A DNA stretch of 64,000 nt. It comes from Candidatus Aenigmatarchaeota archaeon (GTDB lineage: Archaea; Aenigmatarchaeota; Aenigmatarchaeia; QMZS01). The notes below the pieces were generated by a model. That model did not search any database and was not told where the DNA came from. It worked only from the letters and a program-made list of their open reading frames with translations. Positions 1-64,000 of this stretch are shown here, one piece after another. The stretch lies in the NCBI GenBank assembly GCA_016932615.1, contig JAFGCN010000007.1, positions 99,325 to 163,324 of the forward strand, in the 5' to 3' direction. The first letter of the stretch is position 1, and each line of letters begins with the position of its first letter. Position numbers and translations under genes: made by a program.

Positions 1-1
1 C

Positions 2-661
2 ATAAAAAACCGGGTGATAACTCTTCTGGTGTCCCAAAAGGAAGTAAACGAAAAAACCCTGTTCGAGCAGGACTTTTTGGAAAAGACCAAAAGAAGCGTC
101 CTTAGCTTAATGAAAAGCGGGGTTCCCTCCCTTACAACTCACGACCTGTATGACGAACAGAGCGACACGATACTAAACTCATTCAAAAATGCAGGATTGT
201 TGAACCGCAAAGAAGATAGGGTAAAAGCAATATTCTATCCCATCTACCTATCCGGGGCAGACGGTCTCCTGGACCTGAGCTATTATGAAGCCATTCAGGG
301 AGCGCACCTTGGAGTATTCCCTTCATTTTACGAGCCATGGGGATACACGCCCCTTGAAGCAGCAGCGCTTGGAGTGCCATCGGTTACAACTGACCTTTCC
401 GGATTTGGAAGGTACATTAAAGAGAAGGGAAAGCGCAGCAAATACCCCGGAATTTATATACTCGAGAGGATGAACAAGAAAAGGGAGGAAGAAATCAGCG
501 CGCTTTCCAGGATACTTTACGAGTACAGCCAGCTTTCAAAATCAGACCGGACCAAAAACAAGATAGAGGCAAAACGTCTTTCACTTCTGGCAGACTGGCA
601 AAAGCTGGTGAGGCATTATATCGAAGCGCATAACCTTGCAGTCGGAAGGAGATTTTCCTGA
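2..661 (+). CDS. GT3-type glycogen synthase, C-terminal part (5' truncated by window)
   Basis: The reading frame is open from base 2, so only the last 220 or so residues are seen. The stretch GVFPSFYEPWGYTPLEAAA followed by LGVPSVTTDLSGFGRYI is the nucleotide-sugar donor site signature of eukaryote-type (GT3) glycogen synthase, rather than the usual bacterial GT5 form. The glutamate of FYEPWGYTPLE is the conserved catalytic-region residue. By family knowledge the enzyme extends alpha-1,4-glucan from a nucleotide-glucose donor in the cytoplasm. The N-terminal half lies before the window, so acceptor-domain features cannot be checked. It converges with the antiporter gene, 40 bases away. Confidence 0.85.
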   Translation: MKNRVITLLVSQKEVNEKTLFEQDFLEKTKRSVLSLMKSGVPSLTTHDLYDEQSDTILNSFKNAGLLNRKEDRVKAIFYPIYLSGADGLLDLSYYEAIQGAHLGVFPSFYEPWGYTPLEAAALGVPSVTTDLSGFGRYIKEKGKRSKYPGIYILERMNKKREEEISALSRILYEYSQLSKSDRTKNKIEAKRLSLLADWQKLVRHYIEAHNLAVGRRFS

Positions 662-701
662 GCGAGAGCATTTTTCTTTGGTTTTTCCAAGCAAATTCAA
701 A

Positions 702-2060
702 TTAAGACCTTTTTCTGTATTTCTCTCTATGTAACGGGCCATTGTTTTTGTCCCCGTCAACAAGGTTTCCTGACTCATCAAAGATTGCATATGAGATCCT
801 CTTTCCCGCCTCGAAAAGAGCGTCATATGGGCCTGCTTGTTTTGGAGAATATCGGTAATTCTTTGGCGCAAAAGCAATCCTGCGGCTTTCCCTTATCAGC
901 ACCTCAGACTCGTCTATGAAGTACTCAAAGAATTTTATCCAGAAAGGCCCTATAATAAGAGAAATTGCGATAACCTGAATTACGAGCTGATAGCTGCTCT
1001 GGGTAATGAGCTGGTTTCCAAGCCCAATTGCTGCCAGGACAAAACTGAATTCCCCAATCTGCGCAAGAAGAGAGCCGCCGTACAAGCTCGTGCGCCAGGA
1101 CTCACCGCTCCACTTGAAAATCAGGGCATTAAGGAAACTGTTGGTAAAAAACACCAGCATGAGCATAATCACCACTGTAGGAAACTCTGAGGCAAGAAAC
1201 TTCAGGTCGATAAGAAGCCCGATGGACATGAAGAAAATTGCGATAAACAGAATCTTGAACGGCTCCAAACTCTGCTGAACCCAGCGGGTTTCCCTGGTCG
1301 AAGCGATGAAAATTCCTGCGACAAAAGCGCCAAGGGCCGCAGAAAGGTGAAAAAATTCGCTAAGAGACGCTATGCCTAAACTGAACACGATTGAAGCAAG
1401 AACCTGCATCTCCGGGTCGCCCTTAAACCTATCGCTGAAAGGCAGAACCACTTCCCTCTTTCTCATTATCCAAAGGACAAATGCAAGCGCAAAAAGGCAC
1501 CCGAAAATCTGCAAGCTCAAAATTCCCCTGCTTACCGCCTCACCAGTCATCAGGGAAAGGACAATTATCATAGGTATTACCGCCAGGTCCTGGACAATCA
1601 ATATGCTTAAAACGTCCTGCCCGATTTTGCTGTCAACCTCTTTTCTTGCCTCCAGAATCTTCACGACAACTGCAGTGCTGCTCAAGCTTATGACAAAGCC
1701 AAGCAGGATAATCATGCCCATCGGCCAGCCAAGAATAAGCCCGAAAAACCAGACCACCAGAACGCTCAGGAGAATCTGGAAAAAGGTGCCAAGTATTGCT
1801 ATCCTCCAGCGCGTCACAAGCTCTGAAGGAGAAACGCTGAGCCCTATGAAAAAAAGTAGGAAGACAACACCAATGTTTCCAAGACTCGTTACCGCCTCTG
1901 TGTCGGTGATTACCTTAAGCCCAAAAGGCCCAAGGATAAGCCCTGTAAGGATGTAGGCAATTACCGACGGCTGCCTGAAGTACCTCAGGATAGCGCCCAG
2001 CACCAATGCAAGGAAGCTAAGCGTTACTAGAACGAGAAGATACGCGTCTCCGCCGACCAT
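702..2060 (-). CDS. CPA2-family monovalent cation:proton antiporter (KefB-type core)
   Basis: 452 residues, about twelve hydrophobic segments, ending in a hydrophilic cytoplasmic tail of about 60 residues. The VQDLAVIPMI motif and the later LSAALGAFVAGIF motif are hallmarks of the CPA2 Na+(K+)/H+ exchanger core. The C-terminal tail is too short for the TrkA-N nucleotide-binding domain of full KefB/KefC, so this is an ungated core exchanger. It probably exchanges Na+ or K+ for protons across the cell membrane; the ion cannot be told from sequence. The start MVGGDAYLLVL leads straight into the first membrane helix. It is divergent from idi2, with about 40 bases between them holding promoters for both. 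Confidence 0.9.
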   Translation of the reverse strand: MVGGDAYLLVLVTLSFLALVLGAILRYFRQPSVIAYILTGLILGPFGLKVITDTEAVTSLGNIGVVFLLFFIGLSVSPSELVTRWRIAILGTFFQILLSVLVVWFFGLILGWPMGMIILLGFVISLSSTAVVVKILEARKEVDSKIGQDVLSILIVQDLAVIPMIIVLSLMTGEAVSRGILSLQIFGCLFALAFVLWIMRKREVVLPFSDRFKGDPEMQVLASIVFSLGIASLSEFFHLSAALGAFVAGIFIASTRETRWVQQSLEPFKILFIAIFFMSIGLLIDLKFLASEFPTVVIMLMLVFFTNSFLNALIFKWSGESWRTSLYGGSLLAQIGEFSFVLAAIGLGNQLITQSSYQLVIQVIAISLIIGPFWIKFFEYFIDESEVLIRESRRIAFAPKNYRYSPKQAGPYDALFEAGKRISYAIFDESGNLVDGDKNNGPLHREKYRKRS

Positions 2061-2099
2061 TCATATACTTCTTAGTAAACTTTAGGTTTTCCTACTATT

Positions 2100-3137
2100 A
2101 TGGACATAAAGACAAGAAAAGACGACCACATAAGAATCTGCCTTGAAGAGGAAGTAGAGCATAGATATAATTACTGGGACGATATAATCCTGAAGCACCA
2201 CGCACTTCCTGACTTTGATTTTGTTGAGGTTTCAAGCGAAACAACGTTCCTTGGAAAAAAGCTTGGCGCGCCCATCCTGATTGGCGCCATAAGCGGCGGA
2301 ATCGAAAAGGCGGGGGGGCTTAACGAGATGCTTGCAAAAAGCGCGTGTGAAAGGAAAATCGGGCTTTGCATCGGCTCGCAAAGGCCGCTTTTGAAGCTCA
2401 GGGGAGATAAAGATGCTCTCAAAAGCTACAGTGTCGTTAAAAATTATGATTTGCCGCTTGTAATCGGAAATATCGGGGCGCCACAGCTTCCCGCGCTTTG
2501 CGCGCCCGACACAGACCTGCTCTTTGAAAGCATCGGGGCGGATTTCCTGGCAGTTCACCTGAACTACCCTCAGGAAATTGCCCAACCCGAAGGCGACCTT
2601 AATGCGCGCGGCGTTCTTGAAAAAATCTGCGAGATTGCAAAGTCCTACCCCGTCATCGTAAAGGAAGTCGGCTTTGGCATATCGGGGGAGGTTGCGCTCA
2701 AGCTGAAAGACGCAGGAGTAAAAGCAATCGATGTTTCGGGAACATCGGGCACAAACTGGGTCATGGTCGAGTACTACCGGTCAAAAAGCGTAAAGTCCAA
2801 AAGGAAAATGAAAATTGCCGAAACTTTCAGAAACTGGGGAATTCCTGCACCCATCTGCCTGACGGAATGCAGAAAAACAGGCCTGCCACTTATTGCTTCA
2901 TCCGGCATAAGAAACGGGCTGGATGCTGCCAAAGCGCTTACAGTTGGCGCATCCGCAGTCTCAATTGCACGGCCAATCCTGAAAGCGGCTATGGCCGGAA
3001 AAGACGCGCTGGACGAGTATCTTGACGCCACAATCGAGGAGCTGAAAATCGCAATGTTTCTTACGAACTCTGTCGGCGTGAAGGATTTGAGAAAGGCAAA
3101 GTTCTGGACGGTTGGAAAACTCAAAGAAATTATTTAG
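2100..3137 (+). CDS. idi2: Type 2 isopentenyl-diphosphate delta-isomerase
   Basis: 345 residues, the usual length for the FMN/NADPH-dependent type 2 isomerase (Fni). It interconverts isopentenyl and dimethylallyl diphosphate, the last step before prenyl chain building for archaeal ether lipids. The TIM-barrel signatures are visible: PILIGAISGG near residue 58, GSQRP near residue 97, VKEVGFGIS near residue 185, DVSGTSGTNW near 210, and IASSGIRNGLDAAKAL near 265 for the flavin phosphate site. The HMG-CoA reductase gene at 16.2 kb supplies the other recognised isoprenoid step in this window. It starts at ATG with a TATA-like CATATACTT about 35 bases upstream. Confidence 0.95.
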   Translation: MDIKTRKDDHIRICLEEEVEHRYNYWDDIILKHHALPDFDFVEVSSETTFLGKKLGAPILIGAISGGIEKAGGLNEMLAKSACERKIGLCIGSQRPLLKLRGDKDALKSYSVVKNYDLPLVIGNIGAPQLPALCAPDTDLLFESIGADFLAVHLNYPQEIAQPEGDLNARGVLEKICEIAKSYPVIVKEVGFGISGEVALKLKDAGVKAIDVSGTSGTNWVMVEYYRSKSVKSKRKMKIAETFRNWGIPAPICLTECRKTGLPLIASSGIRNGLDAAKALTVGASAVSIARPILKAAMAGKDALDEYLDATIEELKIAMFLTNSVGVKDLRKAKFWTVGKLKEII

Positions 3138-3190
3138 TAGCTACTCCTTTCAGGCAAACCCTTGAAATATATAATCTCAGTAGCCAGATT

Positions 3191-3334
3191 ATGGAACCAA
3201 CTGGCAAGAAATACCCTGGAAAAAGCAATAAGCACTTAATACTGGCCATTGCGGGTTTAGCAATTTTGACCTTGGTAATTGTTTACCTAAGTTACAGCCC
3301 ATATGCAGAATATCTTTGGTTTTTGCCAAAGTAA
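3191..3334 (+). CDS. Small single-span membrane protein, unknown
   Basis: 47 residues. A basic N-terminus (MEPTGKKYPGKSNKH) is followed by one hydrophobic helix (about residues 16-34) and a short aromatic tail ending YLWFLPK. A good TATA-like element (AAATATATAATC) sits about 20 bases before the ATG, in keeping with the leaderless promoters of this genome, which supports it being a gene. No family is recognised. By the positive-inside rule the basic N-terminus should be cytoplasmic. Confidence 0.5.
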   Translation: MEPTGKKYPGKSNKHLILAIAGLAILTLVIVYLSYSPYAEYLWFLPK

Positions 3335-3407
3335 ATACTTGACTAAAGCAAGTGGAGGGCTATTCTTAGAGCTACTTTTCAATAAGATCCTTCAACAAAA
3401 TGCAATG

Positions 3408-4034
3408 CTAGGACTTAGACGCAAAAACGCTGATCCAGGTTCCATTGTTTTTGTTTTTTACCAAAACCTTCTCCACCTTAAATCCCGCTGAACCTAGCAA
3501 CGCTTCAAATTCTTCCCGTGTGTAGAACGCAAAGAATTTCGCGCTTCCGTTGTAATAATCCTTCCTTACGAACTTTTCTCCCTCTCCCTGCTTTACTGAA
3601 ATAAACATGAGGCCGCCCGACTTTAGAATTCTGCTAAATCCCTCCAGGGTGGATTTTGCCTGGTTTTTTGGTATGTGCAGAAAAGAAGCGGTCGCCCATA
3701 ATCCGTCAAAGGAACTGCCCGGAAAATCCATATGCCTCATGTCCATGAAAATAACCTTGGCCTGGGGCACATTTTTCCGGGCAATCTCAAGAAATGCTTT
3801 CGACAGTTCTATTGCCGTTACATCAAGCCCTTTTTCAGAAAAATACTTTGCGTCCCGTCCGGGACCGCACCCAATGTCAAGAACTCTTTTTCCGGGAACG
3901 CGCGCCACAAACTCGTCCATAATCTCCCTGAACTCTTCAAGCCCCGACCAGCCCTCACCATATATTTCATCGTAGGTTTCGGCGTAGCCGTCATAAGTTT
4001 TTATCGTATCCGGTACAGGGTCTTTTGGTTCCAT
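3408..4034 (-). CDS. Class I SAM-dependent methyltransferase
   Basis: 208 residues of Rossmann methyltransferase fold. Motif I is VLDIGCGPGRDAKYF (residues 51-65), followed by an acidic residue at the end of strand 2 (TAIELS) and an ATASFLHIPK motif IV region. The N-terminal IKTYDGYAETYDEIYGEG is typical of small-molecule methyltransferases of the UbiE/BioC type. The substrate is not predictable. It is divergent from the HerA-like ATPase gene, whose ATG lies 44 bases from this one. Confidence 0.85.
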   Translation of the reverse strand: MEPKDPVPDTIKTYDGYAETYDEIYGEGWSGLEEFREIMDEFVARVPGKRVLDIGCGPGRDAKYFSEKGLDVTAIELSKAFLEIARKNVPQAKVIFMDMRHMDFPGSSFDGLWATASFLHIPKNQAKSTLEGFSRILKSGGLMFISVKQGEGEKFVRKDYYNGSAKFFAFYTREEFEALLGSAGFKVEKVLVKNKNNGTWISVFASKS

Positions 4035-4078
4035 ATAGAAGGTAGAGTTTCTTTTCCTAAAAAGAAAAAGATTCAGTT

Positions 4079-5335
4079 ATGCCAGAGATTATTGCCGGCA
4101 GAGACTGGGAAGACCTTAAGAAGTATGGAACCAAGGGGACGATTACTATTGGGAAAAACATTGTAGGCACCGGAGCTGAAGTTCACCTTACCACACCCAT
4201 CATGGTCGATGTCCTTCGGCCACACGTCGTAGTCATTGTCGGCAAAAGGGGAACCGGAAAGTCCTATACTAGCCAGATTTTTGCAGAGGAAATGACAAAG
4301 CTTCCTGACGAAGTCCGGCTGAACCTGTGCGTCATCTCAATAGACACGCAGGGAATCTTCTGGACAATGCGCTACCCCAACCACAAGCAAAGGGACCTCC
4401 TCTATGAATGGGGGCTGAAGCCCGAAAGCTTCGAGGCCTTCGAGTACGTACCTGTCGGCCATGTTAAAAAGTTCGAGGAAATGGGCGTAATTGTCGATGG
4501 CGGGTTTTCCTTCCGACCTAATGACCTCAACGCAAACGACTGGTGTTATACCTTCGGTCTTGCGGAAAACGACCTCGACGGAATCCTGCTTTCAAGGGTC
4601 GTAAACAAGATGCAGGGCAGCTACTCGATAACTGACATTGTCGAGCAGATAAGAAAAGAAGAGTTTGACGATAAGATCCGGGTAAAGCTCGAGAACATGT
4701 TCCTTAACGCAAACGACTGGGGAATTTTCTCACAGGACGGGATGGACATCTATGAATTCCTCAAGCCCGGAAAAGTTGTCATCTTTGATGTTTCCATGTT
4801 TGGCGGCGGAGTCGGCTGGAACGTAAAGAGTCTTGTCGTCGGGCTTCTTATGAAAAAAGTTTATGAAGCAAGGGTTCTTGCAAGAAGGGAGGAAGAGCTT
4901 GCGACAATAGAGGACTCTGAAGACAAGAAGAGAAAAGTGCCGCTCTGCTGGCTTATGACTGACGAGGCGCATAACTTCATACCTTCCGAAGGCTCGACTG
5001 CGTCTTCCGACATAATACTTACAATCATCAGGCAGGGCCGTCAGCCGGGAATCTCCCAGTTGTTCATCACCCAGATGCCCGACAAGCTTCACCCCGATGT
5101 GCTTGCCCAGGCAGATGTTGTTATTTCCCACCGGCTTACCTCCCAAAGAGACATTGACGCGCTAAAAGCAATAATGCAGACCTACATGCTCTACTCGATT
5201 GAAAAATACCTTGACGAACTCCCTAAACTAAAGGGGGTTGCGCTGATCCTTGACGATAACTCAGAGAGGATGTACAAGATAAGGGTCCGGCCAAGGCAGT
5301 CCTGGCACGGCGGAGAAAGCCCTGTTGCGCTCTAG
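4079..5335 (+). CDS. HerA/DUF87-type ATPase
   Basis: 418 residues with the HerA-FtsK ATPase layout. The Walker A is VGKRGTGKS (about residues 54-62) and the Walker B is WLMTDEAHNF (about 290-299). Next comes a GRQPGISQLFITQMP sensor/arginine-finger region and a C-terminal beta-rich tail. Archaeal HerA works with NurA nuclease in DNA end resection, but nurA is not adjacent and the DUF87 group includes ATPases of unknown role, so DNA translocation is an inference. It appears monocistronic, with a membrane-anchored protein 48 bases downstream. Confidence 0.8.
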   Translation: MPEIIAGRDWEDLKKYGTKGTITIGKNIVGTGAEVHLTTPIMVDVLRPHVVVIVGKRGTGKSYTSQIFAEEMTKLPDEVRLNLCVISIDTQGIFWTMRYPNHKQRDLLYEWGLKPESFEAFEYVPVGHVKKFEEMGVIVDGGFSFRPNDLNANDWCYTFGLAENDLDGILLSRVVNKMQGSYSITDIVEQIRKEEFDDKIRVKLENMFLNANDWGIFSQDGMDIYEFLKPGKVVIFDVSMFGGGVGWNVKSLVVGLLMKKVYEARVLARREEELATIEDSEDKKRKVPLCWLMTDEAHNFIPSEGSTASSDIILTIIRQGRQPGISQLFITQMPDKLHPDVLAQADVVISHRLTSQRDIDALKAIMQTYMLYSIEKYLDELPKLKGVALILDDNSERMYKIRVRPRQSWHGGESPVAL

Positions 5336-5383
5336 AGGGCAATTACAAGCAATACTAACTATATTATAAATACCAGCTAGTTT

Positions 5384-6040
5384 ATGGACTGGAAGATTCC
5401 TGCCACAATAATGATACTCTTGGTGATACTTGGCATTGGGGCAATACCTCTCTTTTCACCCGACTTTGGGACAAGCTTTGGCAGAAGCTTTTCCTCAATA
5501 GATGACATTGCCGGCTCCTTTTTTGAAAAGCAGCTTGAGTTCGAGGACAATGTCGCTTTCTCTATGAGCGCAAAAGAAGTCCCAAAAATAAACACGCTTC
5601 TCCCGACGACGCTTTATCTGGACTCGAGCAAAAGCTATGAAATCCTGACCGACGGCAAAAATCTTACGCTGAAGGGCCTCCTCACAATCAACGGCTTCAA
5701 GGGGGACATAGACTTCAATGAAGGAAAAATCCTCGGAACATGCGACGGGATTGAAACCGAGTTTTTCGGCCTTGACGGCAAAATGGGAATCTCCATAGAA
5801 GGCCAGAGCTTCGACGAAATAGCAGTAAGCGATATCAAGATTACCCAGATTGACGTTAATGACGGCACGATAAGTACCACAAGGCCGCAGGTTATGGAGG
5901 CAAAGGTCGATACGGGTGCAAAAATCTACGGCTTTGTCGGAAAAATCACCTACAGCAAGGGAACTGCGCAGCTTGAAGGCATAAGCTCCCTCATAAAGGC
6001 AAACAGCTTAACCATTGGGCTAAATGAGGCAAAGAAATAG
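5384..6040 (+). CDS. Membrane-anchored extracytoplasmic protein, unknown
   Basis: 218 residues. Residues 4-22 (WKIPATIMILLVILGIGAI) form one N-terminal membrane anchor or uncleaved signal, and the rest is a soluble, beta-rich domain (short strands such as KNLTLKGLLTINGFKG and AKIYGFVGKITYS). The domain probably lies outside the cell. No family is recognised. It has its own TATA-like box (AACTATATTATAAATACC) before the ATG, so it need not be co-transcribed with the ATPase upstream. Confidence 0.65.
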   Translation: MDWKIPATIMILLVILGIGAIPLFSPDFGTSFGRSFSSIDDIAGSFFEKQLEFEDNVAFSMSAKEVPKINTLLPTTLYLDSSKSYEILTDGKNLTLKGLLTINGFKGDIDFNEGKILGTCDGIETEFFGLDGKMGISIEGQSFDEIAVSDIKITQIDVNDGTISTTRPQVMEAKVDTGAKIYGFVGKITYSKGTAQLEGISSLIKANSLTIGLNEAKK

Positions 6041-6069
6041 CGGGTTGACTTTCAGCGAGCAGTGCCGGG

Positions 6070-6441
6070 CTAAACCCTCAGGACGCGATAATGCACTTTT
6101 CCCTCCCTTACAAGCCCCCTTACCATCTTTTCCCTTTCAGTGAGTTTTGCCTCCCCCGACTTCACTTCAAGCAGGACAATGCCCCGCGGCGAGTTTTCCG
6201 CAAGCCCATCAAAAACCACAAAGTCCACAGGAGAGCCAAGAAAACGGACATCCGTAGGGTTATAGCCAAAATCGGGCAAAACAGGCGCAAGCTGCTCTCG
6301 GAACTTGCCTTCCAGGACCGCCCTGCTCTTTTCGATAGCATCCTGCCTTATTTCGCGCTCCTTCATGAGCCGGCTGGCGAGAATAGCCAAAAGGAAGAGG
6401 TTTGAAAGCCCCAAAAGGGCTATAAGCCCCCATTCGTTCAT
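6070..6441 (-). CDS. Membrane-anchored Holliday-junction-resolvase-like endonuclease
   Basis: 123 residues. An N-terminal hydrophobic helix (GLIALLGLSNLFLLAILASRL) leads through a basic helix to a small restriction-like fold with GSPVDFVVFDGL and IVLLEVKSGEAKLTEREKMV. The D...ExK pattern (D of PVDF, E and K of EVKSG) is the PD-(D/E)XK metal site. This matches the Endonuc_Holl family, proteins annotated as related to Holliday junction resolvases but membrane-tethered. The true DNA substrate is unknown. It is divergent from rpl44e with only 25 bases between start codons. Confidence 0.75.
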   Translation of the reverse strand: MNEWGLIALLGLSNLFLLAILASRLMKEREIRQDAIEKSRAVLEGKFREQLAPVLPDFGYNPTDVRFLGSPVDFVVFDGLAENSPRGIVLLEVKSGEAKLTEREKMVRGLVREGKVHYRVLRV

Positions 6442-6466
6442 AATTTATATTTTGCTTCAGTATTTT

Positions 6467-6745
6467 ATGAAAATACCGAAAGTCCAGCGCAGGTACTGCA
6501 AAAAATGCAAGAAATACACCGAACAAAAGGTAAAGAGAGTTAAAAACAAGCCCAGGCGAACCCTGGCCATAGGGCAGAGGAGATACCTTCGAAAAATGGT
6601 AGGTTACGGCGGCTTTCCAAAGAAGAACCCCAAGGGAAGGGGAAAACCCACTACAAAACTGGACCTAAGGTACGAGTGCAAGGAGTGCAAAAAGCAGAAC
6701 ATTATCGGCTCCGGCTTTAGGATCAAGAAGGTTGAATTCGTATAG
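6467..6745 (+). CDS. rpl44e: Large-subunit ribosomal protein L44e
   Basis: 92 residues, the usual L44e length. It begins MKIPKVQRRYCKKCKKYTEQKV and contains the conserved AIGQRRYLRKMVGYGG core and the second zinc pair CKECKK. The four cysteines (YCKKC and ECKEC) form the rubredoxin-like zinc ribbon. The start is set at the ATG before KIPK because that is the conserved N-terminus. A TATA-like TTTATATTTT lies about 20 bases upstream. Confidence 0.95.
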   Translation: MKIPKVQRRYCKKCKKYTEQKVKRVKNKPRRTLAIGQRRYLRKMVGYGGFPKKNPKGRGKPTTKLDLRYECKECKKQNIIGSGFRIKKVEFV

Positions 6746-6767
6746 TTTTCTTAAAGAGGTTTGAAAT

Positions 6768-7052
6768 ATGGGAGGTCGTAATGGTGGAAAACTAACCGCA
6801 GACAACAACCCAACAGCTCTCTTAAGAGACCCTCTTGCAAGAGAGGTACTTGGCAGAGTTATAGATGGCGATAAGGGAATACCACGAGTAGACATTTATA
6901 AAAGCTTTCCTGGCAAAGGCCATGACCAAATAGATAGCTACCTGAGAAGACTGAAGGGTGCTGGTTATATCGGGTTTGATGGAGATTCTGTTTATGCCGA
7001 AAACTCGGCCTTGACCTACTTCAGAAGATATCGTGAGAAATTCGACAGGTGA
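6768..7052 (+). CDS. Small winged-helix-like protein
   Basis: 94 residues. The middle (DPLAREVLGRVIDGDKGIPRVDIYKSFPGKGHDQIDSYL, then RRLKGAGYIGFDGDSVYAE) reads as a winged helix: helix, helix, recognition helix containing the KGHDQIDSYLRRL turn, then a two-strand wing. The fold suggests a DNA-binding regulator, but no named family is recognised. It lies 22 bases after rpl44e. The codon use is more AT-rich by eye than the ribosomal gene before it. Confidence 0.55.
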   Translation: MGGRNGGKLTADNNPTALLRDPLAREVLGRVIDGDKGIPRVDIYKSFPGKGHDQIDSYLRRLKGAGYIGFDGDSVYAENSALTYFRRYREKFDR

Positions 7053-7062
7053 GTATCCCAAA

Positions 7063-7935
7063 TCACACCTTCAAAACAACCTCGTAAGTCCTTCCAATCC
7101 GCTTTCTCTCTATAAGCCCCCTGGATTCGAGATTCTTTGCAATCCGGCTGACGTGCGCCTTTGAAAAGCCGGTTTCCCTTGCGATTTTCTTCTGGGAAAT
7201 CCTGTTTTCCTTCAAAAGAACGTCCAAAACCTTTCTTTCGTCTTCATTCAGGCCATATTCCTTCAGCGTGGGCTTTCTCCTGAGGTACTGCATCACCACA
7301 AGCAGCACTGCAAGCCCTATAAGGAAAAACATCAAAGCAGAGTAGTCCCTAGTTTCAGAAACGTTCTCGTAGCTCACGTAAAAGGAAAAAATCTCGCCGA
7401 TTTTCGGCTCGCGCTTCCAGGTAAGGGATATTCGCCGCCCATCGGTTCCCTGTATCGCGTCAGTGGGATTATATGATTCAGATTCCTGCTCAAGAAATCC
7501 CTCATCAGACACCACATAGCCCTCGGGAAGCATAATTCTGATGTAAAACTCATCTGTTGGCGTGGAAAAGACATACTGGTCTGAAACCACGTAGAACGGC
7601 CCGTTCTGCTTTACAAGCCCTGCAAACTCATAGTATAGCTGAATTGAGGAAACGCTTATATTTTCGCAGCTTATCTCCATACCCGGAGAAACCCTTTTGG
7701 CGGTGCAGTCTATTGCAAGCCCTTCTGATAAGATGGTAAGGTTTCCCGCTGGGTGCAGTAGATAATAGTTAAAGGAGTCCACCACTTCAGGGAAGGTAAG
7801 GTTTACTGTCTCATAAACCCGGTTATTTTCCTGGACATCCAGATAAACTTCATACTCCAGGTACTTTGCAGGCCCTGCCCCCATTACGGGGCAAAGCACG
7901 AAAAGAAGGGCAACGAGCGCAAGGGCTTTTTCCAT
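7063..7935 (-). CDS. Membrane-tethered winged-helix transcription regulator
   Basis: 290 residues. There is a cleavable-looking signal peptide (MEKALALVALLFVLCPVMGAG), an extracytoplasmic beta-sandwich-like domain of about 180 residues, one membrane helix (SALMFFLIGLAVLLVVMQYL, about 204-223), then a cytoplasmic MarR/TrmB-like winged helix (LNEDERKVLDVLLKENRISQ, then IARETGFSKAHVSRIAKNLESRG). This one-protein sensor-regulator layout is known in archaea (the DUF7343/DUF7345 type). It probably senses an envelope signal and acts on a promoter directly. Targets are unknown. Confidence 0.75.
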   Translation of the reverse strand: MEKALALVALLFVLCPVMGAGPAKYLEYEVYLDVQENNRVYETVNLTFPEVVDSFNYYLLHPAGNLTILSEGLAIDCTAKRVSPGMEISCENISVSSIQLYYEFAGLVKQNGPFYVVSDQYVFSTPTDEFYIRIMLPEGYVVSDEGFLEQESESYNPTDAIQGTDGRRISLTWKREPKIGEIFSFYVSYENVSETRDYSALMFFLIGLAVLLVVMQYLRRKPTLKEYGLNEDERKVLDVLLKENRISQKKIARETGFSKAHVSRIAKNLESRGLIERKRIGRTYEVVLKV

Positions 7936-7981
7936 AAGATTATGGGAGAATTCAAGTATTTAGCCAAAAAGGGCTGAAACA

Positions 7982-9961
7982 TTACTCTACAATTACAGGC
8001 AGACGCTGGGAAATTCCCCTCAAAAGCCGTTTTAGCTCCAAAAGGTCGTCTTCAAGGCAGACTATTCTTGCCTCAAGCGGCTTTAGTTCAGGAGTCCTTA
8101 CCTGCTCTATCCTGAGCCGAAGCTCGTCCCGGATTTTATCGAACTCGTCCCTTGTAGTAAGGTTCTTTAGCTTCTCATTTAGAATTATCAAAAGCTTATT
8201 CATCTCCTCATCGATTGTCTTTTCGACAACATCTCTCTTTATTCGCGCATATTCCTCTCCGAGCCGGTTTACCTGCTCGCCAAACATGTGAATCTTCTTT
8301 GACTGGGAAGCAAAATTATCCTGAAGCAGATTTTTAAGTTCTGCCTCAAGCTGCTCTCTCTGAAGCTTGTCTTCTTTGTGAAGCTCCTCGAGGGCATCGG
8401 CAAGAAAGCTCTCAATTCTCTTCGAGCGGTCCTCAAGCTTGTCTGCCTCTTCTTTTATGTTTTCCCTCAGGGCCTTATTGTGGCTGGCAGCTGCAATTTC
8501 AAGCTTGTGGCTTTCCGCTTCAAGCCGGGTTATTTCGTCTTTCATTTCCTCCCGAAGCTCGCCCCTGACTTGCTCAAGGTTCTTTTGAATGCAGTCTGAC
8601 TCATCTTTGAGGTCTTTAGCCACCTTGGCTTTTGCCTCCTCAAGCGCTTGCTCAATCTTCGCCCCCCGCTCGCTAAGCCGCACTAGCTCCTGCTTGTTTT
8701 GCTTGAGTGTCTCCTCATTAAGCTGTCGTGTGGACTCGACATTTCTGCCTAGCTCAGTAAGCTCTTCAAGGTGCTTTGAGAAGTCTTTTTCAAGCGCATC
8801 AAACTTTTCAATTGAGGCCAGGACAGCGGACCGAAGCTCCCGGTAAAGCTCTTTATCCTGGGCAAGCTCCTTTCTAACCATCTCAAGCTCCTCAATGTCA
8901 GTTCTTATCTGCTTGAGCTGGTCCTCCCAATCCAGGTCGATATCCTCCGGCTTCATGCCTGCCTTTTCCAAAAGTTCCATTTTTTTGCGGCTTTCTAAAA
9001 GACCTGCCCTAAGCGAATTAATCTCCTCCCGTATCCTGCCAGCATCCGCCCCTCCGGCATCTTTCTCCAAAAGCTCCTTTTCGAGCTTTTCAAATGCCGA
9101 CCGGTTGTGGGCAAGCTCATCCTTAAGCCCTATGACTGCACCCTTTACCTCTTCAAGCTCCCTATCCAACTTGTCTTTTTCAGGCAAGCTACCTACAGCT
9201 TTTTCAAGAGAGGCCTTGCCTTTGGAGAGTTCTGACTTTAGGGCATCGATTTCCTTTCTGAGCACATCAATTTCAGGAACGGACCCAGCCACAGCTTTTT
9301 CCTGGAGCTTTTTTTCGAAGCCGTCAAGAGCCAAGCGGTTCTGGGAGAGCTCATCCTTAAGCCCTCCAAGCTCTTTTTTAAGGGAAACAACTTCCCCGGA
9401 AAGCTTTTCCTTTTCAGAAAGCTTTTTTTCAAAGTCATCCAAAGCAGGATGGACTTTTGAAAGCTCTAACCTCATTTCACCGAGTTCCTTTTTTATTGGC
9501 TCAGAATCCAGCTGGCCTGCTTCCTGCACGCCCTTACTTTCCTTAACCTTCTCCAGAAGTTTTTTTTCAAGAGCCGCCATGCCCGACTTGTTTTTGGAAA
9601 TTTCATCTTTCAACACTTCGATTTCTCCTTGCAGGTTGCCCTCTGCCTTACTGGCCTTCTCCTTTGAAGATAGGTCTTTCTCTAGCTTGCTAAGAGAGGA
9701 CCAGTTTCTTGAAAGCTCATCCTTGAGTGAGCAGATTGACTTCTCAAGCTGCGCTACCTCTGCAGGCGTGCTGTAGCTTCCAGAAGCCCCTTTTTCTATT
9801 TTCTCGAGCGTTTTCTTTATGCCCTTGAGGGCTTTTATCTCCTTTTCGATGCCATCCAGCCGGATATCGCCTTCAGCAAGGCGCTTTTCAATCTGAAAAA
9901 AATTGAGCTTCAGCCGCTCCTTCAATCTCTCCATGTCATCTGGGAGGGTCGCAGAATCCAT
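7982..9961 (-). CDS. Long coiled-coil protein, unknown
   Basis: 659 residues, almost entirely charged heptad repeats rich in E, K, L and S. The first 320 residues contain about five loosely repeated blocks of roughly 45 residues built around ELSKN-SALEKLEKEL-LEK, pointing to internal duplication. There is no signal peptide, membrane helix, Walker motif or SMC head, so it is not a complete SMC. The C-terminal 100 residues (EEMNKLLIILNEKLKNLTTR onwards) look less repetitive and may form a defined domain. It is divergent from ftsZ across 84 bases. A structural role in the cytoplasm is an inference from shape only. Confidence 0.7.
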   Translation of the reverse strand: MDSATLPDDMERLKERLKLNFFQIEKRLAEGDIRLDGIEKEIKALKGIKKTLEKIEKGASGSYSTPAEVAQLEKSICSLKDELSRNWSSLSKLEKDLSSKEKASKAEGNLQGEIEVLKDEISKNKSGMAALEKKLLEKVKESKGVQEAGQLDSEPIKKELGEMRLELSKVHPALDDFEKKLSEKEKLSGEVVSLKKELGGLKDELSQNRLALDGFEKKLQEKAVAGSVPEIDVLRKEIDALKSELSKGKASLEKAVGSLPEKDKLDRELEEVKGAVIGLKDELAHNRSAFEKLEKELLEKDAGGADAGRIREEINSLRAGLLESRKKMELLEKAGMKPEDIDLDWEDQLKQIRTDIEELEMVRKELAQDKELYRELRSAVLASIEKFDALEKDFSKHLEELTELGRNVESTRQLNEETLKQNKQELVRLSERGAKIEQALEEAKAKVAKDLKDESDCIQKNLEQVRGELREEMKDEITRLEAESHKLEIAAASHNKALRENIKEEADKLEDRSKRIESFLADALEELHKEDKLQREQLEAELKNLLQDNFASQSKKIHMFGEQVNRLGEEYARIKRDVVEKTIDEEMNKLLIILNEKLKNLTTRDEFDKIRDELRLRIEQVRTPELKPLEARIVCLEDDLLELKRLLRGISQRLPVIVE

Positions 9962-10045
9962 AAATAATATTAAAGAGGATTTAATACTAGAGAATATAAT
10001 TTCCAGCCGCCCAGAAGAATATAAATATGTTTACATATAGGTATT
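9962..10045. promoter_or_regulatory. Divergent promoter region between coiled-coil gene and ftsZ
   Basis: On the plus strand GAATATAAATATG (10018-10030) lies about 20 bases before the ftsZ ATG. On the minus strand TATTAAAT lies about 24 bases before the coiled-coil ATG. Neither gene has a purine-rich ribosome binding site, so both are probably leaderless. The two genes may be co-regulated. Confidence 0.5.
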
Positions 10046-11128
10046 ATGGTTGCCAAGAAGAACGACACAGTTATCAAAAAAACGCAGGAAGAAACCGACC
10101 TTGAGACAATACTTGAGCAGCGGAAAGCAAGGATCAAGGTGGTTGGCGCTGGCGGGGCAGGAAACAACACTGCAACCCGGCTTGTCGAAAGCGGAGCCCC
10201 AAAGGTCGAAGTAATTGCAATTAATACTGACGCTCAGCAGCTTCTCTACAGCAAAGCTGACAAAAAGATCCTTATAGGAAAAGTCCTTACGAGAGGCCTT
10301 GGCGCAGGAGCCGACCCTCTTGTGGGCGAGGAAGCGGCAAAAGAAAGCCGCGAAGACATCAAAAAGGCGCTTACCGGCGCAGACATGGTTTTTGTCACCT
10401 GCGGGCTTGGCGGCGGAACCGGAACCGGCTCGGCGCCTGTGGTGGCTGAAACCGCAAAGAAGCTTGGAGCCCTGACCGTGGGCGTTGTCACAATGCCCTT
10501 TACCATGGAAGGCCGGCACAGGATGAATAATGCCCTTGGAGGCCTAAGCAAGCTCCAAAAGCACGTAGATACCCTTATAATTATCCCTAACGACAAGCTC
10601 CTTGAGATTGTCCCTGAAGTTTCTATTACGACCGCATTCAAGATTGCAGACGAAATTCTGGTTAACGCCGTAAGGGGGGTTACCGACCTCATAATGCAGC
10701 CAGGTCTCGTAAACCTTGACTTTGCAGATGTAAAAGCGGTCATGACTGACGGCGGGCTTGCCATGATTGGCCTGGGAAGCTCCGACACCGAAAACCGGGC
10801 AATAGAGGCCGTTGAAAGGGCCATAAACAATCCTCTTCTTGATGTTGACGTTGAAGGTGCCAGAGGCGCATTGATAAACATATGCGGCGGCTCGAGCATT
10901 ACAATTAAGGAATGCCAGGAAATTGTTGAAAGAGTGTCCTCAGTCCTGGACCCCAATGCAAAGGTAATATGGGGGGCTGTCGTTGACAAGTCCCTTGGAG
11001 AAGCGGTAAACACGCTTGTAATAGTAACTGGGGTCAAGACGCTCGACAGATTTGAGGAAAAAGAGGTTATTCGCCAGACCAAGAAGAGGGAAATCGAAAA
11101 CACCCTTGGTGTTGATGTGGTGGAATAA
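10046..11128 (+). CDS. ftsZ: Cell-division GTPase FtsZ
   Basis: 360 residues, tubulin-superfamily FtsZ. The nucleotide site VVGAGGAGNNTA is near residues 32-43, the tubulin signature GGGTGTGSAP is at about 122-131, and the T7-loop sequence NLDFADVKAVM near 222 carries the aspartates that complete the active site of the next subunit. The N-terminal 30 residues are charged. The C-terminus ends EIENTLGVDVVE, without an obvious long linker. A SepF-like anchor is encoded at 37.2 kb. The next gene starts at the base directly after the stop, suggesting a transcriptional unit. Confidence 0.97.
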   Translation: MVAKKNDTVIKKTQEETDLETILEQRKARIKVVGAGGAGNNTATRLVESGAPKVEVIAINTDAQQLLYSKADKKILIGKVLTRGLGAGADPLVGEEAAKESREDIKKALTGADMVFVTCGLGGGTGTGSAPVVAETAKKLGALTVGVVTMPFTMEGRHRMNNALGGLSKLQKHVDTLIIIPNDKLLEIVPEVSITTAFKIADEILVNAVRGVTDLIMQPGLVNLDFADVKAVMTDGGLAMIGLGSSDTENRAIEAVERAINNPLLDVDVEGARGALINICGGSSITIKECQEIVERVSSVLDPNAKVIWGAVVDKSLGEAVNTLVIVTGVKTLDRFEEKEVIRQTKKREIENTLGVDVVE

Positions 11129-11356
11129 ATGGAACTCGAAAATAAAATCCAGGAAATAAGAGAAGTACTAGTCGAAAATGGAAGTGATTTAGAGTTACTC
11201 CACTTTGATGAAAACGTTGGTGTCATCAAAATTGCGCTTAAGGGTGCCTGCTCATATTCTCCTTTCTCAAGGATTACCGCAACCGAGTTCATTGAAAAGA
11301 AATTGATGGAAGACCCAAAGATAAGCAAGGTCTACTTCCAGAACAGCCCATATTGA
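11129..11356 (+). CDS. NifU C-terminal-domain-like protein lacking the CxxC pair
   Basis: 75 residues. The fold-defining pattern EIREVLVENGSDLELLHFDENVGVIKIALKGACSYSPFSRIT matches the Fe-S scaffold domain at the C-terminus of NifU/Nfu. In the family the loop reads GAC-x-x-C; here it is GACSYSP, so only one of the two cluster-binding cysteines remains. It therefore probably does not hold a cluster by the usual dimeric CxxC arrangement. It abuts the ftsZ stop codon, so the two are likely co-transcribed. Confidence 0.7.
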   Translation: MELENKIQEIREVLVENGSDLELLHFDENVGVIKIALKGACSYSPFSRITATEFIEKKLMEDPKISKVYFQNSPY

Positions 11357-11406
11357 AAGGAATTATCTATCCGACGCCTATTAAACAAAATCAGACATAT
11401 CTAAGC

Positions 11407-12423
11407 ATGTCAAAAATACAGGAGCTTCTGTCAGGTCGAAATGAGAAGATAGATTATGACAAACTGATTACAGATTACCCCTGGATCGTGGAAAATGGGC
11501 ATAGCTGTGTCCTAAGCCCTGACAGTGATGGGCTGCTGTGCGGGCTCCTGATGTCTGACTTTCTGGACTGGAAAATCAAGGGCTTCTACGACGGAAAAAT
11601 AATGCTCCTAGAAAATGGAACCTCTGCAAAAGATTGCATATATTTGGATATGGAAATATTCAGAAAATATATCCGAAGCTTTGGCCACCATATGGTGCGC
11701 TTTAACAAGAGGGAATGCCCTGTCAATTGGGACAATTTCAGAAACTGCATACAACCAAACAACTTGAGAAACTATGATGGCTTGCATGATTTTAGAGTGA
11801 AGTACCCGCTTGGCACAATCCACATGCTCCTAGGAATATTGGGCCACAGATTTAAGATAAGTGTGCCTGAAACTGCAACCGCACCCCTATTGTTTACGGA
11901 CGGAACCTTCAACGTACTATTCAAGTATCCTGAAAACGTGCTTAACTGGTTAGCATACCTAAGAGCAGACGAACCTGAAAGCCCCCTGAAAACAGTATTT
12001 ATGAACGAAAAATGCACTGTTCACGCACTGATGCAGGAAATGGATAAATTTTTCAGGGAGAGGGATAACCTCAGCGTACACAATGAGCGAGGCGACCGTA
12101 TGAGAATATCCTTGAAAGATGGAAGTCCCTTCAACATAGAGCTTGAAGACAAAACCGCCAACCTCTCCAAAGAAGCGGTAGAGAGGATAATAAAATTCAT
12201 TCAACTGCTCTCCAAATACACGGGATGGAACTTCAAGGAATCCGCCTGGACTTGGGAGGGATTTTCACTCTACAAATTCACAAAAAGAGATTTCTCAAGA
12301 GACGGGCTAAGCGTCAATGGAAAGAACTTTAAAGGGCTCATGGAAAAAGAGCCCCTCTCATGGGCGATGACAAGCGGTCAGAACATAGAATACACGCTTG
12401 AAAACCCAAGCAAGCTACCTTAA
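11407..12423 (+). CDS. Unrecognised protein with DHH-phosphoesterase-like motifs
   Basis: 338 residues from ATG 11407. That start is chosen because a TATA-like CCTATTAAA is centred about 26 bases upstream; an in-frame TTG at 11353 would overlap the previous stop. Near the N-terminus come VLSPDSDGLLCGLL (like DHH motif I, DxDG), IYLDMEI (a lone Asp as in motif II) and SFGHHMV (close to the DHH motif III). The spacing is about right for a DHH phosphoesterase core, but the first residue of DHH is G, so activity is uncertain. The rest has no recognised domain. It converges with the DNA methyltransferase gene, overlapping it by 9 bases. Confidence 0.6.
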   Translation: MSKIQELLSGRNEKIDYDKLITDYPWIVENGHSCVLSPDSDGLLCGLLMSDFLDWKIKGFYDGKIMLLENGTSAKDCIYLDMEIFRKYIRSFGHHMVRFNKRECPVNWDNFRNCIQPNNLRNYDGLHDFRVKYPLGTIHMLLGILGHRFKISVPETATAPLLFTDGTFNVLFKYPENVLNWLAYLRADEPESPLKTVFMNEKCTVHALMQEMDKFFRERDNLSVHNERGDRMRISLKDGSPFNIELEDKTANLSKEAVERIIKFIQLLSKYTGWNFKESAWTWEGFSLYKFTKRDFSRDGLSVNGKNFKGLMEKEPLSWAMTSGQNIEYTLENPSKLP

Positions 12424-13263
12424 CTCCAGCTTTTTCTGGGAGTCATCAAATTCTTCCTTCAACCTCCTGTGTGCAAGGTCGCAATACTCCTGGACAGAAT
12501 CAAACCCCAAAAAATTCCGCCCAAGCCGCTTTGCCGCAACAGCCGTCGAGCCGCAGCCCATGAACGGATCCAGAACAATGCCCTTGGGCGGGCAAAACAC
12601 CTTGATGCAGTCACACGGAATTTTATCAGGAAAAACCGCAGGGTGTTGGCGCTTCAGGGGATTCTTGTCGCCAGCCATAAGATATTCCCACACTGTGCCA
12701 GGGCATTTCATCCCATTTATTGGGCGCTTCACTGTGCAGGTTGTAGTGCCATCCGTTCTCCTGTTGCCGCTTCCCTTCATTACCTTTCCGCCGTGCTTGG
12801 AAGGAATCTTAATTGGCTCCTTGTCAAAGTACTGTGGCTTTTTTCCCTTCAGAAAAACAGGCATGTACTCATGGTCAACCCTAAATCTTTGTTTCCACCA
12901 TGCACCTTCAACGCCATGCTTCCGGTAAATCAGGCACTCAAAGAGCTTAAAGCCAAGGTTGTCGCACCAGTCCAGCACGGTCTTAAAAGTTGTGAGGGAT
13001 TTTCCAAAATCCTTCGTCTGGTCCTGAATAACCATTACTGCAACTCCCCCCTCCTTAAGCACGCGATAAATCTGCTCCCCTGTCGCGTGCAAGTCAAAAG
13101 TCAGGTTCCCTTTGTAAACCCTCACACCATCATACGGCGGCGAAGTTACCACAAGGTCAACGGAATTCTTGGGGAGAAGCTTCATACCTTCGACACAATC
13201 CATACAATGCACTTTTCCAAGCTCCAAACCCCCCAGAAGGTTAGTTTTAACAGCCATTTTCAC
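12415..13263 (-). CDS. DNA methyltransferase, beta class (SPPY type, likely N4-cytosine)
   Basis: 282 residues. Catalytic motif IV is SPPYDGVRVY (residues 41-50), and the SAM-binding motif I region DPFMGCGSTAVAAKRLGRN lies near the C-terminus (from about residue 233). That order places it in the beta class. SPPY at motif IV is most often seen in N4-cytosine enzymes, but N6-adenine cannot be excluded. No restriction endonuclease is recognised next to it, so it may be an orphan. The start overlaps the end of a small ribbon-helix-helix gene by 17 bases (11 if the second ATG at 13257 is used), indicating translational coupling. Confidence 0.9.
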   Translation of the reverse strand: MKMAVKTNLLGGLELGKVHCMDCVEGMKLLPKNSVDLVVTSPPYDGVRVYKGNLTFDLHATGEQIYRVLKEGGVAVMVIQDQTKDFGKSLTTFKTVLDWCDNLGFKLFECLIYRKHGVEGAWWKQRFRVDHEYMPVFLKGKKPQYFDKEPIKIPSKHGGKVMKGSGNRRTDGTTTCTVKRPINGMKCPGTVWEYLMAGDKNPLKRQHPAVFPDKIPCDCIKVFCPPKGIVLDPFMGCGSTAVAAKRLGRNFLGFDSVQEYCDLAHRRLKEEFDDSQKKLELR

Positions 13264-13387
13264 TCAACTCCTTTCTCATAAACTCCTCGATTTTTCTGGA
13301 TAAAATCAAGCAATTGGCTTTGCAATAATCCTGGTACTTGTCATAAACCAAGCCATCTATGCTTAGGGCAACCGTTTTTCGTACCAT
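13247..13387 (-). CDS. Small ribbon-helix-helix protein
   Basis: 46 residues: MVRKTVALSIDGLVYDKYQD followed by the helix ILSRKIEEFMRKEL. The alternating N-terminal strand (TVALSID) and two helices are the RHH DNA-binding fold found in small repressors. The start is the ATG at 13387, because a TATA box (CTTTTATATA on the minus strand) is 20-29 bases upstream. It overlaps the methyltransferase gene start and probably represses the shared promoter; that role is inferred from position. Confidence 0.75.
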   Translation of the reverse strand: MVRKTVALSIDGLVYDKYQDYCKANCLILSRKIEEFMRKELSENGC

Positions 13388-13406
13388 ATAAATATATATG
13401 AGTTCA

Positions 13407-13416
13407 TATATAAAAG
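13407..13416 (-). promoter_or_regulatory. TATA box of the RHH-methyltransferase operon
   Basis: Minus-strand CTTTTATATA, 20-29 bases before the RHH ATG at 13387. A plus-strand TTATATACT at 13444-13452 serves the divergent pcm gene. Both fit leaderless transcription. Confidence 0.5.
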
Positions 13417-13472
13417 CTTGACCCTTGTTCAAAAGCCAAATGATTATATACTTCCCCGGAGAAGAGTGATTT

Positions 13473-14105
13473 ATGCTGGTCAGCACTCTTGTAAGCTCCG
13501 GGTGCCTGCGGACGCCCCGGATAATCGATGCCTTTCGCAAAATAAGGCGGGAGGATTTTCTGCCGCCCGAGATTAAGCATTTGTCGCCGCTAAATGCCCC
13601 GCTTCCAATCGGGGAAGGCCAGACCATCTCACAGCCCCTGACAGTCGCATTTATGTTCGAGCTTCTGGCGCCTGGTGCTGGGGACAGGATTCTGGATGTC
13701 GGGTCGGGTTCCGGATGGACTGCCGCGCTTTTGTCTGAAATCGTTGGCAAAAGCGGAAAAGTCTATGCCATCGAAATACTCCCGAAAATCAAGGATTTTG
13801 GCGAGAAAAACGCAGCCAAATACGGCTTTGCCAAAAAGGGAATCCTGAAGTTCCACCTTGGAGACGGCACAGCGGGGATTAAGGAAAAAGCGCCTTTCGA
13901 CAAAATTCTAGTTTCCGCTTCCGCGCCTAATGTGCCCGGCTCCCTGAAAGACCAGCTTAAAATCGGGGGAGTGATGGTGATACCTGTGAAAAACAGTATC
14001 TTAAGGATTACAAAAAAGGAAGAAAATTGCTTTCTCCGGGAAGAATACCCGGGGTTTGTTTTTGTGCCCTTAATCAGTAAAAGTCAAGCCCCAAAAACTT
14101 CCTGA
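13473..14105 (+). CDS. pcm: Protein-L-isoaspartate O-methyltransferase
   Basis: 210 residues. The family's early motif REDFLPPEIKHLSPLNAPLP is followed by IGEGQTISQP and then SAM motif I, ILDVGSGSGWTAALLSE (about residues 73-89). The enzyme methylates isoaspartyl residues in damaged proteins to start their repair, in the cytoplasm. Length and motif order are normal. The 3' end overlaps the convergent DUF106 gene by 32 bases. Confidence 0.93.
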   Translation: MLVSTLVSSGCLRTPRIIDAFRKIRREDFLPPEIKHLSPLNAPLPIGEGQTISQPLTVAFMFELLAPGAGDRILDVGSGSGWTAALLSEIVGKSGKVYAIEILPKIKDFGEKNAAKYGFAKKGILKFHLGDGTAGIKEKAPFDKILVSASAPNVPGSLKDQLKIGGVMVIPVKNSILRITKKEENCFLREEYPGFVFVPLISKSQAPKTS

Positions 14106-14493
14106 AAACAAGCGTCGAAAGTACTGAGACCATTATGAAGACCCCAAACCAGCCGATTTGCGCCCCAATAAACGGCAAAGCGACAGGCAGGGTGACTACA
14201 AGCGCCTCAAAAGCGCTGGACAAAAACACCACTGCAAGGAGCACAGGAAGCGAGGAAAGCATCATTGGCTTCATAGTCAGACCAAGCATCTTCTTTTGAA
14301 GATCTATCTGCTTTGAAAGCTTTGACAATTTCTTTTCCTCGGACTTTGTTTCTTTTATCTCCTTTTCAAGCTTCTTGATGTCTGCTTTTATTGACCTGAC
14401 GAGATCAAGGTCTACCAGGCGTTTCTGTATAAGCAAAGTCAAAAGCGAAAGCCCTGACGTGCCCAAAACAAGCATCCAAAGTTCCGTAACCAT
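14074..14493 (-). CDS. EMC3/TMCO1-type membrane insertase-like protein (DUF106)
   Basis: 139 residues. There is one N-terminal membrane helix, a charged coiled-coil hairpin (IKADIKKLEKEIKETKSEEK onwards), a MLGLTMKPMM stretch, then two or more membrane helices. This is the archaeal Ylp1/DUF106 layout of the Oxa1/YidC/EMC3 superfamily. By family knowledge it helps insert or fold membrane proteins. It is somewhat short, but the core is complete. Confidence 0.8.
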   Translation of the reverse strand: MVTELWMLVLGTSGLSLLTLLIQKRLVDLDLVRSIKADIKKLEKEIKETKSEEKKLSKLSKQIDLQKKMLGLTMKPMMLSSLPVLLAVVFLSSAFEALVVTLPVALPFIGAQIGWFGVFIMVSVLSTLVFRKFLGLDFY

Positions 14494-14607
14494 AACTTAA
14501 AAACCAAATATATATACCACACACAACCAATTAAAACAGCTAAAAAGATTATTTTCCAATCTACTTATGGGCTCGTAGTCCAGCTCGGTTAAGACGTCTC
14601 CTTGACA

Positions 14608-14695
14608 TGAAGCTTTTCTTTTCAAAGAAAAGCCCCAGGCGCAAAAGAAACCGAATTCCTGCTTCGCAGGGATAATTTCCGCGCATGGCTCAAAA
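14608..14695 (+). other. tRNA-Val intron 1 (anticodon loop 37/38), family intron
   Basis: 88 bases. It starts with the hairpin GAAGCTTTTC...GAAAAGCCCC, then CAAAAGAAA, then a hairpin TTCCTGCTTCGCAGG with a CTTCG loop. The end point is ambiguous by one base (T on both sides). Confidence 0.85.
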
Positions 14696-14718
14696 TGGAG
14701 AAGATCCCCAGTTCAAAT

Positions 14719-14794
14719 GAAGCTTTTTCTTGCAAGAAAAAGCTCCATGACCAAAAAGAAGCAGATTCGTGCTTCACACAATAAAAATGAAAAT
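14719..14794 (+). other. tRNA-Val intron 2 (T-loop near 59/60), family intron
   Basis: 76 bases. It begins GAAGCTTTTTCTTG with its complement CAAGAAAAAGCTCC, then CAAAAAGAAGCAG and a GTGCTTCACAC hairpin. The ends are ambiguous by several bases because AAAT is repeated at both junctions. Confidence 0.8.
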
Positions 14795-14894
14795 CTGGGC
14801 GGGCCCATATATTCAAAATATTTTGGAACTGTTTTCTTGAGGGGGCCTGACGGCGGCCCATTTTTCTTAAATTTTTGATAAATTCAACTGAGTT

Positions 14895-15536
14895 ATGGAC
14901 CAAAAAGAGCTTGACAAAAAAATCTCACAAATTGCCGAAGAATCGGAAAAGATTATGGTTTCCTGCCCGAGAGCGGCCCACCATTTCGAGCACATAAAAC
15001 GGGTGCTGAAGCTTGGCCTGGAGATTGGAAAAGAGGAAGGCGCAGACATGGCAATACTCAAGCCGGCGATATTGATGCATGACCTTGGCAGAACATGCGA
15101 AGACGGAAAGACCCACCACTCAAAATTCTCAGTAGACGTCGCAAAAAAAGTACTTGAAAAGGTGGACTACCCCAAAGAATACTGGGGGCCAATACTGTAC
15201 GCAATCGAAAACCATTCCTGGAGAAGCACTGCCGAGAGAAAGGAGGCGCAAATACTGCAGGACGCTGACAAGCTGGATGCAATCGGAGCGATTGGCCTGG
15301 CACGCGGCTTTGCCTTCGGCGGCTCGAACAACTGGCCTGAGTATAACCCAGAGGACCCATTTCTCAAACAGGACCGGCCGATGGAAAACTATACGGTAGA
15401 CCATATATACTGGAAGATACTGAGGCTGAAGCGAAAAATGCACACCAAAAAAGGAAAGGAACTCGCAGAAGAAAGGGAAAAATTCGTCAGGGAATTTCTC
15501 GACAGGATGGAAAAAGAACTCAATGGAGAACTATAA
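14895..15536 (+). CDS. HD-superfamily metal-dependent phosphohydrolase
   Basis: 213 residues. The HD metal ligands are visible in order: H in AAHHFEHIKRVL, the HD pair in ILMHDLGR, the ENHSW histidine, and D in QDADKLDAIGAIG. This is the YfbR/uncharacterised HD hydrolase layout, probably acting on a nucleotide or other small phosphate ester. The substrate is unknown. It lies 87 bases after tRNA-Val and has its own AT-rich upstream region. Confidence 0.85.
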   Translation: MDQKELDKKISQIAEESEKIMVSCPRAAHHFEHIKRVLKLGLEIGKEEGADMAILKPAILMHDLGRTCEDGKTHHSKFSVDVAKKVLEKVDYPKEYWGPILYAIENHSWRSTAERKEAQILQDADKLDAIGAIGLARGFAFGGSNNWPEYNPEDPFLKQDRPMENYTVDHIYWKILRLKRKMHTKKGKELAEEREKFVREFLDRMEKELNGEL

Positions 15537-15562
15537 AACCCACCAAAATGCTTGCCGGAGAC

Positions 15563-15808
15563 CTAAATCTGCTTCAAAAGCTTGTCACAGTCCTTTATTA
15601 TCGAGTCGCAGGCATCCTCTATCGCCTTTTTATTGTTTTTGCCTTCAACCAACATCTCCGCTTTTCCCAAAAAAGGGTGCTTTGTGCCGTAAGCGGCCCT
15701 TTCTACGCCTTTCTGCTCCCAAATCCTCTCGACGAGAAGGTTCAGAATGGTTGCAGATTCGTCGGTCTCGAGGACTACCTTTCCCTCCTTACTCTCAACA
15801 ATTCTCAT
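15563..15808 (-). CDS. rpoL: RNA polymerase subunit L (Rpb11-like)
   Basis: 81 residues starting MRIVESKEGKVVLETDESATI; LNLLVERIW and GTKHPFLGKAEMLVEG match the Rpb11/RpoL core, where DETHTLGNLL is replaced by DESATILNLL. It pairs with RpoD (not in the window) to start polymerase assembly. The start is placed at ATG 15808, where homology begins. It converges with the HD gene and is divergent from the L11-like gene across 29 bases. Confidence 0.85.
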   Translation of the reverse strand: MRIVESKEGKVVLETDESATILNLLVERIWEQKGVERAAYGTKHPFLGKAEMLVEGKNNKKAIEDACDSIIKDCDKLLKQI

Positions 15809-15837
15809 AAAGTATTTTAAAAAATTAAAGCTATATA

Positions 15838-16086
15838 ATGGCAACGGTTTCAGAATTGGTGAAAAAGGAAGCAAAGCTTCAAAAACTTGCAAGTAAAGAG
15901 ACTCCACAGAACATAATGGGAAATATCCCTTTCGAGAAGATAAAGGAGATTGCAAAGAACAGGGAAATGCCAGGAAATACGCTTGAAGCCAAAATCCGGC
16001 AGATTGTCGGAACGTGCATGTCTTACAGGATAACCATCGACGGAAAAGACCCGAGGGAATTCAAGCATTACGGGCTTAAGGAGTAA
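15838..16086 (+). CDS. Stand-alone C-terminal domain of ribosomal protein L11
   Basis: 82 residues. From ELVKKEAKLQK through IPFEKIKEIAKNRE to KIRQIVGTCMSYRITIDGKD it reads as the rRNA-binding C-terminal domain of archaeal L11, ending with the IDGKDPREF signature. The N-terminal domain (about 70 residues, the factor-contacting half) is absent, and the sequence upstream is rpoL on the other strand. Either this genome has only the RNA-binding half, or a full rpl11 exists elsewhere and this is a paralogue. A start at ATG 15838 is supported by a short AT-rich upstream region. Confidence 0.7.
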   Translation: MATVSELVKKEAKLQKLASKETPQNIMGNIPFEKIKEIAKNREMPGNTLEAKIRQIVGTCMSYRITIDGKDPREFKHYGLKE

Positions 16087-16189
16087 TTTTAAGGTTTTGG
16101 CAGGTTTAAAGCGCCAGGGGTTGCCCTAGGGCTCTTAGAGGATCAGCCAAATACAGAAAAAAAGATATAGGATTCTTACAAGTAACATA

Positions 16190-17341
16190 ATGCGCACTTC
16201 AGCAATAAGCGGATTCAGCCGGATGCCGCTTGAGGAAAAGATAAGGGTAGTTGAGAAGTTTTCGGGGCTTGACAGCGAAGACCTCAAAATCCTGGAAACT
16301 TACAGAAAGCTCCCCGACTACTCGGAGCTTGAAAACAATATCGGGCCATTCAAGATTGCGACAAACTTCCTTGTAAACGGAAGGGACATTCTTGTCCCCA
16401 TGGAAACTGAAGAGCCCTCAGTTGTCGCTGCTGCTTCGAGAGGGGCAAAGCTTGCGCGGCAGGGGGGCGGGTTTACCGGCGGCTACCTGGAATCAAAAAC
16501 CGTCGGTATTGTGCAGCTGATTGATATCCCGGAGCTGGAAGAAGCAATAAGGAACATTTCCCGGAAAAAGCAGGAAATCCTGAGAGATGCTAACCGGACA
16601 AATGCTTTCATTTTTGAAAGGGGCGGAGGGGCAAAAGACCTGGAGGTAAAAACAGTTGAGACCGAAAAAGGAAAGCACCTTGTTGCATACCTAACCGTCG
16701 ACACGCTTGACGCGATGGGGGCAAACATCATAAACACTATGCTTGAGGAAATCGCGCCTTATCTGTCGGAGCTTTCGGGAGGAAGGCCCAACCTGAAAAT
16801 TGTGTCAAACTTTGCGCCAAGGCGCGTTGTGAAAATGTGCTGCAAAATCCCAATCGAAAAGCTCGCAATAGAGGATTTTCCGGGCGAAGAGGTTGCAAAA
16901 AGAATTGTCCAGGCAACGGCCCTTGCAAAGGTGGACGTTTACCGGGGCTCAACACATAACAAGGGGGCAATGAATGGAATAGATGCCGTAGTTCTTGCAA
17001 CCGGAAATGACTTTAGGGCCGTTGAGGCGGGAGTTCATAGCTACGCCGCAAGAAACGGAAAATATACCGCCATAACCGACTGGTGGCTTGACGGAAATTA
17101 CATTAACGGAAAAATAGAAGTGCCCCTTGTCATTGGAACCGTGGGCGGCGCGACAGGGACAAAGAAGGGGCGGCTTGCTCTAAAGATACTTGGAATTAAA
17201 AAGGCAGAAGAGCTTGGCGCAATATGCGCGTCAGTCGGCCTTTCCAATAACTTTGCGGCAACTTCCGCCATAGTTTCTGTTGGAATACAGAAGGGGCACA
17301 TGAAGATTCACCGTAAGTTTCTTGAAGGGAAGCCAAAATAA
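16190..17341 (+). CDS. mvaA: Hydroxymethylglutaryl-CoA reductase, class II type
   Basis: 383 residues. The start region SGFSRMPLEEKIRVV, ENNIGPFKIATNFLVNG, the catalytic ETEEPSVVAAASRGAKLA, the NADGIDAV-equivalent NGIDAVVLATGNDFRAVEAG and GTVGGATGTKKGRLALKILG all match HMG-CoA reductase, closest to the class II layout with a compact C-terminus. It makes mevalonate from HMG-CoA, the committed step to isoprenoid lipids. The stop codon overlaps the ATG of the next gene (TAATG). Confidence 0.93.
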   Translation: MRTSAISGFSRMPLEEKIRVVEKFSGLDSEDLKILETYRKLPDYSELENNIGPFKIATNFLVNGRDILVPMETEEPSVVAAASRGAKLARQGGGFTGGYLESKTVGIVQLIDIPELEEAIRNISRKKQEILRDANRTNAFIFERGGGAKDLEVKTVETEKGKHLVAYLTVDTLDAMGANIINTMLEEIAPYLSELSGGRPNLKIVSNFAPRRVVKMCCKIPIEKLAIEDFPGEEVAKRIVQATALAKVDVYRGSTHNKGAMNGIDAVVLATGNDFRAVEAGVHSYAARNGKYTAITDWWLDGNYINGKIEVPLVIGTVGGATGTKKGRLALKILGIKKAEELGAICASVGLSNNFAATSAIVSVGIQKGHMKIHRKFLEGKPK

Positions 17342-17883
17342 TGACTGAACTGACCTTCTTTGCCCACGGAACAACAACCGACAATGAAGCGGGGCTTGCT
17401 ACGGGCTGGAACGGTGGGGAATTGTCTGAACTCGGCAAAAGGCAGTCCGAAGACCTGGAAAAAGCAATAGCTGAAAAGTTTGATTTAGTTTTCTGCTCGG
17501 ACCTCAAAAGGGCCATTGATTCTGCCGAAATTGCTTTTGGAAAAAAATACCAAGTAATCCCTGACAGGCGGCTGAGAGAGGTTAATTATGGCAATCTTAC
17601 CGGAACAGAGTTTTCTGCTTTCAGCGAAAAGCTTGCTGACTTTATAGATGCCAAATTTCCCGGGGGTGAAAGCTACAAGGACGTTGAAAAAAGGGTTTCA
17701 GAGTTTTTGGGAGTTCTGAAAACAAATTATCCTGGAAAGAAAATCGCGATTGTTTCCCACCAGGGGCCGCAGCTTGCCCTTGAAGTCCTGATAAACAAAA
17801 AGAGCTGGAAAGAGGCACTCAGTGAAGATTGGAGAAGGAAAAAAGACTGGAAGCCCGGATGGAAATATGTCCTTTCAGACTGA
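17341..17883 (+). CDS. Histidine-phosphatase-family protein with AHG instead of RHG
   Basis: 180 residues of the phosphoglycerate mutase-like fold. The N-terminal catalytic motif, normally RHG, reads FFAHGTTTDNEAG (A8-H9-G10), so the phosphate-binding arginine is lost while the nucleophilic histidine is kept. The second arginine/glutamate region is FCSDLKRAIDSAE, and the second histidine is in IVSHQGPQL. The same HGTTTDNE form recurs in a sub-family, so this is not simple decay. Substrate unknown. It is translationally coupled to mvaA by a one-base overlap. Confidence 0.8.
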   Translation: MTELTFFAHGTTTDNEAGLATGWNGGELSELGKRQSEDLEKAIAEKFDLVFCSDLKRAIDSAEIAFGKKYQVIPDRRLREVNYGNLTGTEFSAFSEKLADFIDAKFPGGESYKDVEKRVSEFLGVLKTNYPGKKIAIVSHQGPQLALEVLINKKSWKEALSEDWRRKKDWKPGWKYVLSD

Positions 17884-17897
17884 TTAAAGCAAAACGG

Positions 17898-18287
17898 TCA
17901 TTTAAACCTTTTGACAATGTTTACATGCCCGTCCTCATCCCAGGAGCCAAGGCCAACAGTATTCAGTGCGGGGATAATCTTTATATCAGGATATAGTTTC
18001 CTAAGCGCATGAATGCTTGCGTCGCAGCCAAGAACAACCGCGACATCTCCGCCAAGCATCACTTCTCCAAGGTGCTTTATTCCACAGGGCATTCCTACGA
18101 GCGCCTGGCATACAATATTGTAGCCCTCCTGCTGAAGCTTGAAGGAAATTGCTTCCATCCCTTCTTTTCCCCCAGTTTCGCATTTTCTGGCGCATGTGTT
18201 GCAGGACACCACACAAATCCTATCATCTTTTCCAAGCTCATCTGTGATTGTGTCAAAGGGTTTTAATTCTGTAACAATCATAAACAT
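17898..18287 (-). CDS. MTHFR C-terminal-like cysteine protein (MetV-type)
   Basis: 129 residues. The cysteines in VVSCNTCARKCETGGKEG, plus VCQALVGMPCG and GCDASIHAL, match the small domain known as the methylenetetrahydrofolate reductase C-terminal family, MetV in acetogens. There it binds Zn or Fe-S and partners a MetF-type reductase. No metF is visible nearby, so its partner here is unknown. The start could be MFMIV or the internal MIV two residues later. Confidence 0.7.
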   Translation of the reverse strand: MFMIVTELKPFDTITDELGKDDRICVVSCNTCARKCETGGKEGMEAISFKLQQEGYNIVCQALVGMPCGIKHLGEVMLGGDVAVVLGCDASIHALRKLYPDIKIIPALNTVGLGSWDEDGHVNIVKRFK

Positions 18288-18371
18288 TAACGATTTATAT
18301 TAGCTTTAAGTACTCTGCTATAAGTCAATTGTCTAAGTCTGCCAAAATAGGTTATTTTGTTCTCTAAACTT

Positions 18372-19091
18372 ATGCTGATAAGAAAGGAAGAGTCAGTTCC
18401 AAAAAAGGCCGGAGAAAGACATACTGTGTGGGAATATGAATTTCCGTATAAAGACCTGGGATTCGCAACCGCCTATATGGACGGCAGGTACCCCGAGCAG
18501 AATCAAATAGTAAATTCTAAGTGCGACGAAGTCTATTTTGTGTTGGATGGAAATGCCCATGTAAGTTATGGGGGTAAAGAATCCGGATTAGAGCAGGGAG
18601 ACTTGTTTTTCTTTGAAAAAGGCAACCCCTGCTCAGTGGATGCCCGAAACATGACGCTGATACTGGTCACTGCCCCCGCATGGTTTCCTGAGCAGTCTAA
18701 GTTGGAATCCTCACCAGGAAACTTCCTGCCTGGAAAATCCCAAAATCTGGTCAAAAAATCCAACGCAGTTGAAATAAAAAATGGGCCAAACTGCACAGTC
18801 CATGAGCACTACTTTCCATCAAAAGACCTGGGATTTGCAACTGCCGATATGGAGGGAAGGTACCCCGACAAGGGCTTCGCTACAAACACCGCCTGCAGCC
18901 AGATTTATTACGTGCTTGAAGGGCAGGCAAAAGTTCACTACGAAGGAAAGGAATACCCGATGAAAGCAGGTGACGCATTCTTCTTTGAAAAAGGAAAGCC
19001 CTACTCCCTAGAATGCAGGGGTCTAAAAGTCGCAGTTGCAAATGCGCCTGCCTGGTACGCAGACCAATACAAAATTGTGCCTGAAGAGTAA
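18372..19091 (+). CDS. Two-domain cupin protein
   Basis: 239 residues from ATG 18372; an in-frame TTG at 18357 is possible but less likely. It is a tandem duplication: DLGFATAYMDGRYPEQNQIV...DEVYFVLDGNAHVSYGGKES and DLGFATADMEGRYPDKGFAT...SQIYYVLEGQAKVHYEGKEY are clear repeats, each ending with FFFEKG and an APAW(Y/F) motif. Each half is one cupin barrel. The usual HxH(x)E metal ligands are not obvious in either copy, so a binding rather than catalytic role is possible. No specific function is recognised. Confidence 0.75.
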   Translation: MLIRKEESVPKKAGERHTVWEYEFPYKDLGFATAYMDGRYPEQNQIVNSKCDEVYFVLDGNAHVSYGGKESGLEQGDLFFFEKGNPCSVDARNMTLILVTAPAWFPEQSKLESSPGNFLPGKSQNLVKKSNAVEIKNGPNCTVHEHYFPSKDLGFATADMEGRYPDKGFATNTACSQIYYVLEGQAKVHYEGKEYPMKAGDAFFFEKGKPYSLECRGLKVAVANAPAWYADQYKIVPEE

Positions 19092-19111
19092 ACGGCACTA
19101 CAGTTATGCCG

Positions 19112-19741
19112 CTAGTCAAACATGCTAGCTGAAAACATAGGCATGCCTCGCCTTGGCGGGCCGTGCCCTGGAAGCAATGCATCCACATCAAGCTGCGCAA
19201 GCTTTTTCAGGGATGCCTTAAGCTCGTCTATGTTTCCGCTTGGAAGGTCTGTTCTTCCAAATCCGTCAGAAAAAAGCGTGTCTCCGGAAATTAAAATTCT
19301 CTTGTTTTTTTCGTAAAGGCAGATGCTCCCTCTTGTGTGGCCTGGAGTATGCAAAACCCTAAACCGGTAGGAAGGAGTTTTTATCTCTATTCCTTCTTCC
19401 AGCAGCATGTCCGGCTCTAGCTTTATGGGGGGGCTTCCAAATAAATCTGCGCATGAGCCGATTCCAGACTTTAGCTTCTCTGCATCAAACTCATGGACAC
19501 ATATTAGGGCCTTTGTGTTTTGGCTGAACCATTCAGTTCCTCCAATGTGGTCAAAGTGGCCGTGAGTGCAGACAACTCGCTTCACCTTGCCAGGGCTTAT
19601 TCCCTGCATTTTCATCTGCTCGAGTATTGCCGGAAAGTCGCTTTTAGTTCCGGTATCCACCAAAAGCTCTCCCTCAATCAAGTAGACATTGCTTGAAGAG
19701 CCAAATCCCCCAAACTGGAATATGCCACCCGGAATGTTCAT
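19112..19741 (-). CDS. Metallo-beta-lactamase-fold hydrolase (glyoxalase II-like)
   Basis: 209 residues. The metal motif CTHGHFDHIGG (about residues 58-68) follows the family HxHxDH pattern. Later ligands are HTPGHTRGSICLY, then SGDTLFSDGFGRTDL, and a C-terminal LLPGHGPPR. The GRTDLPSGN stretch is typical of the hydroxyacylglutathione hydrolase-like group; true glutathione chemistry is unlikely in an archaeon. It converges with the cupin gene. Confidence 0.88.
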   Translation of the reverse strand: MNIPGGIFQFGGFGSSSNVYLIEGELLVDTGTKSDFPAILEQMKMQGISPGKVKRVVCTHGHFDHIGGTEWFSQNTKALICVHEFDAEKLKSGIGSCADLFGSPPIKLEPDMLLEEGIEIKTPSYRFRVLHTPGHTRGSICLYEKNKRILISGDTLFSDGFGRTDLPSGNIDELKASLKKLAQLDVDALLPGHGPPRRGMPMFSASMFD

Positions 19742-19775
19742 TAAATTACTTGCCTAAAATCTAGGTAAGTTTATC

Positions 19776-20357
19776 ATGGAAAACAGGAAATACATCCCCC
19801 TTATCCAAAAGCCGGACTGCTGCTCTGCTGCATGCCTTCAGATGATTCTTTTCAAAAGAGGATTCACTCGATTCACTCAGGAGAAAATTGCTAAAGAGCT
19901 GGGGCTGTATATAGGCCCTAAAAACAAAGATGCTTTTTCTGAAAAGCTGAAAGTCCGGTCAAAGAAGTCAGACATAAACGAGACCGTCAAAAGCGCCAGG
20001 AAGATAAATGAATTCTTCAGGAAGAATAGAATTCCACTTTCTGCCAGGGGATTCAAAATATCGCAGATTGAAAACCCTGAAGAGTTCATAAGGCAAGCCC
20101 TCGACAAAGATTATGACTTGTGGGCAGAGTTTTCAAATATGCCTATTTACGGAACTAGTGGAGGGCATGACTGCCTTATATCCGGGCTGAAAAAGAAAGG
20201 GCGCCAATGCTTTGCTGAATTGGTTGACCCATATTGGGGGCATAAGCAGGTATACCTTGTGCCGCTTGACAGATTAATCAAAGCGATGCAAAAAGAAAAC
20301 TCTCCGCCTCCTGCCAGGGAAAGAGGCATAGTAGTTATCACAGGAAGGCCGTCCTAA
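19776..20357 (+). CDS. C39-like papain-fold cysteine peptidase
   Basis: 193 residues. The N-terminal IQKPDCCSAACLQMIL matches the catalytic Cys helix of peptidase family C39 (consensus DCGxACLxM). TSGGHDCLISG supplies the histidine and LVDPYWGHKQVY the aspartate. No signal peptide or ABC transporter is attached, so it is not a bacteriocin exporter; processing of a small peptide in the cytoplasm is one possibility. It is convergent with the MFS gene, overlapping by 4 bases. Confidence 0.7.
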   Translation: MENRKYIPLIQKPDCCSAACLQMILFKRGFTRFTQEKIAKELGLYIGPKNKDAFSEKLKVRSKKSDINETVKSARKINEFFRKNRIPLSARGFKISQIENPEEFIRQALDKDYDLWAEFSNMPIYGTSGGHDCLISGLKKKGRQCFAELVDPYWGHKQVYLVPLDRLIKAMQKENSPPPARERGIVVITGRPS

Positions 20358-21523
20358 GCAGACTTTTGAAACTTCCTGGCAAAGCATATCATCAGGAGGG
20401 CGCATATGATAAACAGCACCACCCTGACAGCAAATATCCAGGAAAATCCCAGATGCTCCATGATAAGCCCTCCTGAAAACGAGCCTATTACACTGGCGAT
20501 AAATGCATTATTGGTGACGAAGGCAATGTCACGGCCATTATTCTTTCCAGCAGAATCGAAAATCATCTTCGTGACGGCAGTGGAGCCAAGCCCAAATGCT
20601 GCTGCCTGAAGAAAGAGAACACCTGCCGCAGCGAATGGGCTTTGATTAAATACCAAAAATACATTGACCGGAATTATCAAAGCAAACGTGGAAGCGTATA
20701 AAAGCCCGGGGTGGAATCGGTCAGCAAATTTTCCAAAAAAGAGCTGGGATAGGTAATAGCCGCACCACATAAAGCCAATCAAAAATCCGATAAGCCCTGC
20801 ATCAGCTCCAAGATGCTTGAAATAAAGCGGAAAGCCAAAAGCAGTAATGGTCTGCCCTGCAATGTTCGAGATAAGAAGCACCAGGAAGAGGAACTTTATT
20901 TTCCAGGGAATACTTCCAAAGTCAAAGGCCTTCGAGATGCCTGAAGGCCTGCCACCGGATTTCGGTTTGGGCTTCTTAACCGTTTCCCTAAAGCCCATCG
21001 CCAAGAGAACAGAAAACATGCCAAAAAGGGCGCAGACAAGAAAAAGGTTTCGGTAGCCAAGCCATAGCAGAAGAACACCCCCCAAAGCCATAGCAGCGAC
21101 TACGGCCATGCCAGCAATCCCATTGTAACGGCCAGCAAGCTGCCCACGCTTGTTTTTCGGCATGATGTCCGACAGGTATGCCCCAGAAGACGCACTTGAT
21201 ATCGCAAGGTATGACGACCAGAGGAGAGACGCAATTGTAAACTCCCAGGATTTAGTGAAAAAGGCAATTGCAATAAAATATGCCGAAAAGAGCACCGAGG
21301 AAAGTACGAGGTACGCCTTCCGCCCAACCGCATCCGAATGGGTGCCCACAAAATAATTGAGAACAAGCCCCAGAACCGGACCGATTGCAAAGATGGCGCC
21401 AATCTCCGCGTAGCTTATCCCAAGCCCCTGAAGATAAAGCGGAAAAGTTACCGAAGCGATTCCCGCTGGAATAGAAAGCACAATCCCCCAGACAAGAAAC
21501 TTTTGGAAATCGCCATTTGCCAT
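20354..21523 (-). CDS. MFS transporter (paralogue 1)
   Basis: 389 residues with 11-12 membrane helices and a central charged loop (RETVKKPKPKSGGR). The MFS loop signatures GTHSDAVGRKAYLVLSS (helix 2-3) and GKFADRFHPGLLY (helix 8-9) are present. The substrate cannot be told. It is a tandem duplicate of the next MFS gene, 23 bases away on the same strand; both share the N-terminal pattern GDFxKxLxW and SIPAGxxSV. Confidence 0.88.
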   Translation of the reverse strand: MANGDFQKFLVWGIVLSIPAGIASVTFPLYLQGLGISYAEIGAIFAIGPVLGLVLNYFVGTHSDAVGRKAYLVLSSVLFSAYFIAIAFFTKSWEFTIASLLWSSYLAISSASSGAYLSDIMPKNKRGQLAGRYNGIAGMAVVAAMALGGVLLLWLGYRNLFLVCALFGMFSVLLAMGFRETVKKPKPKSGGRPSGISKAFDFGSIPWKIKFLFLVLLISNIAGQTITAFGFPLYFKHLGADAGLIGFLIGFMWCGYYLSQLFFGKFADRFHPGLLYASTFALIIPVNVFLVFNQSPFAAAGVLFLQAAAFGLGSTAVTKMIFDSAGKNNGRDIAFVTNNAFIASVIGSFSGGLIMEHLGFSWIFAVRVVLFIICALLMICFARKFQKSA

Positions 21524-21546
21524 AATATGCCAATCAAGAAAAGAAA

Positions 21547-22688
21547 TCAGCCCCGTTGCAGATAATATGCCGCCATAATCATGCAGGAGAAAAACCCAAT
21601 AACCCTGAATATGAAGATGCCCGAAAAGCCAAAATTGGACATTATGATGCCAGCAATAAATGAGCCAGCAATTGTTGCAAGGTAATAAGCATTTGATATG
21701 AATGCCATGTCACGCCCATTATTTCTTCCGACCGAGTCAAACTGCATCCTCATAATGGACACGTTATAAAACCCAAAAAAACCTGACTGAATTACCATCA
21801 GCAAAAAAACAAGGTAGAGGTTATTCACAAAAACCAGCACAAGATTAATAGGAACGATGATAAGCAGCGACCGGATAAATATCCTGCGCGGGTCATTGGA
21901 ATCGGCAACCTTTCCAAATACAATCTGGGAACCGTAATTTACTGCCCAGGCGATGCCTATGAAAACACCCACCAAGCTCACGCTTGCGCCAAGGCTCTTG
22001 TAGAGGAGAGGGTAGCCAAACACGGTCAGGACATAGGTAGAAGTCATCCCAATAAACTGAAGCAAGAACATAAACTTTACCTCAAAAGGTATCTCCCTAA
22101 GATTGGAAATATTGTCCAAAAATCCTGTCTGGGCCTTCCTCCTTGTTTTTTTCTCTGAAAGCTTAAGTGACAGGAAAAAGCCGATGACTGAAAGGAGGGC
22201 ACACGCAAAGAAAATATTCCGGTAGCTTAGGTAGGCAAGCAAAAACCCTGAGGAAAAGATTCCCAGTGCGTAGAAAGAGCCGGAAATGCCGCTCCAAAGG
22301 CCCATGTAATGGCCCCTCCGTTTTTTAGGCAGCTTGTCTGAAAGGTAAGACTGAGTGGAAGACGAGGAGAGGGCTGCCCCTGCAGAGTTTGCAAATGATG
22401 CAAAGACAAAATGCCAGACCTTTGAAGCAAATACCAGGATTGTATAATAGGCCAATTCTATTACCGAAGAAAGTGCTATATATGGCTTCCTGCCGACAAA
22501 ATCCGAGTGAGCCCCGACCAGATAATTTATTATGAGGCCAAATATTGCCCCTGCCCGAATATAAAACCCATTCCCGAATAATCAATCCCAAGCTCTGCCA
22601 GGTAGAGCGGAAGAAGTACAGAAACAAGCCCAGCCGGGATAGAAGCAAGAACATTCCAGAACAAAAGTTTCCTGAAGTCGCCTTCCAT
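21547..22688 (-). pseudogene. MFS transporter (paralogue 2), frameshifted near its N-terminus
   Basis: The minus-strand ATG at 22688 opens MEGDFRKLLFWNVLASIPAG, which aligns with the start of paralogue 1. That frame ends in a stop about 45 residues on. Shifting by one base near 22552-22557 continues in register as AGAIFGLIINYLVGAHSDFV, then GRKPYIALSSV, straight into the long C-terminal frame (to 21547). One G appears to be missing from the FGAGA-coding run. The helix 8-9 loop GKVADSNDPRRI is intact. This is either a recent pseudogene, a sequencing error or a frameshift that is bypassed. The rest shows no decay. Confidence 0.8.
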
Positions 22689-22764
22689 AAATTACCTGCG
22701 AGAAAAAATGCCTGGCCAAAAGCCCATTAGAGAACCAAAAAGCCAAAAAAAGCATTCAAAGAAT

Positions 22765-22911
22765 CTATCTGGGCACGTATGTGGGATATCTTGCCCCTGC
22801 CATTCCAACATTCTGGCACCTAAGCACCAGATTGCATCCAGAATCATATACTGGCCCGGTTTCTATGGCAGCGGAAAGCCCAAAAGAGCCCTGTGTTAAG
22901 TCCCTTCTCAT
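22765..22911 (-). CDS. Possible small protein, unknown
   Basis: 48 codons in the 303-base stretch between the MFS and rpoB1 genes. It runs MRRDLTQGSFGLSAAIETGP to a C-terminus ending ARYPTYVPR. A TATA-like AGATTTATTT abuts the ATG, closer than usual. Nothing else recognisable lies in this interval. The call rests on composition only and could be chance. Confidence 0.2.
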   Translation of the reverse strand: MRRDLTQGSFGLSAAIETGPVYDSGCNLVLRCQNVGMAGARYPTYVPR

Positions 22912-22991
22912 AAATAAATCTTGCGCCAGAAGATATTCCCTAAAAACTGAATCGGCATTTGCCTAAAAAAGCGCTGAAATATGCAGGAATT

Positions 22992-24794
22992 CTACAATTC
23001 CTCTTCGACCTTAAGCTTGGGGTAGATTCCCATGGACATCATCTCATCCATGACGAGCTTGAAAGCGTAGCTCATCTTTACCCTCAGGATGTGGTCTGGC
23101 TTTCCGCAAAGAGGGCACTGAATGATTCCTTTTGGCTTGTTTTCGATTGCAACTGTCCCGCACTTCCTGCATACGGGTATCTCGGTTTCGTCAGAAGAGA
23201 ACCTTTCCTTAAGCGCAAGCGCCGCTCCGTGAGCAAGAAGGCAATCTTTTTCCATCTCACCAAACCTGAGGCCGCCTTCCCTTGCCTTTCCTTCTGTCGG
23301 CTGCCTCGTGAGGATGGTTGTAGGGCCTCTCGCCCTCATGAAATACTTGTCTGTAACCATGTGGTAAAGCCGTTGGTAATAGCACGGGCCGATAAGGACT
23401 TTGGCGTGCATCTTCTCTCCAGTTTCACCATTATATAGTTCCTCAACTCCAGTCGGGTCAAAGCCGGCTCCCTGAAGAACCTTAATTACCCCCTCTTCAG
23501 GGGCTTCATTGAACGGGCTTCCATCCATTACCTGGCCCGAAAGCGCTCCTGCTTTTCCATACATAAGCTCAAGAAGCTGGCCGATAGTCATACGGGAAGG
23601 AATACCCAGCGGGTTGACAATAACATCGGGCACAATCCCTTCGGCCGTAAATGGCATGTCCTCTTCAGGGATAATCGCCCCGACGACACCCTTCTGCCCG
23701 TAACGGGAAGCAAACTTGTCGCCGATTTCAGGGATTCTTGTCTCCCTTACAACCGACTTTACGAGCCGGTCTCCGCTGTCAGTCTGGGTGACAAAAACCC
23801 TATCGACGATTCCGCGCTCGCCGAACTTTACTGTTGTTGAGGTGTCTCTCCTGTTTTCCGCCTCAAGAAGGAAACTCTCCATAGGGCCGTAAAACCTAAG
23901 TGGGGAAACCTTTCCGACAATAACCGCCCCGCCCTCAACCTCTGTTTCAGGAGAGGCAATGCCATCCTCGCCAAGGTGCTTGTACTCCGCCTTTGACCGG
24001 AAGTTCTTGACTCCCTCGTCGGGGATGCAAATCTGGTCGCTTTCTATGCCCCAGTATTTCTTTTCTGCGGTAACGTAAGTCCTGAAGAACACCGACCTGA
24101 ATATTCCCCTCTCGACGGAGGCCTTGTTCAGGATTACCGCATCCTCCATGTTGTATCCCTTGAACGGCATTATGGCAATAACAACATTCTGGCCCTGGGG
24201 GTGCTTTTCAAGAAGCTTTGACCTAAAGGTAATTGTGTCTGCAATCGGGTGCTGAGGGTAAACAAGAAGGTACGCCTTAGTGTCGGGACGAAGCAGGTAA
24301 TTTCTTGAGTAAAGACCAAGAGACTGCCCCATCATCTTAGCGCCGTAGTTTACACGGTCTGCACGATTGTGCTGCGTGAAAGGCACCATGGAAGCAGAAA
24401 TTCCCAGGACGACCATAGGGTTAAACTCAAGGTGCGTGTGCTCCTCGTTCAAATCCTCCATAGTAAGCGCAATATAGGCATTTTCCTCCTCCTCTGCGTC
24501 AAGGTACTCGATAACACCTTCCCTTACAAGGTCGTCCAAAACAATTTCCCCGGCGAGTATGCTCTTTATGTGTTCCTCGGTCAAAAGAGGCGCGCCCTTC
24601 CTGACAATTATAAGCGGCCTCCTAAGCCGGCTCTCGTCAATGTTCACCCTTATCTCATCAATATCATCCAGATGGACAATATTCATCTCGTTTGCAACAA
24701 GCCCTTTTCTCCTGAGCTCCTTAAGCTCCTTTACAAAAGTCTTTGCTTTTGTCGTCTCGCCTACGAGCCGCCCTTCAAAATAAACAGTTGTCAT
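22992..24794 (-). CDS. rpoB1: RNA polymerase subunit B' (C-terminal half of beta)
   Basis: 600 residues, the catalytic-side half of the split archaeal beta subunit. It contains KGYNMEDAVILNKASVERG (hybrid-binding region), IPEIGDKFASRYGQKGVVG (active-site lysines), GRTMTIGQL-like SRMTIGQLLELMYGK, ARGPTTILTRQPTEGKAREG, GGLRFGEMEKDCLLAHG, and a zinc ribbon VCRKCG...CPLCG near the C-terminus. Its ATG overlaps the rpoB2 stop by 4 bases. The usual downstream rpoA1 is not here but 24 kb away on the other strand. Confidence 0.97.
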   Translation of the reverse strand: MTTVYFEGRLVGETTKAKTFVKELKELRRKGLVANEMNIVHLDDIDEIRVNIDESRLRRPLIIVRKGAPLLTEEHIKSILAGEIVLDDLVREGVIEYLDAEEEENAYIALTMEDLNEEHTHLEFNPMVVLGISASMVPFTQHNRADRVNYGAKMMGQSLGLYSRNYLLRPDTKAYLLVYPQHPIADTITFRSKLLEKHPQGQNVVIAIMPFKGYNMEDAVILNKASVERGIFRSVFFRTYVTAEKKYWGIESDQICIPDEGVKNFRSKAEYKHLGEDGIASPETEVEGGAVIVGKVSPLRFYGPMESFLLEAENRRDTSTTVKFGERGIVDRVFVTQTDSGDRLVKSVVRETRIPEIGDKFASRYGQKGVVGAIIPEEDMPFTAEGIVPDVIVNPLGIPSRMTIGQLLELMYGKAGALSGQVMDGSPFNEAPEEGVIKVLQGAGFDPTGVEELYNGETGEKMHAKVLIGPCYYQRLYHMVTDKYFMRARGPTTILTRQPTEGKAREGGLRFGEMEKDCLLAHGAALALKERFSSDETEIPVCRKCGTVAIENKPKGIIQCPLCGKPDHILRVKMSYAFKLVMDEMMSMGIYPKLKVEEEL

Positions 24795-26269
24795 TTTTCA
24801 ACCCTCTCAAGAACGGCATTCATTAATGTCTCTTTTTCTTCTTTACTGAGCCCTTCTGAAATTGTAACCATGCACGCAAGGTGCTTTCTAAGCCCGATTT
24901 TGACTCCTTCAGGGGTTTCCTGGGTGCAGTATTTTGCCCAGTGGGTTCCATGAAGCTCACGCGCCTCCGGGTGCTCCTGTGATGATGAAAGCATTGAAAT
25001 AACAGCCCTCATGTTTGAAAGCCGGCGCACATAATTTACCCTGTCAAGCCGCTGAGCGACTCCAGCCCTTCCTCCGACCCACTGTCCGGTGGCCAGGGAC
25101 GAAACAATCCTCCTTGTGATGTAGTTTGACTCGAACAATGCCTGGATTACAGGGTATTTCTTTCTCTTGGTAAGCCGCTGGTAATTGTACCTTACCCTGC
25201 TTGAAAGCCCATTCTTTCCAAGGAAAAGAGACCTCAGCAAAACGTCCATAAAGTAGCCGGAAAGCCGGATTCTCTTGTTTGCAAGGTGGTCTATGTCATC
25301 GCCCCTCTGGCTTTCCATGCCAATTTTTATGAGCCGCCTTGCGACATGAGCCAAATATTTTGCCTTTATCTGCTGGTCTTTTGGCTCGGTTCCAAGGTGG
25401 TGGAGCAAGAAGTTGTTAAGAAGGTTCTGGACCCTCTCCTCGGGGGTTTCCTTTCCCATGCCTTTGACGAACTTCTGAAGGAACGTAAGCGCGTCTTCCC
25501 TGGACTTTACCTCCTCGAACTCGTAGATGTTTGTAAGGACTTCATCCTCCATCTTGGGGGCCACTGCCAGACTCTGGATTATCTGCTGGTCGGTTTCGAG
25601 CCCCAGCGCCCTTATTACAACAATAAGCGGCACGTTTCTGAGGTTTGAAAAGTTCATGTAGAGGATTTTGTCTTTTCTTTCAATCATGTGCCTCTGGATG
25701 TACTGGTCCTTTTCGGAGTTAATCCTTGCCATCTCGTTCTTTTTCTCCTTTGTTGCTACAAGCCGGTTATTTGCAACCTCCTCGACGCCGATAATGACCT
25801 TTTCTGTTCCGTTGATTATAAAGTAGCCGCCAGGGTCCTGAGGGTCTTCGCCGATTTCGACCAATTCTTCAGGAGTGAGCTTGGAAATGGGGTCAAGTGA
25901 CGACTTGACCATTATTGGAAAGTCGCAAAGCTTGATTTTTTCCGGCTCCTGTGGGATTTCATTTGCGACCAAAACAGTCGTTACATAAAGAGGGCAGGAG
26001 TAGTTGAGGTTTCGGATTATCGCCTCCATAGGGGTAATCTTTCTCTCATAGCCGTCCGCCTCCTTTATGACCGGCTCTCCAAAGGATACTTTCCACAAAA
26101 CAAGCTTTAAGTTGTCTTCAAGAGGAATCTGGCCAATAGAGTCGATAATCTGCTGGATTCCGCCAGTAACAAACTGGTTGTATGACCTTAAGTGGTGCTT
26201 TACGGCGATGTCTGAGAGCTCATTTTCAATAACGTGCCTGAAACCCTCAAAAAGCATCTTATCGTTCAT
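24791..26269 (-). CDS. rpoB2: RNA polymerase subunit B'' (N-terminal half of beta)
   Basis: 492 residues, the lobe/protrusion half of split beta. Signatures are YVTTVLVANEIP, DPGGYFIINGTEKVIIGVEE, DDIDHLANKRIRLSG (fork region), NYITRRIVSSLATGQWVGGR, and LSNMRAVISMLSSSQEHPEARELHGTHWAKYCTQETPEG-like C-terminus. It overlaps rpoH (26269/26266) by 4 bases and rpoB1 by 4 bases, giving a tightly coupled rpoH-rpoB2-rpoB1 operon. Confidence 0.97.
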   Translation of the reverse strand: MNDKMLFEGFRHVIENELSDIAVKHHLRSYNQFVTGGIQQIIDSIGQIPLEDNLKLVLWKVSFGEPVIKEADGYERKITPMEAIIRNLNYSCPLYVTTVLVANEIPQEPEKIKLCDFPIMVKSSLDPISKLTPEELVEIGEDPQDPGGYFIINGTEKVIIGVEEVANNRLVATKEKKNEMARINSEKDQYIQRHMIERKDKILYMNFSNLRNVPLIVVIRALGLETDQQIIQSLAVAPKMEDEVLTNIYEFEEVKSREDALTFLQKFVKGMGKETPEERVQNLLNNFLLHHLGTEPKDQQIKAKYLAHVARRLIKIGMESQRGDDIDHLANKRIRLSGYFMDVLLRSLFLGKNGLSSRVRYNYQRLTKRKKYPVIQALFESNYITRRIVSSLATGQWVGGRAGVAQRLDRVNYVRRLSNMRAVISMLSSSQEHPEARELHGTHWAKYCTQETPEGVKIGLRKHLACMVTISEGLSKEEKETLMNAVLERVEK

Positions 26270-26508
26270 ACGGCCACCCTGTAATAAAGGTAAGTGCCCT
26301 CATCATCAAGGACATTCCTCCTTATTTCAAATAAATCCCCTACTTTTGGGTCAAAAACCCTGATTGCGGGGTCTTTAACGCTGATTTTAGGCATGTTTTT
26401 CTCGGTCGCGCTGAACTTCTCAAAAATTGCCTGCTTTTCCTCCTCAGTGAGTTTCCTGTGCTCAGGAACCAGAAAATGCTCGTTAACCGGAATTTCTTTT
26501 TTTACCAT
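26266..26508 (-). CDS. rpoH: RNA polymerase subunit H (Rpb5-like)
   Basis: 80 residues, the standard length. It starts MVKKEIPVNEHFLVPEHRKL and carries the conserved MPKISVKDPAIRVFDPKVGD and LFEIRR...YYRVAV end. The open frame extends further upstream to 26634, but that part is the tRNA-Lys gene, and homology begins at ATG 26508. The ATG lies only 11 bases after the 3' end of tRNA-Lys, so the operon is probably co-transcribed with or processed from the tRNA. Confidence 0.95.
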   Translation of the reverse strand: MVKKEIPVNEHFLVPEHRKLTEEEKQAIFEKFSATEKNMPKISVKDPAIRVFDPKVGDLFEIRRNVLDDEGTYLYYRVAV

Positions 26509-26532
26509 GGTATGTTTTTTGGGCCCGACGCG

Positions 26533-26562
26533 ATTTTCGGTGGCGTCTTTTCGGACATCCTT
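26533..26562 (-). other. tRNA-Lys intron 3 (after T-loop, 60/61)
   Basis: 30 bases, containing GTCC...GGAC-like pairing (ATGTCCGAAAAGACGCC) and ending GAAAAT before CGCGT. Intron 2 of tRNA-Val ends the same way (GAAAAT). Confidence 0.65.
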
Positions 26563-26569
26563 ATTCGAA

Positions 26570-26606
26570 TTCGCGGACAAGCACCCCTTTTTGGGAGATG
26601 TTTTCT
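26570..26606 (-). other. tRNA-Lys intron 2 (between T-stem and T-loop, 53/54)
   Basis: 37 bases with a CTCCC...GGGGTG-like short hairpin. The boundaries are set by the T-stem GCGCG and the exact T-loop TTCGAAT. Confidence 0.65.
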
Positions 26607-26622
26607 CGCGCGACACCCGGAT

Positions 26623-26726
26623 ATCTTTGTGCACCGTTTTTACCTGTCGTCATAGGGCATTATATTAATACCCTCAAAACTTTTAAACTCGACATAGCCG
26701 CCTCCTATTTAAGGCGGAAATGCCCT
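26623..26726 (-). other. tRNA-Lys intron 1 (anticodon loop 37/38)
   Basis: 104 bases. GGGCAT at its start can pair with ATGCCC near its 3' part, enclosing an inner CCGCC/GGCGG hairpin. It does not share the AAGCTTTTC family hairpin of the other tRNA introns. Confidence 0.75.
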
Positions 26727-26814
26727 TAAAAGTCCGGTGCTCTACCAGCCTGAGCTACGGGCCCACTTATATACTTTGGAGGATAGTTTTAAATTCTGCA
26801 GGGAAGCGACTATT

Positions 26815-27414
26815 ATGGAAAGGATAGAAAAGGTATTCAAAAAGTTAAAGGATAAGAAACTGATACCTGTCTGGCTAAAACTTGAAAAAAGTACCTTTAC
26901 CTCCAATTTCGGCTCCGGTCCAATAGACCGAATTCAAAAAAGAATCAGCTATAGCCCTAAGTATGCTACCATTGCCGAAAATGCACTAATCTTCACCTTA
27001 CTCCACGAAGCCCATCACGCCCAAAGCAAACAAAGAAGCGACCTAGTACTATTGCTGACCCCCCTACTCGGGTTAATTGGCTTATCCTTGGTCCATTATT
27101 ACCAAATCCGATACTTGGAAATTGCACTCCAGCCAGGGGCACATATTTTATGGTCCATACTCATATTAGGACTTTTGTGGTTCTACTTTAAAAGTTGGTT
27201 GAAGCAGGACGAAATAGACGCTGACCTATGGGCAGCCATTCAGATGAAGGATAAGTTAAACATTAAAAAACCCAGCAATGCCCTCAAAGCCACCCTCAAA
27301 GAGCTAACTGTAGGGGCAAAGACGAACCGTCTGGTAAGAGTAATAGCCTCGTCCATAGACTATCACCCCTCTGAAGAGGAAAGACTGAGACTAATTAGAG
27401 TATATGAGAGCTAA
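26815..27414 (+). CDS. Membrane-embedded M48-like zinc metalloprotease
   Basis: 199 residues from ATG 26815. The zinc motif LLHEAHHAQ (HEAHH at 64-68) and a downstream QDEIDADLWA (E133, D137; the ExxAD third-ligand pattern) match M48-type peptidases. Between them are two hydrophobic segments (LVLLLTPLLGLIGLSL and ILWSILILGLLWFYF), so the active site would face the membrane surface, as in HtpX/CAAX proteases. It is shorter than HtpX (about 290). A TATA-like CTTATATACTTT lies upstream, back to back with the tRNA-Lys promoter. Confidence 0.7.
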   Translation: MERIEKVFKKLKDKKLIPVWLKLEKSTFTSNFGSGPIDRIQKRISYSPKYATIAENALIFTLLHEAHHAQSKQRSDLVLLLTPLLGLIGLSLVHYYQIRYLEIALQPGAHILWSILILGLLWFYFKSWLKQDEIDADLWAAIQMKDKLNIKKPSNALKATLKELTVGAKTNRLVRVIASSIDYHPSEEERLRLIRVYES

Positions 27415-27466
27415 ACTCTTAACGCCCTCCAGATAATCGGTCATTTGCCCTTCTTCCGGGCAGCTA

Positions 27467-27679
27467 CTAGCGCGAGTCTCTAAGCCTCTCAACAATCACC
27501 TTCATCCTGCTTACATCAACAGAACCCTCTCTTTCAAGCACCTCTATACGCCTGAAAAGAGCTTCAGAAATACTGAGGGCATCAAGGTTCCATGGTTCAA
27601 GCCCTTCTTCAAGAATAATCTCCTTTAGGATATTTTCCCAGTTTGCTCCTTCCCTGATGAGATTTAAGGATTTGCCCAT
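27467..27679 (-). CDS. Short ScpA-like protein
   Basis: 70 residues. ANWENILKEIILEEGLEPWNL followed by DALSISEALFRRIEVLE resembles the N-terminal SMC-binding region of ScpA kleisins (consensus DWEEIIYEIVKREGMDPWDIDI). The C-terminal winged helix is absent, while full ScpA is over 200 residues. It could be a miniature kleisin or a remnant. No smc or scpB lies nearby. It is followed by a small membrane protein in the same direction. Confidence 0.5.
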   Translation of the reverse strand: MGKSLNLIREGANWENILKEIILEEGLEPWNLDALSISEALFRRIEVLEREGSVDVSRMKVIVERLRDSR

Positions 27680-27707
27680 AATGAAACTCCCCCAAATAAT
27701 CTTTCAA

Positions 27708-28079
27708 TTATTTTCCCCTCCTTCCTGCCTTTTTAGCCGCATTCACCGGCTCGATATTGACCCTTGCCAGGGATTCCGGCACCTCCAGCCCCTGAAGCTC
27801 AGGCGGGCGGTCACCCAGGAGCGGCTCAAGCTTCTTTCGAAGGTTTGTTGGCGTTTCTATTCCCCTCTCGTGAAGCTCGATTTCAAGCCCTAGGTTGTGG
27901 ACTTTTCCGCCAAGGTACGAGCAGATGAAAAGAAAGAGTATAAATGCGGCGAAAAGGGCAATCACAGATGCGCCAGAGAAGAAAAAAATGGCCATAATCG
28001 GGAAGATTATCGGAAAGACCATAATCAGAAGCCCCAGAAGGCGGACGAACTTTCCCAGATAGCGCATAGCCCGGCCCAT
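27708..28079 (-). CDS. Small membrane protein, unknown
   Basis: 123 residues with two membrane helices (LLGLLIMVFPIIFPIMAIFF and SVIALFAAFILFLFICSYLGG) and a soluble, basic C-terminal half ending KKAGRRGK. Its start overlaps the stop of the next upstream gene by one base (TGATG), so they are co-translated. No family is recognised. Confidence 0.6.
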   Translation of the reverse strand: MGRAMRYLGKFVRLLGLLIMVFPIIFPIMAIFFFSGASVIALFAAFILFLFICSYLGGKVHNLGLEIELHERGIETPTNLRKKLEPLLGDRPPELQGLEVPESLARVNIEPVNAAKKAGRRGK

Positions 28080-28336
28080 CAGTTAGTAAGAACCTTCCAG
28101 ATAACAAGCGAGAGAATAAACGCAATAACCGCTAAAACCCACACCTCATTTCTTTTTGCCGAATGCTTCGGGTAAACTATCTTGTCAGATCCTTTTGGCT
28201 GAGACCAGGCGATTTTCTTGTTGCAAAGAAGGCAGCCCTGCTTCCAGTCCTGGACGTTTGAAGAACTTACATGGTCTGAAACGGCCGCTCTTCCCCATTT
28301 GTGGAAACCAAGCCGGCAGCGAAGGGGCTTTCCCAT
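28079..28336 (-). CDS. Zinc-ribbon membrane protein, unknown
   Basis: 85 residues. The N-terminal RCRLGFHKWG and later CLLCNKK supply four possible zinc ligands (C, H, C, C) like the short bacterial and archaeal CRxGxHxW proteins. One membrane helix (VWVLAVIAFILSLVIWKVL) closes the protein, so the ribbon probably faces the cytoplasm. It forms an operon with the downstream membrane protein. Confidence 0.55.
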   Translation of the reverse strand: MGKPLRCRLGFHKWGRAAVSDHVSSSNVQDWKQGCLLCNKKIAWSQPKGSDKIVYPKHSAKRNEVWVLAVIAFILSLVIWKVLTN

Positions 28337-28360
28337 TATTAAGATACAATAAAAAATAAG

Positions 28361-28558
28361 CGCCGGGGGTGAGACTCGAACTCACGACCCTCACGGGACT
28401 GGTTTACTCATTTAATAATCGACTTCCCAAAAGGAAGGTAGAAAGCGTCAATAATATTTCGCGAAGCGCGAAACTGCTTTCTTTTGCTCCTGAAGCTTTT
28501 CTTTTGCAAAGAAAAGCTTCATTCGAGACCAGCGCATTAACCGCTCTGCCACCCCGGC
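28361..28558 (-). tRNA. tRNA-Ser(CGA) with one intron
   Basis: The acceptor GCCGGGG (28558-28552) pairs with CCCCGGC (28368-28362), and G73 is at 28361. The anticodon stem is CTGGT with ACCAG (28403-28399), and the loop reads CTCGAA+A, giving anticodon CGA. A long variable arm CCCGTGAGGG marks it as class II, and the T-arm is GTGAG-TTCGAGT-CTCAC. A 117-base intron follows A37. The mature tRNA is 81 nt. Confidence 0.93.
28405..28521 (-). other. tRNA-Ser(CGA) intron (37/38), family intron
   Basis: 117 bases. It opens TGAAGCTTTTCTTT with complement AAAGAAAAGCTTCA, then GCAAAAGAAAGC, then the hairpin TTTCGCGCTTCGCGAAA. A further 50 bases have no counterpart in the shorter family members. Confidence 0.85.
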
Positions 28559-28623
28559 ATAAACATATCCACAAGAAAAGAAAATAATCATAAACTGCAC
28601 AAAGAGCTTATTAGTGCAGAGAT

Positions 28624-28998
28624 TCATCTCAGATATCTCCTGGCCGTCCTAGCCGCCGATTTTATATGTCCACGGCCATTATAAAGCTCTCCAGCAGTCC
28701 GAAGGGCAAGCATACTCAAAAAAGCATATTTTAAGGGCGTATTGTCAACAGAGTAGTATGAAAGCGTTAGAAACGTTCCTGCAAAAGTTGCCCTTCGGGT
28801 TATTGTATTGACAACCATCTCACCATACATATCTTTTGAATAATCCTTGCTCTTTCCAAAAAATTTTCCTTTTGTTTCAGGGGACATGACAATACCAGAT
28901 ACCCCTTGCCCAACCCCATCAAAAAAACTCTCAAGCAATACCCTACCCGGCTTCTTAGAGCCATATTCAGGCAACTCCATTAAGTCCATCTTTCCCAT
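28624..28998 (-). CDS. Hypothetical protein
   Basis: 124 residues. The middle is weakly hydrophobic (RRATFAGTFLTLSYYSVDNT, then PLKYAFLSMLALRTAGEL), possibly two short membrane segments, and the C-terminus is strongly basic (HIKSAARTARRYLR). The layout recalls the small two-helix proteins at 33-34.5 kb. No family is recognised. Confidence 0.5.
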   Translation of the reverse strand: MGKMDLMELPEYGSKKPGRVLLESFFDGVGQGVSGIVMSPETKGKFFGKSKDYSKDMYGEMVVNTITRRATFAGTFLTLSYYSVDNTPLKYAFLSMLALRTAGELYNGRGHIKSAARTARRYLR

Positions 28999-29045
28999 AC
29001 AAGAACTAAAAAATAAATATGAAACTATGTAAAGCGACTAGAATT

Positions 29046-29687
29046 ATGATAAAGCTCATAATCAATGCTGACGACTTTGGCTATAGCCCCGTATTCAATG
29101 AGAAAATACTCGACCTTCTTGAAAGAGGCGTGATAAAATCAACAACGGTGATGGTCAACAGGCTTTATAAAACCCAGGAAAGGCAGATTAAGCGGCTAAT
29201 CGCCCTTGAAAAGGCAGGAAGAATCGGGGTCGGGCTTCACATCGAATTTCCCTCAGGCCTGCCGACAGAAGAAGATATGGACAACCAGTACAAAAAATTC
29301 AAGGAAATATTTGGCTTCAATCCTAGCCATATTGACCTCCACAAGAGAATTAGTGATGAATCTTTTGTAAAAACTGTGAGCGAATTTGCAAAGTCAAAAG
29401 GGCTCCCCGTAAGAAACCATGGCTTCAAGACAAAAGCAAAAATGACAACGCACCCCGCTTTTTATAATCCAACCTGGGTCTTATATCTTTCAGAATGCAA
29501 GGATTTTCTTGAAAAGGCCAAAGATGGGGAATCGTGCGAAATAATAACCCACCCTGGCGAATATGACCCTGATTCCAAATCGAAAGTTAATGAGATTAGG
29601 CAGAACAATTACTACGTCCTTCTCCTACTGGATAAATGGCTTAAACAGCAGAAAAATATCAAGGTAATCAGCTACAAGGAGCTTTAG
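29046..29687 (+). CDS. YdjC/ChbG-family carbohydrate deacetylase
   Basis: 213 residues from ATG 29046, chosen because the family begins at MIKLIINADDFGYS. The metal and catalytic motifs follow: ADDFG (Asp pair), GVGLHIEFPSG (His), IDLHKRI (His), and EIITHPGEYD (His/Asp). By family knowledge it removes N-acetyl groups from amino sugars or oligosaccharides. The substrate is unknown; a link to surface glycans would fit. Confidence 0.88.
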   Translation: MIKLIINADDFGYSPVFNEKILDLLERGVIKSTTVMVNRLYKTQERQIKRLIALEKAGRIGVGLHIEFPSGLPTEEDMDNQYKKFKEIFGFNPSHIDLHKRISDESFVKTVSEFAKSKGLPVRNHGFKTKAKMTTHPAFYNPTWVLYLSECKDFLEKAKDGESCEIITHPGEYDPDSKSKVNEIRQNNYYVLLLLDKWLKQQKNIKVISYKEL

Positions 29688-29693
29688 AAAAAA

Positions 29694-30376
29694 CTATCTT
29701 GAAATAGGGAGATATTTGGGGTTATTTCTGGGCAGGGAAAAATGGCTTAAATTATAGATTTCAGAGCACGTTTTTGCAAGGCCCTGAAAACCCGCAAAAT
29801 AATCTATGATGTCCCGGCGAGAGCCATTGAATCCGATATCCTCTAGACCCTCCTCTGGAAAGTCAAACAGAACCCTAATCCAATCACTGCAATAATCAAA
29901 GGTTTCTTTTGGGGACATGATGCTCGTGAATTTGCTAATTTTGGCATTGCCTCTTTTGTTCAGTACGTGACCCGCTTCATCCAAAAGCTTCGAATATTTT
30001 ATCAAATAAAAATTCCATGGATTCTCAAAAAACTGAGAAGCCCTATCCGGAGAAAGGCCTATTGAGATACAATCTTCAGGTATATGATCAACCTTTGCAT
30101 AAATTGGGCTATCTGGACTGCAGATCCTCTCTTTTCCAGAGAATCGCTGTTGGTTTTCGTCAACAACCCAAACCAAAGGCGTATTTCGCCTCGAGTATCT
30201 GGAATCATATACTTCTTGCCTCCATCTTCTTTAAGCCAGCCCCCCATCCAAGCAAAAGATTGATCTTCTCCTAAAAGCTTCGAATCAATGTGTGGAAGGG
30301 CAAACCAGCGAGTCATCTCTCCATCATATAAGCGTCTCCAGCCCGTCCTTTGCTCAGAATTCATAAAATGAGACAA
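29694..30376 (-). pseudogene. Hypothetical gene broken by a frameshift
   Basis: Two overlapping minus-strand frames form one protein. The first (from ATG 30376, MSHFMNSEQRTGWRRLYDGE) runs to KKYMIPD and then loses coherence. The second carries on from about YSRRNTPLVWVVDENQQRF to the stop at 29694, but has no proper start of its own (only TTG at 30176). The junction is about 30180-30205. The joined product would be about 226 residues with no recognised family. A one-base indel, a sequencing error or a programmed shift could explain it. Confidence 0.6.
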
Positions 30377-30397
30377 TATTTCTAGTTAAAGCATATT

Positions 30398-31657
30398 ATG
30401 CTACAAGCCCCAAAAGGAACCAAGGACTACCTCCCGGCAGAGATGCGAAAAAGGCGATTCGTGATGGATAGAATCCGGGAAGTTTTCGAGAAGTACGGCT
30501 ACTCTGAAGTCTGCACCCCTGCCTTTGAGAATATTGAAGTCTTCGAGAAAAAAGGCGGGATTGGCGACGAAAACATAAAGGACATTTACAGGTTTCAGGA
30601 CAAGTCCGAGAGATGGCTTGGCCTTCGCTTCGAGATGACTATAGTGATGCCACGGCTACTCATGGCAAACCCCAACCTGCCTAAGCCCATCAAGTGGTAC
30701 TACGTCGCAAACCTGTGGAGGTATGAAGCCACAAGAAAGGGGAGGCAAAGGGAGTTCTGGCAGGCAGGCGTAGAAAACATGGGGAAAAAAGACGAGCTTG
30801 TTGACGCGGAAATCCTTGCGATAACCTATGATGCGCTTAAGGCAATCGGAATAGAAAACTTCACGATGAAGGTAAATTCCCGAAAACTGATTTCAAAAAT
30901 CGCGGACAAATACTCTATCAAGGACAAGACCGGATTTTTCCGGCTTATTGACAAGAAAGAAAAAATGCCCCAAAAAATCTGGGCTGACGAGCTTTCAGGG
31001 TTTTTCAAAAAGGAAAAAGACGCAGAAGAATTCATGAATATTTCGAAGATGCCCTGGAAAGAGGCCAAAAAGGAACTGTCATCTTTTGCAAAAGAGGATA
31101 TAGACTATCTCGAGAAAATACTTGACTACTCAAAATCCTTCGGAATTGACAAAAATAACCTAGAAATAGACCTGCTTCTCATGAGAGGGCTTGACTATTA
31201 CACGGATTTTATTTTCGAGACTGTTGTGCCTGGCGAAAAAGACCTTGGCTCAATTGCAGGCGGCGGGAGGTACGACACGATGATGGAAAGCTTTGGCGCG
31301 CCTTCAACTCCTGCGACAGGGATGGCAATAGGGATTGAAAGGGTTATGGAGATTCTAGGAGACAAGCTGAAAACAGAAAGTCCGCTAGATGTTTTGATTC
31401 TTCCAATCGAGGAAACTTTCATGAAGAACGCAGTCGAGCTTGCAAAAAACCTGAGGGCCGAAGGAATAAAGTGCGACATCGAGATAATGCGAAGCAACTT
31501 CAAGAAGAAGATGGCTTATGCCTCAGACATTGGAGCCAGATTTGTCGCAATAATCGGAAAGGACGAGGCCGAGAAAGGCCTTTACACGCTAAAGAATATG
31601 GAAACCAGTGAGCAGAAAACGGTTGCGCTGAAAGATACCCTAAAACTCCTTAAATAG
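30398..31657 (+). CDS. hisS: Histidyl-tRNA synthetase
   Basis: 419 residues, a class II synthetase. Motif 1 is around APKGTKDYLPAEMRKRRFVM, motif 2 contains VANLWRYEATRKGRQREFWQAGVE, and the histidine-A motif region reads LLMRGLDYYTDFIFE. Motif 3 is GGGRYDTMMESFG...TGMAIGIERVMEI. The C-terminal anticodon domain is complete (VLILPIEETFMKNAVELAKNL to the end). Normal length. Confidence 0.96.
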   Translation: MLQAPKGTKDYLPAEMRKRRFVMDRIREVFEKYGYSEVCTPAFENIEVFEKKGGIGDENIKDIYRFQDKSERWLGLRFEMTIVMPRLLMANPNLPKPIKWYYVANLWRYEATRKGRQREFWQAGVENMGKKDELVDAEILAITYDALKAIGIENFTMKVNSRKLISKIADKYSIKDKTGFFRLIDKKEKMPQKIWADELSGFFKKEKDAEEFMNISKMPWKEAKKELSSFAKEDIDYLEKILDYSKSFGIDKNNLEIDLLLMRGLDYYTDFIFETVVPGEKDLGSIAGGGRYDTMMESFGAPSTPATGMAIGIERVMEILGDKLKTESPLDVLILPIEETFMKNAVELAKNLRAEGIKCDIEIMRSNFKKKMAYASDIGARFVAIIGKDEAEKGLYTLKNMETSEQKTVALKDTLKLLK

Positions 31658-31723
31658 ACTGTCTAGAGATAACCAGAAAAATAACTTGAAACAAATGTAA
31701 AAAAATCAAAGGTGTGTTCTAAA

Positions 31724-32110
31724 CTACTTGAGCATATGGTCAAGCTCCTGGTCTACGACCTGAAGGAAGCTTACCTGGACTTTGAGGTAGTCGAGCGTGA
31801 GCTTCGTGCTTGGAAGGGATGACCCGCATTCCTTCTTTATCACGACTCCAAGTGCGTTGAAGTATTCACTCCAGTTCTTTACGATCTTTTTTGCCAAAAG
31901 AAGGGTCCTCTTGTCGCTCTTTGATTCTGCAAGGAAGATGGAGCTTACAAGGCAGGTGAGCTCGTAGTTGTACTTGTTTACCGCCATCATGAACGGCCTT
32001 CCTGAATCCGGTGCTGCCTTAAGGCAGGCATCGCTTGAAGGAATCTTTAGCTTTGCTGCTTGCTTCTTAGCTGATGCATGCTTTTTCGGGGAAAGGGTTT
32101 TTAGTTTCAT
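31724..32110 (-). CDS. Small helical protein, paralogue of the 32.9 kb gene
   Basis: 128 residues with a basic, low-complexity start (MKLKTLSPKKHASAKKQAAKL). The helical body AKKIVKNWSEYFNALGVVIKKE...LDYLKVQVSFLQVVDQEL matches the pattern AKEISDTWVDYFKALRTLVEKN...NAYIESQVKLFTLKSKEL of the 32862-33224 protein, so the two are paralogues. No known family. Its start overlaps the stop of the gene upstream by 4 bases. Confidence 0.6.
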   Translation of the reverse strand: MKLKTLSPKKHASAKKQAAKLKIPSSDACLKAAPDSGRPFMMAVNKYNYELTCLVSSIFLAESKSDKRTLLLAKKIVKNWSEYFNALGVVIKKECGSSLPSTKLTLDYLKVQVSFLQVVDQELDHMLK

Positions 32111-32766
32111 ACTGCGCCCTTGCTTACCACTGCGGGGGATGCTGCATAAAGTTGCTCCCTCATTTCTGGACTCACTTCAAGACCGCTCAATGCTGTTGCA
32201 AAAGAATCACCTGCGTCAAGTGCTTCTCCATAAGTCATAGCAGAGGGCACAGCATTCATTGCGCCTTTGAATCCAACCGGAACTACTTCACCAGCATGGG
32301 TATCTATTCCAGTACCAGCTATGCTGCCATAGGTTTCCCTAAAGCCCTGAGAAAGCTGCTCTTTTGCGCTGCCTATCGCCCCATCTGCAATACGCTTGGT
32401 CTCCTCGAATCCTTCAGCTGAAGCTATACCTTCTTCAATCGTTGTTTGGGCATATTGTCCTGACTGGTCAAGGCGAGCCAATAAGGCATTGCCAAGCGCT
32501 TCCTTTGTTTCTCCAGGTGGCTCCATCATGTAAGCTCCTTCTAATTCCTGGACAGTTTCATAACTCGACTCAAGGTTGCCGTATGCTTCTGCAGCCACTT
32601 TGCCATGACCGATAGCGCCGTCAACCACTGGCCTTGCCTGATCGTATCCCTGAACCAATGTGTCTTTAGCTCCTGCTGCTGCGTCCTTCAAAGGTTCTAC
32701 ATTTAAGTTCTCAAAGGCGCAATTAACCACTTTATATGCTTCTCCTAAGTCTTCTAGATTTATCAT
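32107..32766 (-). CDS. Helical protein with repeated segments, unknown
   Basis: 219 residues from ATG 32766, with the TATA box CTATATATATAT 17-28 bases before it. The sequence is rich in Ala, Gly and Glu, with amphipathic stretches such as VVDGAIGHGKVAAEAYGNLE and RIADGAIGSAKEQLSQGFRE; these two share the phrase DGAIG and may be internal repeats. There is no signal peptide or membrane helix. It is coupled by a 4-base overlap to the small helical protein downstream. Function unknown. Confidence 0.6.
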   Translation of the reverse strand: MINLEDLGEAYKVVNCAFENLNVEPLKDAAAGAKDTLVQGYDQARPVVDGAIGHGKVAAEAYGNLESSYETVQELEGAYMMEPPGETKEALGNALLARLDQSGQYAQTTIEEGIASAEGFEETKRIADGAIGSAKEQLSQGFRETYGSIAGTGIDTHAGEVVPVGFKGAMNAVPSAMTYGEALDAGDSFATALSGLEVSPEMREQLYAASPAVVSKGAV

Positions 32767-32782
32767 AAATATACCTTTCCTG

Positions 32783-32794
32783 ATATATATATAG
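32783..32794 (-). promoter_or_regulatory. TATA box for the 32107-32766 gene
   Basis: Alternating A/T run CTATATATATAT on the minus strand, ending 17 bases before the ATG at 32766. A clean example of the leaderless spacing used across this window. Confidence 0.5.
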
Positions 32795-32861
32795 CGTCCT
32801 TTCGAAATCGGAAAAATCATACTTCAAAACTTTCAGAATCCAAAAATAAAATCCCTTACAG

Positions 32862-33224
32862 CTATTTCTTGGCTTTCTTTTTGGCGCCTTTCTTAGCAAT
32901 CTCCTTTTTAAGCTCCTTTGATTTCAGTGTAAAAAGCTTGACCTGGCTTTCTATGTAGGCATTTGCAACTGCAACGCCCGCCTTATCGCCTTTTGAGTTT
33001 TTCTCGACCAAGGTCCTGAGCGCCTTAAAATAATCCACCCAGGTATCGGATATTTCCTTGGCGATTTTCAAATTTTCAACGCCGCCTTCCCTTTCAACCT
33101 TGTCTATTGCCTCTATGCTCGCGGAGTAGCTGCTCGAAAAAACGCTATTGCTTGTGGATGCCGGAGGTACACTTACAGAAGGCTTGGGCGCTTTAGCAAC
33201 CTTTGATACTTTTGGCTTTGCCAT
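32862..33224 (-). CDS. Small helical protein, paralogue of the 31.7 kb gene
   Basis: 120 residues from ATG 33224. It has a basic, proline-rich start (MAKPKVSKVAKAPKPSVSVP), a serine-rich linker, two or three helices, and a lysine-rich end (KKEIAKKGAKKKAKK). The helical body is related to that of the 31724-32110 protein. The charged ends could bind nucleic acid or acidic protein. It is divergent from the two-helix membrane protein at 33251 with 26 bases between starts. Confidence 0.6.
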   Translation of the reverse strand: MAKPKVSKVAKAPKPSVSVPPASTSNSVFSSSYSASIEAIDKVEREGGVENLKIAKEISDTWVDYFKALRTLVEKNSKGDKAGVAVANAYIESQVKLFTLKSKELKKEIAKKGAKKKAKK

Positions 33225-33250
33225 AATTATAACAAATACAATCCTAATAT

Positions 33251-33907
33251 ATGGACAAAAAGCCACTCTATTCTAACAGCACAATTGTCCAGAATGCTTA
33301 CGAATCGTCTGGAAAGAGTAGCGCAAAAGAAAGTTCTTCGTATTCAAGCGGCATGTACTCAAAGCTTTCCCCAAAAAAATCCGGAAGCAAAAAATGGGTT
33401 CTTCCTCTTGCAGTCGGGGCTGCCGGCATTGCTTACTCGATAAGCCAGATCCAGGGAATGGACGAAACAATGATTGAAACGCTTAAGCACACCGGAGGGA
33501 TTGACCGTGTGACCTCTGCAGAATACCGGCAGATAATGGAAGCGGCCTCCGACAATATGCAAACAGACGGATCTGACCCCGGGCTTTTGGATAAAGTCCA
33601 GAATGAGCTTGCGGGCACAAAAGTGTCTGTTGCCGAAAAATCTGTCCTTGCCAAGGTAGGAGAAGCCGCAAGCATCATGAATTCCGACCCCGAGGAAGCG
33701 CACAGGATTATTGAAGCGGAAAGGCAGGCGCATCCATACATCTTCCAGGCCAACCCGGAATATAATCTGGTTGACCCAATTTTTACCCAGGAAATGGTTG
33801 AAAAGGTAAGGGCCGCAGGTGCAGGCGGGCTGGTAGGCCTTGCCGGAGCAAGCGCAGCGGCAGGCGCCTATGCTGAATCAAGAACCAAACACAAAAACCC
33901 CCTATAA
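33251..33907 (+). CDS. Two-helix membrane protein with Ser-rich tail, unknown
   Basis: 218 residues. A Ser/Lys-rich N-terminal tail of about 50 residues leads into a first membrane helix (WVLPLAVGAAGIAYSISQI), a soluble domain of about 115 residues, and a second glycine/alanine-rich helix (AGAGGLVGLAGASAAAGAYA), with a short basic C-terminus. Both tails should be cytoplasmic and the middle outside. The same layout recurs in the neighbour at 33952-34560. No family recognised. Confidence 0.6.
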   Translation: MDKKPLYSNSTIVQNAYESSGKSSAKESSSYSSGMYSKLSPKKSGSKKWVLPLAVGAAGIAYSISQIQGMDETMIETLKHTGGIDRVTSAEYRQIMEAASDNMQTDGSDPGLLDKVQNELAGTKVSVAEKSVLAKVGEAASIMNSDPEEAHRIIEAERQAHPYIFQANPEYNLVDPIFTQEMVEKVRAAGAGGLVGLAGASAAAGAYAESRTKHKNPL

Positions 33908-33951
33908 ACCCACGTCCGGCAAACTACCAAAAATAACACCAATGAAAACAC

Positions 33952-34560
33952 TCAGTAAACTTTTGCCTTTGCCCCTACAGAAAACAGTTTTGCATTACTT
34001 TCAATTTTGGAATTCTGGGAAGCATCCGAACGCTCAAGGCACCTTTTGGCCATGCTTCCTCCATACACCAGCCCCAGAAGAGCTCCAATTTTATCAAGAT
34101 TCCCAGTAATCCTCTGCCGAACTATTTCATCCATACCCATTCCCTGTGTGGTTATCACAGTACTGGTACTAATACCTGTACCTTCTGCAGCCCCCGTTGC
34201 AGTTACTGCCTTCTCAGGATCAATGCCCCCCAGATAAGAAGCCAAAGTATCCTGCAAACCTCCCGACTGGTTAGACTCAACGGAAGTTGCAAATGCCCCA
34301 ATAGGATTAATGTATTGAGTTATCATAACAAGAGCATCGGGTATCGCTGTACTCAAATAAGGCAGATTATCGACTACCTCCCCGCCAGCCGCCCCCAAAA
34401 GAGCGCCGGTTATTGCAAGAGCGGGAAGCGCGGTCTGCTTGACAAGGGTCTTATAACCGCACTTCAGGGCGCTGGATACAGAACCGCTAGGGGGTTTTGA
34501 GCCATAAGCCCCTTCATCCGCTGCAGGGGGAGGAGCATAAGAACTGCCGGAATCAGACAT
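33952..34560 (-). CDS. Two-helix membrane protein with Ser/Pro-rich tail, unknown
   Basis: 202 residues. The N-terminal tail MSDSGSSYAPPPAADEGAYG is low complexity. Helix one is TALPALAITGALLGAAGGEV, then about 100 residues rich in Gly, Thr and Ala, then a second hydrophobic segment (LDKIGALLGLVYGGSM) and a basic end. It converges with the 33251 gene and has the same topology, which suggests they act at the same place. Function unknown. Confidence 0.6.
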   Translation of the reverse strand: MSDSGSSYAPPPAADEGAYGSKPPSGSVSSALKCGYKTLVKQTALPALAITGALLGAAGGEVVDNLPYLSTAIPDALVMITQYINPIGAFATSVESNQSGGLQDTLASYLGGIDPEKAVTATGAAEGTGISTSTVITTQGMGMDEIVRQRITGNLDKIGALLGLVYGGSMAKRCLERSDASQNSKIESNAKLFSVGAKAKVY

Positions 34561-34613
34561 AATATCATATCTTAAGGAAAGTATATAGAAATAGTGCCGG
34601 GGAAGGGATTTGA

Positions 34614-34718
34614 ATTCGAGGAAGCCTTATTCTTACCCAATTTCCCAGTAATATGCCTGCGAAGCAGGAATTACTTTCTTTGGAATTGAACACTTTCTTT
34701 CCCTGAAAGAAAGGGCTC
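34614..34718 (-). other. tRNA-Met intron 2 (T-loop 54/55), family intron
   Basis: 105 bases. It opens GAGCCCTTTCTTTC with complement GGGAAAGAAAG, then CCAAAGAAAG and the hairpin TTCCTGCTTCGCAGG. The boundary is ambiguous by one T, so the site could also be 53/54. Confidence 0.8.
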
Positions 34719-34735
34719 ACCCTCGATCTCTGCGT

Positions 34736-34876
34736 TTCTCAAGACAAGTTTAGCGCGAAACTTTCATCGATTTCTCTCAAAGCTCACTAGCTAGCCAACT
34801 TAACGGTAGAATTACCGCGAAGCGGGAAACCGCTTCTTTTGACGTAAAGGACTTTTCTTCGCAAGAAAAGTCTTTT
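34736..34876 (-). other. tRNA-Met intron 1 (anticodon loop 37/38), family intron
   Basis: 141 bases. It begins AAAAGACTTTTCTTGCG with complement GAAGAAAAGTCC, then ACGTCAAAAGAAGC, then the hairpin CCCGCTTCGCGG. The remaining 75 bases form an extra arm absent from the shorter members. Confidence 0.8.
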
Positions 34877-34935
34877 TATGAGCGCAGCGCCTTAACCGCT
34901 TGGCCACCCCGGCATAATTTGCTATACGAAAAAGA

Positions 34936-35502
34936 TTAACATATATTTGCCTTCTCAAGGTCCCTTATAAACCCGCATTTTGTCTCGTCAAAGCCGCTTC
35001 GAAGCATTGCTATTGTGTCCTCAGAGAACTCCTTATGGTAGAGAGGGTCAAAAAACAGGGACAGGTTCGTAAAAAACGAGTGGTAGACCGAGAAAAGCTG
35101 GTTGAATTGGTAGCCCATGCGCGGGCTTTTGAGGCAGAGGTAAAAGGCAAGATTGTCCCAGATGTAAGCGCAGTCAAAGACAAACCTCTGGCATACTTTT
35201 GAGCTGTCATAGCCGCCATCAGTGTTTGAAAGCTCTGAAAGTATCTTGGACATAACGTCAAAGAGAAGGTAAAACCTATCATAAACCTGGGGGTCTTTTG
35301 CCTTAGGTATCTCGCTTGAAATAGCCCGGGAGATTGAATTGAGATAGTTTACCCTCTGCTCGATATCCCCAAAAGGATATATCCTACAGTGCCACTTGTC
35401 TCCTACCCGCTCACACCTTACGCTTCGGGACATCGAGCTTAACGCCTCGAAATAGTTCTCAAGAAACTCATCGATAAGCCCCAAAGCATCGGTCTTCATC
35501 AT
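34936..35502 (-). CDS. Hypothetical helical protein
   Basis: 188 residues, soluble, mainly helical. It starts MMKTDALGLIDEFLENYFEA and contains a CERVGDKWHCRIYPFGDIEQ segment with two cysteines and FVFDCAYIWDNLAFYLCLKS in the middle. No catalytic motif or known family. It sits directly upstream of tRNA-Met on the same strand and downstream of the tandem HIT gene, 3 bases apart, so it is probably in that operon. Confidence 0.6.
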   Translation of the reverse strand: MMKTDALGLIDEFLENYFEALSSMSRSVRCERVGDKWHCRIYPFGDIEQRVNYLNSISRAISSEIPKAKDPQVYDRFYLLFDVMSKILSELSNTDGGYDSSKVCQRFVFDCAYIWDNLAFYLCLKSPRMGYQFNQLFSVYHSFFTNLSLFFDPLYHKEFSEDTIAMLRSGFDETKCGFIRDLEKANIC

Positions 35503-35505
35503 AAT

Positions 35506-36543
35506 CTACACATTCTTTACTTCGCTTATATTAAAAACGTCATCCTGATGCGCAAGATTAAACTCCTGCCATTCCCTCTCGGGGCTTTTCCGGCTCTTCG
35601 GCTTTGGCGAGGATCTTTCGGGCGGTTTTTCTTCCCCCCGTCCATCCTTTTTCTCCCCACTTCCCTTACCAGAGCCCATCTCGAAACGCACCTTTTCGGC
35701 AATCTTGTCTAGCTCACTAGGGTCTGCAGGGGCAGGGTTCCACATAAAATTGAGTCCATCTCCCTCAACTCTTGGAAAAACGTCAATACAGAAGCTCTTC
35801 TCAGTATTGCCGGCAATTATGTTCGTGCCTTGCGCTTTGAGTGCTTCAAAAGCGGCAGTTGCGGCAAAGCTTGCAACATAAAACAGGTGGACTGCTTCAG
35901 AGTCGGACAGTTCCCCGACTTTGGCAACCTCTCCCTTCGCATAAACTTTCACGTGGCCAAGCGCACCCTTGCACATAATCGCCAAGGCCGCAGTATCGTC
36001 ATAGATAACTTTAGTGTCTGCATACCGCGGTATGGGGTCGCTTTTTGCTTCCAAACCTGGCTTTAGGCCTGGATTTCGCTTGAAGTGGTTCTGGATCATT
36101 ATCGGCAGGTTATGGGAGAATATTTCAAATATTTCCTGAAGCTTTGCCGGGTCCGGAACGATTTCGGGAACTCTAAAGCCGCCTCCCTCCGGGCTTGGAA
36201 TCAGGTGAACCATAAAATGCTGCGACTGCTGGCCCGCCACTGCGCCGTTTGCAATGAAAATATCCAGATTCGGAGCGCCGGTTGCCCTTGCAGAAGCACC
36301 GCCCAGATTTTTTGCTACAGTAAACAGCCGGGCAAATGTTTCGACAGGAACCATTGGCAGAATCGGATAATGCTCCTTTGGCATAAGGAGAGTATGCCCC
36401 GGTGCCTTGGGGTTTATGTCAAGGACACCTACAAAGAGGTCGTCTTCATAAACCTTCCTGGAAGGGATCTCTCCAGACACTATTTTGCAAAAAGGGCAGG
36501 CCCCCCGGGCATCTTCGGCGCTTCTTGGCTGTTCTTCAGGCAT
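35506..36543 (-). CDS. Tandem HIT-domain protein with altered catalytic histidines
   Basis: 345 residues with two HIT-like domains and a charged C-terminal tail. Domain 1 has CPFCKIVSGEIPSRKVYED (zinc-type start), PGHTLLMPKEHY and GQQSQHFMVHLIP: against the family HxHxH, the middle, nucleophilic histidine is Met. Domain 2 (about 175-285) has GALGHVKVYAKG and SFCIDVFPRVEGDGLNFMW, where the triad reads S-C-D. So neither domain keeps the nucleotidyl-histidine residue. A nucleotide-binding, non-hydrolytic role is inferred. The adjacent 36.6 kb gene encodes an intact HIT enzyme. Confidence 0.75.
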   Translation of the reverse strand: MPEEQPRSAEDARGACPFCKIVSGEIPSRKVYEDDLFVGVLDINPKAPGHTLLMPKEHYPILPMVPVETFARLFTVAKNLGGASARATGAPNLDIFIANGAVAGQQSQHFMVHLIPSPEGGGFRVPEIVPDPAKLQEIFEIFSHNLPIMIQNHFKRNPGLKPGLEAKSDPIPRYADTKVIYDDTAALAIMCKGALGHVKVYAKGEVAKVGELSDSEAVHLFYVASFAATAAFEALKAQGTNIIAGNTEKSFCIDVFPRVEGDGLNFMWNPAPADPSELDKIAEKVRFEMGSGKGSGEKKDGRGEEKPPERSSPKPKSRKSPEREWQEFNLAHQDDVFNISEVKNV

Positions 36544-36569
36544 AATTAAAATGGATTAAGAGTAACTAT

Positions 36570-36998
36570 TCAGGGCGGGCTTTTTTGCGAAAATGCGCGG
36601 ATTTTTTCGGCAATTTGGGGCAGGTCTTCCTTACGAAAGGGCATTTTAACGATTGCCTGAACCGACTCTCCGCCATCACCAGCATAACGGGGAATTATAT
36701 GGAAATGGACGTGCTGGACCTCCTGGCCGGCAATCTTTCCAACATTTGCCCCGATATTGCAAGCATCAGTCCCCATAGCAGACATCACCTGGCTTGAAAG
36801 AGAATAGATAAATCCAAAGTATCCTTCCGCTTCGGAAAGGGGCATATCCAGCAGGGAAGCATAATGCTTTTTCGGAATTATCACAGTGTGCCCCCTGGAA
36901 GAAGGGCTGATGTCAAGAAACGCAAGAAACCTCCCATCCTCGGCCACCTTCAGGGCAGGGATTTTTCCCGAAATAATGCTGCAAAACAGGCAGTCCAT
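36570..36998 (-). CDS. HIT-family nucleotide hydrolase
   Basis: 142 residues. It starts MDCLFCSIISGKIPALKVAE (the zinc-binding CxxC and first strand), then GHTVIIPKKHYASLLDMP, and the full active-site motif GQEVQHVHFHIIPRYAGDGG (HxHxHxx). This is the HINT/Fhit-like hydrolase acting on nucleoside phosphoramidates or dinucleoside polyphosphates. Intact, in contrast to its tandem neighbour. Confidence 0.92.
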   Translation of the reverse strand: MDCLFCSIISGKIPALKVAEDGRFLAFLDISPSSRGHTVIIPKKHYASLLDMPLSEAEGYFGFIYSLSSQVMSAMGTDACNIGANVGKIAGQEVQHVHFHIIPRYAGDGGESVQAIVKMPFRKEDLPQIAEKIRAFSQKSPP

Positions 36999-37023
36999 AA
37001 TAAATCACAAGCCAAATAAAACA

Positions 37024-37155
37024 TCACCTTGCTAGAATTGTCTTGGTTTCGCCGATTCGGTCTTTCATTAGTATCCTGAAACCGCAGGTCGGGCAGATTA
37101 CGCTCTCTTCAATTTTTTCTACTTTGCCCTTACATTTTACGCATGTATATCCCAT
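37024..37155 (-). CDS. rpoP: RNA polymerase subunit P (Rpb12-like)
   Basis: 43 residues: MGYTCVKCKGKVEKIEESVI, then CPTCGFRILMKDR and a basic end. The two CxxC pairs form the RpoP zinc ribbon, and (C)PxCGxRIL is the family signature. It binds at the polymerase assembly platform with RpoD and RpoL. Its ATG overlaps the sepF stop (TAATG). Confidence 0.9.
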   Translation of the reverse strand: MGYTCVKCKGKVEKIEESVICPTCGFRILMKDRIGETKTILAR

Positions 37156-37511
37156 TATTCTTTAATCCTTGAAACCATTACGTTGGGAGGACAAACGATG
37201 AGGATTGACTGAGGCCCCATTACTATATCCCCGTTTATCGCCGTAACCGTCTTCTTTATCCTTTCGATTGACCTTTTAAGCTCGCCTACATCCTTGTTTT
37301 TCATTTCGAGTGTCTCCGCCAAAACTATGCTTCCTTCCCGGATGTACTTCAGAATCTTTTCACAATCCCGAAATTCGGTCAATTTTTCTATCCTAATCCG
37401 GATTTTTCCAGACTGCTGCCTTGGCTCCTCGATAATGCTGTCCAAATCAATATATTCATCGCTGTCTGACTCCTGGCGTGATGGCCTACCAAAGATTCGA
37501 TCAAATACCAT
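37155..37511 (-). CDS. sepF: SepF-like cell-division protein
   Basis: 118 residues. An N-terminal MVFDRIFGRPSRQESDSDEY may be the short membrane-targeting helix. The core IRIEKLTEFRDCEKILKYIR, GSIVLAETLEMK, LKRSIERIKKTVTAINGDIV and GPQSILIVCP is the SepF/DUF552 fold. In archaea SepF ties FtsZ to the membrane; ftsZ is at 10 kb. It is coupled to rpoP by one-base overlap. Confidence 0.88.
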   Translation of the reverse strand: MVFDRIFGRPSRQESDSDEYIDLDSIIEEPRQQSGKIRIRIEKLTEFRDCEKILKYIREGSIVLAETLEMKNKDVGELKRSIERIKKTVTAINGDIVMGPQSILIVCPPNVMVSRIKE

Positions 37512-37605
37512 AACTATACTTAAATATATAAATATCCCCTTCTGGTGGGCTTATTCAGAGTGGGCCAGTGGCTTGAAAATATATACTATATTGGCTATAC
37601 TAATT

Positions 37606-38208
37606 ATGGAGATTTTCAGGCGGAGTTGGGGTGTCATCTCAGACCCCAGCCGGTTCTTCAGCAAAATAAAGAAGGAAAAGGGGCTCAAGAAGGCGTTTAC
37701 TTACTTTTTTGTATTGTCCCTGTTTGGAACCGTCATGTCTTTTGCCGCAAATGAAATGCTTCTTGACTATGTTTACGGGCCGCTAATGAATGCTTATGGA
37801 TTCTCAGCCCCCCAGCAGGAAGTTTCACAGCAGATTGTGGGCACCTGGTACGCAATAATGTTTTTCTCAGGCCTGCTCATAAGCTTTCTAATGGCAGGGC
37901 TAATCCACCTCTGGATTATGCTTTTTGGAGGCAAAGAGGAATATGAAAAGACCTATCAGATATATGCTTACTCTAAGACTCCCAGCTTTCTTTTCGGCTG
38001 GATTCCATTTTTTTCAGTACTTGCTGAGGCGTACCACGTCGTTCTTTTAATTGCCGGGACGCATAAAATTCAAGGAATCGAAAGGAACCGGGCAATCTGG
38101 ATGTTTGCTGTGCCTTACCTCATATACATTGCAGTTTCGATAATCTTTCTCATGCAGTTCATGAACTCTGACGCTATGAGCGTATTTTTGACCAATTCGA
38201 CAATTTAA
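37606..38208 (+). CDS. Yip1-family membrane protein
   Basis: 200 residues from ATG 37606, which follows a TATA-like AATATATACTATATT. The N-terminal DPSRFFSKIKKEKGLKKAFT is the typical cytoplasmic start of Yip1-domain proteins, followed by five membrane helices. EKTYQIYAYSKTPSFLFGWI and AIWMFAVPYLIYIAV match conserved Yip1 positions. Function in archaea is not established. Confidence 0.8.
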   Translation: MEIFRRSWGVISDPSRFFSKIKKEKGLKKAFTYFFVLSLFGTVMSFAANEMLLDYVYGPLMNAYGFSAPQQEVSQQIVGTWYAIMFFSGLLISFLMAGLIHLWIMLFGGKEEYEKTYQIYAYSKTPSFLFGWIPFFSVLAEAYHVVLLIAGTHKIQGIERNRAIWMFAVPYLIYIAVSIIFLMQFMNSDAMSVFLTNSTI

Positions 38209-38808
38209 CTAAATGTTCTCTCCCTCCAGCAACTCACGCCTTAAATAGGCCTCTAGGGTACGATAAAGCACATCTGCAGAAGCTCCCATCCCATGAAAAT
38301 GACACCTTCTTTGGCTTCCATTTGCCTCAACTGAAGCGATGGCCTCCCCTCTAAAATTTCCGCCATCGTGGTAATTGCCTAGCCAAATGAGACCCCTGGA
38401 AATAAAACTATCCCCCTCAGGCATGAGAAATGGCCTGCCCGAATAAATGAAAGAATAAACGCCTGGATCAGAGAAGCCCTGATTTCCAAGTTGGATTGAT
38501 GACTCCGAACTCTTCTCTCCAGGAAAAATATGGAGACCCTCTACAGGAAATATCCCCAGATATAAGCTTCCCATTACAACAGGTTTAATCCTGTCTGAAT
38601 TGTAATAAACTCCAAAGTTTGATTCATGTCTTTTGCCATCAGCCAGAAGCGGCACAGCTATTTGCTCAAAAAAATTTTGGGTGGAAAAATCTACATAATC
38701 TCCATTTCTTATCCTTACCCAAGAACCGCTATAACTTGCGCCATAGTCCATCAGATCCAATAGACTTTGGAGCAAATCCTTTGGTCTGATTACTTTTTCA
38801 AATGCCAT
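38209..38808 (-). CDS. Hypothetical protein
   Basis: 199 residues, soluble and beta-rich (for example VYYNSDRIKPVVMGSLYLGI and GVYSFIYSGRPFLMPEGDSF). No recognised domain, signal peptide or membrane helix. Its stop codon directly abuts that of the convergent Yip1 gene. Codon use is more AT-rich than the housekeeping neighbours, like other orphan genes of the window. Confidence 0.6.
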   Translation of the reverse strand: MAFEKVIRPKDLLQSLLDLMDYGASYSGSWVRIRNGDYVDFSTQNFFEQIAVPLLADGKRHESNFGVYYNSDRIKPVVMGSLYLGIFPVEGLHIFPGEKSSESSIQLGNQGFSDPGVYSFIYSGRPFLMPEGDSFISRGLIWLGNYHDGGNFRGEAIASVEANGSQRRCHFHGMGASADVLYRTLEAYLRRELLEGENI

Positions 38809-38866
38809 AAGAATACCCCAAAATATACGTTTAGGTAGTTATTTCCTAATGCCCAAATTTTTAATA

Positions 38867-38886
38867 CGCTGGGGCCGGGATTCGAT
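38867..38886 (-). pseudogene. Duplicated 3' end of tRNA-Ser(GCT)
   Basis: ATCGAATCCCGGCCCCAGCG on the minus strand is identical to the last 19 bases of the tRNA-Ser(GCT) gene plus one intron base. The identity spans 22 bases (38865-38886 against 38976-38997), starting right at the T-loop intron junction. It could be an attachment-site scar or a decayed second copy of the tRNA. Confidence 0.65.
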
Positions 38887-38977
38887 GAAACCCTTTAAGG
38901 GCTAATTTGGTCAAAAGGTCTTCACCCCAAAGCAGGCAAAACATAAGCTTTCCGCAAAAATAACCCTTTTTGAGCTA

Positions 38978-39154
38978 CGCTGGGGCCGGGATTCGATACC
39001 GGAAATTACAGCCAAATTGCAGACCATTTCGCGAAGCGGAATAGTTTTTCTTTTGACGTTAAGGACTTTTCTTTCATAAAGAAAGGTCTTTACCCGGGCT
39101 CCCAAAGGGAACATGCTTAGCAGGCATGCGCCTTAACCGCTCGGCCACCCCAGC
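38978..39154 (-). tRNA. tRNA-Ser(GCT) with a T-loop intron
   Basis: The acceptor GCTGGGG (39154-39148) pairs with CCCCAGC (38985-38979), and G73 is at 38978. The D-arm is GCC/GGC. The anticodon arm CATGC-CTGCTAA-GCATG is uninterrupted, with anticodon GCT. The class II variable arm is TCCCTTTGGGA. The T-stem CCGGG (39097-39093) pairs with CCCGG, and a 95-base intron splits the T-loop after T54. The mature length is 82 nt. Confidence 0.92.
38997..39091 (-). other. tRNA-Ser(GCT) intron (T-loop 54/55), family intron
   Basis: 95 bases. It begins AAAGACCTTTCTTTATG with complement GAAAGAAAAGTCC, then AACGTCAAAAGAAA, then a TTCCGCTTCGCGAA hairpin. It is closest to tRNA-Met intron 1, sharing ACGTCAAAAGAA. 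Confidence 0.85.
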
Positions 39155-39196
39155 ATAACCTAATTAAGGCAAAATAATTATATCCCTAGCTTAGTT

Positions 39197-40408
39197 ATGG
39201 CAGAACTCCTGAAGTTCGAAGATTTCAGCTACAGGGGGAAGACAGTCGGTCTTAGGGTTGACCTCAACCTCCCCTATGACCCAAAAACGAAAACCATTTC
39301 AGAAACCCCCCGGCTCATCGACCACGCAAAGACCATAAAACACCTCTCTGAAAGCGGCGCTAAAGTCATTTTGCTGGCGCACCAAGGGAGAAAGGGTGAC
39401 GAGGACTTCATTTCCCTCGAAGACCACGCAAATCTTCTTGAAAAGCACCTCAGCCAGCCCGTCAGGTTCATAAAGCTTGACTCAGACTTCTCAGGCATAA
39501 GGGAGCTTAAGGAAGGTGAAGTTGCGCTTCTTGACAATGTGCGAAGCTTCGACGACGAAACAAAAGAACTTTCATCAGAGGAGCACGCAAAAAGCGCCCT
39601 TCCTTCAAAGCTGGCTCCCCTTCTCGACTGCTTCATCCTCGATGCTTTCTCGGTTGCACACAGGGCTCACGCAAGCGTAGTCGGATTTTCAACGCTTATC
39701 CCTTCAATTGCAGGGCCGGTTTTCTACAAGGAGTACGAATTCCTGGAAAGGTTCCTGCGGGAAATACAGTTTTCGAAAAATGATGTGGTCGTGCTTGGCG
39801 GGGCAAAGCCAACCGAGCCGATAAACCTGATAAACCGGCTTTACGGAAAAGGAATCGAAACCGTCCTGACGACAGGCGTCATTTCTCTCCTGATACTGAT
39901 GTCACGCGGCTACAAGCTGGGAAAAAGCGAAGAGTTTTTAAAAGAAAAAAAGTACCTAGACTACCTGAAAGACATTGCCCCATTTGCAAAGGAAGAAAGT
40001 ATTCTCTACCCCGTTGACGTCGCAGTTGAAAGAAACGGAAAGCGCGCCGAGATTGAAATAAAAGACCTGCCCGTGGAAGAGCCAATACTTGACATCGGAA
40101 GCAAGACAATAGCCCTCTACTCGAAAATAATTTCCGAGGCAAATGTTGTTTGCATGAAAGGGCCTGCGGGAACTTATGAAAGGGCGGGCTTTGAAGAGGG
40201 GACAAAAAAACTCTTCGAGGCGATTGCTGACTCTGAGTGCATTTCCCTCATCGGGGGCGGAAACTCCATTGACTGCCTGGAAAAGCTCAAAATTGACCCC
40301 GCTGCGTTCACTTACATAAGCTTAAGCGGGGGGGCATTTGTCGAATTCCTCAGCGGAACCGAGCTTCCTGGGATAGCTGCGCTAAAGGAAAGCTGCAGGA
40401 AGTTCTAA
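39197..40408 (+). CDS. pgk: Phosphoglycerate kinase
   Basis: 403 residues, archaeal type. The N-terminal substrate motif GKTVGLRVDLNLPYDPK, ETPRLIDHAKTIKHLSESGA, LLAHQGRKGD, LLDNVRSF, FILDAFSVAHRAHASVVGF (the substrate-binding His-Arg), then the ATP side VLGGAKPTEP and the C-terminal SLIGGGNSIDC are all present. It transfers phosphate between 1,3-bisphosphoglycerate and ADP. A TATA-like AATTATATCC lies about 20 bases before the ATG. Confidence 0.95.
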   Translation: MAELLKFEDFSYRGKTVGLRVDLNLPYDPKTKTISETPRLIDHAKTIKHLSESGAKVILLAHQGRKGDEDFISLEDHANLLEKHLSQPVRFIKLDSDFSGIRELKEGEVALLDNVRSFDDETKELSSEEHAKSALPSKLAPLLDCFILDAFSVAHRAHASVVGFSTLIPSIAGPVFYKEYEFLERFLREIQFSKNDVVVLGGAKPTEPINLINRLYGKGIETVLTTGVISLLILMSRGYKLGKSEEFLKEKKYLDYLKDIAPFAKEESILYPVDVAVERNGKRAEIEIKDLPVEEPILDIGSKTIALYSKIISEANVVCMKGPAGTYERAGFEEGTKKLFEAIADSECISLIGGGNSIDCLEKLKIDPAAFTYISLSGGAFVEFLSGTELPGIAALKESCRKF

Positions 40409-40491
40409 GCCAGCAGGCCTTTTTTCAGAATCTCTGATTCCAAATATTAACCTTATAGGCCTTATCTGTAAAACTAGGCAATATATTATGT

Positions 40492-43227
40492 ATGCCGGAG
40501 GAAATAGTTCCCCCCAGGGAGCCTGCACCGAAAAAGGAAATTGCAGACTACTGCGTGCTAGAGCCATCTGAAGTTATAAGCCGATTCAAAAGCTCAGAGA
40601 AAGGGCTTAGCGAGGAAGAAGCGAAAAATCGGCTCGCAGAATACGGCTACAACGAGCTGCAGAAAAAGAAAAAGCACAAAGCGCTCCTGATATTCATCAG
40701 CCAGTTCAAAAGCCCTCTTGTCCTCCTCCTTGTCGGAGCAGGCATACTTTCACTGTTCATTGGGGAGATTCTGGACTCAGCCGCGATTTTTGCAATAATA
40801 CTTCTTAATGCCATTCTAGGATTTTTTCAGGAGTACAAAGCGGATAAAGCCCTCCAGGCGCTCGAAAAAATATCCTCACCCATGGCAAGAGTCATGCGAG
40901 GCGGCAAAGAACTAAGAATTCCTGCAAGAGAAGTCGTTCCTGGGGATATAATTGTCCTTGAAGCAGGAGACGTTGTACCCGCAGATGCGCGCCTTATCAA
41001 GTCCTCGGGGCTCCAGATAGACGAAGCATCTCTTACGGGGGAATCGGTTCCATCATCCAAGACAACCGACAAGTACGAAAGCCCGGTGTCTGTTGCAGAC
41101 CAGGAGAATATGGCCTTCATGGGAACAATCGTCACTTACGGAAATGGGCTTGCCGTTGTGACAGCGACAGGAATGAAAACCGAGTTTGGAAAAATCGCCC
41201 AGTCGCTTCAGGAAACCGGAGACACAAAAACACCTCTCCAGGGAAAGTTCGAGGAGCTGTCAAAACAGATAGGAATAATAGCCGCTCTTCTCGTAATACT
41301 TGTCTTAATCGTCGGCTCTATTCAGGGGGTCACATCAATCGAGAAGATGATACTCCTTTCGGTAGCCCTTATGGTCTCCACAGTTCCGAACTCTCTTCCG
41401 CTAGTTGTTACAATTGGCCTTTCCAGAGGCACGAAGCAGCTTGCAAAAGAAAACATGCTTATCAAAAGCCTCCCCGCTGCGGAAAGTCTCGGCTCTGCCA
41501 CAATAATCTGCTCAGACAAAACCGGGACAATAACCAAAAACCAGATGACAGTAACAGACATATACTTCAACCAAGCCACCTTAAGCGTTACCGGCTCTGG
41601 CTACCAGCCGGAAGGAAAGTTCATTTCCAACGAAGGAGAAATCGACCCCAAAAAGCTTGAAGGGCTTCTGAAAATCGGGCTTCTTTGCAACAACGCAAAG
41701 CTTAACAAAACCAGGGAAGGTTACGAGATAATCGGCGACCCCACAGAGGGCTCCCTCATAGCGCTTGCCAGAAAAGGGCTTCTTGACGAAAAGCATTACG
41801 AGGAAAATCTGATAAAGGTAAGTGAACTTCCATTTGACAGCGACAGAAAAAGAATGTCGGTCATCTTCAAAGACAAAGAAACTGGCAAGCTTGAAGCATA
41901 TATCAAGGGAGCGCCAGACCTTCTCCTGAAAAAGTGCAGCCGAATATATGAAAACGGAAGCTGCAGGGAACTTACAGAAAAAGACCGGGAGCGCATAATG
42001 GGCGTCAACACAAGCTTTGCCAAAAAAGCCCTGAGAGTCCTGGGCTTTGCGTTTCGCGAGATTCAGGAAGGCCAGCACACCAGCGAAAACGAAGTTGAAA
42101 AAGACCTGGTGTTTATGGGCCTTGTCGGCATGATAGACCCACCAAGAGAAGGAGTGGAAGAGGCAATAGCCAAGTGCAGGGAAGCAGGAATAAAGGTAAT
42201 GATAATTACGGGCGACCACGCCCTGACTACAAAGGCAATAGCAGAGAAGATTGGCCTGTTTGGAGAAGGCGACATTGTAATAAGCGGGGAAGAACTGGAC
42301 ACAATAACTGACGGGGAGCTTGAAGCTAAAATTGAGAGTGTAAGAATTGTTGCCAGGGCCCTTCCCGTGCAAAAGCTTCGAATCGTTCAGGCGCTGCAGA
42401 AAAAAGGCCATATAGTTGCGATGACTGGGGACGGTGTTAACGATGCGCCAGCTCTCAAAAAAGCAGATATCGGCATTGCCATGGGCATAACCGGAACGGA
42501 CGTTGCAAAAGAAGTTGCAGATGCAACGCTTGTGGATGACAATTTTGCAACAATAGTAAAGGCGATAGAAACCGGAAGGAACATCTATGACAGCTTAATC
42601 CGGTCGGCAAAGTTTTTCCTTGCCTGCAATATGGGCGAGATAACTGCAGTCTTCAGCTCGATACTTCTGAAGCTCCCCCTCCCGATGATACCCCTTCAGA
42701 TACTGCTCATGAACATGCTGACAGATAACCTCCCCGCCCTCGGCCTCGGCTTTGAGCCGAATGATGAAAGGGCGATGAAAAGGCCTCCGAGAAACCCAAA
42801 GGAGAAGCCAATCAGCAACAGGATGTACCTGTCGATTGTGGCATTCGGGCTGATAATGGGAATCGGCACACTGGTAATGTTCCAGGCGTACCTTGGAGAA
42901 GGGCTTATAAAGGCGCAAACCGTTGCATTTACGACGCTAGTCATATTCCAGATGTTCGCGGTAATCAGCAGCAGGACACTTTACCCTTCCATAAAGCACC
43001 TAAACCTACTTTCAAACAAATACCTGCTCTGCACGATAATTCTCTCCGTGGGAATACAGGCCGCAGTAGTTTATTGGGGGCCACTTCAGGCGGTATTCGG
43101 CACGGTTTCCCTGGCTGCTGCAGACTGGATAAAGATTGTCGGTTTTTCGTCTCTTGGGTTTGTCCTGATGGAAGCAAGCAAATACGCCATGCCTGACGGC
43201 AGAGCAAAAAGGGAAGCAGGAAAATAA
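40492..43227 (+). CDS. P2-type cation-transporting ATPase
   Basis: 911 residues with the full P-type layout. An N-terminal cation-ATPase domain (SSEKGLSEEEAKNRLAEYGY) is followed by LTGES near residue 182, the phosphorylation site CSDKTGTITKNQM (D342), the nucleotide domain, MTGDGVNDAPALKKADIG near 644, and ten membrane helices. The sixth helix keeps NMLTDNLPALGLGFEP, as in Ca2+ pumps. In the fourth helix the Ca2+-ligand motif PEGLP reads PNSLP, losing the glutamate, so the ion may not be Ca2+. It pumps a cation out of the cytoplasm using ATP. Confidence 0.93.
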   Translation: MPEEIVPPREPAPKKEIADYCVLEPSEVISRFKSSEKGLSEEEAKNRLAEYGYNELQKKKKHKALLIFISQFKSPLVLLLVGAGILSLFIGEILDSAAIFAIILLNAILGFFQEYKADKALQALEKISSPMARVMRGGKELRIPAREVVPGDIIVLEAGDVVPADARLIKSSGLQIDEASLTGESVPSSKTTDKYESPVSVADQENMAFMGTIVTYGNGLAVVTATGMKTEFGKIAQSLQETGDTKTPLQGKFEELSKQIGIIAALLVILVLIVGSIQGVTSIEKMILLSVALMVSTVPNSLPLVVTIGLSRGTKQLAKENMLIKSLPAAESLGSATIICSDKTGTITKNQMTVTDIYFNQATLSVTGSGYQPEGKFISNEGEIDPKKLEGLLKIGLLCNNAKLNKTREGYEIIGDPTEGSLIALARKGLLDEKHYEENLIKVSELPFDSDRKRMSVIFKDKETGKLEAYIKGAPDLLLKKCSRIYENGSCRELTEKDRERIMGVNTSFAKKALRVLGFAFREIQEGQHTSENEVEKDLVFMGLVGMIDPPREGVEEAIAKCREAGIKVMIITGDHALTTKAIAEKIGLFGEGDIVISGEELDTITDGELEAKIESVRIVARALPVQKLRIVQALQKKGHIVAMTGDGVNDAPALKKADIGIAMGITGTDVAKEVADATLVDDNFATIVKAIETGRNIYDSLIRSAKFFLACNMGEITAVFSSILLKLPLPMIPLQILLMNMLTDNLPALGLGFEPNDERAMKRPPRNPKEKPISNRMYLSIVAFGLIMGIGTLVMFQAYLGEGLIKAQTVAFTTLVIFQMFAVISSRTLYPSIKHLNLLSNKYLLCTIILSVGIQAAVVYWGPLQAVFGTVSLAAADWIKIVGFSSLGFVLMEASKYAMPDGRAKREAGK

Positions 43228-43266
43228 TCCTTAAACCTTGGCATACCCAATAAATAAGAAATTATT

Positions 43267-43752
43267 ATGGATGCTGCAAATGACCTTAGGGTTAAGGAAA
43301 GAAACGCAGACTATCTTTACGAAAGCTTTCAGAGGGCATATGGCCGGCGTGACTTTGCCGAAGCATGCAACTATCTTTGGAAGGCCAACCTGACAATAAT
43401 CTCTGCACTGGGGGCCATGGACGGAATGGATGTGCGGGACATTGCCGGGGCGAAAGCGTTCCTATACAGATTCCTGAAAAGGGGGGACATAAGCAACCCG
43501 GAGATATCTTCCCTTGAGGTAATCTACGCAAACCGCGCCAGAAGCTCTGGTGATGAGCCGATGCTTACCCTGCATATCGAAAGGTGCGAAAAGCTGCTCA
43601 GAAAGCTAAAGGTTCTCCTGAAGGACTACATACTAAACGGTCCAATGAATAACTTCGGTAGCCCGGGAAATACCGGAAATGAAAGCTCAGCAGAGGGCGG
43701 GAATGCCGCCACGGAACCCGAAGATGGGCAGGGCTTTGCTTTTCCGCAATAG
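43267..43752 (+). CDS. Hypothetical helical protein, HEPN-like
   Basis: 161 residues. The helical first 120 residues include NADYLYESFQRAYGRRDFAE followed by ACNYLWKANLTIISALG, which resembles a HEPN-type helical bundle, but the RxxxxH active site is not clear. The last 35 residues are low complexity (Gly, Asn, Glu). It begins 39 bases after the ATPase gene in the same direction. No firm family. Confidence 0.5.
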   Translation: MDAANDLRVKERNADYLYESFQRAYGRRDFAEACNYLWKANLTIISALGAMDGMDVRDIAGAKAFLYRFLKRGDISNPEISSLEVIYANRARSSGDEPMLTLHIERCEKLLRKLKVLLKDYILNGPMNNFGSPGNTGNESSAEGGNAATEPEDGQGFAFPQ

Positions 43753-43803
43753 ATGCCTTTCAAATCTCCATCCTGCTTATTGAGTGCTGGCATTCAGGCA
43801 GAA

Positions 43804-45681
43804 CTAGCGCCGGGCTTTTCCTGTCGCCTTTTGCTCCAGCAGGCGGCCGGTAATTTCCCTGACATGTTTTACCTCCGAATTCGAATTTGGGTCCTGCCCG
43901 GTTATAGCGCAGTAGTGCACGACCAGGTCCTCCCAAAGGCAGGAAAGGGCAGAAGCAACTTCCAGGCCCATCTTATCAATCTCTATCGAGATTGTAGGCA
44001 TTACACCCTGGCACTTCAATATATTCGGGTGCGCAAGGCAATATTCTATATCATTTATGTCAAGCCCGAGGTGAAGCTTATCGTGAAGATCCTCCTCCAG
44101 GAGCTTTGTTTCGTCTTCAGAGCTCCCGGACCTTCTGGATACAAGCCCAAGAGCTACCTGGCAATGGCTCTGGGCAAACACGCCCTCCATAGAAACATGA
44201 GCGTCCCGGGGAAACTCATTGAAGTTCATCACAAGAGGATATTCGGGTTTCTTGTTTGCACCCTCCATGAAAAGCTGCCTTAGCTCATAAAAGGTCGGCT
44301 TTAATAGTTCCCTATTGTTGTACATGCAGCTAAGGTCATGCCTTTTTCCCAGGACAACACACACAAACAAAAAGCGCGCAAGGCCCACGGCAAGCCCCTT
44401 CTCCTTATTCGAAAAATCAAGCAGCAGGTCATACTTGTCGGTAATGCGCGCATATTTTTCAGCGTCCATTCCCGCCAGAATCATTGGCCCATATGTCATT
44501 GGAGTAAGGCGCCTCATAAGCCGCCCACCTATCCGTGCCTCGATGCCTCTTACTTCAACAGGAAGTCCTCTCTGCACTTTAAGGAATTCAGCAAACTCCT
44601 TCAGGGGGCCCTTGTTTGCGTAAGCAATTCTTCTCGTAAACCTCCGGCAGGTAAGCTCCACTATCTTGAGCGTTTCCTGCGTTTCTCCGCTCCGGCTGAA
44701 TTCGATTACCAGGGTATTGTCATTGTTTGCTTCTTTTGGCAGGTTCTTTATATCTCCGGGGCTGTCAATAACAATCCACTTCACTGCAGTGTCCCCCGAC
44801 AACCGATGGATTGCCGCAAGCCCATGAGAGAAAAGCTCGTTTCCCCCTATTCCGGAAGAAATCAGGTAATCCACTTTGAGGCCTTTGGAATAAAATTCTC
44901 TCTGCAGGTATTCTTCATAGAACTGCTTCTCTTTTTTGAACTCCTCTTCAAAATACTTCATCACGCCGCCCCGGTAATTGTAGCTTCTTTTGGCAGTTGA
45001 ATTTGCCACTGCCTCAAAATGGTCCCGGACTGCCTCCCAAATGCCCTTGTCGACTGCCAGCCCCTCTCCAGGAAACGTTACTTTAATCTCAATCAGCCCT
45101 TCCGTGTAGGACAGTGCGGAGCTGTCAAACAGGTCCTCGGCGCGAATCAGAATCTTTTCACCTGTCGCTTCCTTTTCGAGGTTTTTCAGCCGATAGGAAG
45201 TTCCGATGAGAACAAAAAGCGGGAAGCCCTTTAGAAGCCGGCTCAAGTCACGGGGGTCCTTGAAACTTGAAAGCGCAAGCTTTTCCATGAACACTGCCTG
45301 CTCGATCGAATTAATAAATATATCCACTATCCGATCCGCACTGACATCCTGCTCCTGTGCTGCCTCCCGGATAAGATTTGCCAATTCATCCAGCCCGGCA
45401 TCACCAGAGAACTCTTTTGGCTTTTCCGACATAACGTCTTCGGTTATGTGGCTTAAAAGGCGCTGGCGCTTAAGCTCCTCAAGTACAACCTGCGTATTCC
45501 TGCCTCCAGACTCAGCAACATCCACAACAAGCTGGTGCGGCATAAGAGAGGACAAAAAAATCCTTGCGATCTCTCCGCCCGGGACACCAATCTTTTCCGA
45601 AAGGCCTTTAAGCTCCCTCAAAAATTCTCCTTCGGCTTGAAGGCCAGCGGAATCCTGCTGCATCTCGGGCGGTTTTTCCAT
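43804..45681 (-). CDS. Divergent glucose-6-phosphate isomerase-like (SIS) protein
   Basis: 625 residues. An N-terminal region of about 210 residues, acidic and of no known family, is followed by a phosphoglucose-isomerase-like double SIS fold. Visible are YLISSGIGGNEL (273-283), VIEFSRSGETQETLKI (325-340, the phosphosugar-binding Ser/Thr loop), and a C-terminal QDPNSNSEVKHVRE matching the QDPFDQPGVE region of PGI. The family's glutamate and histidine catalytic positions cannot be placed with confidence. The genome also carries cupin PGI 350 bases upstream, so this may act on another sugar phosphate. Confidence 0.75.
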   Translation of the reverse strand: MEKPPEMQQDSAGLQAEGEFLRELKGLSEKIGVPGGEIARIFLSSLMPHQLVVDVAESGGRNTQVVLEELKRQRLLSHITEDVMSEKPKEFSGDAGLDELANLIREAAQEQDVSADRIVDIFINSIEQAVFMEKLALSSFKDPRDLSRLLKGFPLFVLIGTSYRLKNLEKEATGEKILIRAEDLFDSSALSYTEGLIEIKVTFPGEGLAVDKGIWEAVRDHFEAVANSTAKRSYNYRGGVMKYFEEEFKKEKQFYEEYLQREFYSKGLKVDYLISSGIGGNELFSHGLAAIHRLSGDTAVKWIVIDSPGDIKNLPKEANNDNTLVIEFSRSGETQETLKIVELTCRRFTRRIAYANKGPLKEFAEFLKVQRGLPVEVRGIEARIGGRLMRRLTPMTYGPMILAGMDAEKYARITDKYDLLLDFSNKEKGLAVGLARFLFVCVVLGKRHDLSCMYNNRELLKPTFYELRQLFMEGANKKPEYPLVMNFNEFPRDAHVSMEGVFAQSHCQVALGLVSRRSGSSEDETKLLEEDLHDKLHLGLDINDIEYCLAHPNILKCQGVMPTISIEIDKMGLEVASALSCLWEDLVVHYCAITGQDPNSNSEVKHVREITGRLLEQKATGKARR

Positions 45682-45770
45682 AATATATTCCTTATTTTAA
45701 CAATCGGCATTATTTCGCTTCCAGGAATTTGGAAAAATTCTAAAGTAGCTTAATAGAAAGGCAAGGGCAC

Positions 45771-46022
45771 CTATCCCAAATCAACTTCGCAATCCTGCGT
45801 GAGTTTTGCGTCAACATCCACGAACTTCCCGTTAAGCCGCACCTTTGGCACTTCCATTCCTCTGGCCTTCTTGAAGCCCATCGTGCCGATTGACCTTAAA
45901 ACTTCAGCGATGTCCGGAGTTATGCTGGTGTTAAGGACTCTCCAGCAGGCGGTGTCGAGCCGTATCCCTGAAGGAACCTCAAACTCCTGCTCTTTTACCC
46001 TAAGCTTGATTATGTCTCTCAT
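45771..46022 (-). CDS. Small protein, possibly beta-grasp
   Basis: 83 residues: MRDIIKLRVKEQEFEVPSGI at the start and VPKVRLNGKFVDVDAKLTQD near the end, with a helix between. The strand-helix-strand order with a terminal LxxDCEVDLG recalls ThiS/MoaD/TGS-type beta-grasp folds, but the usual C-terminal GG is missing. It lies 14 bases downstream of the cupin PGI gene on the same strand. Confidence 0.5.
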   Translation of the reverse strand: MRDIIKLRVKEQEFEVPSGIRLDTACWRVLNTSITPDIAEVLRSIGTMGFKKARGMEVPKVRLNGKFVDVDAKLTQDCEVDLG

Positions 46023-46036
46023 GGGATAAGCAAAAA

Positions 46037-46750
46037 TTACTGGACGCCGGATCCCGATAGCCGGATCGAAGGGTCTTTAAGAAACGCAAGCTTCTCAAGG
46101 TCCGCCGCAAAGCCATAGATGTCATCCAGCTTCTTGCATTTTATCTGCCTTATATCCGGAACAAGCCCGTAGCGGTGGTTCTTGACCCAACCGTCCTTCG
46201 TGAAAAAGTAAGAGCCGCCGCAAAGCCGCTTTATCGGCTCGTAAATTGAAGTAAATCCATCGGCCACCCAGCTTGCCAGCACAAGGCGCCTTTTTGGCGA
46301 AGGATTTATTATAATGTGGCCGTAGTTTGGCGGCACGACAAAAACTTCACCCACTCTGCCTTTTGCAAAAGCGACATCCTGAATGTTATTTTGGTTGAAA
46401 TTATCCACCTTCTGTATGAGAAAAATCGCTTCGCCCTCCAGAACCTGGTAAACCTCCGGAAAGCTATATTCATCCACTGCTATAGGGTTGTAGTGGCCGA
46501 ATGTCTTTGTATACTCTTCCCCCAGCATCTGCCCGGGGACAACAGTAATGTTGTACCTTAGACCTGACTGCTTTATCCTGGAAGCATCTTCCTTTTTGAA
46601 GATATTGCGATAGATATAATAAACCGGAGCCGTGGATTTTTGCGCCCAGTTGTTCTCAAGCCATCCCTTATCAAAAACCAGTTCCTTCATGTCGGATAGG
46701 CGCCTTATGTCAACAACCCTGTTTTTTGTTTCATCAAGTTGCCAAAGCAT
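46037..46750 (-). CDS. pgiA: Cupin-type glucose-6-phosphate isomerase
   Basis: 237 residues of archaeal cupin PGI. The phosphate and metal region reads LRYNITVVPGQMLGEEYTKT, FGHYNPIAVDEYSFPEVYQV, LEGEAIFLIQ, then VPPNYGHIIINPS. In known enzymes GHYHP gives two histidine metal ligands; here it is GHYNP, so one is Asn. The other ligands (H86, the glutamate of FPEVYQ, and the histidine of YGHIIIN) remain. It interconverts glucose- and fructose-6-phosphate. About 40 residues longer at the C-terminus than the usual 190. Confidence 0.88.
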   Translation of the reverse strand: MLWQLDETKNRVVDIRRLSDMKELVFDKGWLENNWAQKSTAPVYYIYRNIFKKEDASRIKQSGLRYNITVVPGQMLGEEYTKTFGHYNPIAVDEYSFPEVYQVLEGEAIFLIQKVDNFNQNNIQDVAFAKGRVGEVFVVPPNYGHIIINPSPKRRLVLASWVADGFTSIYEPIKRLCGGSYFFTKDGWVKNHRYGLVPDIRQIKCKKLDDIYGFAADLEKLAFLKDPSIRLSGSGVQ

Positions 46751-46802
46751 AATATTACTATTCTAATAAAATGCTTTATTAAAAATAATCCTAAAGAGGG
46801 TT

Positions 46803-47144
46803 ATGCAATTTTTCAAAAAAGTTCCAGGCCTGAGAAAAATCAAGAATTTCTTTGCGCTAAGAAAATTCAAAAATAGGTTTAACCGGTCTTTTAAGGATCT
46901 CCAAAGCTCGCTTTCAACTGAAACCACAGCGGACGACAGGTTCCGGCTCTCTGAAATGCGCGACGCTCTTGTCGAGATAAAAAAAGCCGACCCCGAAGGA
47001 TACGGCACGCTTGACCTTGAGAAAAAATATTCCCGCGCAGTGCAGATGGTCGAAAAAAGCCACCTTCGGGCAGGAGAAAGGGACAAAAAATACTGGAAAG
47101 AGCTAAAGGACAAGAAGATTTACGACCTCAAGCGATACCTTTAG
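46803..47144 (+). CDS. Small basic protein upstream of nop5, unknown
   Basis: 113 residues, highly charged (about a third Lys+Arg), helical. It starts MQFFKKVPGLRKIKNFFALR and ends ELKDKKIYDLKRYL. No domain recognised. It is immediately followed by the Nop5-like gene, so an RNA-binding role in the C/D box ribonucleoprotein is possible, inferred from position and charge only. Confidence 0.6.
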   Translation: MQFFKKVPGLRKIKNFFALRKFKNRFNRSFKDLQSSLSTETTADDRFRLSEMRDALVEIKKADPEGYGTLDLEKKYSRAVQMVEKSHLRAGERDKKYWKELKDKKIYDLKRYL

Positions 47145-47183
47145 GTGAATTCCGGAGAAAGTATAATCAAAAAAATCAATTTT

Positions 47184-47972
47184 ATGGCAGAGAAAATCAA
47201 AGTTCCTTTTGGAATAATAGAAGGCGGGCGGCTGGACGAGCAATTCAGCAAAGACCCAAAAAAAGCGGCAGGGGAGTTTTTGTCAAGCCCCTGCAGGACC
47301 GCTCCAACTTCCCCTGAAGCCGAAAAGCTGTTCCCTTACGAAAATTATCCCTTGTGGCTTAACGCGTTCGGGCTTGAGCTTGCCCGGCTGAAGCTGGAAT
47401 CTGGCGACGGGGAAGAGGAAAAGCTGATACTTCTTGCAAGAACCTATGATGAGATGACCCACTTCTCGAAAGTCCTTAAAAACAGGGAAAAAATTCTCAA
47501 GAACTATGAAAGCTACGAGGCATTATCCAAAACAACAGAAAAGATGAGGGACAAAATCGAAAAGAAAATCCGCACTCTTGCAGAAAAAGCTGCCCCGAAC
47601 ACATCAGGGCTTCTGGGCCCAATCCTTAGCGCCCGGATTATATCAAAAGCAAACGGGCTTGAGCGGCTCTCGAAGATGCCGGTCTCGAAGATACAGGTTC
47701 TTGGAGCAGAAAAGTCACTTTTCAGGTATCTGAAAGAAAAAGAGGAGGGAAAGGAAAGCAAAAACCCAAAATATGGGGTGATTTACATGTCGCCCTTCAT
47801 AATAAACGCACCTCAAAAATCCAGAGGGAAGGTCGCCCGCGCCCTTGCTTCCAAAATCATGGTTGCCTCAAGGATTGATTACTTTTCGGGGGAGGACAGA
47901 AGCCGCAAAATAAAGGAAGAATTCCGGGAAGAATATGAAAAAATCTGCAGGGAAGGCGGCAAGAAGGAGTAA
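47184..47972 (+). CDS. Short Nop5 (Nop56/58) C/D-box RNP core protein
   Basis: 262 residues from ATG 47184, which has AGTATAATC about 20 bases upstream; an in-frame GTG at 47145 abuts the previous stop. The coiled-coil precedes a full Nop domain: IRTLAEKAAPNTSGLLGPIL, ARIISKANGLERLSKMPVSK, IQVLGAEKSLFRYLK, YGVIYMSPFI, APQKSRGKVARALASKIMVA, SRIDYFSG. The N-terminal fibrillarin-binding domain is much reduced (archaeal Nop5 is usually about 400 residues). No fibrillarin gene is adjacent, as it is in most archaea. Confidence 0.88.
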   Translation: MAEKIKVPFGIIEGGRLDEQFSKDPKKAAGEFLSSPCRTAPTSPEAEKLFPYENYPLWLNAFGLELARLKLESGDGEEEKLILLARTYDEMTHFSKVLKNREKILKNYESYEALSKTTEKMRDKIEKKIRTLAEKAAPNTSGLLGPILSARIISKANGLERLSKMPVSKIQVLGAEKSLFRYLKEKEEGKESKNPKYGVIYMSPFIINAPQKSRGKVARALASKIMVASRIDYFSGEDRSRKIKEEFREEYEKICREGGKKE

Positions 47973-48012
47973 CCCATAAATAGTTTCAGATCAGATATAT
48001 ACGGTAAGTAAT

Positions 48013-48258
48013 ATGGGAGAAGCATATATTCCGGGAAATAGAAATCCAGACCTCAAACTTTACACGAAAGTTACTCTTTGGGCAGTGGATTCAATATTAA
48101 ATTCCGGACAAAAACCTTCAGAAGACCTCTTGAGAGAGGCACATTCATGCATGAAGATGACGGACAGCCAGGGAAAATTGCCTTACTCTACAAAAAGAAG
48201 AGATTTTATGATATCTGTGGACCCTGGCTACATGAACCGAGGCCAACGGACCTACTAA
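48013..48258 (+). CDS. Small hypothetical protein
   Basis: 81 residues starting MGEAYIPGNRNPDLKLYTKV. A helix LLREAHSCMKM lies in the middle and the end is MNRGQRTY. A TATA-like GATATATA sits about 15-20 bases upstream. No family. Codon use is AT-leaning. The call is tentative. Confidence 0.4.
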   Translation: MGEAYIPGNRNPDLKLYTKVTLWAVDSILNSGQKPSEDLLREAHSCMKMTDSQGKLPYSTKRRDFMISVDPGYMNRGQRTY

Positions 48259-48417
48259 TTTCCTCCAATCTCAAAGGATTTATGCCAAGTCTATTTCAGG
48301 CAGGTTTATTTGCAAACAGCAAGTATGCCAATAGCCAATAATATCCTGTAAAAGAACGGGCATTTATGTAAAAATTCTGGAAAGTGAAGTTTCTAAACCA
48401 ATTCTCTGAAATTGAAT

Positions 48418-48828
48418 TTAAAGAAGCCCCTGCATTTCGGAAGCCATTGCCTGCACTTCGCATGTCAGCTCCTGGGAGCGCTTTTCGATTTTCTCAAGCA
48501 CCTCGTTGAATTCCTTGACTTTCCTGTCCAGATACTTCTGTGTTTCGGCCCGAGGCATCTTCACATAGATTTTCCTGCCGACGTCAACCATAAACGTGTC
48601 CGTGTCGGTAAACTTGGCGGGAACAAATATTCCTTCCCCAAGCTGTGAGAAGCCCTCTCCCTTCGACAACTGGCCGATGGAATGGCTTAAAAGCTCAAGC
48701 TCTTTTGCCTTTACCGCCACAAGCTCTTTTTGGGACTCGACCTGCTCAAGCTCTTTGCCCAAAAGCTCGAACTGGACATATTTTTTCTGAAGTTCAATAG
48801 CATCCTGCGTAGTTTTATCTTTCGACAT
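48418..48828 (-). CDS. pfdA: Prefoldin alpha subunit
   Basis: 136 residues: a long N-terminal coiled coil (ELQKKYVQFELLGKELEQVE), a central beta hairpin region (EGIFVPAKFTDTDTFMVDVG, then RKIYVKM) and a C-terminal coiled coil (VKEFNEVLEKIEKRSQELTC). This is the prefoldin alpha layout and length. With the beta subunit it holds unfolded proteins for the thermosome. Confidence 0.88.
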   Translation of the reverse strand: MSKDKTTQDAIELQKKYVQFELLGKELEQVESQKELVAVKAKELELLSHSIGQLSKGEGFSQLGEGIFVPAKFTDTDTFMVDVGRKIYVKMPRAETQKYLDRKVKEFNEVLEKIEKRSQELTCEVQAMASEMQGLL

Positions 48829-48882
48829 AATAATATAACAAAGTATTTCTTAGAATCATTTTTTCCAGGGAGAAGTGCAAGC

Positions 48883-49074
48883 TTATTTCTTGCGGTTTCC
48901 CTTTCCAATTGGATCCTTCCATCTCCAGGTATAACTCTGTATTCTCTTCGACTTTCCATAGCCGCAGTTGACGCAGACTTCCTTCGTCAGGTTAAATGAA
49001 TGCCTGCCACATCTCTTGCATATGCTATGCAAAACCTTGTTGTGTCTTCCGAAACTTGGTGTTCCTTTTGTCAT
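48883..49074 (-). CDS. rpl37e: Large-subunit ribosomal protein L37e
   Basis: 63 residues: MTKGTPSFGRHNKVLHSICK, RCGRHSFNLTKEVCVNCGYG, and a basic end. The CxxC...CxxC zinc ribbon and TKGTPSFG start are diagnostic. It lies 63 bases downstream of the LSm gene, the usual archaeal pairing. Confidence 0.95.
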   Translation of the reverse strand: MTKGTPSFGRHNKVLHSICKRCGRHSFNLTKEVCVNCGYGKSKRIQSYTWRWKDPIGKGNRKK

Positions 49075-49137
49075 ATTCTATTCCTCAGCTTATTTGGAGT
49101 TATCCTGTCACTTACCCTTCTTCGTCAATGAACAAAA

Positions 49138-49356
49138 CTAAGGCACTGCGTAAAGGATTGTGTCTCCTCTTACAAGCATATTCTTGAAGCTCATTTTTTC
49201 CTCGTCTTTTGTCATCTCGACATCCTCAAGCCACATGTTCAGGTGAAGGTCGTGGGCCCTAAGGGTGCCTGAGATCTCAATTCCGTTCTTAAGCTTCACT
49301 AGAATGCACTTTCCTTTTGAATTGTTCAAAACGTCAATTGGTCTGTCTTCGCTCAT
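49138..49356 (-). CDS. LSm/Sm-like archaeal RNA-binding protein
   Basis: 72 residues. Sm motif 1 is ILVKLKNGIEISGTLRAHDLHLNMWL and Sm motif 2 is FKNMLVRGDTILY. It forms ring-shaped oligomers that bind U-rich RNA. Length is normal, and it is paired with rpl37e. Confidence 0.94.
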   Translation of the reverse strand: MSEDRPIDVLNNSKGKCILVKLKNGIEISGTLRAHDLHLNMWLEDVEMTKDEEKMSFKNMLVRGDTILYAVP

Positions 49357-49463
49357 AACATTAGTAGGAAAATTTAAATACTAACTTAAAGGTCGTTAAT
49401 GTACCTATTTTTGAATAATTCCTCTCTAATCGCTAATAGGCAATAAAACCTAAAAAAGAGACG

Positions 49464-49781
49464 CTAACTGTATTCTCTCCAGCTATAACTGCACTTGGTG
49501 CACCTGAAAAACCGGGTGGGCGGCTCATCTATGGCCCTTGTCTGCTGCATCCACCAGAATGCCTTGGGGTTTCCACATTTGCTGCATAAATTGTCAGTAA
49601 CCGGAAGTTCAACCTTGTCTTCAGCTATGGTCACAACTTTCTCCTTCTTTTCGACCTTTTCGCTGAGCTTGCTGTCTACTTCCGCCTTGCACTTTTCTCC
49701 ACAGCTTCTGCAGTAAAAAACCACTTTTTTGTCCACTTTTTTGGGGACAACCATCCCACCGCACTTTTTGCAAAACTCCAT
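49464..49781 (-). CDS. tfs: Transcription cleavage factor TFS
   Basis: 105 residues. The N-terminal zinc ribbon is FCKKCGGMVVPKKVDKKVVFYCRSC, then a linker, then the C-terminal ribbon LCSKCGNPKAFWWMQQTRAI with DEPPTRFFRCTKC. The DE pair of AIDEP is the acidic tip that enters the polymerase pore to stimulate RNA cleavage. It lies 2 bases downstream of the signal peptidase gene, probably in one transcript. Confidence 0.95.
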   Translation of the reverse strand: MEFCKKCGGMVVPKKVDKKVVFYCRSCGEKCKAEVDSKLSEKVEKKEKVVTIAEDKVELPVTDNLCSKCGNPKAFWWMQQTRAIDEPPTRFFRCTKCSYSWREYS

Positions 49782-49783
49782 TT

Positions 49784-50248
49784 TTAAATACCCAAAAGTT
49801 TATAAATAAGATATCTTGGATACCCTACATAGGGAATGTGGGCCTTTACTACGCACAAAATCTGGCCTTCCGAAACGGGGGGGTCCGGATAGTCATTATT
49901 GTCCCCTTTTATTGTGTAGCACGTGCCCTCCTGGATCCCTATTCTATAGGGGTTTTGCCCGCGGCAGAAGCTGTCATTTATGCCGATTACCCTGTGGATA
50001 ATTGGATACTTCCGGGAGGAGGCGTAAATGGCCACTTCCCCAACCTCTGGCGTATCTTTGGCGCATACTACAATATCCCCCATCTTCATCGTCGGAAGCA
50101 TAGACTCCGACACTATAACGTCAACCGGGTGGCTTGTGCCCAGGGCAAATGCAAGTGCTTGGTAAAAAGCAAACACAAAGACTACAGTAAGCACGACGTC
50201 CCAGTACTGAAACTTCCTGGCGCTTTCCACGAGTCCATCAAAACCCAT
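49784..50248 (-). CDS. Signal peptidase I (archaeal S26 type)
   Basis: 154 residues. A membrane helix (VVLTVVFVFAFYQALAFAL) precedes the catalytic box VSESMLPTMKMGDIVV (Ser49). The archaeal/ER-type histidine is in YPIIHRVIGI (His85), in place of the bacterial lysine, and the third box is IKGDNNDYPDPP. The C-terminal hydrophobic tail YPRYLIYKLLGI may be a second anchor. It cleaves signal peptides outside the membrane. Confidence 0.93.
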   Translation of the reverse strand: MGFDGLVESARKFQYWDVVLTVVFVFAFYQALAFALGTSHPVDVIVSESMLPTMKMGDIVVCAKDTPEVGEVAIYASSRKYPIIHRVIGINDSFCRGQNPYRIGIQEGTCYTIKGDNNDYPDPPVSEGQILCVVKAHIPYVGYPRYLIYKLLGI

Positions 50249-50332
50249 TAATAGGTATGAAATTAAATAATTTCCTCGAATAGTCCAAGGATGCTTTCAA
50301 AATACCGGCAAGCGGGGGTCTATTTCTGGCAA

Positions 50333-50497
50333 TTACTCAAGGGTTTCAAGAACCTTTGAAACAACGATTGACTTTCCTCCGGTTGGCTTGAGAAGGTTTT
50401 TGCCGCACTTCTCGCACTTTATGAGCCGGGTTGCCTTGTTAAAGACCACTCTCTCTGTTCCGCACTCGCACCTAACCCTCAGGAATTTTGATGCCAT
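50333..50497 (-). CDS. rps27e: Small-subunit ribosomal protein S27e
   Basis: 54 residues: MASKFLRVRCECGTERVVFN, KATRLIKCEKCGKNLLKPTG, GKSIVVSKVLETLE. The four zinc cysteines (CEC and CEKC) and the LxKPTGGK ending identify S27e. It is divergent from rpoA1 across 65 bases. Confidence 0.94.
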   Translation of the reverse strand: MASKFLRVRCECGTERVVFNKATRLIKCEKCGKNLLKPTGGKSIVVSKVLETLE

Positions 50498-50562
50498 TAG
50501 TAAATAAATCAAATTAATATTTAAGAGAGCCAGCTAATATTTAAGATTTACCTTCATCAATT

Positions 50563-52965
50563 ATGCCTAGAGTAACCCAAGCAGAATTCAGTATATTGTC
50601 CCCAACTCAGATAAAAAAACTGAGCTGTGTTGAGATAACACGTCCTGAGCTTTACGATGCTGACGGCTACCCCGTCGAGCACGGAATTGTTGACCCCAGA
50701 ATGGGTGTTGTCGACCCGGGCGTAGTCTGCAGGACCTGTGGATCCCGGCTGGGCGATTGTATGGGCCATTTTGGGCACATTGAGCTCGTTAAGCCCGTAA
50801 TACACCCGGTTTTTGCGCCTAAAATTTATGCTATTCTTTTGTCAATCTGCCACAAATGCGGTCGGCTAACTGCCCCCGAAAGCGCAAAAGGCACTGCCGA
50901 ATGCGCAAAGAAAAGGGCGGACAAGTGCCCATTCTGCGGAGAAAAGCAGCACAAGATAAGATATGAAAAGCCCACCAGCTACTATGAAGGCGGCAGGCAG
51001 ATAACCACTGACGAGCTCAGGGAAAGGTTCGAGAGGATAACTGACGAAGATCTGGATCGGCTTAAATTCAAGGGCGGCAGGCCTGAATGGATGATTATTA
51101 CAATTTTGCCTGTTCCCCCAATAACGGACAGGCCTTCAATCGTGCTTGACACTGGTGAAAGAAGCGAAGACGACCTGACTCACAAGCTTGTAGACATCGT
51201 AAGGATAAACGAGCGGCTTAAAAAGAGCTTAGACATTGGGGCGCCAGACTTCCTTATTGAAGATATTATCGAGCTTTTGCAGTACCACGTCGCAACCTAT
51301 ATCAAAAACGACCTTGCAAACGTGCCTCCGGCAAGGCACAGAAGCGGCAGGCCTCTTAAGACGCTCGCCCAGCGGCTTATCGGAAAAGAAGGCAGGTTCA
51401 GGTTCAACCTTACAGGAAAGAGGGTAAACTTCTCTGCAAGAAGCGTAATCTCTCCAGATAACTTCATAGACATAGACGAAGTCGGAATACCGCAGGTCAT
51501 TGCAAAAACGCTTACCGTGCCTGAAAAGGTAACCGAGCAGAACCTTGAGGACATGAAAAAGGCCATCGTGAACGGAAACGACAAATACCCTGGCGCAAAT
51601 TACATAATCAGGATTGACGGACTTAAGAAGAAAATTACGGAAGAAACAAAGGAATTCATCTCCCAGGAGATAATCCCGGGCTACACTGTTGAAAGGCACC
51701 TGCAGGAGGGAGACTGGGTAATCTTCAACAGGCAGCCGTCACTTCACAGGATGTCTATGATGGGACATCGGGCAAGGATAATGCCGGGAAAGACTTTCCG
51801 GCTTCACCTTTGCGCTACAACCCCCTATAACGCAGATTTTGATGGCGACGAGATGAACCTTCACGTCCCTCAGACCGAAGAGGCAAAAGCCGAGATAAAG
51901 ACGCTTATGAGCGTTGAAAAACACATAAGGACTCCAAGGTACGGCCTTCCAATTATCGGGGCAAAGCAGGACCACCTTATGGGGGCATTCTTTCTCACCC
52001 ACGACAAGGTAACCATGACCAAAAAGGAGGTTTCAAACCTTGCGTTCACCCTGGGCGTTGACGTAAAGCTTGACAAGGACACTTATACCGGAAAAGAAGT
52101 TTTTTCGCTTCTTTTGCTTCCAGGCGACCTTAACTTCAAAGGAAAAACCAAGACCGGCGAAGATGTTGTAATCGAAAACGGCCTTCTCACAAAGGGATAT
52201 ATTGATGTAAAGGCAATCGGCTCTGAGCACGGCGGCCTTCTGAACAAGATAGACCTTGTTTACGGCTATCAGGCCGGCGGAAGGTTCCTTAATGATGTCG
52301 TCCGGCTATCCCTTCTGTTCCTTACAAGCTACAATTACACAATCTCGATAAACGACTACAACGTAGACCCTGAAGGGATAAAAGAGATGCAAAAAATCAT
52401 CAAGAAGAGGGTCGAAAAGTATGTGCAAAACGGAGGCGCAAAAGAAGAACAGCTTGCCCTCGAAAGGATACTTACCGAAATTGAAGCCATCGTAAAAGAG
52501 CACCTTCCAAAAGAATCATACTCAAGAGTCGCAGCAGAGACCGGCGCAAGGGGAAACATGGTTTCCGTAGCCCAGATTACCGGCTGTTTGGGGCAGGAGA
52601 AGCTAAAGGGCTCAAGGATTACAAGGGGTTACTATGGGAGGACTCTTCCATTCTTCAAGATTGGCGAAGTCAACCCTTCCGCATACGGGTTTGTCAAAAA
52701 CGGGTACAGAAAGGGGCTTACCCCCATAGAGTTCTTCTTTGATGCCATGCACGGCCGTGAAGGTCTTTCCGATACCGCCCTTAAGACCAAGCACTCCGGT
52801 TACCTTGAAAGACGGCTTGTAAACTCACTTCACGACCTCAAGATCAGGTCAGACGGAACGGTAAGAAACGAGTCAAACCAGATTGTCCAGTTCACGCCTT
52901 TCGAGAACAACATCAACCCATACAGGACAAACAAGGGCAAAATCACGATGCAGGACCTCGTATAG
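50563..52965 (+). CDS. rpoA1: RNA polymerase subunit A' (N-terminal part of beta')
   Basis: 800 residues. The clamp zinc site CRTCGSRLGDCMGHFGHIEL, a second zinc CHKCGRLTAPE...CPFCG, the clamp-head region, RLIGKEGRFRFNLTGKRVNF and SARSVISPD, then the Mg-binding NADFDGDEMN (about 423-432), and the bridge helix EFFFDAMHGREGLSDTALKT near the C-terminus. It ends at the usual A'/A'' break. The usual downstream rpoA2 follows only after three opposite-strand genes (3.2 kb). No intein is present. Confidence 0.97.
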   Translation: MPRVTQAEFSILSPTQIKKLSCVEITRPELYDADGYPVEHGIVDPRMGVVDPGVVCRTCGSRLGDCMGHFGHIELVKPVIHPVFAPKIYAILLSICHKCGRLTAPESAKGTAECAKKRADKCPFCGEKQHKIRYEKPTSYYEGGRQITTDELRERFERITDEDLDRLKFKGGRPEWMIITILPVPPITDRPSIVLDTGERSEDDLTHKLVDIVRINERLKKSLDIGAPDFLIEDIIELLQYHVATYIKNDLANVPPARHRSGRPLKTLAQRLIGKEGRFRFNLTGKRVNFSARSVISPDNFIDIDEVGIPQVIAKTLTVPEKVTEQNLEDMKKAIVNGNDKYPGANYIIRIDGLKKKITEETKEFISQEIIPGYTVERHLQEGDWVIFNRQPSLHRMSMMGHRARIMPGKTFRLHLCATTPYNADFDGDEMNLHVPQTEEAKAEIKTLMSVEKHIRTPRYGLPIIGAKQDHLMGAFFLTHDKVTMTKKEVSNLAFTLGVDVKLDKDTYTGKEVFSLLLLPGDLNFKGKTKTGEDVVIENGLLTKGYIDVKAIGSEHGGLLNKIDLVYGYQAGGRFLNDVVRLSLLFLTSYNYTISINDYNVDPEGIKEMQKIIKKRVEKYVQNGGAKEEQLALERILTEIEAIVKEHLPKESYSRVAAETGARGNMVSVAQITGCLGQEKLKGSRITRGYYGRTLPFFKIGEVNPSAYGFVKNGYRKGLTPIEFFFDAMHGREGLSDTALKTKHSGYLERRLVNSLHDLKIRSDGTVRNESNQIVQFTPFENNINPYRTNKGKITMQDLV

Positions 52966-53021
52966 GCAAGATTGTTTCAGTTCAATACCCTCTGCCAAGT
53001 TCTTTTGACTGTTAAATATGG

Positions 53022-53702
53022 CTAAATGAACCTATCAAACGGCCGGCGAATATAATTTATTGGTGAAGTCCTTCTTCCATGGCACGTCAGCTTTCCCTCC
53101 CTGATTGCAGCATATATCTCCTTTTCGTCTTTGCCGCACTTGATTAGGTTGACTGCATTTGAAAGCTCGCCCAAATAGTGGGCATCTGCCCCATAAACCC
53201 CGGGAAGATTGTGCTGTTCTGCAAACTTCGCTGCCCTATAATTGAACCTTGTCTTTAAGCAGCGGGAATTGAAAACCTCCACGGCATCCACTTTCCTTGC
53301 AAGGTGCGCCATTTCGGGACTCGAAAGATTCATGCCAATAGCAGAAGACTTCCTTATCGAATCATAAGGGTGGGGCAGGACTGAAAACCATCCCTCTGAG
53401 CGGACCCTGTCCAGAATGTCGAAAAGCCCGCCTGACAAGTCCTCCTCAGAGCCATAAACAATCAGGTCGCCGTACTCGGTCTTTATTTCCTGCCCTATCA
53501 AAATTAAGGGATCCTCTGGCGCGGTTGCAAACTTTCTTGTCTCAATTGCTCCCCTTGTAGTGTTATGGTCAGTTATTCCCAAAATACCCAGGCGGAGCTT
53601 TTTTGCGCGGCGCAGTATGTCTTGTGGCTTATTTCTTGAATCCTGAATCCCTTTCGAAGTTATTGAATATTTCGTGTGTATGTGAAGGCAGGCAGGAATC
53701 AT
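53022..53702 (-). CDS. PHP-domain metal-dependent phosphoesterase
   Basis: 226 residues. The PHP metal motifs follow in order: CLHIHTKYSITSKGI (HxH), LGITDHNTTRGA (TDH), IGQEIKTEYGD, VLPHPYDSIRK, VEVFNSR and YGADAHYLGELSNAV (DAH). This is the TrpH/YciV-like group, acting on phosphoesters such as nucleotides. It overlaps the gatE stop by 4 bases, so the two are co-transcribed. Confidence 0.9.
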   Translation of the reverse strand: MIPACLHIHTKYSITSKGIQDSRNKPQDILRRAKKLRLGILGITDHNTTRGAIETRKFATAPEDPLILIGQEIKTEYGDLIVYGSEEDLSGGLFDILDRVRSEGWFSVLPHPYDSIRKSSAIGMNLSSPEMAHLARKVDAVEVFNSRCLKTRFNYRAAKFAEQHNLPGVYGADAHYLGELSNAVNLIKCGKDEKEIYAAIREGKLTCHGRRTSPINYIRRPFDRFI

Positions 53703-55456
53703 TGTTTAAGAAGCCCGAAAACCTCCTCGCTTTCCACGCGCTTTCCATAAAGCTTCATAAGCTCTTTTGCAGCATCAGGCCCGAAATCTGCCTTGAATGT
53801 CTCCACAAGCGCCTCCAGGTCTTTTCCGCTTATCCTCTCAAAGCCCTCAATTTTTCCGGAAAGAAGGACCTCCTCTACCGCCTTCTTTGAAATCCTCTTC
53901 CTGTCGAGCGCCTCAAGCACGAAGCAAAGCTTCTCCTCGTCAACGGAGACTCCCTGCCTCTCAACAGATTTTCTCTTGCAGGTCATTATGTCCGCAATGA
54001 CTTTTGGCTCTACTTCGTAATTTTCGACAAAGTACTCAAAGCTTGAAACGTCCTTGCTTCGGGAAATCTGCAAAGCCATCTCCCTGCCAAGCCCCAGTTT
54101 CTCGAACCTTGCGGCCTTTTCGTCAAGAGATTCGGGGGGCTTTGCCTTCTCGTAAAGCTCCTTGAGGGCAACTTTTGGCAGGTCCGGCTCAGGGTACATT
54201 CTTGCAGAGCCGGGAAGTTTCCTAGCGTACCGGGTGTTTTCCGCGTCCACAAACCTTGTTTCCTCAGGAACCCCCTGCCTCAGGTAAGTGATTCTCTCTT
54301 TTAGCAATTCAAGGGCTTCGGGAGAGGACTTTCCGCCAATAAGTATGAAAAGGTCGCATTCGTTAAAACCAAGCTCCTTTTTGATTCCCGGCACTTCTTC
54401 CGGCTCAAAGCCGTATTTTGGCAGGTCCTCATCAGAGTGGACAATGCCCCCAATCCCAAAAACCTTGACATAATTTGCAATCTCCTTTCCAAGGGTAAGC
54501 TCTCCGCACTTTTCCCTGAAAAAGCCGCCAAGGCCGCCTACTCTGAGGCCAAGAACCTTTTCCCTTGAAAGTGACCTTAGAAGCTTCGAGCCGGAATTTG
54601 AAAACCTGCTTGTGAGGTCTTTTTGGGTAAATTCGATATCCTTTCCTTTCAGCTTTTCGGAAATGGCAATCAGGTCTCTCTGGCGCTTTACCTCGTTTTC
54701 AACGACCTTGTCAAGGACCTTTACGTCCTGAAAGCCCTTCACTTCTATCCTTGCTCCACCCTTAACCGAAATGTTTATATCCTGCCGGATTGTGCCAATT
54801 CCCCTCTGAACCTTAAGAGACCTCAGGATAAGCCCAAGATTTTCCGCAAATTCCTTTGCCTGCTTTGGGTGCCATATTTCCGGCGCAGAGCTTAGCTCCA
54901 CCAGGGGAATTCCGAGCCGGTCAAGCCGGTAGTGGACGACTCCCGCCTCTTCCTTTATCTTTGTCGCGCTTTCCTCTTCAAGCTGCATTTCCTGCAGGTG
55001 AACCGGCCCAAAGCTGGTTTCAATAAAAGAATCAATAGTTCCGACACCCACAAGCGCAGTCCTCTGGTAGCCCGTGGTATTGCTTCCGTCGATTACAATC
55101 TTTCTCATCACCTGCAGAACATCAGGAACCTGCATCTTAAGCATTTTGGCAAGCTGCAGGGCAATTTCAAGTGCCTCCGGGTTAATCTCCCTTGGAAAGT
55201 CTGAATCGGTCTCAATCGAGCAGCAGTTCGGGTAAGAATGGTATACGAACTCCTTTTCCTTCGAGAATTCCTCCATCGCGGCCCGGTCGACTTTCCCTAT
55301 TTCGCTTGCTGTAGGCCTTAGGCGCCGTGCAAACACAAAAAGCTCTTCCTGATCCTCGAAATCAGCAGGGCAAGCGCAAAACAGCTTGGTTTTTGTGCCA
55401 AGCCGCTGGTGTATTTCAATACCAACCTTCAGGCCTATTTCCCTGTAATCCTCCAT
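53699..55456 (-). CDS. gatE: Glutamyl-tRNA(Gln) amidotransferase subunit E
   Basis: 585 residues. The GatB/GatE cradle is visible: GLKVGIEIHQRLGTKTKLFC, YHSYPNCCSIETDSDFPREI, TTGYQRTALVGVGT, QLEEESATKI, YRLDRLGIPLVELSSAPE, RQDINISVKGGARIEVKG. The inserted AspRS-like GAD domain (about 270-405, LTSRFSNSGSKLLRSLS...GKSSPEALELLKER) distinguishes GatE from GatB. With GatD it makes Gln-tRNA(Gln). gatD is not in the window. It is coupled with the PHP gene. Confidence 0.95.
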   Translation of the reverse strand: MEDYREIGLKVGIEIHQRLGTKTKLFCACPADFEDQEELFVFARRLRPTASEIGKVDRAAMEEFSKEKEFVYHSYPNCCSIETDSDFPREINPEALEIALQLAKMLKMQVPDVLQVMRKIVIDGSNTTGYQRTALVGVGTIDSFIETSFGPVHLQEMQLEEESATKIKEEAGVVHYRLDRLGIPLVELSSAPEIWHPKQAKEFAENLGLILRSLKVQRGIGTIRQDINISVKGGARIEVKGFQDVKVLDKVVENEVKRQRDLIAISEKLKGKDIEFTQKDLTSRFSNSGSKLLRSLSREKVLGLRVGGLGGFFREKCGELTLGKEIANYVKVFGIGGIVHSDEDLPKYGFEPEEVPGIKKELGFNECDLFILIGGKSSPEALELLKERITYLRQGVPEETRFVDAENTRYARKLPGSARMYPEPDLPKVALKELYEKAKPPESLDEKAARFEKLGLGREMALQISRSKDVSSFEYFVENYEVEPKVIADIMTCKRKSVERQGVSVDEEKLCFVLEALDRKRISKKAVEEVLLSGKIEGFERISGKDLEALVETFKADFGPDAAKELMKLYGKRVESEEVFGLLKQ

Positions 55457-55498
55457 AAATATGGCTAGGGAAAGTTAATTAGTTAGCCAAGAATCCCC

Positions 55499-56026
55499 TT
55501 ACTCTTCGCACATCGCTTCATATTCAGGCAAAGTCATTCTCCAGAAAAATGGCTGCTTTGATTCCCTTATTGGATGCCAGTACTCCCTGATCCGGTCTCC
55601 CGCAATAACTTCCTCGTCTCCGCATCTTTCGACGTCTTTCGATAAAATGAGGGAAACAAACCCTGCACCCAGAACTCCACAAGGGTCCCCCAAGAACTCT
55701 AAACGCCTAGGGCAATACGCACAGGCAAGAAGATGGTGATTTGGCAGAGCCATATAATGCGCACGGTCTTCATCAAAGCCCTGCCCGGTCAGGTCCAGGA
55801 TAGCATCTTCGTAAGCACTCTTTACCGGGTTTGGGTCTAGCTGGAATATTGGCTCAAGAGGGTTTCCCTTGCACTCCACTCTCCGCCCAAAGCCGCCATG
55901 CTCATAGCCATCCAGCCCGTACCTGTTGAAATGCCTTGCAACGGTATGGCTTGCCGCCTTCAGCTGCTTCCAGTCCAGTTCCAGTGCCAGATTGCTTATC
56001 TCCAATACCTTTGCTTCCGTCAGCAT
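55499..56026 (-). CDS. Hypothetical protein with CxYCPRR motif
   Basis: 175 residues from ATG 56026 (an upstream in-frame ATG at 56050 is also possible). The segment LPNHHLLACAYCPRRLEFLG has clustered His and Cys that could bind a metal. The start KVLEISNLALELDWKQLKAA is helical. No recognised family. It lies between gatE and rpoA2, on the gatE strand. Confidence 0.55.
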   Translation of the reverse strand: MLTEAKVLEISNLALELDWKQLKAASHTVARHFNRYGLDGYEHGGFGRRVECKGNPLEPIFQLDPNPVKSAYEDAILDLTGQGFDEDRAHYMALPNHHLLACAYCPRRLEFLGDPCGVLGAGFVSLILSKDVERCGDEEVIAGDRIREYWHPIRESKQPFFWRMTLPEYEAMCEE

Positions 56027-56141
56027 AAGGTAGATATAGTTTAAATTCAAAGGATAATGTGGGCGCCAAACCCCCTCAAAACTATTAAAAACCCGTAAAA
56101 TAAGCCAAAAGAAGTAATATATTTTTTTGTAAAGTTAATTA

Positions 56142-57236
56142 ATGGAACAAACCGAGATTGAGGCGGCTCTTTATGGCAAATTTGAAGATTTTTGCATAGA
56201 AAAGAAGATAGCTGGAAAAGAGAAGGAAAAGCTGAAGGGGCGGCTTGATTACGTCATACAGAAGGCGAAATTCGAGCCAGGAGAAGCCCTTGGAATAGTA
56301 ACCGCCCAGTCCCTATCAGAGCCAGCCACACAGATGACGATGCGAGCATACCACTTCGCAGCTTCCGCAGGCATACAGATGTCTCTTGGCCTTCCACGGC
56401 TTATTGAAATATTCGACCTTAGAAAGAACATAGACGATGTAATAACCTGCCGCCTGGAGGAAAACAGCGAAGAAAGCGCCAAGAAAATCGCGTCAGAAAT
56501 AGTAGAATCAAACCTTGAAGACGCCTTAACCACAATATCCTATGACCTTGTAAACTCAGCCGTTGAAATAGCCCTCGATAACAAGACGCTTAAGAAGCTT
56601 GGCCTCACCCAGGAGAGCGTTACTGAACTCATAAGCAAATCCATCAAAAAGCACGGCGTGGAGCTAAAGGAGGGAAAAATTACCCTTGACAAAGTTGAAA
56701 CCTACTCCGAGTACAGGGAGCTAAAGGATAAATTGCTTAAAATCCACATTGCCGGAATAAAAGGCGTTTTGGAATCCCTTATCATCAACCAGAACGGAAA
56801 GTGGATAGTCCAGTCAAGAGGAGGAACCCTTAAAAAGATACTTGCAATTGAAGGAATTGACGCCAAAAACACGCACACAACCAACATAAAGGAAATGGCC
56901 GATGTGTTCGGAATAGAGGCGGCACGCGCCCTTGTCATAAGAGAACTCATCCTTACCCTGCAGCAGCAGGGCGTAGATGTTGACAAAAGGTACATCGGGC
57001 TTGTTGCAGACGCCATGTGCGTTGACGGCGATGTCAGGGCCGTTGGAAGGTATGGGCTTATGAAAAGCAAGAAGAGCATTCTTGCCCGGCTTAACTTCGA
57101 GGAAACAATTAAGGTTCTTTTCAATGCGGCAGTGGCAAATAAAAAGGACAAGCTGAATACATTAATGGCTAACCTTATGATTGGCCAGATTTGTCCAGTA
57201 GGGACGGGAACGGTGAAACTAAAATGGAAGCTATAG
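56142..57236 (+). CDS. rpoA2: RNA polymerase subunit A'' (C-terminal part of beta')
   Basis: 364 residues. KFEPGEALGIVTAQSLSEPA and TQMTMRAYHFAASAGIQMSL form the trigger-loop region, with GLPRLIEIFD following. Near the end are DKRYIGLVADAMCVDGDVRA and VGRYGLMKSKKSILARLNFE. Length is normal. It overlaps rpl30e by 13 bases, heading the rpoA2-rpl30e-nusA-rps12 operon. Confidence 0.97.
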   Translation: MEQTEIEAALYGKFEDFCIEKKIAGKEKEKLKGRLDYVIQKAKFEPGEALGIVTAQSLSEPATQMTMRAYHFAASAGIQMSLGLPRLIEIFDLRKNIDDVITCRLEENSEESAKKIASEIVESNLEDALTTISYDLVNSAVEIALDNKTLKKLGLTQESVTELISKSIKKHGVELKEGKITLDKVETYSEYRELKDKLLKIHIAGIKGVLESLIINQNGKWIVQSRGGTLKKILAIEGIDAKNTHTTNIKEMADVFGIEAARALVIRELILTLQQQGVDVDKRYIGLVADAMCVDGDVRAVGRYGLMKSKKSILARLNFEETIKVLFNAAVANKKDKLNTLMANLMIGQICPVGTGTVKLKWKL

Positions 57237-57460
57237 TAAGGCAACTTCAGGAAGGAAAATTGGTTCTTGGGACCAACAAGACGCTAAAAATGCTTAGAGA
57301 GGGAAAAATAGCCCTTGTGTACACCACACTGTCCACGCCAGAAGAAACAAAAAAGAAGCTGGATGGGATAGACACCAAAAAGCTGAAAGCCACTGCAACG
57401 GAACTGGGCAAAACCCTAGGTAAGAATTTTCCTATAGCTATCTGCGGGGTAAGAAAATGA
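57224..57460 (+). CDS. rpl30e: Large-subunit ribosomal protein L30e
   Basis: 78 residues from ATG 57224 (MEAIVRQLQEGKLVLGTNKT, then LKMLREGKIALVYTTLSTPE), the L7Ae/L30e fold. It is shorter than typical L30e (about 100), with the central region condensed, yet its place between rpoA2 and nusA is the classic archaeal one. It overlaps rpoA2 by 13 bases and nusA by 4. Confidence 0.9.
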   Translation: MEAIVRQLQEGKLVLGTNKTLKMLREGKIALVYTTLSTPEETKKKLDGIDTKKLKATATELGKTLGKNFPIAICGVRK

Positions 57461-57852
57461 GGGTCTTTGACAAGGGGATGCTGCACTTGATTTCAATATT
57501 TGAGCTAGTCACGGGTGTCGCCCCCATGGACTGCATAGACGAGCCGGAAAAGACCTATTTTGTGGTTGACAAAAAGAAGATGGGGGCTGTCCTTGCAAAC
57601 AAAGGCAAAAAGATAAAAACGCTTGAAAACCACATCAGAAAACGGGTTGTGATATTCAGTTACCAGGAAAGCGTCGAGGAATTCCTAAAGGAAGCGATTT
57701 CCGACACTATTAAGCTTAAAGAGGCCGAAGACAAGTCACTCAAGATATTCGTAAGCGCCCATGACTCAAAAAAAGTAAAGGGCGACGGGGACGCCATTAA
57801 AAGCTTTTTGGGTAGACTTTATAATGTCGAAGACGTCGTCTTCAGGAGGTAA
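57457..57852 (+). CDS. nusA: NusA-like KH-domain transcription factor
   Basis: 131 residues, the two-KH archaeal NusA without the bacterial N-terminal domain. Core: TGVAPMDCIDEPEKTYFVVD, KKMGAVLANKGKKIKTLENH (first GxxG region), and a second KH ending GDAIKSFLGRLYNVEDVVFR. It binds RNA and is thought to act in transcription elongation or termination. It is embedded in the rpoA2-rps12 operon. Confidence 0.9.
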   Translation: MRVFDKGMLHLISIFELVTGVAPMDCIDEPEKTYFVVDKKKMGAVLANKGKKIKTLENHIRKRVVIFSYQESVEEFLKEAISDTIKLKEAEDKSLKIFVSAHDSKKVKGDGDAIKSFLGRLYNVEDVVFRR

Positions 57853-57854
57853 AT

Positions 57855-58277
57855 ATGGGAACATTTAACGCAAGAAGATTAAAACAGGTGCGAAAAAAAG
57901 CACGGCTCAACAAGAGAAAATACCGAGTCAGAATTTTCAACCTCCAAAAGAAGCTTGACCCCCTTGAAGGAGCTCCCCAGGCAAAGGGGCTTGTCCTTAG
58001 CAAGAGGCAGGTCGAACAGAGGCAGCCGCACTCGGGAATGCTTAAGTGCGCAAGGGTAAAGCTTATCAAGAACGGAAAGGAGATAACCACCCACCTTCCA
58101 AGAGACGGCGCGCTAAAGCATGTCCAGGAGCACGATGAGGTCACAATCGAGTACATTGGCGGCTCCCAGAAAAAGGCATACGGAAGCCTCGGTGGCGTCA
58201 AATACAGGGTATTCAAGGTCAATGGAATCAGCCTAGATATGCTTAGAAGGGGCAAAAAGCAGAGGTCCTCGAAGTAA
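57855..58277 (+). CDS. rps12: Small-subunit ribosomal protein S12
   Basis: 140 residues. DPLEGAPQAKGLVLSKRQVE, RQPHSGMLKCARVKLIKNGK, HLPRDGALKHVQEHDEVTIE and the basic end DMLRRGKKQRSSK match archaeal S12, which sits at the decoding centre. Two changes from consensus are seen: QPNSAIRKC reads QPHSGMLKC, and the highly conserved PGDGA reads PRDGA. The usual rps7 does not follow. The 3' end is duplicated downstream (58691-58771, and a 13-base remnant at 59216). Confidence 0.95.
   Translation: MGTFNARRLKQVRKKARLNKRKYRVRIFNLQKKLDPLEGAPQAKGLVLSKRQVEQRQPHSGMLKCARVKLIKNGKEITTHLPRDGALKHVQEHDEVTIEYIGGSQKKAYGSLGGVKYRVFKVNGISLDMLRRGKKQRSSK
58236..58267 (+). repeat. rps12 3'-end direct repeat, copy 1 (inside rps12)
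   Basis: 32 bases starting GATATGCTTAGAAGGGGC, encoding DMLRRGKKQR of S12. Identical to 58730-58761. Confidence 0.9.
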
Positions 58278-58318
58278 TAGATAATTACTATATAATAAAT
58301 ACTTTTTTAATAACTCTT

Positions 58319-58684
58319 ATGCACAGACCTAGATTTGATATGGACGAAATGAGGGCATATGTAATCTCAGAATTAAAGAACTTGAGAATAAATCCTACAC
58401 ATCAAGATTACACTGAGGACTACTCCCTCATAGACCCAGACACAACCTACCATGAGGTGAATATTCCCATTCCTGGAGCAACCATTGCAATTGGAGATGT
58501 TGGTAAGATAGGATCTACCTATAGGAAGGTTGCTTATGTCCATATTAAAACATCCTTGGAGGACCTACCCTTTAGTGACCGATACGAGATTTTAGACTTT
58601 ACCACTCGCAGAAAGTTCAAAAGGGCGTTGTCTCGTGGGATGAATAGTGTCTTGCTACATAAAGACCGTATTTTACCCCGTTAA
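58319..58684 (+). CDS. Hypothetical protein between rps12 repeats
   Basis: 121 residues: MHRPRFDMDEMRAYVISELK, then YTEDYSLIDPDTTYHEVNIP and a basic C-terminus (RRKFKRALSRGMNSVLLHKD). No known family; the layout (helix, beta-rich middle, basic helix) is that of a small soluble protein. Codon use is AT-rich compared with rps12. It lies between two copies of the rps12 3' end, so it looks inserted. Confidence 0.55.
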   Translation: MHRPRFDMDEMRAYVISELKNLRINPTHQDYTEDYSLIDPDTTYHEVNIPIPGATIAIGDVGKIGSTYRKVAYVHIKTSLEDLPFSDRYEILDFTTRRKFKRALSRGMNSVLLHKDRILPR

Positions 58685-58690
58685 GAAGAA

Positions 58691-58771
58691 GTAAAATACC
58701 CGGTTTTCACGATAAACGGCATCACCCTTGATATGCTTAGAAGGGGCAAAAAGCAGAGGTCATCGAATTAA
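58691..58771 (+). pseudogene. Displaced 3' end of rps12
   Basis: In the S12 frame this encodes VKYPVFTINGITLDMLRRGK, then KQRSSN and a stop, against VKYRVFKVNGISLDMLRRGK then KQRSSK in rps12. It has no start codon. The first half has diverged at several codon positions while 32 bases of the second half (58730-58761) are identical. It looks like an old copy of the gene end left beyond an insertion. Confidence 0.85.
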
Positions 58772-58837
58772 GTTTTTTCTTCCTTAAATAGTGGATTATT
58801 TATAAATCGCAAAGATAATTATTTTAGGTGACTCAAT

Positions 58838-59179
58838 ATGGCAGAAAGTCGATGGGACTGGTTCAAGGACTATATGGCCCAAGAAGTGGAGGGAATTAAT
58901 AAAAGAGAGAAAACCCAATCAGGAATTAAATTTGACCGATTGAAGCTAATACGTGGAGGTGATTCTATTGAAGTAAAAGCCCGGGGAAATTTAGTCCCTT
59001 GGTATGGTTGCCCTGCAATAGAGGCCAGTTTGGAGCATCCGGGCACAATACGTTACTTTCGCTATTTTGATGGCGGATTTTACAAAGGGCTGGATAACCA
59101 TGGGCATGAGTTGGAAGATGCCGTCATAAAAGGCACGAAAGGGGTAGGCTATGTGCCTAAATATGAATATGCCAACTAA
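58838..59179 (+). CDS. Hypothetical protein downstream of the rps12 fragment
   Basis: 113 residues: MAESRWDWFKDYMAQEVEGI, then KFDRLKLIRGGDSIEVKARG and a tyrosine/glycine-rich second half (YFRYFDGGFYKGLDNHGHEL). No known family. AT-rich codon use resembles the 58319 gene rather than the ribosomal genes. It lies between the displaced rps12 end and a 13-base third remnant. Confidence 0.55.
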   Translation: MAESRWDWFKDYMAQEVEGINKREKTQSGIKFDRLKLIRGGDSIEVKARGNLVPWYGCPAIEASLEHPGTIRYFRYFDGGFYKGLDNHGHELEDAVIKGTKGVGYVPKYEYAN

Positions 59180-59215
59180 TTAGCCCAAAATAAGAGATAA
59201 ATGGTGGCAATAAAT

Positions 59216-59228
59216 GTCCTCGAAGTAA
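59216..59228 (+). repeat. Third remnant of the rps12 3' end
   Basis: GTCCTCGAAGTAA, identical to the last 13 bases of rps12 (58265-58277), 46 bases before rpl32e. Short enough to be chance on its own, but the third copy in 1 kb of the same gene end. Confidence 0.5.
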
Positions 59229-59274
59229 ATGCCCGGTCAGTGCTCATTTTTAAAACTTCCGCTACTATTATATT

Positions 59275-59625
59275 ATGCGACAGACATTTGCCCGAAGCAA
59301 CCTTGGAAAGTACAAAAAACTTAAGAGTGTGTGGAGAAGGCCTAAGGGAATACACAACAAACTGCGGCACAACAAAAAAGGCAAGGGAGAAAGGCCCAAC
59401 ATTGGCCTTAAACAGCCAAAAGGAGAAGTTCCTGCCCTTGTGGCATCAATCAGCCGGCTTGAAGAGCTGAAAGGCAAGACAATCATACTTTCCGGGACTG
59501 TCGGAAAGAAAAAACTGGCTGAAATGGCAGAATTCTGCGAAAAGAACAAGATTAAGATTTTAAACCCTCCAGCAAAAACAAAGATTAAGCCGAAAGCGAA
59601 ACCCAAGGAGGCAGAGAAGAAGTAA
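59275..59625 (+). CDS. rpl32e: Large-subunit ribosomal protein L32e
   Basis: 116 residues: MRQTFARSNLGKYKKLKSVW, RRPKGIHNKLRHNKKGKGER, PNIGLKQPKGEVPALVASIS, and a Lys/Pro-rich tail. The WRRPKGIHNKLR motif is diagnostic. The N-terminal extension is short. It usually sits in the S5/L18 ribosomal operon; here it is alone. Confidence 0.93.
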   Translation: MRQTFARSNLGKYKKLKSVWRRPKGIHNKLRHNKKGKGERPNIGLKQPKGEVPALVASISRLEELKGKTIILSGTVGKKKLAEMAEFCEKNKIKILNPPAKTKIKPKAKPKEAEKK

Positions 59626-59735
59626 TTCCCCAATTAATACGCCCCCGGATACATTTTTCTGAAATTTCACCAGCCCTGGGTTTGCCAAATGCAGATACTA
59701 TCTCCTTTATCCTGGCTTGAAAAAACTGTAGAAAA

Positions 59736-60077
59736 CTAGCCAATGTAATCCATAAACTTCTTTGAAGCGGGCTTTTTCGAATCATTCTGCTTCTTTGAAA
59801 CCTCAATTTTTCCAAACCTTTTTTCAAACTTCTCGACATTTTCCTTGAGAAGGTTTAGGAGAATTTTTGTCTGCTTTGGCTCAAGCACTACAGAATTGTG
59901 TTTTGCTATATAGGTGAGCATCTGCTTTCCGTCAACCATGTCCATCCTGGGGCTTACCTGCGCAAAATCAAGGACAAATTCGTTAGGGTTATTGAATATG
60001 GCAACATTATTCGAGTAAAAAGCTTCCTTTCCAGGGTCAATATTCAAGTTAACCTTCTTTTTTTCTGCTTCTGCCAT
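59736..60077 (-). CDS. DUF3467 protein
   Basis: 113 residues. NLNIDPGKEAFYSNNVAIFN, NPNEFVLDFAQVSPRMDMVD and VVLEPKQTKILLNLLKENVE match DUF3467, a small domain found widely in bacteria and archaea without known function. The C-terminal tail is basic and Ser/Lys-rich. It lies 8 bases downstream of a coiled-coil gene on the same strand, a likely operon. Confidence 0.85.
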   Translation of the reverse strand: MAEAEKKKVNLNIDPGKEAFYSNNVAIFNNPNEFVLDFAQVSPRMDMVDGKQMLTYIAKHNSVVLEPKQTKILLNLLKENVEKFEKRFGKIEVSKKQNDSKKPASKKFMDYIG

Positions 60078-60085
60078 GATAAAAT

Positions 60086-60541
60086 TCAGTACTGCCCCTG
60101 GCCTGCGCCCTGATCACCAGCACCCTGCCCCTGCGGGGCCTGGTAATAATATTTGCTTAAGGCGGTAAGCTTCATCTGCCGCTCAAGCTTCTTTAGCCGG
60201 TCATCAAAAGCCGTATTGAGGTCAGCCATCTTCCTTGCCTCCTCTTTTATGTGAGCCCACTCCTGAGGCTCTTCGCTGGTTCCGGCAACCTCAATGCTTT
60301 CCATGAATTCATCAAACTTTCCGGTAAGCCCTGCCAGGTGTTGGGACAGCTGGCCTATTCCTGCAATAAGCTCGGAATTGGTCTTAATCAAATCATCAAC
60401 AACCCGCTGGTTTTCCTTCATCATTTCAACCAAGTCACGAAGGACAGCATTATATCCCGGAGAACCCTTCTCCACCATCTCAAGGCGCTTTTCGAGCTTT
60501 CTCAGCGGAGTAACTGAAACAATCTCATACTCCTCAGACAT
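60086..60541 (-). CDS. Coiled-coil protein with Gly/Gln-rich tail
   Basis: 151 residues. Residues 10-125 are helical and heptad-like (LRKLEKRLEMVEKGSPGYNA, DDLIKTNSELIAGIGQLSQH), and the last 20 residues are low complexity (QAPQGQGAGDQGAGQGQY). No recognised family. It shares an operon with the DUF3467 gene, so they may interact. Confidence 0.6.
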   Translation of the reverse strand: MSEEYEIVSVTPLRKLEKRLEMVEKGSPGYNAVLRDLVEMMKENQRVVDDLIKTNSELIAGIGQLSQHLAGLTGKFDEFMESIEVAGTSEEPQEWAHIKEEARKMADLNTAFDDRLKKLERQMKLTALSKYYYQAPQGQGAGDQGAGQGQY

Positions 60542-60594
60542 AATATACTCCCCTTTTTATATTTAAAATGCTTATAGAAAGCTTACGCACGCCT

Positions 60595-61242
60595 CTAAAG
60601 GATTAAGTTGAGAAGAGCTTCTTTTGGGCTTTCCGCGTTCACTACTGAAGACGCAACCAAAACGCCTCTCGTCCCAAGCTCCTTTGCCTTCACCACGTCT
60701 TCCCGTGTGCTTATGCCCGCCCCGCAAAGAGGCATCACCGAAGGGCTTAGCTCTTCAAGGAGTTCCACAAATCGGCTCACAAGGTCCGGCTTTGTCTTTG
60801 AAATAGACCTGCCCGAGCCGATAAGGTCAGGGTCCTCAAAAGCAATCGAGTCAGGAAGAAGCTTTGAAACCTCCATTGCCTCCTTTATGTCTGAAACGCA
60901 AACGATTGTCTTAAGCCCGCAGGACTTTGCAACCGAAACACAGTTTTCGATTTCCTTTAGGGGAATCCTCCTTTCCGAATGGTTTATGAGGGTTCCAACC
61001 GCCCCTGCATCCCTTACTGCCTGAGGAAGAATTTGGCCGGTATGCGCGCCGTAAGGAATCGGGTCTATGTGCTGGGAAACTACAGAAACGAGCTTGCTTA
61101 CCCTGTCAATATCTGTCGGCTGGACTGCAGCAGCCATCTCGACATTATTTTCTTCTGAAACATCTGCCATTATGCTTGCAAGCCGGACTGCGTTCAAGCC
61201 AGTGCCCTTAAAATAAGTCTTGAAATTTATAAGATACAGCAT
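60595..61242 (-). CDS. tpiA: Triosephosphate isomerase
   Basis: 215 residues, the short tetrameric archaeal form. MLYLINFKTYFKGTG carries the catalytic lysine, GTLINHSERR the histidine, SIAFEDPDLIGSGRSI the glutamate and flexible loop, and GAGISTREDVVKAKELGTRG then VLVASSVV the phosphate loop. ATG 61242 is preferred over an in-frame TTG at 61257. It interconverts dihydroxyacetone phosphate and glyceraldehyde-3-phosphate. Confidence 0.95.
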   Translation of the reverse strand: MLYLINFKTYFKGTGLNAVRLASIMADVSEENNVEMAAAVQPTDIDRVSKLVSVVSQHIDPIPYGAHTGQILPQAVRDAGAVGTLINHSERRIPLKEIENCVSVAKSCGLKTIVCVSDIKEAMEVSKLLPDSIAFEDPDLIGSGRSISKTKPDLVSRFVELLEELSPSVMPLCGAGISTREDVVKAKELGTRGVLVASSVVNAESPKEALLNLIL

Positions 61243-61287
61243 AACATCAATAGCCAAATGTAAATATATTCTCTGATTAAGCTTCGG

Positions 61288-64000
61288 TTAATTGACCGAG
61301 ATTCTCACTTCATCAGAATTGGCCATTGGATTGATGCACATTGCCTCAAATGCCAGAGTTCCGGAATTTCCGGGATGAATAGAGATGGTATCTGGCGAAC
61401 GAGTAAGGATTTTTATGGGAATCTCATGGTACTTTGTAACCATTGTCCTTATGTCCAGCGCATTCCCCGAAAACTGTGCCACGCCCCTAAGGCAACCCTC
61501 AATTGTGCAGGTGCAGGGCTCATCGTTATTGCAGGTCTCGGGACAGTCCACTTTGATTTGCGTTTCTTGGGGGTCATCCTGATCGTCATCCTCGCCATCA
61601 TTCTCATCAGGAGTGCCTTTTCCCTGACAGGTAGCGTCACGGCAAGTGCATGTCCCACCAGAGCAAGCAAAAGGCCCATTGCATGAAAAGATTCCTCCCC
61701 CACAAGGCAAAGAAGGCATGGAGCAAGCAGTTCCATCACAGGTTATTGTCGATTCGATGCAGCCGGTTACGACACAGTTCATCTCCCCGGTTTCGCCGTC
61801 GTCATCATCGCCATCCCCTTCCTCACAGCAGCATCGTTCGCCAGCTCTACAGTCATCATCACCGTCGCTTTCGTGCTCTTCGTCATCACTGCAACTATCG
61901 TCGCAATCCCAGTCACGGCCATCACAGGCCTCCTCACAAGTTTCGGTTTGCTCTTCCTCTACCTCGCAGCAGCAGCGGTCATTGTCCGAATCATCCCATT
62001 CGCACCAGTCATCACCGTCACGTTCCCGTTCCTCATCATCACTGCAACTGTCATCACAATCCGAATCCCGGTTTCCGCAGGCCTCTGCACAGGTGGTTGG
62101 AGGTTCATCATCTTCCTCCTCTACCTCGCAGCAGCAGCGGTCATTGTCCGAATCATCCCATTCGCACCAGTCATCACCGTCGCTTTCATGATCCTCATCA
62201 TCACGGCAACTGTCGTCACAATCCCAGTCACGGCCATTACAAGCTTCATCACAGGTGGTTGAAGGCTCATCATCGTCATCATCTCCACAGTCCCTTACAT
62301 TCACGCTTTGGGACTCAGTAATTTCACAGGACCTGCTGCCATCCTTAAACTTTCCTGTGACCTCAAATGTCCTCCGGCAAACATCGCCAAACCAGTAAGT
62401 GCCCCCCTCAAGCTCAAACTCGCCATCACCCCGGTCTCTGAAAACATCCCTGTCGCTGTAAGCTTTAAGAGTCCTTGTGTTAATACAGTTTCCGGAAACC
62501 ACGACCCGGAAGTCACCTTCATTCATGTCATACTCGTCACCATCATACTCAAACTGAATTGTCAGGTCAAAGAAATTGCCCCGTCCAGCACAATAGCTGC
62601 TCTCCTCAAAGTCTATATCTATCTCCGCCTCCCTCTGGCAAGTTCTGTCGCCCGAGTTTCCATCGCTGTCGTCATCATCCTCACCAGTGGGAGTGCAGCA
62701 GCAATGGTTTCCTGCAGTATTTCCCTCATGCTCGTTCTGGCAGTAAGAGTCCCCTCCACTCAGGTAGTGAAGCCCATTTGCCGTGCATGAATCCTGGCAA
62801 CTATACCATCCCGCAGGGTTATAATTGGCACAAAGGTTAGGGCAATCGCCTTCCTCACCTTGGTCTTCAGGAGTTTGCTCTCCTGGCGGCTCATCCCAGT
62901 TCGGCTCCTTGCTGCTTTTGCTGCCGCTTGAGCCCTGACCGCAGGTCTCCGCCTGGCAACATTGGAAGCACTGAGCTTTATACCAATCAGCATTCGAAAG
63001 GGACCAGACGCCCCATGGATAACAGGCACGCTCATTATCGCAATCACAATGTATGTCCCTGTCGATGGAGGTATATGAAGAGCACGAAACGGACTTGCTG
63101 GAACTCCCCCCCGTTCGCTGCACTGAACAGCAGCAGACCTGATTTGCCGCGCAATATTTATCCGCCTCGGCATAGTGGTTTCTCCACCAAGAGGAATCGT
63201 CAACGCAGGAGGTCCTGCAGGAAGAGGCATAACCGGTATTCACCCACTTGCAGAACTCAGCACAGCCAGTCACCCAGCTAGGGTGATTGTCTTCATCGTC
63301 CCCAGAGCCAGAGCTTTTCGCACAATAGCACTTAAGCGCAGAATTAATAGACTTACAGTAGGAATCGCCGGAAGACTTATAGGTATATCCTGTTGGAGTG
63401 GTGGCGCTGCACAAAAATGTGCCGCCGCAAGCTTCCTGGCAGGTTTTCGTGGAACTGGATTTCAGTTTTCCACAATAACAATAAGGTGTTGACCCTGAAC
63501 AGGAGGAACTAGTTGCCTTCGTCCAAGTGTAGGTGGAACTAAACCCACTGGAACTGGCCTGAGCACTGCATCCGCTTGCAATAGCATAACCCGAGCAGGC
63601 ACCAGAGGTTGTGCAGGCAGGTTTGCTGCTGGAAGATTCAAAAAGCATATAATAGGTCTTTACTCCGCCCGCAGAAGTGCATGGTGCCGAAAGAGTAACG
63701 TCATTGTACCCTTTAGCGGTTGCCTTTAAGGTATGCGTGCCCACAGGCACATTCTCAAGTGTAACGAGCGAACCCTGCTTATTAGTATCAGCTCCATCCA
63801 GGTAAATTTTTGCAGAAGAAACTGCCGCCCTAGATGGAAGCTCAAGGGAGTTCACAACAAATGTGCAGGTTGTGCTTGAAGAAGAGCCGCATTTGGTTGT
63901 GCAGGAACTGTCCGAGTAGGTTGTGGAAGTAGTCCAGGTTCCAGTGGTTGGGTTGCATTTCCAGTACCCGACACTTGAGGAGCCGCAGGTGGCGCTTACC
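61288..64000 (-). CDS. Giant cysteine-rich surface protein with PEGA domain (5' truncated)
   Basis: The minus-strand frame is open to the window edge, so at least 903 residues and more upstream. It contains a PEGA domain (AKIYLDGADTNKQGSLVTLE and NVPVGTHTLKATAKGYNDVT) followed by about seven modules with the order CxxxC, SC, a single (W/Y)C, and CCC or CYC. The modules are separated by acidic (D/E/G) linkers; three central ones (61.8-62.27 kb) are near-identical. A beta-sandwich-like domain (CQREAEIDIDFEESSYCAGR to SQSVNVRDC) sits in the middle. No membrane anchor is seen at the C-terminus. Likely secreted or surface-displayed and disulfide-bonded. Confidence 0.8.
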   Translation of the reverse strand, partial: VSATCGSSSVGYWKCNPTTGTWTTSTTYSDSSCTTKCGSSSSTTCTFVVNSLELPSRAAVSSAKIYLDGADTNKQGSLVTLENVPVGTHTLKATAKGYNDVTLSAPCTSAGGVKTYYMLFESSSSKPACTTSGACSGYAIASGCSAQASSSGFSSTYTWTKATSSSCSGSTPYCYCGKLKSSSTKTCQEACGGTFLCSATTPTGYTYKSSGDSYCKSINSALKCYCAKSSGSGDDEDNHPSWVTGCAEFCKWVNTGYASSCRTSCVDDSSWWRNHYAEADKYCAANQVCCCSVQRTGGSSSKSVSCSSYTSIDRDIHCDCDNERACYPWGVWSLSNADWYKAQCFQCCQAETCGQGSSGSKSSKEPNWDEPPGEQTPEDQGEEGDCPNLCANYNPAGWYSCQDSCTANGLHYLSGGDSYCQNEHEGNTAGNHCCCTPTGEDDDDSDGNSGDRTCQREAEIDIDFEESSYCAGRGNFFDLTIQFEYDGDEYDMNEGDFRVVVSGNCINTRTLKAYSDRDVFRDRGDGEFELEGGTYWFGDVCRRTFEVTGKFKDGSRSCEITESQSVNVRDCGDDDDDEPSTTCDEACNGRDWDCDDSCRDDEDHESDGDDWCEWDDSDNDRCCCEVEEEDDEPPTTCAEACGNRDSDCDDSCSDDEERERDGDDWCEWDDSDNDRCCCEVEEEQTETCEEACDGRDWDCDDSCSDDEEHESDGDDDCRAGERCCCEEGDGDDDDGETGEMNCVVTGCIESTITCDGTACSMPSLPCGGGIFSCNGPFACSGGTCTCRDATCQGKGTPDENDGEDDDQDDPQETQIKVDCPETCNNDEPCTCTIEGCLRGVAQFSGNALDIRTMVTKYHEIPIKILTRSPDTISIHPGNSGTLAFEAMCINPMANSDEVRISVN
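61800..62270 (-). repeat. Tandem coding repeats of the Cys-module (about 162 bp period)
   Basis: Two 64-base blocks are identical (61956-62019 and 62118-62181), exactly 162 bases (54 residues) apart, with a third diverged unit at 61800-61950. Each unit encodes CxEACxxRDxDCDDSC, DGDDWCEWDDSDNDRCCC and an acidic linker. This marks recent internal duplication. Confidence 0.85.

Follow-up and report, generated by a model that had tools for sequence, protein, structure and literature searches.

Intron-filled tRNA genes of the window

The window, by which we mean the whole 64-kb stretch of DNA that was analysed, carries four tRNA genes (Val-GAC, Ser-CGA, Met and Ser-GCT) with six introns at tRNA positions 37/38, 53–55 and 59/60. 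In the raw window, with introns in place, zero tRNAs were detected by ARAGORN and Rfam; because of such introns, these standard tools find few or no tRNAs in genomes of this kind. When the introns were cut by a strict bulge-helix-bulge (BHB) rule (a central 4-bp helix and two 3-nt bulges at the exon-intron junctions), ARAGORN called complete Val(GAC), Ser(CGA), Met(CAT) and Ser(GCT), and four cloverleaves were restored. This geometry was satisfied by 6/6 introns. Scanned on both strands with introns allowed for, the window revealed no tRNA genes beyond these four. The first-pass annotation had counted nine tRNA introns; with only four tRNA genes in the scan the count is six, every one in the family described below.

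All four genes were called by ARAGORN after splicing and by the intron-tolerant scan. The tRNA-Val(GAC) gene lies on the forward strand (14569..14806) and contains two family introns, one of 88 nt at 37/38 (14608..14695; BHB helix TTGA/TCAA with CA|T and AA|T), which holds the module TGAAGCTTTTCTTTTCAAAGAAAAGCCCCAGGCGCAAAAGAAA and a CTTCG hairpin, and one of 76 nt at 59/60 (14718..14793; helix TTCA/TGAA). The other three genes are on the reverse strand. tRNA-Ser(CGA) (28362..28558) has a 117-nt intron at 37/38 (28405..28521; helix CTCG/TGAG). tRNA-Met(CAT), of elongator type (34596..34913), has two family introns. The first, 141 nt at 37/38 (34736..34876), was delimited by BHB and has orthologues in relatives; it carries the family module at its 5' end and a conserved GAGCTTTGAGAGAAATCGATGA block at its 3' end. 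The second, 105 nt at 53/54 (34615..34719; helix CGAG/CTCG), yields an identical product if cut at 54/55. tRNA-Ser(GCT) (38979..39154) has a 95-nt intron at 54/55 (38997..39091; helix CCGG/CCGG).

Downstream of tRNA-Ser(GCT), an inverted module (TTTGGGGTGAAGACCTTTT..AAAGGGTTTC; 38887..38932, reverse strand) was matched on the opposite strand by the covariance model R1, introduced below (38885-38935, E 0.028), and resembles the 3' part of long 54/55 introns elsewhere in the genome. It is directly followed by a displaced duplicate of the tRNA-Ser(GCT) 3' exon (ATCGAATCCCGGCCCCAGCG; 38867..38886, reverse strand), an exact sequence match that scored 14/14 in the downstream-duplicate test. A BHB partner for this displaced exon was looked for and none was found, so that it is probably not spliced; the intact gene lies upstream.

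A structured module shared between tRNA genes

The module has three parts in a constant order. A palindromic hairpin of 8–11 bp (CCTTTTCTT..AAGAAAAGG), often closed by an extra stem of ~5 bp across a 2x2 mismatch (most commonly TC/TC), is followed by the linker CCCCAAAAGAAA and by a GC-rich hairpin whose loop is of TTCG type. Near the 3' end, long introns have an additional inverted copy, able to pair with the linker. The module lies close behind the 5' splice site; the final six bases of the intron, together with the 5' exon, complete the BHB, an arrangement from which removal by the tRNA endonuclease (EndA) and ligase is predicted. Between introns it is the interior 5' module that is conserved, and the 3' end next to the splice site differs from locus to locus. 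One tRNA splicing endonuclease gene (PF01974) was found in the window's genome; it has N- and C-terminal domains, the one-N-plus-one-C-domain type, and not the two-subunit enzyme associated with Crenarchaeota.

The model R1 was seeded with eight copies, one of them from the window (tRNA-Met 37/38; 34833-34877, E 2.4e-12). It recovered the other five window introns, namely those of tRNA-Ser(GCT) 54/55 (39047-39093, E 1.3e-9), tRNA-Ser(CGA) 37/38 (28478-28522, E 6.9e-7), tRNA-Val 59/60 (14717-14760, E 3.5e-6), tRNA-Met 53/54 (34675-34720, E 1.1e-5) and tRNA-Val 37/38 (14607-14650, E 2e-4). Apart from the module downstream of tRNA-Ser(GCT), the top full-length match outside tRNA genes in the window had E = 0.07. 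Together with BHB splicing and the ARAGORN calls, this recovery of held-out introns confirms the common order of parts first read by eye in six introns. Searched genome-wide, R1 found about 48 copies at E<0.02, nearly all in tRNA genes and at most three per gene, and BHB splicing restored cloverleaves for some 20 tRNA genes beyond the four in the window. These genome-wide analyses of tRNAs and introns cover the sequence stretches around model matches.

The hairpins covary, as had been anticipated: 6/9 pairs of the palindromic hairpin show covariation, none of it via G-U intermediates, and G-U pairs number 0 in 977 cells, a pattern favouring constraint or copying at the DNA level. The extra closing stem varies in sequence between copies, yet at least 4/5 Watson-Crick pairs were formed in 34/88 distinct copies, against 3.4 after re-dealing (maximum 11 in 3000). 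Among intron cores of 46 nt from across the genome, a set in which certain genes with at least three introns are omitted or entered manually, mean nearest-neighbour identity was 0.89, versus 0.65 (maximum 0.72) after shuffling. That the likeness might be a chance product of AT-rich hairpins, whose arms are indeed simple in composition (T/C and A/G runs), is refuted by the held-out model recovery, the covariation and the BHB-restored tRNAs, and we give this reading practically no weight.

Intron similarity does not track tRNA identity. Cores are 100% identical between the 54/55 introns of Ala(CGC) and Ser(TGA), 98% identical between Val(TAC) 59/60 and Gly(TCC) 37/38, and 98% identical between Ser(CGA) and Arg(CCT), both at 37/38. 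After removal of duplicates, the nearest neighbour of an intron came from the same isotype in 4/43 cases (2.6 expected, p 0.29) and from the same site in 16/43 (10.9 expected, p 0.09). A phylogeny that simply follows each tRNA is therefore rejected, and the introns are structured relatives, copied from one tRNA gene and position to another. If tRNA loci exchanged sequence by gene conversion or homologous recombination, intron halves could in principle spread from gene to gene with no need of a mobile element. The identical cores of Ala(CGC) and Ser(TGA), at the same site, would suit that route, and displaced 3' exons after some tRNAs (3/23 versus 2/458 in controls) look like recombination scars. 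Against it, exons show no homogenisation beside near-identical introns, the sites are not the same, and copies exist outside tRNA genes, which makes conversion by itself very unlikely.

Copies at gene boundaries and in relatives

The module was found in 48/95 genomes of the class searched, patchily, with 0 to 44 copies per genome and about half of the genomes without a match. In relatives, copies outside tRNA genes lie against stop codons, start codons or the 3' ends of tRNAs. They occur in either orientation, before start codons also as the reverse complement of the message. Such copies lay no more than 8 nt from a stop or start codon in 32/71 cases, compared with 8.5% of random intergenic positions. 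The hairpin tip always faces the coding segment; copies end 0–2 nt before start codons, and the stop codon often falls within the closing stem. This fit is tighter than random insertion into short gaps predicts and may point to a role at the ends of RNAs.

Site occupancy differs between relatives, in line with the expectation of variable insertion sites. In G061 the gap between uS8 and uL6 is filled by a module pair, a composite of a trailer-side and a leader-side repeat, each of which is also found alone elsewhere in that genome; the same gap measures 10–45 nt in eight relatives, two of them congeners. Likewise, tRNA-Cys of G008 and a second, initiator-like CAT tRNA of G005 (same family) are without introns present in the window's genome. 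Nearly all of these filled/empty comparisons are between different genera, uS8-uL6 being the sole within-genus case. The left and right modules are inverted relatives, though only moderately alike, and no consistent target duplication was seen at the copies compared. A further pair, G011 and G089 at locus L105, was discarded as a filled/empty comparison, the module being present in both genomes; their length difference of ~160 nt is mostly a different four-hairpin repeat.

These observations bear on whether the module, as RNA or DNA, is a fixed boundary element acting in cis, which selection maintains beside exons, stop codons, start codons and the 3' ends of tRNAs as a signal for processing, termination or translation, with mobility playing a minor part. 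Its extreme positional precision and constant tip orientation, the strong covariation, the separate leader and trailer repeats of G061 and the similarity of its T-rich strands to archaeal terminators all speak for such a role. Occupancy is, however, lineage-specific, extending neither to uS8-uL6 in the eight relatives nor to about half of the genomes, and the module is found in tRNA introns at various sites, a setting in which a terminator would do damage. We consider a fixed signal unlikely.

The first-pass annotation had suggested insertion of an RNA element, perhaps by reverse splicing, or conversion between genes. In an RNA-level route, introns released by splicing would enter other pre-tRNAs by reverse splicing at BHB-like sites, and reverse transcription and recombination would fix them; the Thermoproteales case can also be read in this way. 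The introns do occur only at BHB-compatible sites, some share the exon context TCGAA/TTCAA at 37/38 and 59/60, and near-identical introns are found at different sites. Reverse splicing alone nevertheless fits poorly: the module also occurs outside tRNAs and antisense before start codons, where spliced RNA is not expected, the interior rather than the splice-proximal 3' end is conserved, and the hairpin is without G-U pairs. Relatives, moreover, have the tRNA-Met 37/38 intron without the module at its 5' end, so that the module can colonise existing introns and does not always create them. As the main route, RNA-level transposition is distinctly unlikely.

Probably a DNA repeat tolerated as intron

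The same repeat is present in nearly all intron-bearing tRNA genes of this genome and, in relatives, at the exact edges of protein genes, and the introns therefore look like copies of a spreading DNA element and not like features peculiar to each tRNA. Our preferred reading, to which we assign a probability of roughly 0.57, is that a single dispersed Aenigmatarchaeota repeat, palindromic and non-autonomous, gave rise to the six introns by copying, propagates as DNA and is tolerated by tRNA genes. The repeat would be mobile but non-autonomous, or would spread by recombination between copies, and splicing by EndA may render copies harmless and so account for the high load in tRNA genes. Neither a transposase nor an integrase could be linked with the repeat. 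The window's genome, the one with most copies, gave 0 matches to Y1 transposase (PF01797), which discounts mobilisation in cis of the IS200/IS605 or REP kind. In G011, an autonomous element between two facing modules (L105, 9085-10676) was also dismissed, as the interior reading frame resembles by eye a methyltransferase and not a transposase. Group I and group II introns were searched for in the window with Rfam, with no match up to E 5.

The assumption that archaeal tRNA introns are normally unrelated between genes has a published exception in the Thermoproteales (PMC4033280, PMC4090602), in which tRNA-intron transposition is known (doi 10.1093/molbev/msq111, as cited through those papers) and similar intron sequences are, as here, common to different tRNA genes and positions. 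Here the host, a small uncultured archaeon represented by a MAG, belongs to the Aenigmatarchaeota (its RNAP B' best matches that phylum, 74% to CSMAG_2865), the core is long and structured whereas introns there are short, and the module also lies outside tRNA genes; these three differences look new. In the Caldiarchaeum model, DNA elements at tRNA genes explain intron gain and displaced tRNA fragments (PMC3293823), but that element encodes a recombinase and sits at one tRNA, in contrast to the tens of non-coding copies here. REP/BIME and IS200/IS605-derived repeats are likewise short, palindromic, non-coding, dispersed, extragenic and often in inverted pairs; they differ in that the genome with most copies here has no Y1 transposase and that this repeat forms tRNA introns. 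Filled and empty orthologous sites (uS8-uL6, tRNA-Cys and the initiator-like CAT tRNA) are a MITE-like feature. The complementary extensions of the 5' and 3' halves of split tRNAs (Nanoarchaeum, Caldivirga) could pair like the two modules of long introns, although here both halves are in one gene, in order, and the displaced Ser-GCT 3' exon is without a BHB partner.

This is a second burst of tRNA introns, in a lineage distant from the Thermoproteales, whose own burst is without an established mechanism, and it bears on how archaeal tRNA introns are gained. The recognisable core, the filled and empty sites and the non-tRNA relatives of the repeat point to a DNA route that is testable on population data. 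More specifically, though tentatively, we propose that DPANN archaea host a mobile DNA element, palindromic and non-autonomous, whose insertions fall precisely at the edges of segments encoding mature RNA and serve as BHB introns in tRNAs and as leader and trailer cassettes around protein genes. If this is true, tRNA introns and remodelled transcript boundaries both arise from a single family of repeats.

A family of structured introns in tRNA genes

Neither ARAGORN nor Rfam at its gathering score detected a tRNA in the raw window (C7:99325-163324; 1.26-Mb genome, 29 contigs, 97% complete); the top sub-threshold Rfam match was tRNA-Ser(GCT) at 28.6 bits. Complete Val(GAC), Ser(CGA), Met(CAT) and Ser(GCT) tRNAs were obtained after removal of introns under a strict bulge-helix-bulge (BHB) rule, in which a 4-nt helix strand and two bulge bases end the 5′ exon, and the complement of that strand and two bulge bases end the intron. 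Six introns (76–141 nt) were removed, three at 37/38, two at 53-55 and one at 59/60, which confirms the proposal of the first-pass annotation that related introns occupy differing positions in four tRNA genes. Its count of nine introns was not reproduced, since an intron-tolerant scan gave no additional tRNA gene in the window. The same window contains two weak sub-threshold Rfam matches to C/D-box RNA sR2 (61800-61863 and 62016-62061, minus strand; E 0.046 and 3.9).

A covariance model of the shared module (palindromic hairpin, linker and GC-rich hairpin just inside the 5′ splice site) was seeded with eight copies located by a simple pattern search, of which the window contributed just one. 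It picked up the other five window introns (E 1.3e-9 to 2e-4) and about 48 copies genome-wide at E<0.02, providing the further members that the annotation had proposed to search for. Nearly all copies lie within tRNA genes, as read from their flanks, and BHB splicing with ARAGORN assigned family introns to about two dozen genes. A single gene has at most three, and the sites used are the D loop, 37/38, the variable arm (identified manually), 53-55 and 59/60. One non-tRNA copy (C11:42448) lies immediately upstream of a start codon.

The genome has one detectable splicing endonuclease (EndA) gene, encoding one N-terminal and one C-terminal domain. This enzyme type is consistent with the introns' strict BHB, because relaxed motifs have been tied to the two-subunit type (PMC4090602, PMC4033280). 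The enzyme (L264:940-1797, C18) carries a long lysine/glutamate-rich N-terminal extension, absent from that of the related genome G011.

Sequence and structure of the module

For 43 intron cores (46 nt each), the isotype matched that of the nearest neighbour 4 times (2.6 expected, p 0.29) and the insertion site did so 16 times (10.9 expected, p 0.09); mean nearest-neighbour identity, before duplicate removal, was 0.89 versus 0.65 in shuffled cores. Cores were identical between the Ala(CGC) and Ser(TGA) 54/55 introns, and 98% alike between Val(TAC) 59/60 and Gly(TCC) 37/38. Intron similarity does not go with tRNA identity, and the pattern that would have counted against a mobile family, an intron phylogeny simply tracking each tRNA, was not seen.

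Across 112 aligned matches, 94.9% of hairpin cells were paired (87.1% in shuffles) and six of nine pairs showed changes on both sides. A constraint acting on RNA only is expected to leave some G-U pairs; none occurred in 977 cells, which suggests that the hairpin is constrained or copied at the DNA level. Beyond it lie a 2x2 mismatch, most commonly TC/TC, and a closing stem. In 34 of 88 distinct copies this stem had four or five Watson-Crick pairs out of five, compared with 3.4 on re-dealing the 3′ sides (maximum 11 in 3000). Long 54/55 introns contain an added inverted module (CTTTTGGGGTGAAGACCTTTT..AAAAGGG), recognised by reading and by opposite-strand model matches, and the linker of their 5′ module can pair with its first part.

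Occupancy among relatives

The closest RNAP B′ matches of this genome are Candidatus Aenigmatarchaeota MAGs (CSMAG_2865, 74%). Occupancy is lineage-specific: of the 95 genomes searched, all from the class and this one among them, 48 matched the module at E<=0.01, and copy numbers ranged from 0 to 44. Among 20 named genomes, the five that are Aenigmatarchaeota or unclassified had 1–19 matches; most Diapherotrites had none, nor did the Micrarchaeota, Sigynarchaeota and Thermoplasmata records. In one unclassified archaeon (L113), a tRNA has three introns, of which the model matched two; the third resembles them on inspection.

The annotation had named insertion-site variation between strains as support; variation in site occupancy was found between members of the taxonomic family. 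tRNA-Cys and an initiator-like CAT tRNA both have family introns here; in G008, tRNA-Cys has no intron and a module directly after its 3′ end, and in G005 the CAT tRNA is uninterrupted. This genome, G001, G002, G003 and G008 all have the tRNA-Met 37/38 intron, whose 3′ block is conserved. At the 5′ end of this intron stands the family module here and a related module in G002; G001 and G008 lack one. The module can thus enter an existing intron. The 3′ part of the tRNA-Met intron includes GAGCTTTGAGAGAAATCGATGA (window 34736-34760, extending upstream to about 34790, minus strand), a block that four relatives from the taxonomic family largely retain and that may be an intron-borne small RNA.

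Copies outside tRNA genes and proposed spread of the module

In some tRNA genes the 3′ end recurs as a duplicate about 80–110 nt downstream (window 38867-38886, minus strand; loci L089 and L011; G011 C3:94664, L100), which looks like an insertion or recombination scar. Such duplicates, at >=12/14 identity, followed 3 of 23 tRNAs versus 2 of 458 controls, and an inverted module immediately precedes those after Ser-GCT, Gln-TTG and others.

In G061 and G011, modules adjoin stop codons and tRNA 3′ ends, as well as start codons when inverted. Among 71 tested copies, 32 lay <=8 nt from a stop or start codon, versus 8.5% of random intergenic positions, and most others were in or just after tRNAs, as read from flanks. 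A module pair fills the uS8-uL6 gap of G061 exactly from stop codon to start codon; in eight relatives, including congeners G081 and G030, this gap is 10–45 nt with no module. One G061 composite, used as query, resolves into a pair of ~83-nt repeats that each also occur alone elsewhere: a trailer after genes and a leader before genes, in which AATAATATT is perhaps a TATA box. Trailer-plus-leader pairs, running from stop codon to start codon, split ribosomal-protein and other operons (G061 C1:61245-61411, 282647-282829 and 284297-284469). A second high-copy repeat, unlike the module (about 110 nt, several hairpins, TCTTGGGAGAAGCGAAGCTTCTCCGAGATC..., mostly 85–97% identical), occurs at L105:9198-9312 in G011, inside a ~160-nt length difference from G089, and at about 40 places in G089.

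The nearest precedent, as reviews present it, is in Thermoproteales, where similar introns likewise occur across diverse tRNAs and were read as transposition, mechanism unknown, supposedly at the DNA level (Fujishima 2010; PMC4090602). DNA elements were also proposed to cause tRNA disruption in Caldiarchaeum (PLoS One, PMC3293823). In the open-access literature, the scope of our search, nothing was found on such tRNA introns in Aenigmarchaeota/Aenigmatarchaeota. A Y1 transposase is absent from the genome. We infer that the module spreads as DNA, and that its copies in tRNA genes would be tolerated through splicing.

Follow-up and report, generated by a model that had tools for sequence, protein, structure and literature searches.

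Introduction

Why archaea keep tRNA introns is a largely unanswered question. The intron of tRNA-Trp has been called the unique case of an intron that encodes a modification guide (PMC4090602, PMC2584109), and a 2024 review names it as the only archaeal intron-encoded guide (PMC11408192). In the archaeal pre-tRNA-Trp, as in H. volcanii and in sR50 of Pyrococcus, the guide lies in a 37/38 intron, its guide sequence and C/D boxes are aimed at nucleotide 34 of its own tRNA, and splicing is at a BHB (PMC7994747, PMC4090602, PMC2584109). The guide for tRNA-Trp is reported to be always intronic, and the guide for tRNA-Met (Cm34) always a separate sRNA (PMC2584109). Tolerance of several introns in one tRNA is also described. 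Thermoproteales, Caldiarchaeum and ARMAN have tRNAs with up to three BHB introns, some of them in the T-arm (PMC4033280, PMC3293823). The tRNA-Ile(UAU) of Cyanidioschyzon merolae has three introns, located in the D-, anticodon and T-arms (PMC9602550).

The locus described here resembles both kinds of system. It is a tRNA-Lys(UUU) gene of an uncultured Aenigmatarchaeota archaeon with three introns, two of them in the T-arm, and its 37/38 intron has the anatomy of a box C/D guide that is likely to be aimed at the wobble nucleotide of its own tRNA. The window is the whole stretch of DNA that was analyzed, 64,000 nucleotides in length.

Structure of the tRNA-Lys(UUU) gene

The gene is on the minus strand of the window (26764..26520) and is composed of four exons of 38, 16, 6 and 14 nt, split by introns of 104, 37 and 30 nt. 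Exon 1 (nt 1-37; 26727..26764) provides the 5' strand of the acceptor stem, the D-arm and the 5' strand of the anticodon stem, with the anticodon TTT at 26730..26728. Intron 1 (26623..26726) interrupts position 37/38, has a CTTT/AAAG central helix with bulges TA^A and AT^A, and contains the box C/D-like guide. Exon 2 (nt 38-53; 26607..26622) carries the 3' strand of the anticodon stem, the variable loop and the 5' strand of the T-stem. Intron 2 (26570..26606), at position 53/54, has a CGCG/CGCG central helix and relaxed flanks. Exon 3 is a 6-nt micro-exon, TTCGAA (nt 54-59; 26564..26569). Intron 3 (26534..26563), at position 59/60, has a TTCG/CGAA central helix with two AA^T bulges, and its outer helix is the T stem. 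Exon 4 (nt 60-73; 26520..26533) completes the T-stem and the acceptor stem with their 3' strands and ends in the discriminator A.

At each of the three introns, a perfect 4-bp central helix lies between 3-nt bulges that are cut as NN^N. The outer helix is complete for intron 1, where it is the anticodon stem, and for intron 3 once intron 2 has been removed. Introns 2 and 3 are relaxed BHBs, because the outer helix of intron 2 is weak and the inner helices at the splice sites are imperfect. The placement of intron 3 rests on the orthologous loci L030 and L033, in which the base after A59 is G; U60 is therefore the first base of the last exon, which leaves 6 nt for the micro-exon. Moving intron 3 to 60/61 gives the same spliced product, but the central helix is then not matched, as checked by hand.

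ARAGORN identifies the spliced 74-mer as tRNA-Lys(ttt), and a cloverleaf is the minimum-energy fold of this RNA. ARAGORN made no tRNA call on the unspliced gene or on the partly spliced forms tested. Across the window, neither ARAGORN nor Rfam at gathering thresholds reported any tRNA, and Rfam with relaxed thresholds found only the 5' half of tRNA-Lys together with a wrong 3' end.

A first-pass annotation, made from the letters of the window, had proposed introns of 104, 37 and 30 bases and a 74-nt tRNA, and this is upheld by ARAGORN, the fold, the BHBs and the orthologs. Its expectation that automatic annotation would likely miss the tRNA is borne out by the ARAGORN and Rfam gathering-threshold searches. 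It had also described TTCGAAT as an isolated 7-base exon, which is wrong in length. It had called T-arm introns rare; in this lineage they are not exceptional.

Orthologs and genomic setting

The window genome is a 1.26-Mb, 97%-complete assembly. Its relatives, identified by RpoB'' at 70-74% identity, are recorded as Candidatus Aenigmatarchaeota/Aenigmarchaeota; class and family labels are those assigned by the search tool. Within the family, the tRNA-Lys gene is conserved upstream of rpoH, and the orthologs carry different subsets of introns. L029 has the 37/38 intron alone and an intact T-arm (GCGCGTTCGAATCGCGT). Introns at 37/38 and 53/54 occur in L032, L035 and L077, and those at 37/38 and 59/60 in L031. 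A D-arm intron accompanies the 37/38 and 59/60 introns in L030, L033 and L034. The window gene joins 37/38, 53/54 and 59/60 in one tRNA-Lys. The strongest support for each intron being real comes from this pattern of presence and absence. None of the family orthologs recovered lacks the 37/38 intron. Introns 2 and 3 appear to be lineage-specific insertions and show no sign of a function of their own.

Downstream of the tRNA is rpoH (26266..26508, minus strand), which encodes 80 aa from an ATG at 26508. The first-pass annotation had held that rpoH would be falsely extended by 42 residues, and this is exactly the case: the mechanical ORF is 122 aa and reaches 26634. It had also suggested looking for another TTT tRNA-Lys in the genome. 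BLAST of the mature sequence against the whole assembly found no second full tRNA-Lys(UUU); there was one 26-nt 5' match on C22, at 89%. The guide conserved inside intron 1 had gone unnoticed.

The stems that pair only after splicing, the BHB central helices, the orthologs lacking single introns and the absence of another copy found in the assembly make it very likely that this is a functional three-intron tRNA-Lys(UUU). This is inferred from sequence alone, and there are no RNA data on splicing in vivo.

Three further observations concern the genomes of this group. In G001 (L086, minus strand near 1849), a second, partial tRNA-Lys intron core and T-arm precede another rpoH-like start, as a duplication or an assembly error. 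In the 97%-complete window genome, a general tRNA model reports only 8 tRNAs at E<=0.001, and the family relatives are similar; most tRNA genes here therefore seem to be interrupted beyond recognition. Finally, an element TCCCTTTTCTT..AAGAAAAGGTCTnACnACCCCAAAAG recurs in long introns, mostly in the T-arm, of many tRNAs of the window genome and its relatives (L005, L006, L009, L015, L019, L050, L074 and L075; also L033, L112, L139 and L212). It has the appearance of a spreading intron family.

A box C/D-like guide in intron 1

The anatomy of a box C/D methylation guide is taken as defined in PMC2584109. Intron 1 contains an 8-nt guide, TTAAAAGT (26679..26686, minus strand), that is the reverse complement of nt 31-38 (ACTTTTAA) of its own tRNA; the A at 26682 pairs with U34 (26730). 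A D-like box, TTGA (26674..26677), begins 2 nt past the nucleotide that pairs with C32, which places U34 at N+5, the fifth nucleotide counted back from TTGA. Between the D and C boxes is the stem-loop GGGTATTA/TAATGCCC (26655..26673), in whose place other families have unrelated paired sequences. A 3-nt bulge, TAT, then leads into the C-like box ATGACGA (26647..26654 for bulge and box together), giving k-turn geometry.

This core is very strongly conserved within the family: TTAAAAGT, TTGA 2 nt further on, the stem GGGTATTA/TAATGCCC, a 3-nt bulge, and ATGA or GTGA. The exceptions are L030 and L033, whose guides have one mismatch (TTAAAG), and L033 also has TAGA for TTGA. The boxes of the window gene are degenerate (TTGA, and ATGACGA against RUGAUGA), and the canonical CTGA or ATGATGA is present in other members, such as L136, L153 and L180. 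Covariation of the stem within the family alone was not significant (71/500 shuffles). By inspection, no convincing C'/D' pair was found, and there is one guide-D-C unit per intron. For this reason the element is said to work like a box C/D guide, possibly a single-unit variant. An unsystematic look at the Lys intron 1 showed no clear second guide for nt 39, a feature of the tRNA-Trp type of intronic guide. Taken together, these features make intron 1 a likely box C/D guide, with 2'-O-methylation of U34 as its predicted outcome, an inference for which there are no modification data.

Other candidates were considered and rejected. An rpoH promoter within intron 1 does not fit, since tRNAs of other identities share the anatomy, with a sequence that changes with the anticodon. 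An H/ACA unit was rejected by inspection: below the k-turn, no pocket separates the lower from the upper stem, and an ANA box is not evident. A second guide in L077, GGTGC against GCACC (nt 24-28) with a D box, was dropped because it is not conserved.

Distribution of the guide in Aenigmatarchaeota

Two models were run on the 156 genomes of the class. The first, R1, was built from the family tRNA-Lys intron cores only, with the anticodon excluded. Outside the family it gave 13 matches, all in 37/38 introns of tRNAs: ten in tRNA-Lys(UUU) and one each in Arg(UCU), Met(CAU) and Lys(CUU). In each of these last three, the guide is altered to fit its own anticodon. The second model, R2, includes the guide pairing and was used with a cut-off of E<=0.05, at which it matched in 109 of the 156 genomes and in 28/32 families (our own count of the listing). 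The R2 search of the phylum used the same 156 genomes as the class search, and the distribution covers Aenigmatarchaeota only.

Ninety-four distinct introns were examined (44 Lys-UUU, 32 Met, 16 Arg-UCU and 2 Lys-CUU). A YYGA box is at offset +2 in 73 and at +4 in 7 of the 94, and in none at +0, +1 or +3. An RTGA C box comes next in 80/83, compared with a mean of 23 and a maximum of 33 for shuffled tails. In 37/83 there is a stem whose bulge has exactly the 3 nt of the k-turn, compared with 0 to 5 for other registers and 0.3 for shuffles. This set is partly selected for guide pairing, because R2 includes the pairing. The R1 matches are not so selected, nor is a sample of intron-bearing tRNAs drawn from four genomes with the general Rfam tRNA model and without a guide model.

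In G018 and G127, guides were found in introns of Lys, Met, Gln(UUG), Leu(UAA), Arg(UCU) and Trp(CCA). The Trp case, one Met case and one Lys case were read by eye, and the D box of Leu(UAA) is less clear. Introns of Gly, Thr, Arg(CCU), Arg(UCG), Val and Tyr in the same two genomes are without a guide. In the window genome, self-guide introns are carried by tRNA-Gln(UUG) (L074, minus strand near 1926) and tRNA-Glu(UUC) (L063, plus strand near 1057), each with a D box TTGA at +2 and the stem plus bulge. That scan required 5 paired loop nucleotides rather than 6 or more and covered 60 stretches, most but not all of the genome. A scan of raw sequence for self-guides without a tRNA filter gave no excess (28 vs 27 in the complement control). 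The guide signal appears solely within real tRNA genes.

A minority of the guides end 4 nt rather than 2 before the D box (L141, with a degenerate box, L147, L148, L187, L206, L221, L230, L232 and L235). By the N+5 rule, the +4 offset would target nt 32 (C32) and not nt 34. Cm32 is among the archaeal 2'-O-methylation sites (PMC2584109), and Um34/s2Um34 are known in other archaeal tRNAs (PMC7668247). A bolder reading is that the phylum keeps many 37/38 introns as single-unit self-guides that methylate the wobble ribose of their own tRNA (nt 34, in some cases nt 32). On this reading, guide and anticodon co-evolve, and the isotypes concerned are at least Lys, Met, Arg, Gln, Glu, Leu and Trp. The balance of evidence leans slightly in its favor.

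Splicing endonuclease and C/D proteins

A search of the 11 family genomes recovered a single PF01974 endonuclease gene in each of 10, the window genome among them. The window genome's enzyme is alpha-like and is closest in sequence to those of M. jannaschii and N. equitans. Loops in the crenarchaeal and ARMAN endonucleases, as defined in PMC12397907, have been linked to broad specificity. By alignment, the enzyme is gapped at both the Crenarchaea-specific loop of A. pernix and the ARMAN-2 loop, and between its catalytic Tyr and His it carries an additional segment in common with the N. equitans chain. That this endonuclease handles relaxed BHBs is inferred from the gene structures; there are no cleavage data. 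An acidic, lysine-rich N-terminal extension of ~110 residues lies ahead of the catalytic domain (L119:937-1797). Fibrillarin is encoded in all 11 family genomes, and Nop5 in the window genome.

Proposed mechanism

The gene is likely a functional tRNA-Lys(UUU) that is spliced three times by an EndA-type endonuclease, and whose intron 1 is also a box C/D guide for its own tRNA. The gene and its introns, the guide complementarity, the box spacing, the k-turn geometry and the conservation of these features are shown at the level of the DNA. The RNP assembly, the U34 methylation and the order of events are inferred, and there are no RNA or modification data.

The precursor tRNA-Lys would be cut at its three introns by the cell's EndA-type splicing endonuclease. 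TTGA and ATGACGA, joined by the short stem, would form a k-turn that binds L7Ae and recruits Nop5 and fibrillarin. The 8-nt guide would pair with anticodon loop nt 31-38, and the N+5 rule would put a 2'-O-methyl on wobble U34. Because the guide and the BHB central helix use the same loop nucleotides (C32-U35), guiding and splicing would be mutually exclusive conformations, and methylation would either precede splicing or act in trans. If in trans, another precursor or an excised, probably circular, intron may methylate U34. Circularization of the intron would bring the C box, the guide and the D box together in a single closed unit. In vitro experiments with H. volcanii tRNA-Trp had led to the same proposals of order and of trans action (reviewed in PMC7994747, PMC2584109).

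Alternative explanations

The alternative that survives best, though it is unlikely, is that the pairing of anticodon and intron is a mere structural hairpin of the precursor, which organizes folding or delays splicing and guides no methylation. In its favor, the guide pairs perfectly in cis across a short loop in many members (L031, L032), and the pairing would mask nucleotides needed by the BHB central helix. Against it, a hairpin leaves unexplained why YYGA is fixed at +2 or +4, why there is an RTGA box and why the stem has a bulge of exactly 3 nt, as well as the limitation to particular isotypes.

A second alternative is that this is an ordinary multi-intron archaeal tRNA and that the core of intron 1 has another role, such as binding a protein through its k-turn or influencing rpoH. 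There is ample precedent for three-intron tRNAs and for introns in the T-arm (PMC4033280, PMC3293823), and the conservation of the core in the family is compatible with such a role. Yet across families the core keeps its anatomy and not its sequence, tracks the anticodon, and is also present in tRNAs of identities other than the one upstream of rpoH, which makes this reading very unlikely.

A decayed tRNA pseudogene, for which the four pieces and the relaxed BHBs at introns 2 and 3 might speak, is all but excluded. Every stem pairs in the spliced form, members of the family keep the gene upstream of rpoH, and the 97%-complete genome yielded no other tRNA-Lys(UUU). The methylation guide remains the preferred reading.

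Significance and comparison with known systems

The guide principle is now predicted for seven or more tRNA identities, and 109/156 Aenigmatarchaeota genomes have model matches. Intron retention thus becomes testable as the retention of a wobble modification, and the natural series of co-varying guides and anticodons could decide between action in cis and in trans. Standard tools badly under-annotate the tRNAs of Aenigmatarchaeota genomes.

Compared with Thermoproteales, Caldiarchaeum and ARMAN, the multi-intron tRNA-Lys belongs to another phylum, and by alignment its endonuclease is alpha-like, without the crenarchaeal and ARMAN loops. Unlike the window gene, the tRNA-Ile(UAU) of Cyanidioschyzon merolae is eukaryotic, and the abstract of PMC9602550 mentions no intron-encoded guide.

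The pre-tRNA-Trp guide is dual, with C/D and C'/D', and characterized archaeal C/D RNAs have these two units, whereas the Aenigmatarchaeota introns have a single guide-D-C unit. Guides in Aenigmatarchaeota are also not confined to Trp, and extend to Lys, Met, Arg(UCU), Gln, Glu and Leu. For Met, the guide sits in the intron here, unlike the separate Met sRNA of PMC2584109. No intron-encoded guide outside tRNA-Trp is described in the open-access literature searched, and a report that was not seen is possible. A three-intron tRNA with T-arm introns is already known elsewhere; within that literature, the extension of the intron-encoded guide beyond tRNA-Trp is likely the new part.
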